43,707 nucleotides of DNA from Bacteroidaceae bacterium (GTDB lineage Bacteria; Bacteroidota; Bacteroidia; Bacteroidales; Bacteroidaceae): positions 1 through 43,707 of the forward strand of contig JAKSIU010000024.1 of assembly GCA_024398615.1 (NCBI GenBank). The letters run 5' to 3'. The notes beneath the pieces were generated by a model, which searched no databases, was not told where the DNA came from, and saw only the letters and a program-made list of their open reading frames with translations. Positions within the stretch are counted from its first letter, which is position 1. Every line of letters starts with the position of its first letter. Shown one piece after another: positions 1 to 43,707 of the stretch. The position numbers and the translations under genes are program-made.

Positions 1-68
1 TGTCCTTTCCTGATTTTGGTTGACTCGGTTTATAGATTTATTACTAGTATAAGTTGACTATTTGTCGT

Positions 69-256
69 TATCCCTGTGATTGGTTGACCATCCGAGTCTT
101 ATCACTGTCAGGGGTTGACTGGAGGCCGTAGGCCGGAAGGAGACCCCTGACACGCAGGCAAAGGTAAACAGTTTTCAGGGATATCCAAGTTATCCCTTGA
201 TTTTATTACCTCCAGCCTGTAGCTGTGCCATCTCATATCCCTGTCACCGGTTGACT
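69..256 (+). repeat. Three 21-bp subterminal direct repeats inside the IS end
   Basis: The pattern TATCMCTGTSA-x2-GGTTGACY occurs at 69-89, 100-120 and 236-256, each exactly 21 bases, and its GGTTGAC core also occurs in both terminal inverted repeats (18-24 and the mirror copy near 1483). The third copy is inside the orfB coding sequence. These may be extra transposase binding sites or remnants of earlier ends. Confidence 0.6.
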
Positions 257-1154
257 CGACCATCTCCGCTGGGGCCTTCATGCCGATGCTCATATGTGGC
301 CTGCGGTTATTGTAGAAGTCGACGGCCACAGCAACTGCAGCAATAACATCCTGGATGCTCCTGAAGACCTTGTCCTTGAGGAGTTCGTTCTTCATCGTGT
401 TATTGATCCGCTCGGCCTGAGCGTTGTCCTTAGGGTCTCCGGTTTCGGTCATGCTTATTCTGATGCCGTAGTCCTTGAGCAGATTGACATACTCTCGGCT
501 AACATACTGGCAGCCACGGTCAGAGTGATGGATAAGGTTGATCTTCTTGCCTTCTATGCGTCTCAATGCCATCCTCAAAGCCTCCAGAGGATATGTCGTG
601 TCCAATGTCGGACCGACACTCCAACCGACTATTTCCTCCGTGTAGGCGTCAAGAATGAGGGACAGGTAGCAGAAGTGATAGCGATATTCATCGTCCATTA
701 TCACGATATAGGTTATATCGCTAACCCACAATTGGTTGGGAGCAGTAGGAATGAAGTCCTTGATGAGATTGGGATATGTCGGAAGGCCGTGCGTCGAGTC
801 CGTAGTACGCGGTTTGCGTATCTTCAACCGCAGTTTGAGGCCATGCTCGTGAAGTATCCGGCAGAAGCGGTCGCGGCAGATCGGCTTATCGCATGCGAAC
901 TCGCGGCTGTACATAGTCCACAGTTTTACACCGCCAATGCCAGGGTCAACTTCACGGATTCCCTTGGCATACTGGAGAGCAAACGCCTCCTTCGCGGCCT
1001 TGGCTAACGCCGCATCTTCATCATATTGATAGTAGGCCTGCTTACTTACACCAAACAGCCCGCAGAGCTCTGCCACATGGCATTCTGTGGCAGATTCTGC
1101 GTGCAGGTCAGTCACTGCTTGGTGCCAGCTTTTTTTCTTATCTCGATGTGCCAA
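108..1154 (-). CDS. IS3-family transposase OrfB (DDE integrase domain)
   Basis: This is the catalytic half of the transposase. A helix-turn-helix type N-terminus (residues 1-60) precedes an integrase core with the DDE triad: D146 in WVSDITY, D212 in HHSDRGCQY and E248 in AQAERINN, with 35 residues between the last two as in IS3 enzymes. It overlaps orfA by 43 bases and is probably made as an OrfAB fusion by -1 frameshifting on the A7 run at 1130-1136; the ATG at 1154 could also give OrfB alone. After the conserved RPHMSIGMKAPAEM end the protein runs on for about 50 residues into the left terminal repeats, an unusual tail ending PPVNP. Confidence 0.93.
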   Translation of the reverse strand: MAHRDKKKSWHQAVTDLHAESATECHVAELCGLFGVSKQAYYQYDEDAALAKAAKEAFALQYAKGIREVDPGIGGVKLWTMYSREFACDKPICRDRFCRILHEHGLKLRLKIRKPRTTDSTHGLPTYPNLIKDFIPTAPNQLWVSDITYIVIMDDEYRYHFCYLSLILDAYTEEIVGWSVGPTLDTTYPLEALRMALRRIEGKKINLIHHSDRGCQYVSREYVNLLKDYGIRISMTETGDPKDNAQAERINNTMKNELLKDKVFRSIQDVIAAVAVAVDFYNNRRPHMSIGMKAPAEMVESTGDRDMRWHSYRLEVIKSRDNLDIPENCLPLPACQGSPSGLRPPVNP

Positions 1155-1462
1155 CGCTCCTCCGCTATGTCGATAATCTTCTCGTTCAGGCGGTTGCGCA
1201 GTTTCTCGACCCTAAGCTGTTCCTCCAAGTCAGCAACCTTTGCCTTCAGAGCCTCCAGCTCTTCAGACTTTGAAGAGATTGCTTTTGCCATTGCTTGTGG
1301 ATCCTTGTTTGAAGGATTACTTGCAAAGTTAGCAATCCAATTGGCAAGTGTTGTTCGATGAACAGGAAATAACTCTAGTTTGGCTATTCTCGCTGCTGTC
1401 ATACCTGTTCGCTGATAAAACTCTACTACCTGATCGTAGTACTTTTGCTGTTTCTGGGTCAT
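1112..1462 (-). CDS. IS3-family OrfA, DNA-binding helix-turn-helix protein
   Basis: A 116-residue protein with an N-terminal helix-turn-helix (about residues 8-45, with TAARIAKLELFPVHRTTLANW) and a C-terminal coiled coil (residues 66-103, SEELEALKAKVADLEEQLR) that would serve as the leucine zipper for multimerisation in IS3 systems. It ends RKKAGTKQ just after the A7 slippery stretch (1130-1136, read AGA AAA AAA GCT in this frame); slipping back one base enters the orfB frame. OrfA provides end binding and OrfAB catalyses transposition in this family. Confidence 0.9.
   Translation of the reverse strand: MTQKQQKYYDQVVEFYQRTGMTAARIAKLELFPVHRTTLANWIANFASNPSNKDPQAMAKAISSKSEELEALKAKVADLEEQLRVEKLRNRLNEKIIDIAEERWHIEIRKKAGTKQ
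1130..1136 (-). promoter_or_regulatory. Probable programmed -1 frameshift site (A7)
   Basis: Seven A residues on the minus strand lie in the orfA/orfB overlap. In the orfA frame they read A-AAA-AAA followed by GCT; in the orfB frame AAA AAA AGC. This is the usual kind of slippery sequence for IS3-family fusion transposases. No downstream stimulatory structure was worked out. Confidence 0.7.
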
Positions 1463-1506
1463 GATTAACTCTTTGTTTTTGAGTCAACCTTTTTTAGTTA
1501 AAGACA

Positions 1507-1962
1507 CGGTGTTCCAAATGGCTGTCCCGTGCGTGAAACCCGCGGGATTGCTCACCGCGAGGGAGCGTATTTCCATTCCGTGAGCGAAACGGGGTAATCT
1601 ACTTACCGTGGCTTCTCAAATGGTCATCCCGTGAGCGAATCCCGCGGGATTGCTTACCGCGAGATCCCGCGAGGGAACGTATTTCCATTCCGTGAGCGAA
1701 ACGCGGCAATCCACTCACCGCGGTATTCCAAATGGCTGTCCCGTGAGTGAATCCCGCGGGATTGCTTACCGCGAGGGAACGTATTTCCATTCTGTGAGCG
1801 AATCGCGGCCATCCACTCACCGCGGCTCTTCAAATGGTCATTCCGTGAGTGAATCCCGCGGGATTGCTCACCGCGAGGTCCCGCGAGGGAACGTATTTCC
1901 ATTTGTGAGCGAATCACGGCAATCCACTCACCGCGGCTTCTCAAATGGCTGTCCCGTGCGGG
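1507..1962 (+). repeat. Tandem array, four 102-112 bp units plus a partial fifth
   Basis: Units begin at CAAATGG at 1515, 1617, 1729, 1831 and 1942, giving lengths of 102, 112, 102 and 111: short and long units alternate because every second unit carries about 9 extra bases (TCCCGCGAG). Units 1, 3 and 5 start CAAATGGCTGTC, units 2 and 4 CAAATGGTCAT, so the real period is about 213 bp. Each unit has a hairpin (unit 4: GTGAG 1845-1849, AATCCC 1852-1857, GGGATT 1860-1865, CTCAC 1867-1871) and a second GTGAG...CTCAC arm pair. The array begins mid-unit at the IS boundary and ends at the stop codon of the phosphatase gene. No gene was found in the stretch 1463-1964. Confidence 0.85.
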
Positions 1963-1964
1963 AA

Positions 1965-2672
1965 TTAGCGGGCAATGGCCTGGAGTTGGGGCAGGTACTT
2001 GGCCTTGAAGGGGTTCTGGACTATGCCCCGGAAATGGTGGACCGAGTGGGTGTCAGTTCCCAGGTAGCTGTACCAGCCCTTGTCAAGGATGTATTCCAGA
2101 ATCTGGACGGACTTGGGGCCGTAGACGCCCTGGAGCGAGAGCAGGTTGAGCTGGAACTGGGCTCCAAGCTCGTGGAGGCGGTCAAAGCGGTCCAGGGTGT
2201 CGGCATAGTAGAGGTAGCGCTCGGGGTGGGCTATGACTGGGGTCAGGCCGGCCATGAGGATGCTGAAGATGGCCTGTTCCATGGTGGCGCTGGGGTAGAG
2301 GTAGGACATCTCGATGAGGACCTTGCCCGGCTCTATCTGGAGCAGCTGGCTCATGTCGCGTTTCTCGAAGCCGTCATAGACCATGTATTCGCCTGCAAGC
2401 TTCAGTTCCAGGGTGCTGGGGGCGTTCTCCCTGTAACGTTCGAAGGCATCGCGCATGCTGTCTTCGGTATTGGCAGGGAAGAGCTCGGGGTTGAAGTGCG
2501 GTGTGTGGACTATGGTGTGGTAGCCGGCACGTCTCATGTCGTCAAGGATGCGGACCGTGCGGCCCAGATCCTGGACTCCGTCATCGACCCTGGGCAGAAG
2601 GTGGCAGTGCCAGTCGGTCCTGATGCCGATCTGGTCAAAACCTGCAGTCTTGGGGCGGAACAGTGAGAACAT
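1965..2672 (-). CDS. CpsB/CapC-type tyrosine-protein phosphatase (PHP domain)
   Basis: A 235-residue PHP-fold metal phosphatase of the kind that dephosphorylates the tyrosine-rich tail of capsule/EPS autokinases. Metal-binding motifs are visible in order: DWHCHLLPRVDDG (about residues 20-32), HTPH (56-59), HPER (about 150) and GTDTHS (about 205). It lies 21 bases downstream of the autokinase gene, as expected for its substrate, and is the last gene of the polysaccharide export run. Its TAA stop is at the edge of the tandem repeat array, so anything that once followed has been replaced by repeats and the IS. Confidence 0.9.
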   Translation of the reverse strand: MFSLFRPKTAGFDQIGIRTDWHCHLLPRVDDGVQDLGRTVRILDDMRRAGYHTIVHTPHFNPELFPANTEDSMRDAFERYRENAPSTLELKLAGEYMVYDGFEKRDMSQLLQIEPGKVLIEMSYLYPSATMEQAIFSILMAGLTPVIAHPERYLYYADTLDRFDRLHELGAQFQLNLLSLQGVYGPKSVQILEYILDKGWYSYLGTDTHSVHHFRGIVQNPFKAKYLPQLQAIAR

Positions 2673-2693
2673 TGGGCTTGCGGGTCTTCGCTG

Positions 2694-5249
2694 TTACTGT
2701 TCTTCGCTGTCGCTGTGGTGCTTGCTGTGACGTTTGCCGTGGCGCCTGCGGGAGTCCTTGGGGTCATCGCCATAGCCGTAGCTGTAGCCGTAACCGTAGC
2801 CCTTGCCGTAGCCGTAGCTCTTGCCGTAACCGTATCCGTAGCCGTAGCGCAGGCGGTTGGAGTCAAGGTCAACGCTGTTCAGCACAATGTTGGGCGACTT
2901 GATTTCACGCTCGTAGAAGAGCTTGGCTATCTGTTCCAGCATGGTGCTCGGGGTGTATTCGCTGCGGACCACATAGAGGGTGATGTCAACGTAACGGTTA
3001 AGCAGTATGGAGTCTGATACCGGCATCATGGGGGCTGAGTCAATGATGACGTAGTCGTAATGTTCGCGGTACCAGGATATGAGCTGTTCCAGACGCTCGG
3101 TTGACAGCAGCTCGGTGGGGTTGGGCGGTATGATGCCCGAGAAGGCTATGTCTATGCCGTACTTGCTCTTTCCGTCAAGGATGGTGTCAGCAGGATTCGG
3201 GGCCATGCCTATGAGGTAGGCCACGGCCGAGTGCTCGCGCTGCATTTCAAGCTCCGTGAAGATTTTCATGAGGGCCGGCTTGCGCAGGTCAAGTCCTACA
3301 AGCAGGACCTTGCTGCCGGTGTGTGAAAGCGACAGTGCCAGATTGGAGGCCACATATGACTTGCCTTCGCTCGGATTGGACGAGGTTACCTGTATGACGT
3401 TGCCCTTGAGGAACTTGAGGTTGGAGCGCAGCATGCGGAACGATTCGCTCTTGAGGTCACGCGAATTGGCGCTGATGAGCTCACGGGCGTCTTCGACCTT
3501 GGGAAGGGTGGCCAGGATGGGGACGTTGAGCTTGGCTTCGATGTCCTCACGTGTCTGGACGGTGTTGCGCAGAAGGTTACGCAGGTAGACGAACAGTGGC
3601 GGGATGCAGCAGCCCAGGATGAGTGCCAGAAGGTAGATCTGCATGTTCTTGGGTGAGATGGGCTTCCTGCTGCCGTAAGCCTGCTCGATGACGCGCACGT
3701 TGTCCGATACGGCATACATGGAGATCTGGGCCTCCTCACGCTTCTGCTGCAGGAGCAGGTAGAGGGGCTCGATGATCTGCTGACGGCGCTCGATCTGTGC
3801 AAGGTCGAACTGCTGGGTAGGTATGTCCGATATCTTGGACTGTGACTGGCGCAGCACGTTGCTCACTTCCTTGGCGCGTATGTTGTAGACCTTGTCAAGG
3901 TTCTCGACTGACAGGACTATGCTGTTGCGGAAGTCGGCCAGCTGGAGGTCCAGGTTACGTACACGGGGGTTGTTGGCCGATGAGTTGGCTATGAGGCGGT
4001 TCCTTTCGGCCACCAGGGTGTTGTATTCGCCAATGACCTGGTTGAGTCCGGCATCGGTAAGGCCTATGTTCGAGGGGATGACATCGAAATTGGCGGGATC
4101 GGCATTGCTCAGGTCTTCCTTGATCATGGCAAGAATCTGCTGCTGGAGGCGTATCTCGGTGAGCTGGTTTTCATACTCCAGGCCCGATGTCAGGGACAGC
4201 TGCGACTGGGCGTCGATGTTGACCACGGTGTTGCTCTTCTGGTAGTTGCGGTAGCTGGATTCCACGTTGCCCAGGTCGGCACTGATGGTCTCGAGACGCT
4301 TGTCAAGGAATTCTATAGTCGATATGACTGACTTGTTCTTGAAGGCCTTTGCCTCTTCCATGTACTTGACGGTGAGCATGTTGAGTATGTCATCGGCCCT
4401 TGCTATGTTGGAGTCGTGCATGGTCATGGTTATGACATTGGTCTTGAAGGTCTTGCCCTGAACGCCCTGCTCGACATTGACGGTCAGGTTCTTTGCCAGA
4501 CCGGTGCCTGCGTTGTAGCTCTTGCTCCAGGTGGCCCTGTATTTGCTGCCCGGCTGCAGGGTGGAGCTGGCGCTCTCCTTGCGGACTATCCTGAACTTGT
4601 AGCCGTGGCGGACAATTTCGGCATTGTAGCAGCCTGTCCTGTTCTTGTCGTCCCATTCCTTGTCGACACGGAATCTGACTGATCTGTTCTCGTAGAATTC
4701 GAGTATGTCAAATGTGTTGGCGTCAATGGCGCGGAAGGTGAAAGAGATGGATGACGGGAGCTCGCTTTCGGGGTAGAGCTCATCGAACTCCATGACAAGT
4801 TCGAAGGGGGCGTCGTTGTAGTACTGGTTCTCGCGTATGCCGAACAGCTTCTTGCCCAGGTTGGACTTGAAAAGGTTGTGGGGTACCGAGTATGAGTAGT
4901 AGCGGTAGTTGAGGTTGAGCTCGTCAACGACCTTGGTCATGAGGCTGGGGCTGCGCAGTATGAACACCTCGTTGTCAATGGGGCTGCTCTGCTTGAGTCC
5001 GGTGATGTCCTGGAGAATGGACATCTCGCTTGAGCCGCCTGACTTCTCGTCGACAAGCATTATCTGTGACTTGCGTTCGTAGACGGGGGTCTGGAACTTG
5101 ACCCAGATGTAGCTGGCTATGAGGGCTGCCAGTCCGAATGCGATGATCCAGTAGCGCAGGCCCCAGATGAAACGGAACAGGTCACGTATGTTCTGGGTGT
5201 CGTCCTGCTGGCCGTTCTGCGGCTTTGCCATGTATTTGTTCTCTTCCAT
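2694..5249 (-). CDS. Wzc-like exopolysaccharide tyrosine autokinase (Wzz domain plus BY-kinase)
   Basis: An 851-residue inner-membrane protein controlling chain length and export of a surface polysaccharide. The first membrane segment is about residues 33-52 (YWIIAFGLAALIASYIWVKF), followed by a Wzz-type periplasmic region with long coiled coils (about 300-510) and a second membrane segment near 537-558. The cytoplasmic BY-kinase has Walker A SSNPSEGKS (about 620-630), Walker A' VLLVGLDLRKP (about 650) and Walker B YDYVIIDSAP (about 735). The tail (about 805-828) is an almost pure Gly-Tyr repeat, the presumed autophosphorylation cluster. It sits 15 bases after the export lipoprotein gene and 21 before the phosphatase. 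Confidence 0.93.
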   Translation of the reverse strand: MEENKYMAKPQNGQQDDTQNIRDLFRFIWGLRYWIIAFGLAALIASYIWVKFQTPVYERKSQIMLVDEKSGGSSEMSILQDITGLKQSSPIDNEVFILRSPSLMTKVVDELNLNYRYYSYSVPHNLFKSNLGKKLFGIRENQYYNDAPFELVMEFDELYPESELPSSISFTFRAIDANTFDILEFYENRSVRFRVDKEWDDKNRTGCYNAEIVRHGYKFRIVRKESASSTLQPGSKYRATWSKSYNAGTGLAKNLTVNVEQGVQGKTFKTNVITMTMHDSNIARADDILNMLTVKYMEEAKAFKNKSVISTIEFLDKRLETISADLGNVESSYRNYQKSNTVVNIDAQSQLSLTSGLEYENQLTEIRLQQQILAMIKEDLSNADPANFDVIPSNIGLTDAGLNQVIGEYNTLVAERNRLIANSSANNPRVRNLDLQLADFRNSIVLSVENLDKVYNIRAKEVSNVLRQSQSKISDIPTQQFDLAQIERRQQIIEPLYLLLQQKREEAQISMYAVSDNVRVIEQAYGSRKPISPKNMQIYLLALILGCCIPPLFVYLRNLLRNTVQTREDIEAKLNVPILATLPKVEDARELISANSRDLKSESFRMLRSNLKFLKGNVIQVTSSNPSEGKSYVASNLALSLSHTGSKVLLVGLDLRKPALMKIFTELEMQREHSAVAYLIGMAPNPADTILDGKSKYGIDIAFSGIIPPNPTELLSTERLEQLISWYREHYDYVIIDSAPMMPVSDSILLNRYVDITLYVVRSEYTPSTMLEQIAKLFYEREIKSPNIVLNSVDLDSNRLRYGYGYGYGKSYGYGKGYGYGYSYGYGDDPKDSRRRHGKRHSKHHSDSEEQ

Positions 5250-5264
5250 TGTTCTGAGGGGGGC

Positions 5265-6065
5265 TTACATTGTTGCCAGTACGAATGCCAGTACTGAGAT
5301 GGTGGTGGTGATGGAGCTCAGGACGGTGCTCCAGATGCCTGTGGCGGTGGTTGCGGCTGCAACGCGCTGGGCTGACGGGCGCACGTAGAGTATGTCGTTC
5401 TGCTGCATGTAGTAGTAATCGGAATTGAGGACCGATGCGTCACGCAGGTCAATCTTGTGGTAGGTGGGGACTCCTGCCACTTCGCGGATCAGGATCATGT
5501 CCTCACGGTCGGCTGTGAGGAGCATGTCGCCTGCCATGCCCAGGGCCTGGAAAATGTTGATGCGCTCGGAGTTCATGGTGTAGGTGCCCGGGCTGCGGAC
5601 TTCGCCCAGCACGGTGATCTTGTAGTTCTTGAATGACACGTAGACGATGGGGTCCTTGACGTCAAGGCTGATCTGGTCTGTCAGGTACTTGACAAGTTCG
5701 GAGCGGGTCATGCCTTCGACATTGATCTTGCCCAGTATGGGGAAGTTGATCTGTCCGTTGTTGTCGACCAGGTAGGCCAGTGTGGCGCGTTCGGGGTCGG
5801 TGCTGCCGGCCGATGTGGCCATGTCGCTCAGTGTGAGGTTGTAGGGCATGACGACCTGCTTGTCCGGACCGGACACGATGATGCTCAGAAGGTCGTCCTT
5901 CTTGATGCGGGCCTCATATTTGGATGTGAGTTCCTGCAGCTGGACTTCGTCGATATTCTGCAGGTATACGATTTTCTTTGCTGTGGTGCATGATGTGAGC
6001 AGCATGATGCCGGCCACGACAGCAGCGGCTCCTTTCAGTATGGTTCTTGCAAGTTCTGTTTTCAT
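5265..6065 (-). CDS. Polysaccharide export outer-membrane lipoprotein (Wza-like, Poly_export/SLBB)
   Basis: A 266-residue lipoprotein: the signal peptide ends in the lipobox LLTSC. The mature part holds a polysaccharide-export domain (from VYLQNIDE to about residue 140) and an SLBB-like domain (KITVLGEVRSPGTYTM, then NIFQALGMAGDM). It ends in a hydrophobic helix (STVLSSITTTISVLAFVLATM), matching the C-terminal membrane helix of Wza-type channels. The start at 6065 was chosen over an upstream ATG at 6089 because the promoter -7 box overlaps that one and the signal peptide begins at MKTELARTI. It heads the export/kinase/phosphatase operon. Confidence 0.9.
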   Translation of the reverse strand: MKTELARTILKGAAAVVAGIMLLTSCTTAKKIVYLQNIDEVQLQELTSKYEARIKKDDLLSIIVSGPDKQVVMPYNLTLSDMATSAGSTDPERATLAYLVDNNGQINFPILGKINVEGMTRSELVKYLTDQISLDVKDPIVYVSFKNYKITVLGEVRSPGTYTMNSERINIFQALGMAGDMLLTADREDMILIREVAGVPTYHKIDLRDASVLNSDYYYMQQNDILYVRPSAQRVAAATTATGIWSTVLSSITTTISVLAFVLATM

Positions 6066-6086
6066 TCTTTTTTCTATAAGGTTCTG

Positions 6087-6094
6087 CAAAGGTA
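6087..6094 (-). promoter_or_regulatory. Bacteroidetes -7 box for the export operon
   Basis: On the minus strand this reads TACCTTTG, a perfect TAnnTTTG, 22 bases before the ATG at 6065. It lies just downstream of the REP hairpin that closes the dehydratase gene, so the export operon probably has its own promoter. Confidence 0.7.
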
Positions 6095-6110
6095 CGGAAT
6101 TATTTTCAAA

Positions 6111-6166
6111 GCCGAACAGGGGACAGGTTCCGTTCAGGCTTGAACGGAACCTGTCCCCTGTTCGGC
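6111..6166. repeat. Paired REP: perfect 26-bp inverted repeat with 4-base loop
   Basis: The arms 6111-6136 and 6141-6166 are exact reverse complements around the loop GGCT. Each arm contains one REP unit (GAACAGGGGACAGG...CCGTTC), so this is two REPs head to head, like a BIME. It lies between the dehydratase and export genes and supplies the dehydratase's last codons and its TGA stop (6134-6136). No T-run follows, but the stem is strong enough to affect transcription or mRNA decay. Confidence 0.92.
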
Positions 6167-8095
6167 GGCGTCAAGCTGCAGGAAGCGTCCCACCTTGCTT
6201 TTGAACTCGGGGACGATTTCCTTCATCTTGCGGACTATGTTCATGTCGTCATGAGTGAGGGCCAGGGCCATGAGCTCGTCTTCGTTGCGGAGGGCGGTCT
6301 CGTAGTCGTATTCCCTGACTTTGGCGGTCATGATCTTGGGATGTACGGTGGGGATGGTGGTCTCGGAGTCGGTGAGCACCTCTTCATACAGTTTCTCGCC
6401 GTCACGGAGTCCGGTGAACACAATCTCGATGTTCTGGGCTCCGGACAGGCTGATCATGCGCTTGGCAAGGTCCAGTATGCGGACGGGCTTGCCCATGTCG
6501 AAGACGAAGATCTCGCCTCCCTTGCCCATGGTTCCGGCCTCGAGCACAAGCTTGCAGGCCTCGGGGATGAGCATGAAGTAGCGTATTATGTCGGGGTGGG
6601 TGACGGTGACCGGACCGCCTGCCGCAATCTGCTCGCGGAACAGGGGGATGACACTGCCGTTGCTGCCCAGGACGTTGCCGAAACGGGTGGTGACGAACTG
6701 TGTGATGCCCTTGACCTTGCCTTCGACAATGGCCTGGTTCAGGCTCTGGCAGTAGATTTCGCAGATGCGCTTGGAGCAACCCATGACGTTGGCGGGATTG
6801 ACGGCCTTGTCAGTCGATATCATGACGAACTTGCGGGTGCAGTACTTGACGGCAAGGTCGGCTATGATGCGGGTGCCTGCTATGTTGTTGCGGACGGCCT
6901 GGATGGGGTTGTCCTCCATCATGGGCACGTGCTTGTAGGCGGCTGCATGGAAAACGTATTCGGGACGGTACCTGGAGAAGAGCATCTCCATGTGGTCCTG
7001 GTCGGTGATGGAGGCAACAATGGTCTCGCAATGTATGTGCGACAGGTCATTGTACTTGCTGGTGAAGCGGTTCATCCACAGGCGCATGTCGTGCATGGGG
7101 GTCTCGGCTTGGTCAACCAGTATGAGGTCCGATGGTCCGAACTTTGCAATCTGGCGTACCATTTCAGATCCGATGGATCCGGCGGCTCCGGTTATGAGGA
7201 TGCGCTTGCCGGTGAGCATGCGGCCTATGTTTTCCATATCGACCTTTATCTCGTCACGCGGGAGAAGGTCCTCGATCTCGACTTCGTGGAGCTGGCTGGA
7301 GCTGAGCGGACTCTTGCCGTCCCAGACCTGTGCCACGGGGAGCATCATGATGGTGATGCCCGCTTCGATGAGGCCGTCAATGAGCTTCTGGTTGTTGCGG
7401 AAGTCATCGGACTTGAGCGGTGATACAAGGAATATGCGTATTCCGGTCTTGCGGAGTTTGGGCAGGAGCAGGTCGTCGTTCAGAATGACTTTCTTTCCTG
7501 AGAGGAAGGCGCCTGTCATGTCGGGGTCGTCGCTGATGAAGGCCTTGAGGTCGAATTTCTTTCCGGTACTGGTCTTTATGCTGGCCAGGGTGCCTGCAAG
7601 CGCGACTCCGCCCGACCGGGTGCCGTAGATGACCACCGGTACGGCTTCGTGGCCGGAGACGGTCTCGTAGGTTGACTTGATGGTGAGTCTGACGGCCCAC
7701 ATGAGGAAGGTGCCCAGTATGAAGATGGAGAAGAACGAGGCCAGACCGGGTATTTCAACGGCTTTCCAAGTGACTGCCAGGCCCAGCAGACCTGATGCCA
7801 GACTGCCTAGAAGCATGGCCATGGAGATGCGCCCCAGGTCAGCATATGATGAGAACCGGATAAGGCAGCTGTAGGTGTGGAACAGACGGAAGGCAATTAT
7901 GTAGAAGGGCAGACAAAGGCACATTCCGGCTACCATCTGCCAGAAATGGCCGGCGGTCCAGTTGCCTCCGTTCTTGACGTATCCGTCCAGAAGCCCGCAG
8001 AACAGGACTATGCAGCAGTCAATGAAGAGAACGCACCAATAGGGAAGCGCCTTCTTAGTAAAATACCAGTCGGTGATTTTGTGTAAAATATTCAT
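6134..8095 (-). CDS. Membrane nucleotide-sugar 4,6-dehydratase/epimerase (FlaA1/CapD/WbpM type)
   Basis: A 653-residue inner-membrane enzyme expected to make a 4-keto-6-deoxy UDP-sugar for the surface polysaccharide. Four N-terminal membrane helices (within about residues 15-130) precede a first Rossmann domain (VVIYGTRSGG, about 175) and a catalytic SDR domain with the NAD motif ITGAAGSIGSE (about 305) and the signature STDKAVNPANVMGCSKR (about 430). The start at 8095 (MNILHKITDW) fits a promoter box 28 bases upstream; an earlier ATG at 8140 lies upstream of that box. The last residues, EQGTGSVQA, are encoded by a REP and are not part of the family fold. Confidence 0.92.
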   Translation of the reverse strand: MNILHKITDWYFTKKALPYWCVLFIDCCIVLFCGLLDGYVKNGGNWTAGHFWQMVAGMCLCLPFYIIAFRLFHTYSCLIRFSSYADLGRISMAMLLGSLASGLLGLAVTWKAVEIPGLASFFSIFILGTFLMWAVRLTIKSTYETVSGHEAVPVVIYGTRSGGVALAGTLASIKTSTGKKFDLKAFISDDPDMTGAFLSGKKVILNDDLLLPKLRKTGIRIFLVSPLKSDDFRNNQKLIDGLIEAGITIMMLPVAQVWDGKSPLSSSQLHEVEIEDLLPRDEIKVDMENIGRMLTGKRILITGAAGSIGSEMVRQIAKFGPSDLILVDQAETPMHDMRLWMNRFTSKYNDLSHIHCETIVASITDQDHMEMLFSRYRPEYVFHAAAYKHVPMMEDNPIQAVRNNIAGTRIIADLAVKYCTRKFVMISTDKAVNPANVMGCSKRICEIYCQSLNQAIVEGKVKGITQFVTTRFGNVLGSNGSVIPLFREQIAAGGPVTVTHPDIIRYFMLIPEACKLVLEAGTMGKGGEIFVFDMGKPVRILDLAKRMISLSGAQNIEIVFTGLRDGEKLYEEVLTDSETTIPTVHPKIMTAKVREYDYETALRNEDELMALALTHDDMNIVRKMKEIVPEFKSKVGRFLQLDAAEQGTGSVQA

Positions 8096-8122
8096 GATAA
8101 TCCTATCGTGTTTTTGAGGAGA

Positions 8123-8130
8123 CAAAATTA
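8123..8130 (-). promoter_or_regulatory. -7 box for the dehydratase gene
   Basis: Reads TAATTTTG on the minus strand, matching TAnnTTTG, 28 bases before the chosen ATG at 8095. It supports the shorter start. Confidence 0.55.
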
Positions 8131-8180
8131 AGCCTTTCAATCGGATTGACCGCTCTTTTTGTCATTTATTTTGACGAGAC

Positions 8181-8460
8181 GAACAGGGGACAGGTTCCGT
8201 TCGGGAACTGACGGTATCGCCCGGGGCACTTTCCAGGGGGGCATTCCGCGAGGGAACCATTTCTTCATTTCCCGCGAGCGAACCATTTCACGGGAATCAA
8301 TCGTGACAGAATGTAGCGTTTATGTCACGATTGATTTGCGCCAATTGTGATGCTCAACAGAGGGAAAATGGTTCGCACCTGCGTACCCCCGCCAGAAGGC
8401 CTTCTGAGCGGGTTTTTCGTTGGTGTGGCGAAAATGCTCCCGCTGGCTTTCCGCGAGTGT
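8181..8460 (+). repeat. Composite repeat, copy A (REP plus two-hairpin element)
   Basis: The stretch opens with a REP (8181-8202), continues with a conserved segment GGGAACTGACGG..ATCGCCCGG, then CCCGCGAGCGAACCATTTC motifs. A hairpin follows (arms 8295-8308 and 8323-8336, AATCAATCGTGACA), then a strictly conserved spacer, then a terminator-like stem (8388-8412) with T5. It matches copy B (10976-11260) nearly base for base in the same orientation, so the GH2 gene lies between direct repeats. This fills the gene-free stretch 8096-8495 apart from two promoters. Confidence 0.88.
8388..8417 (+). terminator. Terminator-like hairpin with T5 in repeat copy A
   Basis: CCCGCCAGAAGG pairs with CCTTCTGAGCGGG (one bulged A) and is followed by TTTTT. 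The same stem recurs in copies B and C with changes that keep pairing. No gene on the plus strand ends just upstream, so it would end a transcript arising inside the repeat itself. Confidence 0.6.
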
Positions 8461-8473
8461 GTCTCCTTTTCTT

Positions 8474-8481
8474 TACTTTTG
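8474..8481 (+). promoter_or_regulatory. -7 box for the GH2 gene
   Basis: TACTTTTG matches TAnnTTTG and ends 14 bases before the ATG at 8496, leaving a very short leader; the next in-frame ATG (8511) would give a more usual spacing. Confidence 0.55.
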
Positions 8482-8495
8482 CAAGTAAGAAATCT

Positions 8496-11006
8496 ATGAA
8501 ACGACTTGATATGAAGATAAATTTCCGCTTTGGACTGATGGCTTCTTGCTTTGGACGGATGGCTTTGCTGATGGGGGGCCTTTTCTTTACGGGCTTTCCT
8601 GCAGGGGGCGGTCTGATGGCCAGGGAGAGCCGTTGGGACTTTGGCAGTGACTGGAGGTTCATCCAGAAGGACGTGACGCTCCGGGAGACGGAGAATGCCT
8701 GGAACACCGAACGTACCATGTGGGGCGGTGGGACGCTCCCTGGCGGTGGAACGGTCCTTGGTGGTGAAACGGTCCGGAGCAATGGCTGGAGGACTGTGGA
8801 TCTGCCCCATGACTGGAGCATCAAGGGGGAGTTCAGCAAGGATAACCCGACCGGTCAGGGTGGATGGCTGCCTGCCGGAGTGGGGTGGTATGTCAAGGAA
8901 TTCGAGTATGGTCCAATCAATCCCCGTGACAGGCGGGTGTTCCTGCAGTTCGATGGCGTGATGTCACACAGCACGGTCTATGTGAACGGTCATGAGGTGG
9001 GGACACGGGCCAACGGGTATGCATCGTTCTGCTATGATGTGAGTGATTTCGTGAACAGGGACGGGCTGAACCGTGTGGCTGTGAGGGTGGACAACAGCGT
9101 GCAGCCGGCATCGCGCTGGTACACCGGATGCGGCATTAACCGCAGGGTGCAGCTGCTGTACAAGAACGATGTGCACATTCCGTATCAGGGTGTATTTGCG
9201 CATTATGACGATTCGCTGGGGCAGGTGTGTTTCGAGGTTCAGGTCTGCAACAGGTCCAGTAGGGTGCAGAAGTTCCGTCTGGAGCTGGAAGTGCCTGACG
9301 ACAGGCGGATTTCGGGAAAGCGCGTGAGGCTGGAGCCGGGAGAGGAACTGCATTATGAGTTCCGTTTCAAGGCCGATGGACTGGCCTGGTGGTCGCCTGA
9401 GAATCCTGCCCGTCATGTGGCTTTTGTCCGTGTGAAGCAGGGCCGCACCACTCTGGATGAGGAGAGGACGGAATTCGCCATACGTACAATAAGGTTCGAC
9501 CGGGAGTCGGGTTTCTGGCTGAACGGAAGGAACATGAAGATGTATGGGGTGTGTCTGCATTCCGATGCCGGTGCGCTGGGTACGGTGTCGCATGAGAACC
9601 TGTGGGTTGACCGTCTCCGTGAGCTGAAGAAGCTGGGCGTCAATGCGATAAGGTGGGCGCACAACATTCCCGATCCCAATCTGCTGGAGCTGTGTGACCG
9701 TCTGGGGCTTCTGGTCATGGTAGAGTCGTTTGACACGTGGGAATCGGCCAAACCGCATGCCGAGAAGGGCTACAATCTGGATTTCCGCGACAACTGGCGC
9801 ATTGACACCGAAGACATGGTCAAGAGTGCCCGCAACCATCCGTGTGTGGTCATCTACAGTGTGGGCAATGAGATACGCGACAATCTGAACAATGAGGACG
9901 GCTTCCGTAAGTACCGCCAGCAGCAGGATCTGATTCATGAGCTGGACCCCACAAGGCCCGTGACCATGGCTCTGTTCCGGCCGAATTCATCGGGCGTATA
10001 CAGGAACGGATTTGCCGAGATAATGGATGTGGTGGGGCAGAACTACCGTGTGGACGAGCTCAAGGCTTACCATGAGCAGCATCCCGAGAAAGCAATCATA
10101 GGGACCGAGAATACGCATGACATCCAGTCGTGGCTGGCGTTGCGAGACGACCCGTCCCTGTGCGGCCAGTTCCTGTGGACCGGCATTGAGTATCTGGGTG
10201 AGGCCGAGTGGCCGCAGGTGTCATGGAATACGGCCCTGCTGGACATTACCGGTGCCGTGAAGCCGCTGGGCCTGCAGCGCAAGAGCTGGTGGACCTCCGA
10301 GCCGATGGTTGCGTTCGCCCGCCGCAGTGCCGGAAACGGTACGGGCGAGCTGCTGCTGGACTGGACTCCGGCCGACCCCGACAACTACCGTATGGCCGTG
10401 GTGGAGGTGTATTCGAACTGTCAGGAGGTGGAGTTGCTGCTGAACGGCCGCTCCCTTGGCCGCCAGCCAATGAAGTCCGATGCCCGTCCCGCCATCTACA
10501 GCTTTGAATACGAACCGGGAGAGCTGCTGGCCCGCGGCTACAATCCTGGTGGTGCTGGAGTTCCTGGAATCGCTGGGGTTTCTGGTGATGCTGGCGTTTC
10601 TAGAGTTACTGGTGCTTCAGGGGTTTCTGGAGTTTCCGGAGTTGTAGCTGAGTACCGACAGGTGACGGCTGGTGAGCCGTACGCTTTGAAACTGTCCTGT
10701 GACTGGGTTAATAAGGTGACAGCCAGTGTTGTGGACCGCAATGGCAATCTGTGTCCCAATGCCGTTTATCCCGTGACTTTCAGCGTGACTCCCGGTCCGC
10801 ATGTCCCGAATCTGGCAATTGTGGCCACTGACAATGCCGACCCGTTTGACCATTCCGCCCACAAGTCCCTGACCCATGACACCTGGCGCGGTTCATGCGT
10901 TGCCTACAGTCTGTACCCCTTCGATGACGCCACAGTGACCGCCACAGCCCCCGGTCTGCTCCCCGCGAACAGCGCGAACAGGGGACAGGCTCCGTTCGGG
11001 AACTGA
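8496..11006 (+). CDS. Secreted GH2 family glycosidase (beta-galactosidase-like)
   Basis: An 836-residue exported enzyme with a hydrophobic N-terminus (residues 10-38). It has the GH2 sugar-binding domain (RWDFGSDWRF, then WRTVDLPHDWSIKGEF), an Ig-like domain and a TIM barrel with likely acid/base E459 (YSVGNEI) and nucleophile E538 (IIGTENTHD); the 79-residue spacing fits GH2. C-terminal beta domains follow. Two low-complexity inserts stand out: WGGGTLPGGGTVLGGETV (residues 76-93) and a collagen-like Gly-x-x run at about 683-714. The protein ends NRGQAPFGN, encoded by a REP. An upstream in-frame ATG (8322) is inside the repeat and precedes the promoter, so it was not used; 8511 is an alternative start. 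Substrate not resolved. Confidence 0.9.
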   Translation: MKRLDMKINFRFGLMASCFGRMALLMGGLFFTGFPAGGGLMARESRWDFGSDWRFIQKDVTLRETENAWNTERTMWGGGTLPGGGTVLGGETVRSNGWRTVDLPHDWSIKGEFSKDNPTGQGGWLPAGVGWYVKEFEYGPINPRDRRVFLQFDGVMSHSTVYVNGHEVGTRANGYASFCYDVSDFVNRDGLNRVAVRVDNSVQPASRWYTGCGINRRVQLLYKNDVHIPYQGVFAHYDDSLGQVCFEVQVCNRSSRVQKFRLELEVPDDRRISGKRVRLEPGEELHYEFRFKADGLAWWSPENPARHVAFVRVKQGRTTLDEERTEFAIRTIRFDRESGFWLNGRNMKMYGVCLHSDAGALGTVSHENLWVDRLRELKKLGVNAIRWAHNIPDPNLLELCDRLGLLVMVESFDTWESAKPHAEKGYNLDFRDNWRIDTEDMVKSARNHPCVVIYSVGNEIRDNLNNEDGFRKYRQQQDLIHELDPTRPVTMALFRPNSSGVYRNGFAEIMDVVGQNYRVDELKAYHEQHPEKAIIGTENTHDIQSWLALRDDPSLCGQFLWTGIEYLGEAEWPQVSWNTALLDITGAVKPLGLQRKSWWTSEPMVAFARRSAGNGTGELLLDWTPADPDNYRMAVVEVYSNCQEVELLLNGRSLGRQPMKSDARPAIYSFEYEPGELLARGYNPGGAGVPGIAGVSGDAGVSRVTGASGVSGVSGVVAEYRQVTAGEPYALKLSCDWVNKVTASVVDRNGNLCPNAVYPVTFSVTPGPHVPNLAIVATDNADPFDHSAHKSLTHDTWRGSCVAYSLYPFDDATVTATAPGLLPANSANRGQAPFGN

Positions 11007-11260
11007 CGGCATCGCCCGGAGCACTTTCCCGCGTCCATTCCCGCGTCCATCCCGCGAGCGAACCATTTTATTCCCGCGAGCGAACCATTTCACAGGAATC
11101 AATCGTGACAAAACATGGCGTTTTTGTCACGATTGATTTGCGTCAATTGTGATGCTCAACAGAGGGAAAATGGTTCGCACCTGCGTACCCCCGCTAGAAG
11201 GCCTTCTGGGCGGGTTTTTCATTGAGCGGCGGATGGTGCTCCCGCGTGCTTCCCGCGAGT
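10976..11260 (+). repeat. Composite repeat, copy B (REP plus two-hairpin element)
   Basis: Same order as copy A: REP 10976-10997, a conserved tail segment, two CCCGCGAGCGAACCATTT motifs, hairpin arms 11097-11113 and 11122-11138 (17 bp, loop CATGGCGT), conserved spacer, terminator-like stem 11190-11214 with T5. The REP part encodes the last residues and stop of the GH2 gene. With copies A and C and the palindrome downstream, it accounts for most of the 800-base gene-free stretch 11007-11807. Confidence 0.9.
11190..11219 (+). terminator. Terminator-like hairpin with T5 in repeat copy B
   Basis: CCCGCTAGAAGG pairs with CCTTCTGGGCGGG (T-G pair, one bulged G), followed by TTTTT. It lies about 185 bases after the GH2 stop and could end the GH2 transcript as well as a repeat-internal one. 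Confidence 0.65.
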
Positions 11261-11440
11261 GAACCATTTCACAGGAATCAATCGTGATAAAACATGGCGT
11301 TTTTGTCACGATTGATTTGCGTCAATTGTGATGCTCAACAGAGGGAAAATGGTTCGCACCTGCGTACCCCCGCCAGAAGGCCTTCTGGGTGGGTTTTTCG
11401 TAGGGTGGCGGAAAGTGCGCCCGCGTGCTTCCAGCTTGCG
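11252..11440 (+). repeat. Two-hairpin repeat, copy C (no REP part)
   Basis: Begins CCCGCGAGTGAACCATTTCAC and repeats the hairpin (arms 11276-11292 and 11301-11317), the conserved spacer and the terminator-like stem directly after copy B. In the first hairpin C is replaced by T opposite G, which keeps a wobble pair in RNA. The tail then decays into related GCGAACCATTTC motifs to about 11460. Confidence 0.88.
11369..11398 (+). terminator. Terminator-like hairpin with T5 in repeat copy C
   Basis: CCCGCCAGAAGG pairs with CCTTCTGGGTGGG (G-T wobble, one bulged G) followed by TTTTT. Third member of the set at 8388 and 11190. Confidence 0.62.
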
Positions 11441-11475
11441 AACCATTTCATTCCCGCGATGAAACCCGCGATATT

Positions 11476-11662
11476 GTTTTCTGGTGGTGGTAGGGCGGAG
11501 GGGACTGTTCGCGGAAAGACCGGAAAAGCTTGGGTGGGATCCGGACCGATGAGAAGCGCGGCTGTATGAGCGGCTTGCCGCGAGTTCCGCGCTTCCGGTA
11601 CGGATGCCACACAAGCCGGTCTTGGAGAGCCAGTCCCCTTCGCCCTGCCACCGCTAGAAAAC
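11476..11662 (+). repeat. Long imperfect palindrome, about 187 bp
   Basis: The outer arms 11476-11506 and 11632-11662 match over 27 of 31 positions, and all four differences are G/A or T/C changes that leave G-U pairs in a plus-strand RNA. The arms continue inward with further matched blocks: AAGACCGG, a 17-of-20 match around CTTGGGTGGGATCCGGACCG, and GAAGCGCGG, broken by small insertions. No open frame of interest is present. It could be a MITE-like element or a structured transcript. Confidence 0.75.
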
Positions 11663-11672
11663 ACTTGTCCCT

Positions 11673-11741
11673 TTCATCGGGAAAAACTTTTCCCCGTTGC
11701 TTCATCGGGAAAAATTTTCCCGTTTTTTCATCGGATAAAAA
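11673..11741 (+). repeat. Three TTCATCGG repeats with short palindromes before the GH43 promoter
   Basis: TTCATCGGGAAAAA starts at 11673 and 11701, and a decayed copy TTCATCGGATAAAAA at 11727 (periods 28 and 26). The first two contain CGGGAAAA...TTTTCCC(C)G palindromes (the second is 11706-11722). They lie 35-105 bases upstream of the GH43 -7 box, so they could be operator sites or weak terminators. Confidence 0.6.
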
Positions 11742-11776
11742 CATACTGCTTCACGGATTACTACCAATTAATTGAT

Positions 11777-11784
11777 TATCTTTA
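11777..11784 (+). promoter_or_regulatory. -7 box for the GH43/CBM32-like gene
   Basis: TATCTTTA, one base off TAnnTTTG, 24 bases before the ATG at 11808. The same context TATCTTTACGGCAA occurs before the second GH43 gene (18095), hinting at shared control. Confidence 0.5.
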
Positions 11785-11807
11785 CGGCAACCTAATTTTC
11801 AACCGTT

Positions 11808-13313
11808 ATGAAGAAAGTCTTGTTGCCGATGCTGGCTGCCGCACTGCTGGCTGTCTCGTGTGGGGTGAAGCAGGAGATTCACAGTTTTGACGCGAATGAG
11901 GGGCGGAGGTACTGCAATCCGCTGCCTATGGTGATAGGTCCGGGCGGCAACGCATCGGGCGATGTGTCGGTGTTGCGCGAGGGCGACACCTATTATATGT
12001 TCTGCACGGGTGGAGGTGCATGGACATCGAAGAACATGCTTGACTGGGAGTTCACGCCCGTACAGCACGTGCCGGTGGCTCCCGATGTGGTGAAGTTCCG
12101 GGACAAGTTCTACATGTCGGGCAATGACTGTCCGCTTTATGTGGCTGACAGCCCTCTGGGACCGTACACGGTGCTCGGGCAGTGGGAGAACACGCCCGAT
12201 GTGGAGGGCGGATGGAACGAGCCGTTCGACATGCACATTTTCATTGACGGGGACCAGCCGTACCTGTTCTACTCGGGCAGGGGGATAAGCGGCATATTCG
12301 GGGTGCCTCTGGATCCGGAGCATCTGAACCGTTTTGCCGACAAGCCGACCCATCTGTTCAGCTTCAACAGCGACCATATCTGGGAGCGCTATGGCGAGAT
12401 GAACGAGTATACCGGTGTGGCATGGATTGAGGGGCCCTGGCTGTTCAAGCTGGGCGACATGTATTACATGGAGTATTCGGCATCGGGCACACAGTGGAAA
12501 ACTTATGCCGAGGGCTACTATACGGCAAAGAATCCGCTGGGGCCTTACACTTATGCCGATAACAGTCCGCTGTTGCGCAAGACCGAAGGGCTGGTTACCG
12601 GTACAGCACACGGCAGTGTGGTCGAGGGGCCCGATGGCGGTCTGTGGCAGTTCTACACCATTGTGCTGTCCAACCCGCCCGGGGGACGCCGCATAGGTAT
12701 GGACCGCATTGATGTGGACAAAAACGGTCAGTGGTCAGTCCGGATAACTGACACTCCGCAGCCGGCACCCGGAGCAAGCGGCACGCTGGAGTCTCTGCCG
12801 GTGACCATCAACAAGATGAACGCAATGAACGCTCTTTCAAGCTTCTCGAGCCAGCAGCCGGGACGTTATGCATCGTACGCCATTGACGACAACAGCGGTA
12901 CGGTGTGGGAGCCGGAGCTGACTGATTCCATGCCTTCGCTGACGATTGAGCTGTCGCCTGCAACGCGCTTTGACGAGGTGCAGCTGTTCAATGTCGATGC
13001 CATACGTCTGATGTTCGGTGGCGGTTCGCGCCGGGGATTCGGTGGCTTTGGCGGTGGCGGACAGGTGTATAAGTATAAGGTGGAGGTGTCAATGGATGGC
13101 GAGAACTGGACCATGGCGCTTGACAGGACCGGCAACACGGAACAGCGCAACACCATTTTCGAGGAGTTCAAACCGGTTGAATGCCGCTTTGTAAGGCTCA
13201 CGGTGACCGGTTGGCCGGGTCAGCAGCTCAGTGTGATAGAGTTCACGGCCTTTGGTCTTCCAAGCAGCACACAGCCTGCCCGTGTGGCCATTCCTCCGGT
13301 CATTCAATATTGA
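11808..13313 (+). CDS. GH43-like secreted glycosidase with C-terminal F5/8-type (CBM32-like) domain
   Basis: A 501-residue lipoprotein (lipobox LLAVSC) with a five-bladed propeller region of the GH43 type (NPLPMVIGPGGNASGDVSVLR, YMFCTGGGAWTSKNMLDW, WNEPFDMHIF, then VEGPDGGLWQFY), pointing to release of arabinose or xylose from plant polysaccharides. Residues about 345-490 resemble a galactose-binding-like domain (TIELSPATRFDEVQLF ... ECRFVRLTVTGW) and carry a Gly/Arg-rich loop, GGGSRRGFGGFGGGG. It overlaps the convergent deacylase gene by 14 bases. The exact GH43 subfamily is not resolved. Confidence 0.82.
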   Translation: MKKVLLPMLAAALLAVSCGVKQEIHSFDANEGRRYCNPLPMVIGPGGNASGDVSVLREGDTYYMFCTGGGAWTSKNMLDWEFTPVQHVPVAPDVVKFRDKFYMSGNDCPLYVADSPLGPYTVLGQWENTPDVEGGWNEPFDMHIFIDGDQPYLFYSGRGISGIFGVPLDPEHLNRFADKPTHLFSFNSDHIWERYGEMNEYTGVAWIEGPWLFKLGDMYYMEYSASGTQWKTYAEGYYTAKNPLGPYTYADNSPLLRKTEGLVTGTAHGSVVEGPDGGLWQFYTIVLSNPPGGRRIGMDRIDVDKNGQWSVRITDTPQPAPGASGTLESLPVTINKMNAMNALSSFSSQQPGRYASYAIDDNSGTVWEPELTDSMPSLTIELSPATRFDEVQLFNVDAIRLMFGGGSRRGFGGFGGGGQVYKYKVEVSMDGENWTMALDRTGNTEQRNTIFEEFKPVECRFVRLTVTGWPGQQLSVIEFTAFGLPSSTQPARVAIPPVIQY

Positions 13314-13839
13314 GCCATTCGTATTCGCCGCCCCAGATTTCAAGGAATTTGAGGAACATGTCATGGGTCAGCACTACACTTGCTGTGTTGTCACATGGGT
13401 GGAAGCTGACCTTTTGGGCTGTCTGCAGTTCGGAGTCAAGGAAATACTTGACCCGATGGCCGTTTTCGAAGAGTTCCTTGGGGTTGGCGCTGTCGGCAAT
13501 GTCCATGTCGTTGATGAGGCCGAACGCACAGACTGATCCGGGCTGGACGCCAAGGCATCGGTCCATGCGCTCGGGACTGGCAAAGCTCAGCTTGCCTTGG
13601 TGGAGCATGTGCTCAAGGGCATGAATGTCAAGGTTCTTGTGGCATTCGAAGCTGACCAGATAGTGGCGGTTGCCCTTGTGGTTCCTGAAGAAAAGGTTCT
13701 TGCAGTGGGTGGCGCTTATGTCCTTCCAGTAGGCCAGGGCGTCTTCAATGGTGGGCAATGGCGGATGGAAATATATTTCGTAGGGTATCTGGTGCGCGTT
13801 GAGCCAGTCCTCGACTTTCTGAATCTTTTCCGATTTCAT
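13300..13839 (-). CDS. YbaK/PrdX-type aminoacyl-tRNA deacylase
   Basis: A 179-residue cytoplasmic protein of the YbaK/ProX fold that hydrolyses mischarged tRNA, probably Ala-tRNA(Pro) or a related species. Family features are EIYFHPPLPTIEDAL at the N-terminus, CKNLFFRNHKGN with the conserved lysine (about residue 48), and the PGSVCAFGLIND core. A -7 box (13860-13867) lies 21 bases upstream. The gene is convergent with the GH43 gene and divergent from the ABC importer. Confidence 0.85.
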   Translation of the reverse strand: MKSEKIQKVEDWLNAHQIPYEIYFHPPLPTIEDALAYWKDISATHCKNLFFRNHKGNRHYLVSFECHKNLDIHALEHMLHQGKLSFASPERMDRCLGVQPGSVCAFGLINDMDIADSANPKELFENGHRVKYFLDSELQTAQKVSFHPCDNTASVVLTHDMFLKFLEIWGGEYEWLNIE

Positions 13840-13859
13840 TGTTCTATAATTACAGTTTG

Positions 13860-13890
13860 CAAAGATACATCAGTTTTTTCGGTATATTTG
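13860..13890. promoter_or_regulatory. Divergent -7 boxes: deacylase (-) and ABC importer (+)
   Basis: CAAAGATA at 13860-13867 reads TATCTTTG on the minus strand, 21 bases from the deacylase ATG. TATATTTG at 13883-13890 on the plus strand is 19 bases before the importer ATG. The -7 boxes are only 15 bases apart, so the two promoters overlap. Confidence 0.65.
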
Positions 13891-13908
13891 TGCGTGATTT
13901 ATACGATT

Positions 13909-16152
13909 ATGAACAGAATAAGAATAATGGCTGCCGCGTGTGTGCTGCTGGCGGGATGTGCCGGCAGTCCGGAGGACAATGGCAGCAAGAAGATGCTGGA
14001 CGGTCCTGATGATCTTCACGGACAGGTGATATGCGTCCAGACGGGCAGTACACCCGATATCATGTGCACAAAGCGGTATCCGGACAGTGAGATCAAACGG
14101 GTTGAGCAGGCCACCGATGTCATTGTTATGGTGAGTTCGGGGAAGGTTGATGCAGGCACCATGAGTGAACTGGTCTGGAAGCCGCTGAGCGTCAATTATC
14201 CGGAACTGGACTATTTCCAGGTGCCGGACTGCGGTACGGACATTGCCATGGCTTTTCCAAAAGGCAAGACCGGACTGGCCGACGAGTTCAATGCTTTCCT
14301 GGACACTTTTCTTGTTTCGGTAGATTTCAGGGAGATGTATGACGGCTGGATGTCGGATTACGATGCCCGTCCAATGCCGGAGGTGCTGCCTGAGTTGTGC
14401 GATTCGGGAGTGCTGACGGTGGCTGTGTCAACGGACCAGCCGCCCTATGACATGATCCGCGGTGACCGTGTGGTTGGTCTGGAACCTGAACTGGTTGTGC
14501 GTTTTGCAATGGGCAAGCACATGCAGGTGGAATTCGTGCCAATGAACTTCCAGGCATTGATTCCGTATCTGGTTTCTGACAAGGCCGATATGGCCTGTTC
14601 GGTGATGAGCATTACCGAGGAGCGCAGCCGTATGGTGCAGTTCTCGAAGCCGTGGATTAAGGAAGAGATAGCTGTCCTGTTCCGCAAGGAACGTATGAGC
14701 CAGCCGGAAAGGCCGGAGATTGCTTCTGTCAATGATATGCCCGGACATTCGGTTGCCGTGATGACCGGAAGCGTGCAGGATCTGTATGCATCGGAGCATT
14801 TCAAGGGCAGCCGCGTTTTGCGTGTGTCTTCAACTTCCGATGCAACTTTGGCAGTTGAAAGCGGCACGGCCGATGCGGCAATGTTATCAGCTTGTCAGGT
14901 TCCGTTCATTACGGCTGCAATGCCTGATCTGGTGTGTATTTGTGATACAATGGAGCCTATTCCTGTTGGTGTGGCATTCAATAAGGAACGTCAGGATTTG
15001 AGAATGCGGTTCAATGCTTTTCTGGATTCGCTGAAAAACTGCGGTGCTCTGGCTCAGATGATTGATGAATGGCTGCAGCCTGGTACGACAAGACCTATGC
15101 CGGTCTATACTGACAGCGAATGTGTAAATGGAACAATCACTGTGGCCCTGTCATCTATGCAGGAACCTATTTGCTTTGTGCGTGACGGTCAGATCGTTGG
15201 CATTGAGGTCGAAATGGTCACGGAATTCGCCCATTCCATGGGTATGGGAATTGAACTGACCGATATGAATTTCGATGCGATTATTCCGTATCTGTCAACA
15301 AACAGGGCAGATATGGCAATAGCTCTTCTGGCTATAACTGAAGAACGTGAGAAAAGCGTAGATTTCAGCGTTTCATGGTGTTATGAGCGTCATGCTCTGC
15401 TGGTCAGAAAAGCGGCTCCGGTTGTTGCTGATGGTGGTGATGCCGTGAAGCCTGGGCTGTGGGAACGTATCAGAACCAGTTTTGAGAGAAACGTGATTCT
15501 TGAGCAGCGTTACAAACTGCTGTGGCAGGGTACGCTGATGACCCTGATGATTTCACTGCTGTCCGCGTTGTTCGGCACAATGCTTGGCGTGTTGTTGTGC
15601 ATGGGCACCATGAGCCGCCGCAAGGTCGTTTCCAAGCCCTGTGATTTCTATATTGGTTTCATGCGCTGCATGCCTCAGGTGGTGCTGCTCATGATAATGT
15701 TCTATATTGTGTTCGGCAAGTCCCATGTGAGCGGTCCGGCTGTGGCTGTGGTTTCGTTCTCGATGTGTTTCGGGGCATACTGCAGCGTGATTTTCCGTTC
15801 TACTTTGGAGAGCATTGACCGCGGCCAGCGTGAAGCGGCTCTGGCCATGGGCTTCACTCCTGCGAGGACATTCTTCAATTTCATTCTGCCGCAGGTAATG
15901 CAGCGGGCGCTTCCGGTCTACAAGAACGAGTTCGTGAGTCTGGTCAAGGCGACTTCGATTGTGGGTTACATTGCGGTGAGTGACCTGACGCGTGCCGGTG
16001 ACATTATCCGCAGCCGTACGTTCGAGGCGTTCTTCCCGCTCATCATAGTGACTGTCATTTATTTCCTGATAATCTGGCTGCTGACGCTTCTGCTGCGTTA
16101 TGCCGAGTTCAAGTCAAAGCCGGTTGTCCATAAGTATTCGAAAAAGGTTTGA
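13909..16152 (+). CDS. Amino-acid ABC importer: duplicated binding domains fused to permease
   Basis: A 747-residue fusion. A lipoprotein-like signal (VLLAGC) is followed by binding domains of the SBP_bac_3 type and then a HisM/ArtQ-type permease (about residues 525-735) with the EAA loop REAALAMGFTPARTFFNFILPQ. The binding region is two copies of a circularly permuted unit: residues 35-260 and 276-500 align at a constant offset of 241 (GQVICVQTGS/GHSVAVMTGS, FNAFLD/FNAFLD, RPMP/RPMP, NFQALIPYL/NFDAIIPYL, ITEERS/ITEERE). Each unit starts with the half of an SBP that is normally second. The ATPase gene follows after 3 bases. The start at 13909 fits the promoter; 13927 is possible. Confidence 0.9.
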   Translation: MNRIRIMAAACVLLAGCAGSPEDNGSKKMLDGPDDLHGQVICVQTGSTPDIMCTKRYPDSEIKRVEQATDVIVMVSSGKVDAGTMSELVWKPLSVNYPELDYFQVPDCGTDIAMAFPKGKTGLADEFNAFLDTFLVSVDFREMYDGWMSDYDARPMPEVLPELCDSGVLTVAVSTDQPPYDMIRGDRVVGLEPELVVRFAMGKHMQVEFVPMNFQALIPYLVSDKADMACSVMSITEERSRMVQFSKPWIKEEIAVLFRKERMSQPERPEIASVNDMPGHSVAVMTGSVQDLYASEHFKGSRVLRVSSTSDATLAVESGTADAAMLSACQVPFITAAMPDLVCICDTMEPIPVGVAFNKERQDLRMRFNAFLDSLKNCGALAQMIDEWLQPGTTRPMPVYTDSECVNGTITVALSSMQEPICFVRDGQIVGIEVEMVTEFAHSMGMGIELTDMNFDAIIPYLSTNRADMAIALLAITEEREKSVDFSVSWCYERHALLVRKAAPVVADGGDAVKPGLWERIRTSFERNVILEQRYKLLWQGTLMTLMISLLSALFGTMLGVLLCMGTMSRRKVVSKPCDFYIGFMRCMPQVVLLMIMFYIVFGKSHVSGPAVAVVSFSMCFGAYCSVIFRSTLESIDRGQREAALAMGFTPARTFFNFILPQVMQRALPVYKNEFVSLVKATSIVGYIAVSDLTRAGDIIRSRTFEAFFPLIIVTVIYFLIIWLLTLLLRYAEFKSKPVVHKYSKKV

Positions 16153-16155
16153 GCC

Positions 16156-17277
16156 ATGATACGTATAGAACATCTTGAAAAGGTCTATTCAGACAGCGGC
16201 CTGCGGGTGCTGACCGATGTCAATGCCGAGATACGTGACGGTGAGGTCATAAGCATCATAGGGCCGTCAGGAACAGGCAAGAGCACTTTCCTGCGTTGCA
16301 TCAACATGCTGGAGCAGCCTACATCGGGTCATATCTGGATTGACAATGCCGATGTAACCGACCCCCGTACGGACATTGCCCATGTGCGCCGTCAGGTGGG
16401 CATGGTGTTCCAGTCGTTCAACCTGTTTGATCATCTGTCAGTGATTGACAATGTGATGGTGGGTCCCATGAAGCTGCTGGGCATGAGTGCTGCCGATGCG
16501 GAGAATCAGGCGCGTGACCTGCTGGACCAGGTGGGCCTGCTGTCAAAGGCCGATGCTTTTCCAAGCCAGCTGAGCGGTGGCCAGAAGCAGCGTGTGGCCA
16601 TAGCCCGATGCCTTTCCATGAACCCCAAGGTGATTCTGTTCGACGAGCCGACATCGGCCTTGGATCCTACTATGGTCAGTGAGGTGCTGCGTGTGATACG
16701 TGACATTGCAAGCCGCGGAATCACCATGCTGATTGTGACGCACGAGATGCAGTTCGCACGCAATGTGTCGACACGTGTTTTCTATATGGATCAGGGAGTG
16801 ATTTATGAGGATGGTACTCCGGAACAGATTTTCGACAATCCGCAGAGGGAGCGTACGCAGATATTCATAAAGCGTGTCCGTTCGGTTTCGAGTCATTTCG
16901 ATTCCCGCAACATTGACCTTTACGGTCTGCTTGGAGACATTCACAATTTCTGCTTCCGCTATGGCCTGGACAGTGAAATGGCAAAGCAGGTGGAGCATGT
17001 CGTGGAAAGGGTGGTGGACAATTGCCTTAACTCTTTGGACGACAAGCGTCAGGCCAAGCTCAAGGCCTGCGGCGGCATGGATTTGGATGTGGCATTCTCA
17101 GAGAAGAGCGGCCATGTGCGCATGCGTCTGCTGGCTCCTATGGAACTGGGACATATCCTGGACCCGGAAACGGTCGAGGGTCAGGCACGTCTGGATGACC
17201 TGCGCTCCGTATGCCAGACCGTTGAACAGGGCATGCACGAGGGACGCCTGCAGCTGTCACTCGGGGTGAACTGTTAG
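16156..17277 (+). CDS. Amino-acid ABC transporter ATPase with C-terminal extension
   Basis: A 373-residue GlnQ-type ATPase powering the fused importer upstream. Walker A GPSGTGKS (36-43), Q-loop (about 86), signature LSGGQ (139-143), Walker B VILFDEP (159-165) and H196 are all intact. The usual fold ends near residue 245; a further 130 residues follow ([15 protein letters not shown] ... LQLSLGVNC) that I do not recognise. The extension is mixed helix and strand, with a segment [19 protein letters not shown], and could be a regulatory or ligand-sensing module. It overlaps the convergent fabI end by 21 bases. Confidence 0.9.
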
Positions 17278-18048
17278 GCCGGTGCTGGAGAAGCCTCCAT
17301 CGTGGTAGAGGTTCTGCATTGTGACTTTGCGGGTGAAGTCCGAGAACAGGGTGCACACGTAGTTGGCGCAGTCCTGAGCATCGGCATTGCCAAGGGGTGA
17401 CACGCTGTCGGCCCACTGGAGCATGCGGTCCATGCCTTCTATGCCCTGGCCGGCTGTGGTGGCTGTGGGGGACTGTGAGACGGTGTTGATGCGCACGTGT
17501 CTCTCGCTGCCGAAAATGACTCCGAAATTGCGGGTGATGGACTGGAGCAGGGCCTTGGCATCGGCCATGTCGTTGTAGCCCCAGATGGCGCGGTCGGCGG
17601 CTATGTAGGTCAGGGCCACTATGGAACCCCATTCGTTCAGGGCATCCTTTTTATACAGGGTCTGCAGCATCTTGTGGAAAGACAGGGCCGATATGTCCAG
17701 GGTCTTGTCCATAAGTGCGTAGTCGATGTCGTTGTAAGGGTGCTTCTTGCGTACGTTGGGCGACATGCCTATGCTGTGAAGCACAAAGTCGAACTTGCCC
17801 CCGAAATGCTCCATGGCACTGTCGGTGAGGCGGGTGAGGTCATCAATGCTGGTGGCATCGGCCTCTATGAAGGGGCAGCCAAGGCTTTCGGCAAGTGCCT
17901 TGGTCTGGCCGAAACGGCCTGCCAGGGCGGTGTTGGTCATGATGATTTCAGCTCCCTGTTCCACTGCGGTCTTCGCTACGTACCAGGCAATTGACTTGTC
18001 GTTGAGCACTCCGGTGATGATTCCCTTTTTTCCTTTTAGAAGTTCCAT
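17257..18048 (-). CDS. fabI: Enoyl-ACP reductase, FabI type
   Basis: A 263-residue SDR enzyme for the last reduction of fatty-acid elongation. The variant NAD motif [15 protein letters not shown] lies near the start (residues 13-27), LHSIGMSP at about 90, and the FabI active-site pattern Y-x6-K is seen as YNDMADAK with the preceding tyrosine in [13 protein letters not shown]. Length and C-terminus ([11 protein letters not shown]) are normal for the family. It has its own promoter box at 18075-18082 and is divergent from the second GH43 gene. Confidence 0.93.
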
Positions 18049-18074
18049 GTCTTTTTGAGGCTTTTGTCCACTGG

Positions 18075-18102
18075 CAAAATTAGGAAAAATACACTATCTT
18101 TA
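18075..18102. promoter_or_regulatory. Divergent -7 boxes: fabI (-) and GH43 (+)
   Basis: CAAAATTA at 18075-18082 is TAATTTTG on the minus strand, 27 bases from the fabI ATG. TATCTTTA at 18095-18102 on the plus strand is 21 bases before the GH43 ATG and is followed by CGGCAA as at 11785. Confidence 0.55.
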
Positions 18103-18122
18103 CGGCAAATACAATCAGCAAA

Positions 18123-19688
18123 ATGAAGAAACTGACATCTCTCATCCCAATGCTGGGACTTTCGCTGGCCGCTCTGGCACAGAATCCTTACATGCCGCTT
18201 TGGGAATACATTCCCGATGGTGAACCGTATGTGTTTGAAGATCCGGACAAACCGGGCAATTACCGTGTGTATGTGTACGGGTCGCATGACAATGAGATCA
18301 CGCAGTACTGCGGCAGGGACCAGGTGGTGTGGTCGGCTCCGGTCGATGACCTGACGGACTGGCGCTATGACGGCATTATTTTCGAGTCGCAGGGTGACAT
18401 ACTGTACGCTCCGGACATTGCAACCGTAAAGCAGATTGACGGTTCGGTCAAGTACTATCTGTATCCGAACAATCAGAGCGGAGGCCGCCAGAGCCAGGTG
18501 TGTGTGAGCGACCGTCCGGACGGACCGTTCGAGGTCTGCAACCGGAATGCCCGGAACCCGCGCAGGACAGACGGCATTCTGGGATTTGACCCGGCCGTGT
18601 TCGTTGACGATGACGGGCGCGTGTACGGCTACTGGGGCTTCGAGGAGTCCAACGGAGCCGAACTGGACCCTGCTACCATGGCCAGCGTGAAGCCGGGAAC
18701 GGAGATTGTGAAGAATATGGTATCGGACTACAAGCATGATGGGGTGTTCAGGTTCTTCGAGGCATCGTCCATGCGCAAGATCCAGGACAAGTATGTGTTC
18801 ATATATTCGCGTTATACGTCCGATGGAGAGGATGGTCTGCCGGCATCGAACAACACTCTGGCTTATGCATACAGTGACAACCCTCTGGGACCGTTCACTT
18901 ATGGCGGTACCATTATCGATGCCCGTGAACCGGCTGTGAACGCGCATTCCGGACAGGCCATTGCTACGGCCAACCGCTATGGCAATACGCACGGCAGCAT
19001 TGTGGAGATTAACGGACAGTGGTGGGTGTTCTATCACCGTCAGACTGGAACGGACCAGTTCTCGCGTCAGGCCATGGTGGCTCCCATTACGGTCAAGGTC
19101 CAGAAGGGCAAGGGCGGCAAGGTGGAGATTTCACGTGCCGAGGTCACATCGGAGGGCTTCCGTACCGAAGGACTGAATCCGCTGGAACGTATTGCGGCAG
19201 GCTGGGCATGCTGGTTCAACCATCCGTCGACTCCGGTCGAAAAATATCCGAATTTCATCTACAGCGGCTCGTATGTGCAGCCTACACGTCTGGAAGAGGG
19301 CTCCTATCAGGGACCTTATAACATGAAGGTGCCTTTCTGCCCGCTTGTGAACAACACTCAGGGCAGTACGGTGGGATTCAAGTACATTGACTTCGACAAG
19401 TTGGCAAAGAAGAAGACCGTGAATCTTGAGATGCGCGTGAAGCTTCATGGCGAGAGCGGCAGGATATGCGTTATGGTTGACGATCCGACTGCAGAGAAGG
19501 GTGCCCGTGTCATTGCTGAATTCAATCTTGATCAGATAAAGACCGATGGGATGACGACCATTACGACCCATTGCTACAATGATCTGAAGGGAATAAAGGG
19601 TAAGGGCAAGAGAGGTCTGTATTTCAGGTTCGATGCTGTCAACCCCGGCAAGTCCATGTGTGACTTCTATGATTTCCGTTTCTTCTGA
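18123..19688 (+). CDS. Secreted GH43-like glycosidase
   Basis: A 521-residue exported protein with a Sec signal peptide (MKKLTSLIPMLGLSLAALAQ). The propeller domain of the GH43 type spans about residues 22-330 (GEPYVFEDPDKPGNYRVYVYGSHD, LYAPDIATVKQ, GFDPAVFVDDDGRVYGYWG, FEASSMRKIQDKYVFIYS, NTHGSIVEINGQWWVFYHR). A beta-rich C-terminal domain follows (IYSGSYVQPTRL onward), probably a carbohydrate-binding module. Expected to act on arabinoxylan or arabinan side chains; specificity not resolved. The nadE start is 12 bases downstream. Confidence 0.88.
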   Translation: MKKLTSLIPMLGLSLAALAQNPYMPLWEYIPDGEPYVFEDPDKPGNYRVYVYGSHDNEITQYCGRDQVVWSAPVDDLTDWRYDGIIFESQGDILYAPDIATVKQIDGSVKYYLYPNNQSGGRQSQVCVSDRPDGPFEVCNRNARNPRRTDGILGFDPAVFVDDDGRVYGYWGFEESNGAELDPATMASVKPGTEIVKNMVSDYKHDGVFRFFEASSMRKIQDKYVFIYSRYTSDGEDGLPASNNTLAYAYSDNPLGPFTYGGTIIDAREPAVNAHSGQAIATANRYGNTHGSIVEINGQWWVFYHRQTGTDQFSRQAMVAPITVKVQKGKGGKVEISRAEVTSEGFRTEGLNPLERIAAGWACWFNHPSTPVEKYPNFIYSGSYVQPTRLEEGSYQGPYNMKVPFCPLVNNTQGSTVGFKYIDFDKLAKKKTVNLEMRVKLHGESGRICVMVDDPTAEKGARVIAEFNLDQIKTDGMTTITTHCYNDLKGIKGKGKRGLYFRFDAVNPGKSMCDFYDFRFF

Positions 19689-19700
19689 TTCTTGTGCGTT

Positions 19701-20480
19701 ATGGATTACAATGAACTGAAAGACAGGTGTGTAGAGTGGATAAGGGGGTGGTTCCAAGCGAATGGTCCCAAGTGTACTGCCGTGTTGGGGATGAGCGGCG
19801 GCAAGGACAGCACGATTGCGGCTGCCTTGTGCGCTCTGGCTCTCGGTCCCGAACGGGTGGTGGGCGTGAGCATTCCATCGACCGGTCAGAGTCTGAATGA
19901 GGCCGATGAGATTTGCCGCCATCTTGGCATACGCTATGTGAACATGCCTATTGGACCGGTTGAGGATTCGTTCCGTGCTCTCGGTCCCAACATGAATGAT
20001 ATGGGGGTCGACGGGTTTACGGCCCAGACCATTCTGAACATTCCGCCAAGAATACGCATGACCGTGCTGTATGCTGTGGCACAGAGCTGCAACGGCATGG
20101 TGGCCAACACCTGCAACCTGAGCGAGGATTACATAGGGTATGCCACTCTGTTCGGCGATGCCAGCGGATCGTTCTCACCTCTTGGCAAGCTGTGCGTGCG
20201 CGAGGTCCGCGGGATAGGACATACGCTTGGTCTTCCTTCGCGTTGGGTGGACAAGATTCCCGATGACGGTCTGCCCGGCTCATGTCCTGACGAGACCAAG
20301 TTCGGTTTCAGCTACGATACTCTGGACAGTTATATCCGCGAGGGTGTGTGCGATGATGCGGATGTGCGGGCTAAGATTGAGTCGATGCATCGTCGTAACC
20401 TGTTCAAACTGGAGATCCTGCACATTCCTGCCTTTGATCCGGGCTTCCCGGTCCATGATCCGCTCCGTCAAGACGCCTGA
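19701..20480 (+). CDS. nadE: NH3-dependent NAD synthetase
   Basis: A 259-residue enzyme that amidates deamido-NAD. The ATP-pyrophosphatase P-loop SGGKDST is at residues 32-38, and NTCNLSEDYIGYATLFGDASGSFSPLG is a clear family signature. There is no glutaminase domain, so ammonia is the donor. ATG 19701 was preferred over a TTG at 19692. The stop overlaps the next start (TGATG), implying translational coupling. Confidence 0.93.
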   Translation: MDYNELKDRCVEWIRGWFQANGPKCTAVLGMSGGKDSTIAAALCALALGPERVVGVSIPSTGQSLNEADEICRHLGIRYVNMPIGPVEDSFRALGPNMNDMGVDGFTAQTILNIPPRIRMTVLYAVAQSCNGMVANTCNLSEDYIGYATLFGDASGSFSPLGKLCVREVRGIGHTLGLPSRWVDKIPDDGLPGSCPDETKFGFSYDTLDSYIREGVCDDADVRAKIESMHRRNLFKLEILHIPAFDPGFPVHDPLRQDA

Positions 20481-21733
20481 TGACGATGACCGTCCCGACT
20501 GAAGCGACATGGGATTTCATTGAAGCCAACCTTGAGGCCGATGTGCGCAGGCTGGCTCTTTCCAAGGCTCCTCAGAACGTTGATCTGAAGGCGGCTCTGG
20601 TCCAGATTGCGGGCCGTCAGGTTGCCGTGTCCAAACTGCCGTCATGGGCGGCTGTCCCGCGTCTGCTTTATCCCGTCCATCTGTCAATGGAACAGTGTAC
20701 CAGTCAGGCTGTGGCCGGCTACAAGGCTGCGCTTGTGCGGGAATGGATGACGGATACTCCGGCTTTCCGCTTTGCCGATCTGACGGGTGGTTTCGGCGTT
20801 GATTGCGTGTTCCTTTCAAGTGGCTGCGGGGCGTGTCATTATAACGAAATGAATGCCGGTCTGTGCGGCATCGCGGCTGTGAACTTCCCTCTGCTGGGAC
20901 GCAGTGAGATAAGGATTACCAATGGGGAGGCATCGGCTTTTCTGGAGCAGATGGGGCCCGACAGCCTTGATCTGGTTTATCTTGACCCGGCCAGGAGGGA
21001 TGCGTCGGGCCACAAGCTGGTCTCTATTGCCGACTGCAGTCCCGATGTTGCGGCCATGCAGTCCCGTTTGCTGGAGGTGTCGCCCAGAGTGCTGGTCAAA
21101 TTGTCTCCGATGCTTGACATAAGCAAGGTCTTGGGCGAGCTTTCATGCGTGTCACGTGTCATGGCCATAGCGGTCGAAGGGGAATGCAAGGAGCTGCTGG
21201 TTTTTCTTGAGAGGGGCTTTGAACATGAGCCGCTTGTCCAGGCTGTCGGTCTGGACGGTTCCGGCATTCCGGGTCCGGTCCTTTCGGCCACTGTCAGCGA
21301 AGAGCGCAACTCACCGCTGTCAATGGATGCGGACGGGACGTTGCTTGCTCCCGGCAACTGCCTTTATGAACCGGATGCCGCTGTCATGAAGAGCGGTCTG
21401 TTCCACACTCTTTCCAACCGGTGGAATGTGGCTCAGGTGGGACCGGACTCGCATCTGTTCGTGTCATCGGAACCTGTGAGCGGATTTCCCGGCCGTGTTT
21501 TCCGCATTGAACGTGTGGTGCCTTTCGACAAGCGGCATGCAGGGGCTTTCTTCAGTGAAATAGGCAAGGCCAACATTGCGGTCCGCAATTTTCCCCTGAC
21601 TGTCAGCGAGCTGCGGCAGCGCTTCAAGGTCAGTGACGGCGGCTCCCACTACGTCTTTGCCACCACCTCAGGCACCTCAAGGCAGAAGGTCCTGATTGAC
21701 GCGAACAGGGGACAGGTTCCGTTCACAACTTAG
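20480..21733 (+). CDS. SAM-dependent methyltransferase with THUMP-like domain
   Basis: A 417-residue protein of the class I methyltransferase type seen in Bacteroidetes. The SAM-binding motif DLTGGFGVD is at residues 100-108, and a YLDPARRD motif near 168 could be catalytic. The C-terminal part (RVFRIERVVPF ... NIAVRNFPLTVSELRQRF) resembles the THUMP-like domain attached to this group; an RNA substrate is likely but unproven. It is coupled to nadE. The protein ends NRGQVPFTT, encoded by a REP, and overlaps the convergent RAYT gene by 11 bases. Confidence 0.8.
   Translation: MTMTVPTEATWDFIEANLEADVRRLALSKAPQNVDLKAALVQIAGRQVAVSKLPSWAAVPRLLYPVHLSMEQCTSQAVAGYKAALVREWMTDTPAFRFADLTGGFGVDCVFLSSGCGACHYNEMNAGLCGIAAVNFPLLGRSEIRITNGEASAFLEQMGPDSLDLVYLDPARRDASGHKLVSIADCSPDVAAMQSRLLEVSPRVLVKLSPMLDISKVLGELSCVSRVMAIAVEGECKELLVFLERGFEHEPLVQAVGLDGSGIPGPVLSATVSEERNSPLSMDADGTLLAPGNCLYEPDAAVMKSGLFHTLSNRWNVAQVGPDSHLFVSSEPVSGFPGRVFRIERVVPFDKRHAGAFFSEIGKANIAVRNFPLTVSELRQRFKVSDGGSHYVFATTSGTSRQKVLIDANRGQVPFTT
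21703..21724 (+). repeat. REP unit, left boundary of the RAYT unit
   Basis: GAACAGGGGACAGG...CCGTTC in the plus orientation. It encodes the last residues of the THUMP-like protein and touches the stop codon of the RAYT gene (21723-21725). Together with the inverted unit at 22643 it brackets the transposase gene. Confidence 0.9.
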
Positions 21734-22520
21734 AAATCGTTGCCACTCCCATTCCGCTGATTCTGGCCAGTTGCCGCACTCCGGCGCCAAGCGCTCGAAT
21801 TTTGGCGCAGGCGTCTTTGCGTTCTTTTATTGACTGTCGCTGAAATTCTGCGATAGAATTGCATCGGCTCGCTTCCAGAAGTTTTTCGCGCACGTAAGAA
21901 TCGGTCATTAAGACCTTTACGGCTATATCGCTTTCATCAATGTCAATGAAGTTGTGTTCCGATGGCTTGGCGTCGACTAACATTGCCTGTAAATCGGAAA
22001 GCGATACATCTGACAGTGCAAAGCCGATGTCGCAAATGTTGTCAGTCGTCGGGCTGAGGTATTCGTGCCAGGATGACCATCTGTATTCGTTTGCGTTTCG
22101 GACAATTCCGGCTTTTACAGGATTTTGATGGATGTATCTTATAAGCTCGATGAAATAATTCCGGTCTTCGACAGGCTCGCTTTTGAAGCGCTCTTGAAAC
22201 AGGTGTCCGACGCGGCAGTGGTATCGGTTGTAATAGAATACGTAACGTGAGGCCAAAGTCTTGATCAGGTCTGCGATTGTCATGTCGGCTTCTTGAATTA
22301 GCAGGTGCAAGTGATTGCCCATGAGATAGTAAGCATAGATCTTGCAACAATTGTCGGAGATTATGTGGCCCAGGTCATCGAACTTGATGTGAAGGTCTGA
22401 CAGTATTTCCAACATTTGGATATAGTCATCTCCCGTTTCAAAAATCTGCTGACGATTGATTCCTCTCAGCATGATGTGGTATATGCCACTTTGTGATGTT
22501 TTTCTTGCTTTTCTTGGCAT
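21723..22520 (-). CDS. REP-associated tyrosine transposase (RAYT, Y1_Tnp family)
   Basis: A 265-residue IS200-like Y1 transposase. The start MPRKARKTSQSGIYHIMLRG is typical. The metal-binding HUH motif is NHLHLL (H70, H72), and candidate catalytic tyrosines Y122 and Y129 lie in NYFIELIRYIHQNPVKAGIV. A C-terminal helix-turn-helix (VRQLARISGMGVATI) closes the protein. RAYTs are single-copy relatives of transposases that act on REP sequences; here inverted REPs lie on both sides (21703-21724, 22643-22664). The start at 22520 was preferred over an upstream ATG at 22577 because the family begins there. The stop comes from the REP edge. Confidence 0.9.
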   Translation of the reverse strand: MPRKARKTSQSGIYHIMLRGINRQQIFETGDDYIQMLEILSDLHIKFDDLGHIISDNCCKIYAYYLMGNHLHLLIQEADMTIADLIKTLASRYVFYYNRYHCRVGHLFQERFKSEPVEDRNYFIELIRYIHQNPVKAGIVRNANEYRWSSWHEYLSPTTDNICDIGFALSDVSLSDLQAMLVDAKPSEHNFIDIDESDIAVKVLMTDSYVREKLLEASRCNSIAEFQRQSIKERKDACAKIRALGAGVRQLARISGMGVATISKL

Positions 22521-22566
22521 AAGAATTATGTGTTTGAATGCGGCAGTTGTTACCGTCGTTGTATCG

Positions 22567-22616
22567 CAAAAATACAAAATATCATTAGTCGGCGGGTATC
22601 ACTTTTCGCAAAATTA
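22567..22616 (-). promoter_or_regulatory. Candidate -7 boxes for the RAYT gene
   Basis: On the minus strand TATTTTTG (22567-22574) and TAATTTTG (22609-22616) both match TAnnTTTG, 47 and 89 bases before the RAYT start. Which is used cannot be told. Confidence 0.35.
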
Positions 22617-23357
22617 TAACGGGTTGGTGTAAATTGTGTCGCGAACGGGGCCTGTCCCCTGTTCGGAGGTGTTGGAATAGTCGCGGTGGCCGAAGATGGC
22701 CGAGCCTATGCGGACCATGTTGCTGCCGGCCTGAATGGCCAGGTCATGGTCGTCGCTCATGCCGGCCGAGATGATCCGGAATTCCGGGTCCGATGCGAAC
22801 CACCTGGATTTGAATTCGTTGAAGAGACTGACAAGGGTCTGGAATTCCTGCAGGACCTGGGACTGGTCATCGGTGTTGGTGGCCATGCCCATGACTCCGG
22901 CAATCTGCACGTTGTCAAGACTCTGCCACTGTCCTTCGGCAAGCATCTGACGGACGGCATCGGGGGTGAAGCCGAACTTGCTCTCTTCCCGGGCTACGTG
23001 AATCTGAAGCAGACAGCGTATGGTGCGGCCGCATTTCTTTGCCTGACGGTCAACTTCGGCCAGGGCTTCGAAGGAGTCAATGCCTTGAATGACACTGACG
23101 TACGGGGCCATTATCCTGATCTTGTTCTTCTGGACATGACCTATGAAATGCCATTCTATGTCTTTGGGCAGTTCACTCTGCTTGGCGGTCATTTCCTGGA
23201 CTTTGTTTTCTCCGAACAGACGCTGCCCGGCATTGTAGGCAGCCTGTATGGCGCTTGTCGGGTGGGTCTTTGAAACAGCAACCAGCTGCACGCTTTGCGG
23301 CAGCCGGTTCCTGGTTTCTATAAGTCTTGCAGATATCTCTTTTTCAGTCAGTTCCAT
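22614..23357 (-). CDS. YggS family pyridoxal-phosphate homeostasis protein
   Basis: A 247-residue cytoplasmic PLP-binding protein of the alanine-racemase N-terminal fold, without racemase activity in known members. The PLP lysine is K30 in LVAVSKTHP; GENKVQE, EWHFIGHVQKNK, SKFGF and ISAGMSDDHDLAIQAGSNMVRIGSAIFG are family blocks. The normal C-terminus is IFGHRDY; the remaining residues (NTSEQGTGPVRD...) are encoded by the REP at 22643 and beyond. The ATG at 23357 overlaps the GH9 stop (TAATG), so it is coupled to that gene. Confidence 0.92.
   Translation of the reverse strand: MELTEKEISARLIETRNRLPQSVQLVAVSKTHPTSAIQAAYNAGQRLFGENKVQEMTAKQSELPKDIEWHFIGHVQKNKIRIMAPYVSVIQGIDSFEALAEVDRQAKKCGRTIRCLLQIHVAREESKFGFTPDAVRQMLAEGQWQSLDNVQIAGVMGMATNTDDQSQVLQEFQTLVSLFNEFKSRWFASDPEFRIISAGMSDDHDLAIQAGSNMVRIGSAIFGHRDYSNTSEQGTGPVRDTIYTNPL
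22643..22664 (-). repeat. REP unit, right boundary of the RAYT unit
   Basis: On the minus strand GAACAGGGGACAGG...CCGTTC with CC in place of TT in the 3' half, which strengthens its internal hairpin. It is inside the 3' end of the yggS reading frame and inverted relative to the REP at 21703. Confidence 0.9.
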
Positions 23358-26029
23358 TATTCCTGCTTGTTGATTGCTGCTGCAATTTCCTGTGCGGCAA
23401 TCGAAATGGTTACGTATGACGGCACGGTGCGTGTGCAGCATTCGTTTTCACCCCAGAGGAAGGGGTAGTCGTCCTTGTGCTCAAGGAAGTCGGGCTTGAG
23501 CAGCACCAGACCCGGGGCAATGCCGCCCGGGATGAAGGTGTAGTCGGCACGGTTGTTTCCGTAGGCGACCTTCTTGGTGTTGACACCGACTGCTGTGACG
23601 AACGATACATTCGAATACGGATGGCAGCCGTAGATGAAGTTCAGACCGGCAAGTACCAGTTCGGGGTCAATAAGGTCTGGGAAGTAACGCCATACCATGT
23701 AGTTGTTCTGTGCCCAGCTGATGACGCGTTCGCTGCCGCCCCATGTGCCGCCTGCAACGGGTACACCATACGGGGTCGAAAGAGCGGTCTGCTCGGCATC
23801 CTTCACGAATACCGGCACGACTTCACGTACCTTGTTCCTGAAGTCTTCGTCCATGTAGGGCAGGAGCTGGAGGGCTGTGGTCAGGTTCACGCGTGGTGCA
23901 CGCATGGCGCTGCCTCCGCCTGTGCGGTTGTCCTCAACGCCTTCGGGAGCCTGTCTGGCTGCCTCAATCTGACGCATCACACCCGGCAGGAACATGTCCT
24001 TGTATTTGTCATCGCCTGTGAGAAGCCACATCTGGATGGCGGCACCTGAACGGTCCTGATTCCATCCGCGGCCGTTCTGACGGTTGCCGTTCTGGCGACC
24101 CTGTGCGTTCTGCTGGGCCTGTGCCTGCTGACGGGGCTGCATCTGCGCCTGCCAGTCATCCATGTCCTTCCAGAGCTTCATGGCCAGCTTCTCGCAGCGT
24201 GCGGCTGTCTCGGGGATGTATGGCTTGAGGACGCGTGCTGCATGTGCCAGAGCTGCACATACGCTGACGTTCGACATTGGGTTGCCTGCGTTGTTGGTGA
24301 ATGCGAAACGGTCATCGAGAGTGCCTGAATACCTGTTGTCACGTACCTGATAGGGCTTCAGGTTGGGGTCGTAGATGTATCCGTCGGTGATGTCGACAGC
24401 ATCGCCAAGATGGTGATACTGGTGCATGTTGCCCTGTACTATGCCGCCTGCAATGAAGCCGATGTTCTCGATCTGTGCGCACAGGTTCAGAGCTCCGTGC
24501 TCAACCTGCTGGATGATGTCGGGCAGACCGTCCGGACGGTGGATGTCAACGAACTGGGTCTTCTGGTCAATGAAGGTCTCGTCACGCTCGGGCTGGAGAA
24601 TGTCCCAAAGCTCGGCCAGCTGTGATGTCAGACCGATTACGGTACCTGACTGGATGTCAAAGTCACCGGCATCGTACCATGCGCCTACTGCAAGTCCGGG
24701 GATGTGCTCGTAAGGCTTGTACTTGGTGTTGGTGGAGTTGCCCATGCGGTAACCGTCATGCTGCTGGTAGTTGGTGGGTGCCTGGATGGCATCGTCCATG
24801 TGCGAACGGCCGTGCCATACGCGGTATGCCTCGTTGACCATCATGTGGTCCATCTGGACAGGGAGCCATACGTCCATGGTGTTGTGCCACTTGCCGTCAT
24901 AGACATTCTTGTTTATTGGGAACGGGTTGCTCTTTACACCTTTATATTCAATGTAATAGGTTCCCGGTTCGGTAATCTCGCTGAAATCGGCCTGTGCATA
25001 GTTGTAACGGTCATAGAAAATGCCCCATTCCTTTACTGCGGGCTCGAGTGCCAGAGTGCTGCTGCCATCGGCATTGACCTTCCATATCTTTGCCTTGGCG
25101 GCAACCTGGTCATTGGGATCAAGTTCGATGACTGCCATCTTCTTCTGGGCAGGTGTGTAACCGACCTGTGAGAAGCCGATGTTGGGCTCTCTGATCCACT
25201 GCGCATCCTGAGATGGCTCGACATACCATTCGAGTACGGTGCCGGTCTTGCCTGCGGGCAGGAACGAACGTACCACGAAGGTGCCGTTCTGTGACAGGTT
25301 GCGTCCGTCATAGAGGTTCAGTGTGGCATCGGACTGGAATTTCACGCGCAGGGCATCGTCCTCAGGGGCCAGGACAAGTGTGTTGCCGCTTGCAATGGGA
25401 CTGGGAACGATGAACTCGTCCAGACCGCGGTCATCGAATGTCGAGAGGCCGTAGAACTGGGTGATCTTTTCCGAATTGGGACGCATCTCGGTGTCGCTTG
25501 ACGGGTAGCGGGGGAAAATTTCGCCCTGTCCGTCAACCAGATAGGTCTTGCCGTAGTATGTGGCCGGGAAGAATTCCATGTTCAGACCGGCCTTGCCGAC
25601 CAGATTCTCGGGGAGAGGCTGGTCAAGATTGACCTGGACAAGCATGCCCTTGTCCTGGGACTTTACCGTGATGCCGTACTGGAAATTGTAGTCTGGATAG
25701 TTGAAACGGCAGCTGATGACTCCGCCAAGAGTGTCGATCTGACGGTCTGTCAGAGTGGCGTAGATATCCCACTGTTCGGGTGTGTTCATGAGACGGACAC
25801 CTCCACCGGTGGCTATTCTGACACCGCGCTGGATGAGCTCGATGCCGGCAGTCTTCTCATCGCAGAAAATACCTTGATACATGTTCGAATAGACCAGGAC
25901 GTTGACTCCGGGCTGCTCGAAATAGCCCTTGTCATTGATGGTCAGGGAAGCGTCACCGCCTCCGGTCTTCTGCCCGGTGCATGCGGCTAAGGCGCACAGG
26001 GAGAGAACAGCGAATAATACCTTTTTCAT
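23357..26029 (-). CDS. GH9 family glycoside hydrolase (endoglucanase-like) lipoprotein
   Basis: An 890-residue lipoprotein (lipobox LAAC). The N-terminal third has beta-rich domains, including the Ig-like domain usual before GH9 modules (NIGFSQVGYTPAQKKMAVI). The alpha-barrel catalytic domain runs from about residue 395 with the nucleophile-activating Asp pair in WYDAGDFDIQSG (about 453) and the acid Glu in FLWGENECC (about 863). A Gln/Asn-rich insert (about 626-660, QQAQAQQNAQGRQNG) interrupts it. The likely substrate is cellulose, mixed-linkage glucan or xyloglucan. It lies in an operon with the upstream thioredoxin-like gene (29 bases) and downstream yggS. Confidence 0.9.
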   Translation of the reverse strand: MKKVLFAVLSLCALAACTGQKTGGGDASLTINDKGYFEQPGVNVLVYSNMYQGIFCDEKTAGIELIQRGVRIATGGGVRLMNTPEQWDIYATLTDRQIDTLGGVISCRFNYPDYNFQYGITVKSQDKGMLVQVNLDQPLPENLVGKAGLNMEFFPATYYGKTYLVDGQGEIFPRYPSSDTEMRPNSEKITQFYGLSTFDDRGLDEFIVPSPIASGNTLVLAPEDDALRVKFQSDATLNLYDGRNLSQNGTFVVRSFLPAGKTGTVLEWYVEPSQDAQWIREPNIGFSQVGYTPAQKKMAVIELDPNDQVAAKAKIWKVNADGSSTLALEPAVKEWGIFYDRYNYAQADFSEITEPGTYYIEYKGVKSNPFPINKNVYDGKWHNTMDVWLPVQMDHMMVNEAYRVWHGRSHMDDAIQAPTNYQQHDGYRMGNSTNTKYKPYEHIPGLAVGAWYDAGDFDIQSGTVIGLTSQLAELWDILQPERDETFIDQKTQFVDIHRPDGLPDIIQQVEHGALNLCAQIENIGFIAGGIVQGNMHQYHHLGDAVDITDGYIYDPNLKPYQVRDNRYSGTLDDRFAFTNNAGNPMSNVSVCAALAHAARVLKPYIPETAARCEKLAMKLWKDMDDWQAQMQPRQQAQAQQNAQGRQNGNRQNGRGWNQDRSGAAIQMWLLTGDDKYKDMFLPGVMRQIEAARQAPEGVEDNRTGGGSAMRAPRVNLTTALQLLPYMDEDFRNKVREVVPVFVKDAEQTALSTPYGVPVAGGTWGGSERVISWAQNNYMVWRYFPDLIDPELVLAGLNFIYGCHPYSNVSFVTAVGVNTKKVAYGNNRADYTFIPGGIAPGLVLLKPDFLEHKDDYPFLWGENECCTRTVPSYVTISIAAQEIAAAINKQE

Positions 26030-26058
26030 GTTGGCGTATTGTTAGGTTGTAATATTTG

Positions 26059-26829
26059 TCAGTCAATTGATTCCAGAATGGATGATATTGAATGGCCGGT
26101 GCCGAGGACGGTCCCGTTTTCGTCAAGAACGAACAGGGTGGGGATGCCGGTCACTCCGTACTTGAGCGAAGGCGAATTCTCACGTCCTCCGGTGTAGATG
26201 ACCGGCCAGCTGATGCCCAGTTCTCCAATGGCCTTGCGCGTGTCTTCAACGGACTCTTCCCAGACAGCTATGCCCACGATGGTGTAGTCCGGGTCCGATG
26301 CAAGGTCAAGAAGGTGCGAACTGATTTCCTTGCGGCACGGTGAGCACCACGATGCCCAGAAATCAACGATTATGCGCTTGCCCTGGCCGTAGAACTGCGA
26401 TATGGTCAGGTCGTGGCCGTCAATGGCATCGGGCCCGGTCAGATCGTAGAACTGCTTTCCGGGTGCCTGGTTGACGGCATTCTTCTTTGCCTGGAGACGG
26501 CGCTGAAGGTCAATGCTCTGACTGATGAGAGGTGCGGCCTTTTCCATCTGGCTTTCCGATTCTTCAATGTCCCAGAAGTCTATCATGAGCTGCTTGAAGG
26601 CGTAGAGCCCTATGCTGTCAGACGGATGGCTTCCGTACATTTCGTCCAGGATGGACCTGTAGAGAGCGTCCTTGCGGTCATCGGAAGTGGTGGTGTCATT
26701 ATATACGGCATCGATAAGACTGTCGTATCTCAAGATCTCCTGCTCAAAGGTCGGTGCAGCGACCTGGTTCCCCTTGCATGCGGCAAGTATGATGAGTGCC
26801 AATGCTGCCGGAATGAAAAACCTTTTCAT
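26059..26829 (-). CDS. TlpA/ResA-like thiol-disulfide oxidoreductase lipoprotein
   Basis: A 256-residue lipoprotein (lipobox ILAAC, Cys18). A helical N-terminal region (about 25-120, DUF4369-like position but not clearly that family) precedes a thioredoxin fold with the active site WASWCSPCRKE (C162, C165) and the cis-proline segment VTGIPTLFVLD. It probably reduces or exchanges disulfides on exported proteins. The start at 26829 fits the signal peptide and the promoter box at 26865. First gene of the run leading to GH9 and yggS. Confidence 0.88.
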   Translation of the reverse strand: MKRFFIPAALALIILAACKGNQVAAPTFEQEILRYDSLIDAVYNDTTTSDDRKDALYRSILDEMYGSHPSDSIGLYAFKQLMIDFWDIEESESQMEKAAPLISQSIDLQRRLQAKKNAVNQAPGKQFYDLTGPDAIDGHDLTISQFYGQGKRIIVDFWASWCSPCRKEISSHLLDLASDPDYTIVGIAVWEESVEDTRKAIGELGISWPVIYTGGRENSPSLKYGVTGIPTLFVLDENGTVLGTGHSISSILESID

Positions 26830-26864
26830 GTCGATTTGCAATGTCTGTAGGTTCGTTATGCATG

Positions 26865-26901
26865 CAAAAGTATGAAAAATAAAGGGATTATCATATATTT
26901 G
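26865..26901. promoter_or_regulatory. Divergent -7 boxes: TlpA-like operon (-) and GH3 (+)
   Basis: CAAAAGTA at 26865-26872 is TACTTTTG on the minus strand, 36 bases from the TlpA-like ATG. TATATTTG at 26894-26901 on the plus strand is 40 bases before the GH3 ATG at 26941 and rules out the earlier in-frame ATG at 26872. Confidence 0.65.
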
Positions 26902-26940
26902 CGGAAAGATATACACTTTACAATCAAACAGATAGTTCAG

Positions 26941-29900
26941 ATGAAGAAGATCAAGGGAATCATTGCCCTGTCGGTTGCGCTTATGGCTGGCGCCGGCATG
27001 GCCGATGCACAGGCGTACGTGACTCTGCCCGTGTACATGAATACCAGTTATTCGTTTCAGGAAAGGGCGGTCGATCTGGTTTCCAGACTGACGCTTGAAG
27101 AGAAGCAGGCGCTGCTGGGCAACAATATGGCTGCTGTTCCAAGACTGGGACTGAAGCAGTACAATGTCTGGAGCGAGGCACTGCACGGAGTGCTTGCAGG
27201 AGCGAATGCAAGTGTCGGACTGCAGGGCCCGACATCGTTCCCCGGCAGTGTGGCCCTGGGCTCGAGCTGGGATCCAGAGCTGCTGGAACTGGAGGCCAGT
27301 GTGATAGCCGATGAGGCACGCGCCATTTTCCAGACGGGAACCAAGGGACTGACATTCTGGTCGCCGGTGGTGGAGCCCATCCGTGACCCGCGCTGGGGCC
27401 GCACTGGCGAATCGTACGGCGAGGATCCTTATCTGGCAGCAGTGATGTCAGGCGGTTTCGTACGTGGCATGATGGGAAATGACCCTGACTACATCAAGGC
27501 CGTTCCCTGCGCCAAGCACTATTTTGCCAACAACAGCGAGTTTGACCGCCATGTGGGCTCTTCGAACATGGACAGCCGTGACATGCGCGAGTTCTACCTC
27601 TATCCATATAAGGAACTGATTGAGAATGACAATCTGCCTTCAATCATGTCATCGTACAATGCCGTGAACCATGTTCCCACATCGGCCAGCGTGCTGTATC
27701 TGGATTCGATAGCCCGCCGCACCTATGGCATGAAGGGTTACGTGACAGGCGACTGTGCTGCCATTGAAGACATCTACACGGGTCATTACTATGTGGAGAC
27801 TGCCCAGGAGGCAACTGCAGCAGGTCTGAAGGCCGGTGTTGACAGTGACTGCGGAAGCGTCTACCAGCGCAATGCCATAAGCACTCTGGAACAGGGACTC
27901 ATCACAATGGCCGACATTGACCGCGCTCTTGTCAACATGCTGACCATACGTCTGCGTACAGGCGAGTTCGATCCGGCCAGTCAGGTGCCGTATGCCAACT
28001 ATCCGGCAAGTGTGGTCAATTCGGCCCGCAGCCAGGCCATTGCCATGGAGGTGGCTCTGCGCACTCCGGTCCTGCTCAAGAACGGGTATCCGCTTGTGAA
28101 GTCGGGCAAGAAGACGGTGAAGGCCGATGCCAAGGCGCTTCCCATTGACCTGTCCAAGGTGAAGAGCATTGCTCTGGTAGGTCCGCAGGCCGACAAGGTC
28201 GAGCTGGGACCGTATTCGGGACGTCCCGAGCAGAGCAGCCGAATCTCGCCGTTCAAGGGAATATCGGACTACATTGCCGCAAAGGGACTGGATGTAGATG
28301 TACGTCTGGCAACCGGTGGCGACACCAAGAGCAAGAGCAACCTGCTGTATGTGACATGGTTCGAACTGGAGAAGCCGGGCGCAAGTCCCGTGCGTCATGA
28401 TGCCACACAGTACAGCTCGTCATCGGAAGGCATTACCGTGGGCTCGGGCATGGGTACCGAGGAGCAGGTGCGTTCAATCGATGACGGCAGCTGGACAGCA
28501 TACGAGAACATCGATCTGGTTGATGTGGAGAAGATCACGATAGGTGCCAACATCCCGACTCAGGGCGGTATCATTGAGGTGCATGTGGGTTCGCCCGAAG
28601 GTAACCTGATAAGCACCATTGAGGCTACTGTGGCATCGGGCAAGCGTGCGGGAGGCGTGTACGGAACGGCATCGCCCATGGAGGGCAAGGTCAACAAGCT
28701 GGGCTACAACGGTCCCCAGACCCTGTACCTTGTGTATAAGGCTGCCCAGGACGATGAGATTGACCCCGAAGTTCTGAAGACTGCTGCTGAGAGCGATGTG
28801 GCTCTGGTATTCGTTGGAACCGATGAGCAGACAGCCACTGAAGAGGCAGACCGTCTGTCACTGGCTCTTCCGGGCAATCAGGTCAAGCTGATAAAGGAGG
28901 TTCAGGCCGTCAATCCGAACACGATTGTGATTATGCAGACTCTTGGATGCGTTGAGGTTGAGGAGTTCAAGAACCTTGACAACATTCCGGCAATCCTTTG
29001 GACCGGCTACAACGGCCAGGCCCAGGGTGCGGCTCTGCCAAAGGTCATTTTCGGCGAGGTGTCTCCGGGCGGCAAGCTGAATGCCACATGGTACAGGAGC
29101 GTGAAGGAGCTGCCTGCCATTACCGATTATACCCTGCGTGCTAAGGACGGCAAGCCGGGCCGTACGCTGTGGTATTACACAGGAACTCCATCATATGAAT
29201 TCGGTTACGGCTTGAGCTACACCACTTTCGAATATGGCAATTTCAGCATTTCAAAGAGCGAAATCACTCCGCGTGACCATGTGACAATAAGCGTTGACGT
29301 GACAAATACCGGTAACTATGACGGTGACGAGGTTGTCCAGTTGTATGTGACCACTCCTGAAAGCCCTGCCGAACTGGAACGTCCGTTCAAGCGTCTGAAA
29401 GGCTTCAAGCGTGTCACCATTCCTATGGGACAGACCCGTACGGTGACACTTGACGTTGACTGTCAGGACCTGTGGTTCTGGGACATGAAGTCTGACAGAA
29501 TGGTCTATGACTCGGGAAAGTATGTGTTCGAGATAGGTTCATCGTCAAAGGATATCCGCGGAACGGTATCGGCCCGTATGGACGGCAGGTTCACACCACG
29601 GCTCAAGACGGTGGTTTCGGACTGCCGCGTATCGGTCCTTGAGGTGGGCGAAACGGCTCAGTTCAAGCCTACAGCATGTCTGGATGACGATGCGTTCCTT
29701 GATATTGCAAAGGCAAGCGTCAGCTACACCAGCAGCAATCCCGGTGTCGCAACGGTCAGTACTGACGGTACGCTGACAGCAGTTTCGGGCGGCATTGCCA
29801 CAGTCACTACCACAGTCACTTATCAGGGCGTATCCGTAAGTGATACATATTCGGTCAGAGTAATGCAGAATGCCGGGCTTTCAAGTCTGAAGGTCGGCAA

Positions 29901-30804
29901 GAAACCTATTCTCAAGGGCATAGACCAGCAGTATTCCATCCTGACAAAGGCCGGGGCCAAGGTGCAGCAGGTCAGCGCAACTGCCGACAGCAGGTACCGG
30001 GTTGACATTGAACAGGCCGTAGCGGTTCCGGGAACAGCTGTCGTCAAGCTCCTTGATCCTACGACTGGTGACAGGAAGTCGTATTACGTCAACTTCGGTT
30101 ACAAAGGCACATGTGATGATTTCGATTCCGGTTTGGGAAAGCAGTGGCAGGTTGTAAGGCCGGATGCCGGCAACATGACCGTTGCTGACGGCAAGCTGAC
30201 AATCACAACTGGAAAGGGTGATATAAACCAGGCAAACAACAATGCTTCAAATATTGTCCTGCAGAGTGCCAATACAGACTGGCACATTCAGACATTGCTG
30301 AAAACTGATGCCGTTCCCGGGGTTCCTGCACAGAACGCCGGACTGGTGGTCTATCAGGACGATGACAATTTCCTCAAACTGGTCTATACGGCCCAGTCGG
30401 GCATGGGTGGACGTGGAGCCCAGAACGCCCAGGGTGCTGTCGGTGCTGCCCGTAACGGTGTCATCCAGCTCGGGGCGGAGCTGGATGGGACGTTCAAGGT
30501 CTTTGCAAACATCCGTCTCGAGAGGGATCCCGGTCAGGACGGCATACTGCTGAGGATAGAAAAGGAGGGAAGCCGTTACAGTGCCATGTATTCATATGAT
30601 GCGTTTGAGTTCATTGAAGCCGGCGGTGTGGATATGATGCTCAAGGACATCCAGGTCGGAATGATTGCATGCGACGGCGTCCAGATGTCAATGGGCCGTG
30701 GTGGCTTCGGCGGCGGAATGCGTCAGGGCGGAGCTCAGCAGACCGCTCCTTCAACCGTTCCCATGCAGGCAACGTTTGACTATTTCCTCATTGAATCGAA
30801 ATAA
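26941..30804 (+). CDS. Large secreted GH3 family glycosidase (beta-xylosidase/beta-glucosidase-like)
   Basis: A 1287-residue exported enzyme with signal peptide ending near MADAQA. The GH3 barrel has the nucleophile D271 in VTGDCAAIED. The second GH3 domain is split by a CBM6/PA14-like insert (about residues 463-600). A fibronectin-III-like domain follows (HVTISVDVTNTGNYDGDEVVQLYV, about 780-860), then a BIG2-type Ig domain (about 916-975, YTSSNPGVATVSTDGTLTAVSGG) and a lectin-like C-terminal domain (about 1060-1285). Low-complexity stretches GGRGAQNAQGAVGAA and GRGGFGGGMRQGGAQQ occur in the last domain. A xylan-derived substrate is likely from the architecture. Confidence 0.9.
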   Translation: MKKIKGIIALSVALMAGAGMADAQAYVTLPVYMNTSYSFQERAVDLVSRLTLEEKQALLGNNMAAVPRLGLKQYNVWSEALHGVLAGANASVGLQGPTSFPGSVALGSSWDPELLELEASVIADEARAIFQTGTKGLTFWSPVVEPIRDPRWGRTGESYGEDPYLAAVMSGGFVRGMMGNDPDYIKAVPCAKHYFANNSEFDRHVGSSNMDSRDMREFYLYPYKELIENDNLPSIMSSYNAVNHVPTSASVLYLDSIARRTYGMKGYVTGDCAAIEDIYTGHYYVETAQEATAAGLKAGVDSDCGSVYQRNAISTLEQGLITMADIDRALVNMLTIRLRTGEFDPASQVPYANYPASVVNSARSQAIAMEVALRTPVLLKNGYPLVKSGKKTVKADAKALPIDLSKVKSIALVGPQADKVELGPYSGRPEQSSRISPFKGISDYIAAKGLDVDVRLATGGDTKSKSNLLYVTWFELEKPGASPVRHDATQYSSSSEGITVGSGMGTEEQVRSIDDGSWTAYENIDLVDVEKITIGANIPTQGGIIEVHVGSPEGNLISTIEATVASGKRAGGVYGTASPMEGKVNKLGYNGPQTLYLVYKAAQDDEIDPEVLKTAAESDVALVFVGTDEQTATEEADRLSLALPGNQVKLIKEVQAVNPNTIVIMQTLGCVEVEEFKNLDNIPAILWTGYNGQAQGAALPKVIFGEVSPGGKLNATWYRSVKELPAITDYTLRAKDGKPGRTLWYYTGTPSYEFGYGLSYTTFEYGNFSISKSEITPRDHVTISVDVTNTGNYDGDEVVQLYVTTPESPAELERPFKRLKGFKRVTIPMGQTRTVTLDVDCQDLWFWDMKSDRMVYDSGKYVFEIGSSSKDIRGTVSARMDGRFTPRLKTVVSDCRVSVLEVGETAQFKPTACLDDDAFLDIAKASVSYTSSNPGVATVSTDGTLTAVSGGIATVTTTVTYQGVSVSDTYSVRVMQNAGLSSLKVGKKPILKGIDQQYSILTKAGAKVQQVSATADSRYRVDIEQAVAVPGTAVVKLLDPTTGDRKSYYVNFGYKGTCDDFDSGLGKQWQVVRPDAGNMTVADGKLTITTGKGDINQANNNASNIVLQSANTDWHIQTLLKTDAVPGVPAQNAGLVVYQDDDNFLKLVYTAQSGMGGRGAQNAQGAVGAARNGVIQLGAELDGTFKVFANIRLERDPGQDGILLRIEKEGSRYSAMYSYDAFEFIEAGGVDMMLKDIQVGMIACDGVQMSMGRGGFGGGMRQGGAQQTAPSTVPMQATFDYFLIESK

Positions 30805-30811
30805 ACCGGCC

Positions 30812-31402
30812 ATGAATATGAAAAGACTGTTCCCGATCATGTTTCTGATGTGTTTGGGGACAGTCCTGTCTTTTGCCCAGACCACGGCATCATTCAAAGG
30901 TATGGTTGTGAGCGGCCATGCAGACTGTATCAGACTGTGTGAGAAGGTAGATGACAACCCCGTTAAGAGTACTCCGACTGTGGGGCCTGTGTCCCGTGTG
31001 GCTGTGCAGAACGATTCGCTGATTGTGGCTCTTGCTGCAGACAATTTCATCTACAGCAGTACGGACGGGCTGGACTGGCACCTCATGGATTTCTGTGCAA
31101 CGTACGGTGACTATTACGGATGGTGCAGCCTGGTCATGCTGGCGGCATCGGACTATGATTTCATGGTGGTCGGGGCCGATGAGAATGGCGAACCGCTGGC
31201 TTTCACGTCAGTACAGGGACGGATCTGGAGCCCGAGACCGTTGGAGTATCCTGTTGCAGGAGGATATGAGAGACTTGAGGAAATGCCTGTGGATCTGCTT
31301 TATGACGGGGAACATGACCGCTATGAAATGGTCCTGGGGAACGGTGACCGTCTGCTTCTGCCTGCGTGTTCGCACTGCAACGCACTTGTAAAAGGGCAAT
31401 AA
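30812..31402 (+). CDS. Secreted protein of unknown function
   Basis: A 196-residue protein with a clear Sec signal peptide (MNMKRLFPIMFLMCLGTVLSFAQ). The rest is beta-rich with repeated blade-like stretches (DNFIYSSTDGLDWHLMDF, FTSVQGRIWSPRPLEYP) resembling sialidase/BNR-type propeller blades; too short for a full propeller. It begins 7 bases after the GH3 stop, so it is probably cotranscribed and may assist it. I do not recognise the family. Confidence 0.7.
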   Translation: MNMKRLFPIMFLMCLGTVLSFAQTTASFKGMVVSGHADCIRLCEKVDDNPVKSTPTVGPVSRVAVQNDSLIVALAADNFIYSSTDGLDWHLMDFCATYGDYYGWCSLVMLAASDYDFMVVGADENGEPLAFTSVQGRIWSPRPLEYPVAGGYERLEEMPVDLLYDGEHDRYEMVLGNGDRLLLPACSHCNALVKGQ

Positions 31403-31419
31403 TAGGTACTCTTTTGTCC

Positions 31420-31447
31420 TTGTGCAATGAAAAAGTTCCTACCTTTG
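31420..31447 (+). promoter_or_regulatory. panB promoter (-33 TTG, -7 TACCTTTG)
   Basis: TTGTG at 31420-31424 and TACCTTTG at 31440-31447 match both Bacteroidetes promoter elements; the ATG is 28 bases downstream. Confidence 0.7.
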
Positions 31448-31475
31448 CACACCTCAATTTTAAAAACTGAACAAA

Positions 31476-32294
31476 ATGGCATATCTGTCAGAAGACAAGC
31501 GCAAGGTTACGACCCAGCGCCTCAGAGAAATGAAACAGCGTGGTGAAAAGATTTCAATGCTCACCTCATACGATTATACAATGGCAAAGATCGTCGACGG
31601 TGCAGGCGTTGACGTCATTCTGGTCGGTGACTCCGCATCGAACGTGATGGCCGGTAACCAGACCACCCTGCCCATAACGCTTGACCAGATGATTTATCAC
31701 GCCAAGTCGGTGGTACGCGGTGTGCAGCGCGCCCTTGTCGTTGTGGACATGCCTTTCGGAACATATCAGGTCAATGCCGATGAGGCCATTGCCAATGCCG
31801 TCAAGATAATGAAGGTCTCGCATGCCGATGCCCTGAAACTTGAAGGCGGAGCTGAAATACTTCCATCGGTCAAGCATATCATTGATGCAGGAATACCTGT
31901 CATGGGTCATCTGGGCTTGACACCGCAGTCAATCAACAAGTTCGGCACCTATGCAGTCCGTGCCAAGGAGGAGGCCGAGGCCGAGAAGCTCATATCCGAT
32001 GCCCATCTGCTTGAAGAGGCAGGATGTTTCTCACTTGTTCTTGAAAAGATTCCGGCAGTGCTTGCACAGCGTGTTGCCAGTGAAGTGTCAATCCCGGTCA
32101 TAGGCATAGGAGCAGGCAGCGGTGTTGACGGTCAGGTGCTTGTGATTGCCGACATGCTGGGCATGACATGCGATTTCAGCCCGCGTTTCCTGCGCCGTTA
32201 CGCCAACCTGTTCGAAGTGATTACGGGTGCGGTGGGACACTATGTGGAGGATGTGAAGAACTGCGACTTCCCCAACGAGAAGGAACAGTACTGA
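31476..32294 (+). CDS. panB: 3-Methyl-2-oxobutanoate hydroxymethyltransferase
   Basis: A 272-residue enzyme that makes ketopantoate in pantothenate/CoA synthesis. Family blocks are [20 protein letters not shown], the metal-binding [36 protein letters not shown] and the catalytic LVLEKIP. Length is normal. It is followed after one base by the convergent receiver gene. Confidence 0.95.
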
Positions 32295-32295
32295 T

Positions 32296-32688
32296 CTATC
32301 TGCTTATCTGACTTAACTGTTCGTTTATAAAGCCAATCAGCTTCTTGGGGCTGATTGGCTTTGTTATGTAGCCGTTTGCTCCAAGTGCCAGGGCCTTGCT
32401 TATCTCTTCCTGCTCGCTGACAGCGGTCACCATGATGATACGGACGTTGTCATACGAATTGTTGCTGCGCAGACGCTTCAGGAAGGCCATGCCGTCCAGA
32501 CCCGGCATCATGATGTCCAGAAGCAGGATGTCCGGGACAATTTCAGTGATGGCTTCCATTGCCTGCAGACTGTTGTTGTATGAATACAGTCTGTACCCTT
32601 CCTTCTCCAGAATCTTCTCCAGAAGAATCGTGTTGACAGGTATGTCGTCAACAATCATTATGGTATATTTTGAGGCGTCCATTCTCAT
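32296..32688 (-). CDS. Single-domain response regulator (receiver)
   Basis: A 130-residue receiver with no output domain. Acidic pocket D14-D15, phosphoacceptor D58 (LLLDIMMPG), T88 and K110 (YITKP) are all present, so it should be phosphorylated. It is divergent from the double histidine kinase and Hpt genes, which are its likely partners. With a start at the second Met (32682) the protein is two residues shorter. Its target is unknown. Confidence 0.9.
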   Translation of the reverse strand: MRMDASKYTIMIVDDIPVNTILLEKILEKEGYRLYSYNNSLQAMEAITEIVPDILLLDIMMPGLDGMAFLKRLRSNNSYDNVRIIMVTAVSEQEEISKALALGANGYITKPISPKKLIGFINEQLSQISR

Positions 32689-32707
32689 ATTTGTGATGTC
32701 AATGATA

Positions 32708-32785
32708 CAAATATATGGATTTTGTCAAAAGGATGCCGACAGAATTGCTTTTTTGTTTGGACATAATATGTTTTTGCTATCTTTG
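32708..32785. promoter_or_regulatory. Divergent -7 boxes: receiver (-) and histidine kinase (+)
   Basis: CAAATATA at 32708-32715 reads TATATTTG on the minus strand, 20 bases from the receiver ATG. TATCTTTG at 32778-32785 on the plus strand lies 20 bases before the kinase ATG, with TTG at 32753-32755 as a possible -33 element. Confidence 0.65.
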
Positions 32786-32804
32786 TGAGTAAAATCAGGC
32801 ACAT

Positions 32805-35207
32805 ATGGATGGCAATGTTTTATGGTATATCCTGCTTTCAGCGTCAGTACTGATACTGCTTCTGGCTATGGCATTCACCGTGATTGCAATGGTGACTTAT
32901 CTGAAGTTCAGCAGAATCATGAAGAACAATGCCGATTTGTATGAACTGGCAACACCAAGCGCTCTCAGAGAGCTGCTGAAGCTGTCCGGCGCCTACTTCT
33001 TTTCAGTCGAGAACGGTAACATAAAGATCTCCAATTCCCAATCAGGCGATCAGTCAGTCATTGAAAGCCGTCTGTCCGAAAGGAAGGATGTGCGAGAATT
33101 CATAGAATCGAGATTCAGGGAATTCAATTCCACCGCAACTCCCAAGCCCTCATCCCTCCAGATTCGTATAGCCTTGACAGGCAACGAGAAACACTGGTAT
33201 GAGATGCGTCTCGATCTGGCCCGACTCAAGGGCAATCAGATCCGCTGCAGGGGAATACTTATTCCCATTGACAATATCAAGCAGCAGGAAAAGGAGGCAC
33301 TGGAGATGCATCGCCGTACATTGAATGCCGAGGAACGTGATGATTTTATCCGAGAGATGAATCATGCGGTACGTACGCCTCTGAATGCCATTGTAGGTTT
33401 CTCGGAACTTCTCTCAGACCCGACTGTCGATATTTCGGCCGCGGAGCTGTCGTATTACAAGGAAACCATTGAACAGAATGCCGGCTCGCTGACCAAGGTT
33501 CTTGAGAATGTCCTTACCATTTCACATCTTGAGAATGAGAACATTCTTGTGGAGGACAGGCAGCTGGATGTGCCGTCACTGATGCGTTCCGTGATATCTG
33601 AAAACGCTCAGGCTCTTGTGGCTTCCGGAATCATTCCAAAGGAGGAACCGTCACCTGCAGAGTGCGTGATCAATGCCGATGAGCGCATAGTCCGCAAGGT
33701 CATCCAGATTCTTGTCGACAATGTCATTCAGCATGCCTCATCCGGCAAATGCCTCATTTACGGATGGAGAGAGGTCAGGGACGGTGATGTGGAACTGTTT
33801 GTCCGTGACAAGGGACCAGGAATATCAGAAACGGATCTTCCTTTCATTTACAAGGCCTTCTACAAGGCCGATCCGTTCAGTTCCGGAACAGGTCAGGGCC
33901 TTACCATCGCCAAGAGTTATCTGGATCATGAAAAGGCTGAGATAAGATGTGAGTCGTCAGGGGACGGTGCATCGTTCTATGTCGGTTTCAAGAAGGTCCT
34001 GCCGTTGTTCATTCCACTGCCGATAGCCGGATTCGGACTGTTGGCCCTGTCGGTACTGCTGCTCTTGCTCAGCCTGAAGTTCCTGCGTTCGGTCAGAAAG
34101 TACCGTAATTTCAGCGCTGTGGAAGACGAAGCCATAACACGTACTCTTGAGGTTTCCGGGGGACATCTGTTCAAGTATAAGGACGATGTGATTCTCATGA
34201 CACGTCAGACTGCCGAGTATTTCTCATTCTCGTCAAACCGCATCGGACTTGATGTCTATCTGGATTCGATGGACGAGGCTGACAAGGACGTCATAAAGAA
34301 AATCAAGGCCGCACCGGTGGGAGAAATAGTGAACGAGTTCCTGTCATTGCCCAATTTCAGAACTTTCAAGATAATGTCATTCTCATGCATCGTGACCAAG
34401 ATGGAGGACAATGACGGTCAGATGGTGCCCATGGGACTGTTCTTCTCAATTGACGAATCACATGCCCGTATGGAGGCCATGCGTGAGGTCTATGCCAAGG
34501 AGGAGGAATCCATATCCAAACAGTCGTTCATAGCCAGCATGGGCCATGAGATACGCAATCCGTTGAATGCCATTGTGGGTTTCTCGAGCCTGCTTGCCGA
34601 TCTCTATTTTGACATTGACGGGAAGGAACGTGAAAGTTATGCCGACATAATCCGCAAGAGCAATGAACATCTGCTCAGCCTGCTGGACGGAGCCCTGCTT
34701 TCGGCCAAGGAACAGGACAGAATCCTCAAAAGCAGTCTTGGCGTGATTCCCATTGATGATTTCATGGAGGAACTGTTCAGAACCAATTCGGTAGTCGTTC
34801 CTTCCACCCTGTCGTTCGATTATTATAAAGGTGATTCCGCCTATATCAACGTAAGCCGTACCGGTATGCGTCAGATCGTTTCGAATCTGATCAACAATGC
34901 ATGCAAGTTCACTGCACAGGGTGGCATATCATTCGGATGGAACACGACCGATGACCGTGTGAACATTTTTGTCCGTGATACGGGTATCGGAATAGGACCC
35001 GAAAACATTGACAACATATTCAAGAAATTCTTCAAAGCCGACAATGCATCGAATGGGGCCGGCATAGGCCTGCCGCTATGTAAGCGTCTGACTGAGATGA
35101 TGGATGGCAACCTGATTGTTGAAAGCGAACTCGGCAAAGGATCCTGCTTTACCATATCGCTTCCCCGTATATATCCGGAGTCTGACAATAAAGAACAAAC
35201 GAAATGA
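32805..35207 (+). CDS. Tandem double histidine kinase (two membrane-HisKA-HATPase modules)
   Basis: An 800-residue protein built from two kinase modules. Module 1: membrane helix (7-33), sensor-like region, HisKA with H187 (MNHAVRTPLNAIVGFSELL), ATPase with N-box around N306, DKGPGI and GQGLTIA. Module 2: hydrophobic stretch (399-427), sensor-like region, HisKA with H581 (MGHEIRNPLNAIVGFSSLL), ATPase with N697/N698, DTGIGI and GAGIGL. Both look active. The modules align at an offset of about 390-394 (LSGAYFF/VSGGHLF; H187/H581), so this is an internal duplication. There is no receiver; the Hpt gene overlaps the stop by 4 bases. Confidence 0.9.
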   Translation: MDGNVLWYILLSASVLILLLAMAFTVIAMVTYLKFSRIMKNNADLYELATPSALRELLKLSGAYFFSVENGNIKISNSQSGDQSVIESRLSERKDVREFIESRFREFNSTATPKPSSLQIRIALTGNEKHWYEMRLDLARLKGNQIRCRGILIPIDNIKQQEKEALEMHRRTLNAEERDDFIREMNHAVRTPLNAIVGFSELLSDPTVDISAAELSYYKETIEQNAGSLTKVLENVLTISHLENENILVEDRQLDVPSLMRSVISENAQALVASGIIPKEEPSPAECVINADERIVRKVIQILVDNVIQHASSGKCLIYGWREVRDGDVELFVRDKGPGISETDLPFIYKAFYKADPFSSGTGQGLTIAKSYLDHEKAEIRCESSGDGASFYVGFKKVLPLFIPLPIAGFGLLALSVLLLLLSLKFLRSVRKYRNFSAVEDEAITRTLEVSGGHLFKYKDDVILMTRQTAEYFSFSSNRIGLDVYLDSMDEADKDVIKKIKAAPVGEIVNEFLSLPNFRTFKIMSFSCIVTKMEDNDGQMVPMGLFFSIDESHARMEAMREVYAKEEESISKQSFIASMGHEIRNPLNAIVGFSSLLADLYFDIDGKERESYADIIRKSNEHLLSLLDGALLSAKEQDRILKSSLGVIPIDDFMEELFRTNSVVVPSTLSFDYYKGDSAYINVSRTGMRQIVSNLINNACKFTAQGGISFGWNTTDDRVNIFVRDTGIGIGPENIDNIFKKFFKADNASNGAGIGLPLCKRLTEMMDGNLIVESELGKGSCFTISLPRIYPESDNKEQTK

Positions 35208-35563
35208 CACTTAAAGACTGTTACGAAAAACTGGGTGGAGATTATGCCGGTGCATGCAAGAGACTGATCAACGAAAAGCTCCTGGTACGTTTCCTGCAGA
35301 AATTCCCTGATGACCCTTCCATGAAACTGCTTTCCGATGCAATCCTGGATCATCAGATTGAAAGTTCGTTCCGCGCTGTCCATACGCTGAAGGGCGTTTC
35401 CGGCAACTTGGGACTTACAGGACTGTATGACGCATCGGTCAACCTGACGGAACAGCTGCGTCCACGTCAGGAACAGGCTGATCCGGCTCTGTTTGAGGCT
35501 GTGAAGTCAGAATATGACAGGACCATGTCAGTTCTGGATGAGTTCTTCTCCAGTCAGATCTGA
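35204..35563 (+). CDS. Hpt (histidine phosphotransfer) domain protein
   Basis: A 119-residue helical protein with the Hpt signature FRAVHTLKGVSGNLGL, phosphorylatable H60. The start overlaps the double-kinase stop (ATGA), so they are translationally coupled. It should carry phosphate between a receiver and a histidine kinase; the nearest receiver is the divergent single-domain protein. It overlaps the convergent membrane-protein gene by 10 bases. Confidence 0.88.
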   Translation: MTLKDCYEKLGGDYAGACKRLINEKLLVRFLQKFPDDPSMKLLSDAILDHQIESSFRAVHTLKGVSGNLGLTGLYDASVNLTEQLRPRQEQADPALFEAVKSEYDRTMSVLDEFFSSQI

Positions 35564-36720
35564 CTTGGCGGGATAATCTGGAAACCGAAGAGCTTCCAGA
35601 GTATGAAGACACATAATGCGCTGATACAGAGCGTTATGAACAGATAGAGAACTGATTTCCATGAAGACAGGTGACGGCCCAGATATTTGAATTCGCTGAA
35701 CTGTTTGCGCTCCCATAGGGATATGTTCTCTGAAAGGAACTGTGCAAGGGCGGTGATGTCAAGACCGGGATTGCTTATGTACCAGTCACGGGTGGCCACT
35801 TCAAGGGTGGGCGCATCCATCCAGGAGAACGGCTTGCACCACTTGACCTTCCATGAGTTCCCGTCCTGTTCTCCGTCCCCATCTTTTTCCTTTTCCATTC
35901 CCAGACAGATTGTGAATTCGTTCTTGTTGCCTCCCTCCCAATACTGGCGCTGGCGCATGCTTATGTTCACGCCTTTTTCTGCAGGGAACAGCAGAACAAA
36001 GAAATGGATCTGGTATTCGTTGCCCAGGCTTGCGTTGAGACGGCGCATGAGCAACTGGTCATCGGCACTGAATGTGAAGTCGAGCAATGGCGACACGCAC
36101 AGCGGATTCTGCGTGTTGTCAATGATTTCAGGGTAAGGGATAAGACCTTCGGATTTCGCTTCGTCGCGTGTGACACGGGCAGGATTGAATATTGAATTGG
36201 TGTTCTGGATATAGTTCTTGTAGCGGCTCTTGTAGGTCGCGGTCTGCATGGTGTCCTGCCTTCCGTTCCATGCCGATGACTCTCCTCCGCCTCCGCTTAT
36301 CTGCCCGGGATGATGTGTCGGGAAGTAATTCGTTCCGGTCTGCCACAGTCGTGCTGCGGACAGGAACGCGCGTTGCGAGAGACCTATTTCCCGGCCGGTG
36401 TTGAGAAGGGCGCTCCAGCTGTCGGGGTGGGGTACATGATGCTGCTCGGTGACGGTTCTGGTGTGTCCCCGGCCGTCACTTACGGTACGGGTCACGGTTA
36501 CAAGTTCGACCCAGGGATAGTAATGGCGTACCTCGGTGTAGTATCCGCTAAGGAATTCTATGTCGCGGTTCATTGCCTCGAAAAGGTAATATACTGCAAC
36601 TTCAGCGGCTGCGAGTACTATGACATATGCATACCACAAGTCGGGTTGTGGCGAAATGAAATAGGCAGCGGCGACTGCCGCTGCCGGAATCACAAACCCT
36701 ATGGCCCGTACAAAGGTCAT
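35554..36720 (-). CDS. Membrane protein of unknown function, partner of LemA-like protein
   Basis: A 388-residue protein with two N-terminal membrane helices (about 5-22 and 28-49), a large soluble domain (about 50-350) and one C-terminal helix (about 362-381, VLYLFITLCISALCVFILWKLF). The soluble part has VTVTRTVSDGRGHTRTVTEQHHVPHP and a Gly-rich segment ISGGGGESSAW. No family is recognised. The start overlaps the LemA-like stop by 4 bases, so the two are translated together and probably act together in the envelope. Confidence 0.75.
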   Translation of the reverse strand: MTFVRAIGFVIPAAAVAAAYFISPQPDLWYAYVIVLAAAEVAVYYLFEAMNRDIEFLSGYYTEVRHYYPWVELVTVTRTVSDGRGHTRTVTEQHHVPHPDSWSALLNTGREIGLSQRAFLSAARLWQTGTNYFPTHHPGQISGGGGESSAWNGRQDTMQTATYKSRYKNYIQNTNSIFNPARVTRDEAKSEGLIPYPEIIDNTQNPLCVSPLLDFTFSADDQLLMRRLNASLGNEYQIHFFVLLFPAEKGVNISMRQRQYWEGGNKNEFTICLGMEKEKDGDGEQDGNSWKVKWCKPFSWMDAPTLEVATRDWYISNPGLDITALAQFLSENISLWERKQFSEFKYLGRHLSSWKSVLYLFITLCISALCVFILWKLFGFQIIPPSQI

Positions 36721-37229
36721 TTGAAGAGTTCTATTTCGTCGTCAATGCCGGTACGGATGGTTTCCTTGGTGACGGTTGACGATATGACGGTATAGTCGAT
36801 TTTCTGTCGGCCTCCCAGAAACCACTTGGCTGGAATCGTTTCAAGCAGCGTGGAGTGCTCTCTGATAATGTCGAGCATTTTCTGCTGTGCCTGGGCGAAC
36901 TGTGCGCGCTGGACGTCGATTGACTGCATCAGATGCTGGTAGAGGGCGGTGTCGAATGCCGGATTGGATTCGGTAATCATCTTGATCAGCGATCCGCTGT
37001 CATTGGAGTATCTGCCGGAAATGAGTTCCGGATAGATTTTCTCAAAAGCCTCGCGATATTGCTCGGTCACACCGGCTTCCTGCTTGAGGGTCTTCCACAT
37101 GGTGTCGTGGACGGTCTCGATGGCACCGCGCTGGGCATCGGCCTCCTTGCGCAGTGATACTTCGCGGTTGTTGACTGATATGTAGTAGATTACCAGTATG
37201 ACAACAATTGCCAGAAGTGCTATGATCAT
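36717..37229 (-). CDS. LemA-like membrane-anchored protein
   Basis: A 170-residue protein: an N-terminal membrane helix (MIIALLAIVVILVIYYISV) followed by a long helical domain with the LemA layout (NREVSLRKEADAQRGAIETVHDTMW ... LMQSIDVQRAQFAQAQQKMLDIIREHSTLLETIP). The helical bundle is expected to face the periplasm. It is the middle gene of a three-gene operon with an outer-membrane barrel (6 bases upstream) and a membrane protein (4-base overlap). The family assignment is by layout and a few motifs, so moderate. Confidence 0.6.
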   Translation of the reverse strand: MIIALLAIVVILVIYYISVNNREVSLRKEADAQRGAIETVHDTMWKTLKQEAGVTEQYREAFEKIYPELISGRYSNDSGSLIKMITESNPAFDTALYQHLMQSIDVQRAQFAQAQQKMLDIIREHSTLLETIPAKWFLGGRQKIDYTVISSTVTKETIRTGIDDEIELFK

Positions 37230-37235
37230 AATGCG

Positions 37236-37670
37236 TCAGTTCTTTTTCTTGAGTGAGAAGTTGAAACTCAGGGTGGCAACAGCTTCCAGCTTGTTGAAAG
37301 AGTCATAGGTTATGCCTCCGCCCAGATCCAGATGTCTCCAGTTGACACCTATCATTGACCTGACAGCGCTGTCAAAGCATTTCTCGTTCTCGTAGCTCTT
37401 GCCAAGATAGCCGTAACCCACAAAGGTGTCGAAGAAAGGCTTGACCTTGTTGTCCGTGAAATAGAATCTGGCGTCAAGTCCTCCAAGGAAACCGGTAAAA
37501 CCTGTCCAGGTGTCAAGCTCTGCAGCCAAAGCCACCTTGTCAGAGATGTTGATTCCGGCTCCAAGTCCGATGGCGTTGTTGTAACCTGCGCTAATACGGC
37601 CGAAAGGTCCTTTTGCAAAACTCATGGAGCATGCCATGAGAAGTGCCAATGCAACGATGATTTTCTTCAT
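37236..37670 (-). CDS. Small outer-membrane beta-barrel-like protein
   Basis: A 144-residue exported protein with signal peptide MKKIIVALALLMACSMSFA and alternating strands rich in Gly and aromatics (ISAGYNNAIGLGAGINI, ALAAELDTWTGFTGFLGGLDARFYF, PFFDTFVGYGYLG, HLDLGGGITYDSF, ATLSFNFSLKKKN). The pattern fits an eight-stranded barrel of the OmpA/OmpW size class. The start at 37670 fits the signal peptide and a -7 box at 37696. First gene of the LemA-like operon. Confidence 0.75.
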   Translation of the reverse strand: MKKIIVALALLMACSMSFAKGPFGRISAGYNNAIGLGAGINISDKVALAAELDTWTGFTGFLGGLDARFYFTDNKVKPFFDTFVGYGYLGKSYENEKCFDSAVRSMIGVNWRHLDLGGGITYDSFNKLEAVATLSFNFSLKKKN

Positions 37671-37695
37671 AATATCATGTTTGTCTTCCAATATG

Positions 37696-37703
37696 CAAAA
37701 GTA
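37696..37703 (-). promoter_or_regulatory. -7 box for the LemA-like operon
   Basis: Reads TACTTTTG on the minus strand, 26 bases before the ATG at 37670, and lies between that gene and the stop of the upstream lipoprotein gene. Confidence 0.55.
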
Positions 37704-37714
37704 ATAAAACTTTG

Positions 37715-38614
37715 CTATAAAACCAGCTCCAGTTTCACTCCTTTCCCGAAGGTGAGACTGTCAGCTTCGTAAGTTCCAGGGGGAACGACATCTTTCCATC
37801 TCTCAAGATCATCCGGTGCTATTCTGCCCAATGGTGTGATGTTGCTATAATAATCGTGGAAATAATTGTCTTGTGATGTCATTGCCACAGTCGTGATACC
37901 GGACTGTAGACCAACCAGAAACAGCATTCCGTATTCCTTTTGCCTGAATTGTGCGGGCTCATGGTAGACCGATGGAATGGAACAGCCTAAATCCGGTCCT
38001 GTTTCGGGGTCCGTAAAATAGAACTCCCCATAGTAATTGTCCAGACTGTTGATTTCCAGACGGTTATCAGACAGGTATCTTCTTAGACATGTGGCAGCCA
38101 GGTTGTCGAACATGTCAAGAACGAAAGTGCTGTCTCCTATTGAAAGGCGTATCGGTGCCCGGTCAATTTCTGTATATTGCTGTCTGGCGCCGGAGGGGAG
38201 TGCTTTCTGAATACCGGAATACAGGTCTTTCCATTCTCCGTACTCCCAATTACCATAGTCGGTGCCGATGTCAACCTGGAATCTTACCTGTAAAGGTTCG
38301 TATGTGTCATTGGCAGGTACGGCGACCTTGAAGTGTCCGTCGGGGTAAGTGTATGGCCCGACAGTAAAACCGCCGGCTTCCCGGTCACCTATCAGAATCC
38401 TGTACTTGTAATATTTTACCTCGTAATAGAACTGGAATCTGGTTTGGCATGTCCAGTTGGAGGCAATATAGAGCACAGTGCCTTCTTGAGGTATCTCATT
38501 TCCAGTGTCCGATTCCACGTTTACATAATCGAGCTCAAAATATGTGTCCTTGCATGAAATGAAGAAGCAGACTGACAGAATGAGAATGATATAATGGGAT
38601 ATTGTATGTTTCAT
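37715..38614 (-). CDS. Lipoprotein with cyclophilin-like C-terminal domain
   Basis: A 299-residue lipoprotein (lipobox FFISC). Residues about 30-125 look like an Ig-type beta sandwich of the BACON kind (EGTVLYIASNWTCQTRFQF). Residues about 155-299 match the cyclophilin-like fold common in Bacteroidetes and Firmicutes (IRLSIGDSTFVLDMFDNLAA, NYYGEFYF, YGMLFLVG, YYSNITPLGRI). Proteins of this fold are not known prolyl isomerases as a group and the role here is unknown. It has its own promoter at 38655, divergent from dihydroorotase. Confidence 0.7.
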   Translation of the reverse strand: MKHTISHYIILILSVCFFISCKDTYFELDYVNVESDTGNEIPQEGTVLYIASNWTCQTRFQFYYEVKYYKYRILIGDREAGGFTVGPYTYPDGHFKVAVPANDTYEPLQVRFQVDIGTDYGNWEYGEWKDLYSGIQKALPSGARQQYTEIDRAPIRLSIGDSTFVLDMFDNLAATCLRRYLSDNRLEINSLDNYYGEFYFTDPETGPDLGCSIPSVYHEPAQFRQKEYGMLFLVGLQSGITTVAMTSQDNYFHDYYSNITPLGRIAPDDLERWKDVVPPGTYEADSLTFGKGVKLELVL

Positions 38615-38654
38615 GCTGTAGAAACTGATTGGCGGATATGTGAGACATTATCTG

Positions 38655-38683
38655 CAAATATACGGATAATAACCGTAACTTTG
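38655..38683. promoter_or_regulatory. Divergent -7 boxes: lipoprotein (-) and dihydroorotase (+)
   Basis: CAAATATA at 38655-38662 is TATATTTG on the minus strand, 41 bases from the lipoprotein ATG. TAACTTTG at 38676-38683 on the plus strand is 36 bases before the dihydroorotase ATG. Confidence 0.6.
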
Positions 38684-38718
38684 TAATTCCAATAGGAAAA
38701 AGAAAACTTGTTCCAGTT

Positions 38719-40086
38719 ATGGATTACCTGATCAAGAACGCAAAGGCAGTTGATGAAGGGCAGATTTTTGAGGCTGATGTCTACATCAACGATGGGATAA
38801 TCAGTGATATGGTCAGATTGGCTGATCGCGGGCCTGCCAGTCCCATGTCAGGTAACGGTAGGCAAGCGGCTGAGGTCATTGACGCAAAAGGCAAGTACCT
38901 GATCCCGGGCATCATAGACGAGCACGTCCATTTCCGTGAGCCGGGTCTGACCCATAAGGCCGATATCTCCACTGAGAGCCGTGCGGCTGTCGCGGGAGGC
39001 GTGACATCGTTCATGGACATGCCGAACACTATGCCGCAGACCACTACAAGGCAACTCCTGGAGGAGAAGTTCGCGCTGGCTTCGCAGGAATCGCTGGCCA
39101 ACTATTCGTTCTATCTGGGTGCTACGAATGACAATATGGCCGAACTGCTCAGCATTGATACCTCCAGGGTGTGCGGTATCAAACTCTTCATGGGTTCAAG
39201 CACCGGAAACATGCTGGTGGATGACGGAGATGCCCTTGAGACTCTGTTCCGCGAAGCTCCATGCCTGATTGCCGCGCATTGCGAAGACGAAGCCATAATA
39301 AGACGCAATACCGAACGTCTCCGCGCTATGGCCGATGCCGGTAGTATTGTGCCCGATGCCACTGTCCATCCGGATGTACGTACAGCCGATGCCTGCTTCC
39401 GTTCCACCGCCAGGGCTGTGGAACTTGCCGCAAGTACCGGTGCCCGTCTGCATGTCATGCATATCTCCACGGCAGCCGAACTGAGACTGTTCCGTAATGA
39501 TATCCCGTTGGAGGAGAAGAGAATAACTGCCGAGACCTGTCCCCATTACCTTCGTCTGGATTCCGGGCATTATGAAAAGATGGGCTATGCCATCAAGTGC
39601 AATCCGGCCATCAAGTCATCAGATGACAGGGTGGCGCTGGTTGAAGCCGTTCATGACGGTCATATCGACACCATTGGAACAGACCATGCCCCGCACCTGA
39701 AGGAAGAGAAGTTCACGGACAGCTATTTCACTGCCAAATCCGGTTTCCCGTCCATTCAGCACAGTGCAGACATTGTGCTCTCAGTTCCTGGTATGACCAT
39801 TGCGGAAATGGTCCGGCTCATGTGCCATAATCCGGCTTTGCTTTACGGGATTGACAGGCGCGGATTCATACGCAAGGGTTATCATGCCGATCTTGCCATT
39901 GTGGATCTGGACAGCCCGGGCCGCATTTCCAATGAAACGGAATTCTCGAAATGCGGCTGGACTCCGTATGACGGATTCGAGATCCGTTCAAGAGTGACCC
40001 ATACGTTCGTGAACGGCAATCTGGTATACGAGAACGGAGAATTCCATGACGGATACCGCGGGGAGAGACTCATTTTCAACAGATAG
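38719..40086 (+). CDS. pyrC: Dihydroorotase (class I amidohydrolase)
   Basis: A 455-residue zinc amidohydrolase for the third step of pyrimidine synthesis. Metal motifs are DEHVHFREPG (H69, H71), the K in IKLFMGSSTGNM, AHCEDEAII, LHVMHIST and GTDHAPH. A Gly/Pro/Arg insert (about residues 34-50) is the only unusual part. Allantoinase is the close alternative, but the pattern and host favour dihydroorotase. Two genes follow at 19 and 16 bases and are probably cotranscribed. Confidence 0.9.
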   Translation: MDYLIKNAKAVDEGQIFEADVYINDGIISDMVRLADRGPASPMSGNGRQAAEVIDAKGKYLIPGIIDEHVHFREPGLTHKADISTESRAAVAGGVTSFMDMPNTMPQTTTRQLLEEKFALASQESLANYSFYLGATNDNMAELLSIDTSRVCGIKLFMGSSTGNMLVDDGDALETLFREAPCLIAAHCEDEAIIRRNTERLRAMADAGSIVPDATVHPDVRTADACFRSTARAVELAASTGARLHVMHISTAAELRLFRNDIPLEEKRITAETCPHYLRLDSGHYEKMGYAIKCNPAIKSSDDRVALVEAVHDGHIDTIGTDHAPHLKEEKFTDSYFTAKSGFPSIQHSADIVLSVPGMTIAEMVRLMCHNPALLYGIDRRGFIRKGYHADLAIVDLDSPGRISNETEFSKCGWTPYDGFEIRSRVTHTFVNGNLVYENGEFHDGYRGERLIFNR

Positions 40087-40105
40087 GAATTCAATCACAC
40101 AGAAT

Positions 40106-40480
40106 ATGAAAATAAGGATAACGGCAGTACTGGCATTCCTGACAATGGCTTTGCTGACGGGATGTGGAGGTAACAGAAATAACGGATCGGTCATGCAGAA
40201 TAATGAGGAAAAGGCTGTTCCAGAGAATAATCTGGTCGGAGCATACGGAGAACAGAGGGAGCTTACCGAACAGGAAATGGAGATGTTCCGCAGCCTGACC
40301 GATGGCGGTGATGTGGTCTACACACCTCTGTCCGTATCCACCCAGGTCGTTGCAGGAACCAACTACAGGTTCTGGTGCCGGTTCGAGGGCGCATCGGACT
40401 ACGGCCATTGCTGGGTCACCGTTTTCAAGCCGCTTCCCGGCCAAGGCGACCCGACTGTGACATCAACAGTGAAGGAGTGA
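40106..40480 (+). CDS. Cystatin-like lipoprotein (putative cysteine-protease inhibitor)
   Basis: A 124-residue lipoprotein (lipobox LLTGC, Cys20). The mature part carries the cystatin/stefin hallmarks: a conserved Gly near the start of the fold (G45 in NNLVGAYGE), a helix (LTEQEMEMFRSLTD) and the first-loop motif QVVAG followed by TNYRF (80-89). In eukaryotic stefins this QxVxG loop enters the active site of papain-like proteases. It lies 19 bases after dihydroorotase. Whether it inhibits a self or host protease cannot be told. Confidence 0.78.
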   Translation: MKIRITAVLAFLTMALLTGCGGNRNNGSVMQNNEEKAVPENNLVGAYGEQRELTEQEMEMFRSLTDGGDVVYTPLSVSTQVVAGTNYRFWCRFEGASDYGHCWVTVFKPLPGQGDPTVTSTVKE

Positions 40481-40496
40481 ACATATAATTCGAATT

Positions 40497-41342
40497 ATGC
40501 AGAACAACCATTCACCAAAGGAGCTGATGCTTGACCGGAAACTGGACATGCTCCTGAACAGGATAATCGGAGAGAACAGTGAACTCACGCAGCTGCCTCT
40601 GACGTTGTTGGACAAGTTGATCAGGGATGAGGAAATCCAGGAAATGCAGGATTTCGCCAACAATGTGGCGATATCACGTCTGGGATTCAACGACCATGGA
40701 CCGGTACATATGAGGACCGTGTGCTACAATGCACTCAAGATGATGTACATCCTTCATACCCAGGGCATACAGACCAATCTTGAGAAAGAGGGACCGGGCT
40801 GCTTTGAGGACAGCATTCTGGCCGTGATGACGGCATCGTTCCTTCATGACATAGGAATGACGGTCAGCCGGCAGGACCACGAACTGTATTCGGGAATCAT
40901 AGCCTTTTCAGTAGTTGACCGCATCCTGAAGGAACTGCTGCCAGACCCACATGACATAAGGAGACGTATCATTATCCGTTCAATGGTGCTGGAAGGCATC
41001 ATCGGACATATGGGTACCCATAAGGTCCATTCGCTTGAGGCAGGTCTCATCCTTATTGCCGATGGCTGTGACATGACCAAGGGCCGTGCAAGAATTCCCA
41101 TGGAAATCAACACCAGGCCTATGGTCGGGGACATCCACAAGTATTCGGCCAATGCCATAGATAAAGTCAGCATTACCAGAGGTGAAGAACGTCCTGTAAG
41201 AATCAGGGTGTTCATGTCGTCCGAGGTGGGGTTCTTCCAGGTTGAGGAAGTTCTACTGCAGAAGATCATGGCCAGTCCGATCCGGGATCTTGTCGAACTG
41301 TATGCCGGCGTTGAGGGCATGGATATGAAAAGATACCAATGA
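40497..41342 (+). CDS. HD-domain phosphohydrolase family protein
   Basis: A 281-residue cytoplasmic protein. Candidate metal ligands are in NDHGPVHMRTV (H67, H71), FLHDIGM (H117, D118) and QDHE (H128), the order seen in HD phosphohydrolases. A longer C-terminal part ends YQ after VELYAGVEGMD. Substrate unknown; nucleotides or phosphodiesters are usual for the superfamily. Third gene after dihydroorotase, 16 bases after the cystatin-like gene. Confidence 0.82.
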   Translation: MQNNHSPKELMLDRKLDMLLNRIIGENSELTQLPLTLLDKLIRDEEIQEMQDFANNVAISRLGFNDHGPVHMRTVCYNALKMMYILHTQGIQTNLEKEGPGCFEDSILAVMTASFLHDIGMTVSRQDHELYSGIIAFSVVDRILKELLPDPHDIRRRIIIRSMVLEGIIGHMGTHKVHSLEAGLILIADGCDMTKGRARIPMEINTRPMVGDIHKYSANAIDKVSITRGEERPVRIRVFMSSEVGFFQVEEVLLQKIMASPIRDLVELYAGVEGMDMKRYQ

Positions 41343-41354
41343 ACGGGACAATGA

Positions 41355-41391
41355 GAGATGACCTCTAAGCCTGGGGCTTAAAGGTCATCTC
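41355..41391. terminator. Strong hairpin between convergent genes
   Basis: The arms 41355-41371 and 41375-41391 (17 bp, one mismatch, loop TGG) lie 12 bases after the HD gene stop and 20 bases before the stop of reverse rubrerythrin. There is no long T-run, but the position suggests a bidirectional terminator. Confidence 0.65.
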
Positions 41392-41411
41392 CTGTACTGA
41401 TTAAAGGGTGA

Positions 41412-41975
41412 TTATTTTTTGAAATAACGGTTGTAGAGACCCTGGAAACCTGCACCGTGACGGGCCTCGTCCTTGGCCATCTCGTGAACACTGTCGTGGA
41501 TTGCGTCGAGGTTGAGCTGCTTGGCGACTCTGGCAATGTCCATCTTGCCTGCGCATGCACCTTGCTCGGCCATCATTCTCTTCTCGACATTGGTCTTGGT
41601 GTCCCAGACAACCTCACCGAGCATCTCTGCAAAACGGGCAGCGTGATCGGCCTCTTCGTATGCATAGCGCTTGAAAGCCTCGGCAATCTCCGGGTATCCT
41701 TCACGGTCGGCCTGACGGCTCATGGCAATGTACATGCCTACTTCCGTGCACTCTCCAACGAAGTGATCCTTGAGACCCTGACGTACGAAATCTCCATCGG
41801 CACCTTCAGGAATGGCATTGGCAATGCCAAGCTCATGCTCTGTTACAAACTGAAGACCCTTGTCTTCCTCCATCTTGTTGAACTTACTTCCCGGAACCTT
41901 GCATACCGGGCACTTCTCTGGTGCAGTGTCACCTTCGTGAACATAACCGCAGACTGGGCAAACCCATTTAGCCAT
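41412..41975 (-). CDS. Reverse rubrerythrin (N-terminal rubredoxin, C-terminal diiron domain)
   Basis: A 187-residue protein for peroxide or oxygen detoxification in anaerobes. The rubredoxin-like zinc/iron knuckle is at the N-terminus (C6, C9, C22, C25), the reverse of classical rubrerythrin. The ferritin-like domain shows [21 protein letters not shown] and [10 protein letters not shown] as the iron-binding helices. The promoter -7 box is at 42014. Neighbouring AraC and Bcp genes suggest an oxidative-stress setting. Confidence 0.92.
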
Positions 41976-42013
41976 AATTCTATTCTTTTAAGTTGTTATT
42001 GTGTTTTCTGATG

Positions 42014-42021
42014 CAAAGGTA
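42014..42021 (-). promoter_or_regulatory. -7 box for reverse rubrerythrin
   Basis: Reads TACCTTTG on the minus strand, 39 bases before the ATG at 41975. Confidence 0.6.
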
Positions 42022-42069
42022 ATGACACTTGCTTTAACGGGGCAATAAAAACCGGTATCTTGAAGGTAA

Positions 42070-42112
42070 ATTTCGGCATGTCTTATAATTATTTTCATTG
42101 AAATGCCGAAAT
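42070..42112. promoter_or_regulatory. Inverted repeat ATTTCGGCAT...ATGCCGAAAT before the AraC gene
   Basis: Two exact 10-bp arms (42070-42079 and 42103-42112) lie 33 bases apart centre to centre, about three helical turns, in the gap between reverse rubrerythrin and the AraC-type gene. It could be a regulator binding site or a leader hairpin. An alternative upstream ATG for the AraC gene (42103) is inside the right arm, which argues for the later start. Confidence 0.5.
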
Positions 42113-42162
42113 GTACTATTGGAGGCGTATCTTCGTATCCGAAAGTGAACAATTCCCTGACT

Positions 42163-43068
42163 ATGGAGACTCAAGACATCAGGAATACTTATAAAATGGT
42201 ATGCGAGACGCCAAGTGGCTCGGGCTTCTTTATTGATCATATGCCGGACTTCCTTTACAAGGGAGAGATTGACGATGGTATACCGCATGTCCATACCTTC
42301 TACGAGATACTGTGGTTTCAGGATGGTACGGGATCGCATTTCGTCGATTTCCAGGAATATCCTATACATCCCGGAACCATTTTCTTCCTTACTCCGGGCC
42401 AAGTACATAACTTCGATGGCAGTGATGCCTACAAGGGCGTGGCCATCAAACTCTGCACTGATTTCATGCAGGGTCGGGGCGATGACAGCGACCTCTTTGT
42501 CAAGTACGACCTGTTCCACACCTTCGACACCTCCCCGTATTATGTCATCGATGACGGCACGGCCGCACAGCTTCAGGCATTGGTGGACAGTATGGAGGAG
42601 GAACTGAAAATCGGCAAAGACGTAGGACACATTGACATGTTGCGCTCATTGCTGAAGATTTTCCTGATCAAGGTCCACCGTTACGGATACAAGGAGGGTG
42701 AACTCCGGCTGGATGGACTCAAGCCCGCGCACAGGTTGTTCGTGCAGTTCCGGGGAATGCTTGAAAAGGACTATGCAACCAAACATACGGTGCAGGAATA
42801 CGCCGATGGCTTGAATGTGTCTGTGCGCACGTTGAACAAGTGTGTCAACGAATGTTCTGGACGTTCGCCCCTGGCCTTCATAACCGATAGAATCATGCTT
42901 GAGGCCAGACGTCAGGTCAGGTACGGTAATCTGATGATTAAGGAGATAGCATATAACCTGGGATATGAGGATCCTTCATATTTCGTGAAACTGTTCAAAC
43001 GGCAGACCGGAATGCTGCCATCGGACTTCCGTGAAATGGATGAGGTTTCGCATTGCTCAGTCAGATAA
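42163..43068 (+). CDS. AraC-family transcriptional regulator
   Basis: A 301-residue regulator. The N-terminal cupin-like domain has PHVHTFYEILWFQDG and FFLTPGQVHNF; the C-terminal double helix-turn-helix includes TVQEYADGLNVSVRTLNKCVNECSGRSP and IKEIAYNLGYEDPSYFVKLFKRQTGMLPSDFR, the usual AraC signature. The start METQD at 42163 was chosen over 42103. It lies between reverse rubrerythrin and the Bcp peroxiredoxin (23 bases downstream), so either may be a target. The effector is unknown. Confidence 0.9.
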   Translation: METQDIRNTYKMVCETPSGSGFFIDHMPDFLYKGEIDDGIPHVHTFYEILWFQDGTGSHFVDFQEYPIHPGTIFFLTPGQVHNFDGSDAYKGVAIKLCTDFMQGRGDDSDLFVKYDLFHTFDTSPYYVIDDGTAAQLQALVDSMEEELKIGKDVGHIDMLRSLLKIFLIKVHRYGYKEGELRLDGLKPAHRLFVQFRGMLEKDYATKHTVQEYADGLNVSVRTLNKCVNECSGRSPLAFITDRIMLEARRQVRYGNLMIKEIAYNLGYEDPSYFVKLFKRQTGMLPSDFREMDEVSHCSVR

Positions 43069-43091
43069 ATCAACAATCAAATATCAGACAA

Positions 43092-43553
43092 ATGAAAGTA
43101 GGAGACAGGATTCCGGAAGTGCTGGGAACGGACCAGTTCGGAAATGAAATCAAAAGCAGTGATTACCGCGGAAAGAAAATAGTCCTTTACAGTTACCCGA
43201 AAGCGAACACAAGCGGCTGTACTGCCGAGGCCTGTTCGCTTCAACAGCACAAAGCCGAGCTTGAGGCGGCCGGATACGCCATCATAGGCGTTTCCAAGGA
43301 CAAGCAGGATGCCCAGGCAAAGTTTGCCGAAAAGTTCGGTCTGGAGTTTCCGCTTATCGCCGACACGTCCACCGGACTTCTGCAGGCGCTTGGCTGCTGG
43401 GGCGAGAAGGTCGCCTGCGGTCATAAGACGGTGGGTACGCTCCGCACCACATATCTTGTGAACGAAGACGGAATAATCGATAAGATATTTGTCCCGAAGG
43501 AAATCAAGACAAAGATCCATGCGGAGCAGATTCTTGACTATCTGAAGCAGTAA
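43092..43553 (+). CDS. bcp: Bcp-type thiol peroxidase (peroxiredoxin)
   Basis: A 153-residue atypical 2-Cys peroxiredoxin that reduces peroxides with thioredoxin. The active site is NTSGCTAEAC with peroxidatic C43 and resolving C48, spaced as in Bcp. The start MKVGDRIPEV at 43092 fits the family; an upstream in-frame ATG (43053) overlaps the AraC gene. It is probably cotranscribed with the regulator. Confidence 0.92.
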   Translation: MKVGDRIPEVLGTDQFGNEIKSSDYRGKKIVLYSYPKANTSGCTAEACSLQQHKAELEAAGYAIIGVSKDKQDAQAKFAEKFGLEFPLIADTSTGLLQALGCWGEKVACGHKTVGTLRTTYLVNEDGIIDKIFVPKEIKTKIHAEQILDYLKQ

Positions 43554-43707
43554 CACTCAGGACGCTTCTGCAGAGATGAACACGAACTTCATTTTTTCAT
43601 GATCTTTTCTGTGTAATCGGGGGCAATTGATGTGAGTATCTGTTGTGTTATTGTAACTGCTCAGGTACCCCAGCCATAGGCAATAACCTATGACATACGA
43701 TAAGCAA
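43554..43707. other. Terminal gene-free segment
   Basis: No open frame of interest. A short hairpin CATAGG-CAATAA-CCTATG is at 43675-43692. The window ends before the next gene. Confidence 0.5.

Follow-up and report, generated by a model that had tools for sequence, protein, structure and literature searches.

The genome of this uncultured Bacteroidaceae bacterium carries a short repeat of an already known class, which takes an unusually tight form at gene ends both here and in relatives of this gut bacterium. Among its 36 elements, 28 overlap a stop codon or lie no more than 30 bp from one (8.9% expected, p 7e-23) and none lies within 30 bp of a start (0/36). This distribution, the anatomy of the elements and the absence of the repeat-coded protein tails from relatives were directly observed. 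We consider it likely that the repeats represent a TIRYT-type Y1 transposase element together with gene-less palindromic pairs, surviving mostly at 3′ ends, and that the tails are mostly tolerated by-products.

Repeat copies in the window and in the genome

In the 43,707-nt window, which is the whole stretch of DNA analysed, the exact core GAACAGGGGACAGG was found six times (6114+, 6150-, 8181+, 10976+, 21703+ and 22651-), in agreement with the initial annotation. Allowing up to two mismatches, 0.39 copies were expected, and six were reached in none of 100 shuffles of the window. The 22-nt form GAACAGGGGACAGGNNCCGTTC is identical at all six copies (Table 1) and, as read off the sequence, contains no stop codon in any of the six frames, so that stops must be supplied by the flanks or the loop. 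The copies at 6114 and 6150 are the two arms of one 56-bp palindrome and not separate elements. The single cores at 8181 and 10976 belong to a 55-bp direct repeat (8180-8234 versus 10975-11029, 95%), of which the first copy is located upstream of the GH2 gene. The window had no match in Rfam at the gathering threshold.

Table 1. Repeat elements and neighbouring genes in the window
Feature	Position	Strand	Remarks
Palindromic pair: two inverted cores	6111..6166	.	56 bp; 26-nt arms, 100% complementary, 4 nt between
Epimerase/dehydratase gene	6134..8140	-	polysaccharide biosynthesis; repeat-coded C-terminus
Single core	8180..8203	+	between the starts of dehydratase and GH2; first part of the 55-bp direct repeat
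GH2 gene	8322..11006	+	repeat-coded C-terminus; 8322 probably lies upstream of the true start
Single core	10975..10998	+	codes the last residues of GH2; in the second copy of the 55-bp direct repeat
THUMP-like gene	20480..21733	+	repeat-coded C-terminus
Terminal repeat of transposase cassette	21702..21725	+	codes the last residues of the THUMP-like protein; overlaps the transposase stop
Y1 (IS200-like) transposase	21723..22577	-	284 aa; motifs NHLH and YIHQNP
YggS gene	22614..23441	-	repeat-coded C-terminus
Opposite terminal repeat of the cassette	22643..22665	-	codes part of the YggS C-terminal tail

In total, the genome contains 57 cores in 36 elements, 21 being +/- palindromic pairs and 15 singles. 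The reversed pattern, used as a control, gave 0 matches, and two three-mismatch matches inside genes (L090, L091) were dropped before counting. Only 10 elements overlap the end of a called CDS and two lie in frame inside genes (L072 and L083), while 24 touch no CDS; seven lie more than 60 bp from any gene 3′ end. The 3′-end bias was also found in three relatives, G030 (11/21), G027 (10/21) and, among the cores listed, G011 (39/51), with 8-10% expected. These counts omit elements less than 200 bp from the end of a stretch, which kept 36/36 elements of the own genome, 21/23 in G030, 21/23 in G027 and, among the cores listed, 51/52 in G011, whose sample is the listed part of its 162 cores, less one site. 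Where gene 3′ ends in the four genomes face a single copy, 32 face it in sense and 10 in antisense (7 to 5 in G030 alone). Thus, of the pattern that the initial annotation named as a refutation (mostly intergenic repeats, randomly oriented), one half is seen: the elements are mostly intergenic, and their orientation is not random. The earlier proposal of insertion preference or selection at 3′ ends holds as far as the strong bias and the mostly sense orientation are concerned; these counts do not tell insertion preference from purifying selection.

A search of 61 genomes found the repeat in seven, which belong to a single genus. In genus-wide controls, cores were present at 34/334 non-query 3′ ends, at 1/328 non-query and 3/180 query 5′ ends, and in 0/514 mid-gene windows. 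At first, tex (8/28) and the THUMP-like gene (7/27) seemed to carry a core at their 3′ end unusually often across species. We make no claim of recurrence, since seven orthologue sets gave 24/178 (13.5%) compared to the above 34/334 (10.2%) for other genes at the same loci.

Repeat-coded C-termini

As had been noted from the sequence, four unrelated genes of the window end in cores in the same orientation; all four tails are read in sense, in two frames, and all four genes have Pfam matches. The dehydratase ends in AAEQGTGSVQA, of which EQGTGSVQA and the stop are encoded by the palindromic pair, with the TGA placed at the junction of loop and second arm. The GH2 and THUMP-like proteins end in ANRGQAPFGN and ANRGQVPFTT, respectively, and YggS ends in SEQGTGPVRDTIYTNPL. 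The orientation argument from the window is weak because the THUMP-like and yggS genes are convergent and have one inserted element in common: the copies found at 21703 and 22651 form the two termini of a single transposase cassette, so that the agreement in their orientation reflects one event only. A clean comparison of the GH2 C-terminus was given up, as the relatives diverge too much.

Across the genome, nine well-supported genes have repeat-coded tails in three frames, the third (RTGDR...) being used at L071 and L078, so the two-frame rule does not extend to the whole genome. A pair with a 6-nt loop forms a ready-made EQGTG(S/T)VQA-stop cassette, and this ending was found at three good genes (dehydratase, tex and the SIS protein) and at a weak ORF (L066). 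The tails differ from gene to gene. At L085, which has no Pfam match, the stop is made by the edge of the repeat. In six comparable orthologue sets the tails are missing from the relatives, which bears out the claim that they are extra to the normal proteins; this comparison left out the SIS protein and the ABC ATPase, and for clpB it covers two alignments and the rows among those listed. Even as ordinary mobile repeats, the elements have rewritten the C-termini of the conserved ClpB, ApbC, Tex and YggS, which bears on annotation and on C-terminal tagging.

The transposase and known repeat classes

The transposase matches PF01797 (Y1_Tnp; E 4e-10, 40.2 bits, cutoff 23), and NHLH and YIHQNP are its HUH and catalytic tyrosine motifs. 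No match was found in PADLOC. A search for a C-terminal HTH gave none of Bac_DnaA_C, HTH_23 and HTH_28, and HTH_Tnp_IS1 remained below its cutoff (E 0.1, 12.7 bits, cutoff 24.9). Inverted cores (21703+ and 22651-) bracket the gene between the convergent THUMP-like and yggS genes, in the same +/- arrangement as in the 21 genomic pairs, and GGGGACAG, which fits the GGGGWSAS motif, is present in both flanking repeats. In G027, a 66%-identical transposase is bracketed by the same repeat as in the window. G030 has 30 repeat copies, yet its closest transposase shows only 23% identity. Other transposase lineages of the genus have different inverted repeats: at 22 of 27 loci the two flanks form one that is 12 nt or longer, mostly with a GGGGAC- or GGGGTC-type core. 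An old home of the transposase at tex was considered and rejected: in the tree, in which support values are mixed, the transposase next to tex in G016 does not group as a sister of those next to tex in G005/G013/G021.

The initial annotation had called the repeat a REP and the enzyme a RAYT. We searched the 57 cores and 6 nt on each side for the GT[AG]G tag and found GTAG in none and GTGG in one; in addition, the transposase scored 61.6 bits against NCBIfam REP_Tyr_transpos, below the cutoff of 80. The repeat fits the TIRYT/TIRtron terminal repeat (GGGGWSAS) better than a GTAG REP. TIRtrons, or TIRYTs, carry a Y1 transposase within terminal inverted repeats with the GGGGWSAS motif, and their repeat families are moderately abundant with many dimers (Di Nocera et al. 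2013, PMC3733652). Similarly, here a Y1 gene lies between such inverted repeats, with dispersed singles and dimers; the host, the identical-arm pairs, the strong packing at stop codons and the repeat-coded tails compared with orthologues set the present case apart. TIRtrons probably correspond to Y1 subclass 2.1 of PMC6006769. Subclass 2.6 of the Bacteroidetes has the motifs NH[LIV]H and YIH[QN]NP, a median length of 179 aa (PMC6006769, Table 1) and atypical repeats without GT[AG]G that have further genomic copies (PMC6006769); our transposase resembles it in motifs and repeat features and is longer.

REPINs are inverted doublets that form one hairpin, show compensatory changes and occur near a Y1 transposase (Bertels and Rainey 2011, PMC3116915; PMC2817692). 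Inverted doublets (21/36 elements), paired arm changes and a nearby Y1 transposase were also found here, whereas the GT[AG]G tag is lacking and two single cores fold only weakly (-5.9 and -11.2 kcal/mol). GTAG/CGTC REPs between convergent genes lie mostly less than 20 bp from both 3′ ends, and GTAG termini supply TAG stops (PMC3733652, section 15). Gene-end position and repeat-made stops are shared, but the repeat class differs, and stops are here formed as T/GAAC or in the loop, or in relatives abut the repeat, instead of being TAG from GTAG termini. Passages on ERIC/RU-1 fusions (PMC2759123) and Rickettsia palindromic elements (PMC10969869) describe mobile repeats that add peptide, by fusion to the 3′ end of a gene or in frame within genes; both are longer than the elements here, and the likeness is one to these descriptions, not to sequences.

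Survival, RNA function or targeting at gene ends

In the favoured explanation, the repeat would form the inverted termini of a TIRYT/TIRtron-type element with a Y1 transposase, and the palindromic pairs would be gene-less (MITE-like) versions of that element. The transposase would spread copies, probably with some preference for sequence at stop codons, and these would survive mostly at gene 3′ ends as selection removes insertions in genes and promoters. When a copy of the window family enters the last few codons, the reading frame would continue into it up to the following stop, in many cases one in the loop, giving a tail that is mostly tolerated. We infer mobilisation by the window transposase and, likewise, the balance between targeting and selection. 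The G030 copies without a close transposase, the 7/36 elements far from 3′ ends, and L072 and L083 inside genes are at odds with this explanation.

Alternatively, the palindromes may be kept as 3′-end RNA elements that block exonucleases or terminate transcription bidirectionally between convergent genes, which we regard as possible but doubtful. Two pairs were predicted to fold into very stable hairpins (-55.9 kcal/mol, z -11.5, for 6111..6166, and -65.2 kcal/mol); 20/21 pairs lie over or within 33 bp of a stop, and at 11/21 a stop is overlapped or lies within 21 bp on both sides. Where apbC of relative G034 has its last seven codons, its stop and a T-run hairpin (recognised by eye), the own apbC has the pair. 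Moreover, the arms are identical in 21/21 pairs although the arm sequence varies, as good an identity being reached in 0/20000 permutations; recent spread or hairpin-templated copying would equally produce this. The own repeat (up to two mismatches) is absent from 30/36 other genomes of the genus, which also argues against a kept RNA element. U-tracts (at least 5 T among the 20 nt that follow the element) were found at 3/43 own gene ends and, among the cores listed, at 10/54 in G011. These low counts weigh little, since TTTTT is also uncommon within 60 nt of the stop in control genes (17/160 own, 29/128 in G011); a classical intrinsic terminator was not supported.

Unexpectedly, other repeat families adjoin stop codons in frame in the sister genome G011. 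Among the cores listed, the stop exactly abuts the repeat at 26/45 gene-facing ends and is read through at 1/45, a fit tighter than selection alone easily explains; locus L493 is without gene calls and its nine ends were counted as facing no gene. At 20/39 distinct sense-first 3′ ends in the other relatives, the core begins between -1 and 7 nt from the stop, a count that leaves out 16/55 ends with an antisense core first. These ends include several families, for example AAATGA followed by TAC.. and TGA followed by CAAAGGGG; AAAYRR precedes the repeat in several families. These data suggest that the transposase might recognise a stop-like motif (AAAYRR) and insert in register with the stop or just behind it, leaving the protein unchanged, a reading to which we give about the same modest credence as to the RNA element. 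In relatives, element-bearing tex genes end 3-5 residues past the conserved RQRISL in 8/8 cases (3-12 at loci without a detected core), and element-bearing apbC has the usual length in 4/5; that of G016 (L357), however, ends well short of the usual place. A TGA triplet is also present at 10/12 CAAA ends without an abutting stop (G011, among the cores listed), so it may belong to the repeat itself, and the window's own family shows no register, its stops lying at scattered distances or within the element. If the register does reflect targeting, mobile DNA could enter packed genomes without breaking genes, which would help to explain, in terms of insertion preference versus selection, why palindromes collect at 3′ ends; for a test of this, the genus has numerous repeat families as well as orthologues free of elements. 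In the outer flanks of G011, again among the cores listed, 15/23 triplets are identical (p 0.0008; within-family shuffles gave 9.3 on average); taken singly, none of the positions reaches significance, so this palindrome is weaker than in the own genome.

Somewhat less credible still is a genus-wide version, in which Y1 elements home to stops, the junction motif coinciding with Lys-stop at gene ends, insert in register, in several cases at both stops of convergent genes, and can replace the native terminator; the window family, having no stop at its edge, would therefore write new C-terminal tails. Selection for the tail itself, perhaps as a stop combined with a tag for protein stability, would account for the shared EQGTG(S/T)VQA-stop ending, but is very improbable given the three frames, the differing tails, the elements off any called CDS and the rarity of read-through in G011; the suggestion of a mobile tail-and-stop unit as a selected function was thus not upheld. 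Chance or over-long reading frames can practically be dismissed, even with our home-made gene caller and a tail on the weak ORF L066, in view of the empty reversed-pattern control, the strength of the 3′ bias and the Pfam matches of the four window genes, apbC, SIS, tex, ABC ATPase and ClpB.

Repeat copies in the window

Six copies of the core GAACAGGGGACAGG lie in the window, where 0.39 copies with up to two mismatches were expected and none of 100 shuffles gave as many. As the initial annotation had described, four of these copies supply the C-terminal codons of four genes (dehydratase, GH2, THUMP-like and YggS), in the sense orientation and in two frames. All four genes have Pfam matches. 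The GH2 copy is part of a 55-bp direct repeat with its other copy upstream of GH2. Two copies flank a transposase gene between convergent genes, so the THUMP-like and YggS tails come from one inserted cassette. Given this cassette, the GH2 direct repeat and a palindrome shared by two copies, the window holds about three independent events. The four tails do share one orientation, but the argument drawn from this in the window alone is weak. The called GH2 start lies inside a 191-nt repeat and the best relatives match from about residue 149; thus the true start is probably downstream.

Coordinates of the window features and of the two in-frame elements elsewhere in the genome
Feature	Position	Strand	Description
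Core copies	6114; 6150		Two arms of a single palindrome
Y1 transposase gene	21723-22577	minus	Between convergent THUMP-like and YggS, flanked by core copies 21703 and 22651
191-nt repeat	8269-8459; 11071-11261; 11250-11440		Three copies, 86-90% alike, on both sides of GH2
Called GH2 start	8322
Large gene	2694-5249	minus	Short direct repeats at its 3' end (2762-2855)
Direct repeats	1507-1981		Closely spaced, about 102-183 nt
Pair in locus L083	4033-4093		In frame in an M56/BlaR-like gene, about 20 residues added near the N-terminal part
Single core in locus L072	3987-4008		One mismatch, in frame inside an ArsP_2-type permease gene

Palindrome structure and position relative to genes

In the source genome (2.456 Mb in 72 contigs, 81.7% complete) an exact search with the 14-mer gave 52 copies, and a search with the 22-nt form allowing up to three mismatches gave 59 cores; the reversed pattern was absent in both searches. 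Two three-mismatch copies inside genes were left out, and the remaining 57 cores make up 36 elements, of which 21 are head-to-head pairs and the other 15 are single cores. The arms are identical in all 21 pairs, even though they differ from site to site, and the palindrome extends about 3 bp beyond the core into site-variable sequence. The first three positions outside the core are complementary in 20, 17 and 15 of the 21 pairs (9.7, 7.4 and 6.9 in permutations), with a total extension of 58 versus 18. Twenty pairs lie over a stop codon or within 33 bp of one, and at 11 of the 21 a stop is overlapped or at most 21 bp away on both sides. The sole exception, in L083, is in frame within an M56-peptidase-like gene.

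Genes were called with a simple codon-based caller, and expected values were obtained from random intergenic points in the same repeat-bearing stretches, which depend on these calls. On this basis 28 of the 36 elements lie over or within 30 bp of a stop, compared to 8.9% for a random point (p = 7e-23), and none lies within 30 bp of a start (13.5% expected). Seven have no gene 3' end within 60 bp. The same stop-proximal position was found for 11/21 elements in G030, 10/21 in G027 and 39/51 in G011, a genome carrying other repeat families. In a separate control with seven orthologue sets of the genus, cores were found at 34 of 334 3' ends of non-query genes, at few 5' ends (1/328 non-query, 3/180 query) and in none of 514 mid-gene windows. 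Of the gene 3' ends that face a single copy, 32 face it in sense and 10 in antisense in the four genomes together (source genome 9/3, G030 7/5, G027 6/0, G011 10/2). The proposed 3'-end bias was borne out genome-wide; orientation is mostly sense, though close to even in G030.

The folding energies of two pairs are -55.9 and -65.2 kcal/mol, and the palindromes may have a terminator or RNA-stability role. At least five T within 20 nt past the element were found at 3 of 43 gene ends of the source genome. However, TTTTT is also rare at control stops (within 60 nt in 17/160), so this count says little about terminators.

Coding tails and the stop-codon register

Nine good genes of the source genome stop inside or just beyond an element. 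The EQGTG frame ends tex, a SIS protein, ClpB, the dehydratase and YggS, as well as a weak ORF in L066, and the NRGQ frame ends GH2 and the THUMP-like protein. The limit to two frames is true of the window tails but not of the genome, where apbC and an ABC ATPase use a third, RTGDR. In the L085 gene the TGA stop is formed by a T and the first two core bases. Two further elements, in L072 and L083, are in frame within a coding sequence.

Six of these genes (YggS, THUMP-like, dehydratase, tex, apbC and ClpB) were compared with orthologues. The YggS tail, described in the initial annotation as extra to the protein fold, is absent in 29/29 relative loci. Likewise, the tail is missing from 29/29 loci for THUMP-like and for apbC (one ending at a contig edge in each), 19/19 for the dehydratase, 27/27 loci with a C-terminus (of 29) for tex, and both relatives aligned for ClpB. 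Another repeat family lies near some of these tail-free loci. Where apbC of G034, a relative, has its final seven codons, its stop and a T-run hairpin (seen by eye), the source genome has the pair instead. In ClpB the last nine residues of the two relatives are replaced by repeat, with the length almost unchanged. These tails are thus genuine coding sequence supplied by the repeat, most likely tolerated as by-products.

Reading runs on into the element at 10 of the 41 sense-facing ends of the source genome, one of which belongs to the weak ORF. In G011 the stop codon directly abuts the repeat at 26/45 gene-facing ends, with read-through at only one of the 45; by distance, the stop is 4, 6 or 7 nt ahead of GGGG at 31/52 sense-facing ends. 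In the other relatives, 55 distinct 3' ends have a core, the sense core coming first in 39, and at 20 of these 39 its distance to the stop is -1 to 7 nt; these belong to several families, including AAATGA|TACAAAAGGGG and TGA|CAAAGGGG. Element-bearing tex genes of relatives end 3-5 residues past RQRISL in 8/8 cases (3-12 at element-free loci), and element-bearing apbC genes have the usual length in 4/5, the fifth (L357) being shorter. At ends without an abutting stop, a TGA triplet is present at 10/12 CAAA ends and a stop triplet at 7/22 TACC ends; part of the triplet may thus belong to the repeat. The register in relatives may reflect a target motif, a built-in stop or later loss of a spacer.

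Convergent REPs mostly less than 20 bp from both 3' ends and TAG stops supplied by GTAG termini are already described in PMC3733652, where just over 10% of repeats are located at the ends of coding sequences. REPIN doublets with compensatory changes (PMC3116915) and an ERIC unit fusion that apparently removed the normal stop (PMC2759123) are also described; related systems are the Rickettsia palindromic elements (PMC10969869) and the REPINs and RAYTs of PMC2817692. In the portions of the open-access literature searched, no report of a stop-codon register for such elements was found, and it is this agreement in frame between elements and stops of relatives that deserves testing.

Class of element and distribution

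The window transposase has a Y1_Tnp domain with the motifs NHLH and YIHQNP, which fit the two motifs of Y1 subclass 2.6 in PMC6006769, where TIRtrons are linked to subclass 2.1. Its match to the NCBIfam REP transposase is below threshold, and the PDB matches are weak (8fjf_A 'H10', E 0.001, residues 161-218; 4er8_A, TnpA-REP, E 0.005). G027 has a 66%-identical transposase flanked by the same repeat, and best matches in twenty other genomes of the genus share 35-51% identity. Both flanks share an inverted repeat of at least 12 nt at 22 of the 27 transposase loci examined, mostly with a GGGGAC- or GGGGTC-type core. GGGGACAG of the repeat matches the TIRtron motif GGGGWSAS of PMC3733652, whereas the GT[AG]G tag of REPs is lacking except for one GTGG among the 57 cores. 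The palindromes are best described as TIRYT-type, a known kind, here in a variant strongly packed at gene 3' ends.

Of the 61 genomes searched, 7 carry the repeat, and all 7 belong to one genus. In the named GTDB collection, which possibly does not include the source genome, it was found in 50 stretches: 45 come from Bacteroidaceae MAGs of horse faeces, one from a Legionella record, two from Prevotella records and two from an uncultured bacterium. G030, given as 98% complete, carries 30 copies (L256-L275), and its best transposase match has 23% identity. Contigs G014:C73, G024:C97, G027:C7, G027:C39, G030:C1, G030:C43 and G030:C87 each have a copy in about their first 120 bp, which would be expected of a repeat that interrupts assembly. 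Next to tex in relatives are Y1 transposases from two distinct lineages (L231 in G021 and L253 in G016), and the tex 3' end bears an element in the source genome too.
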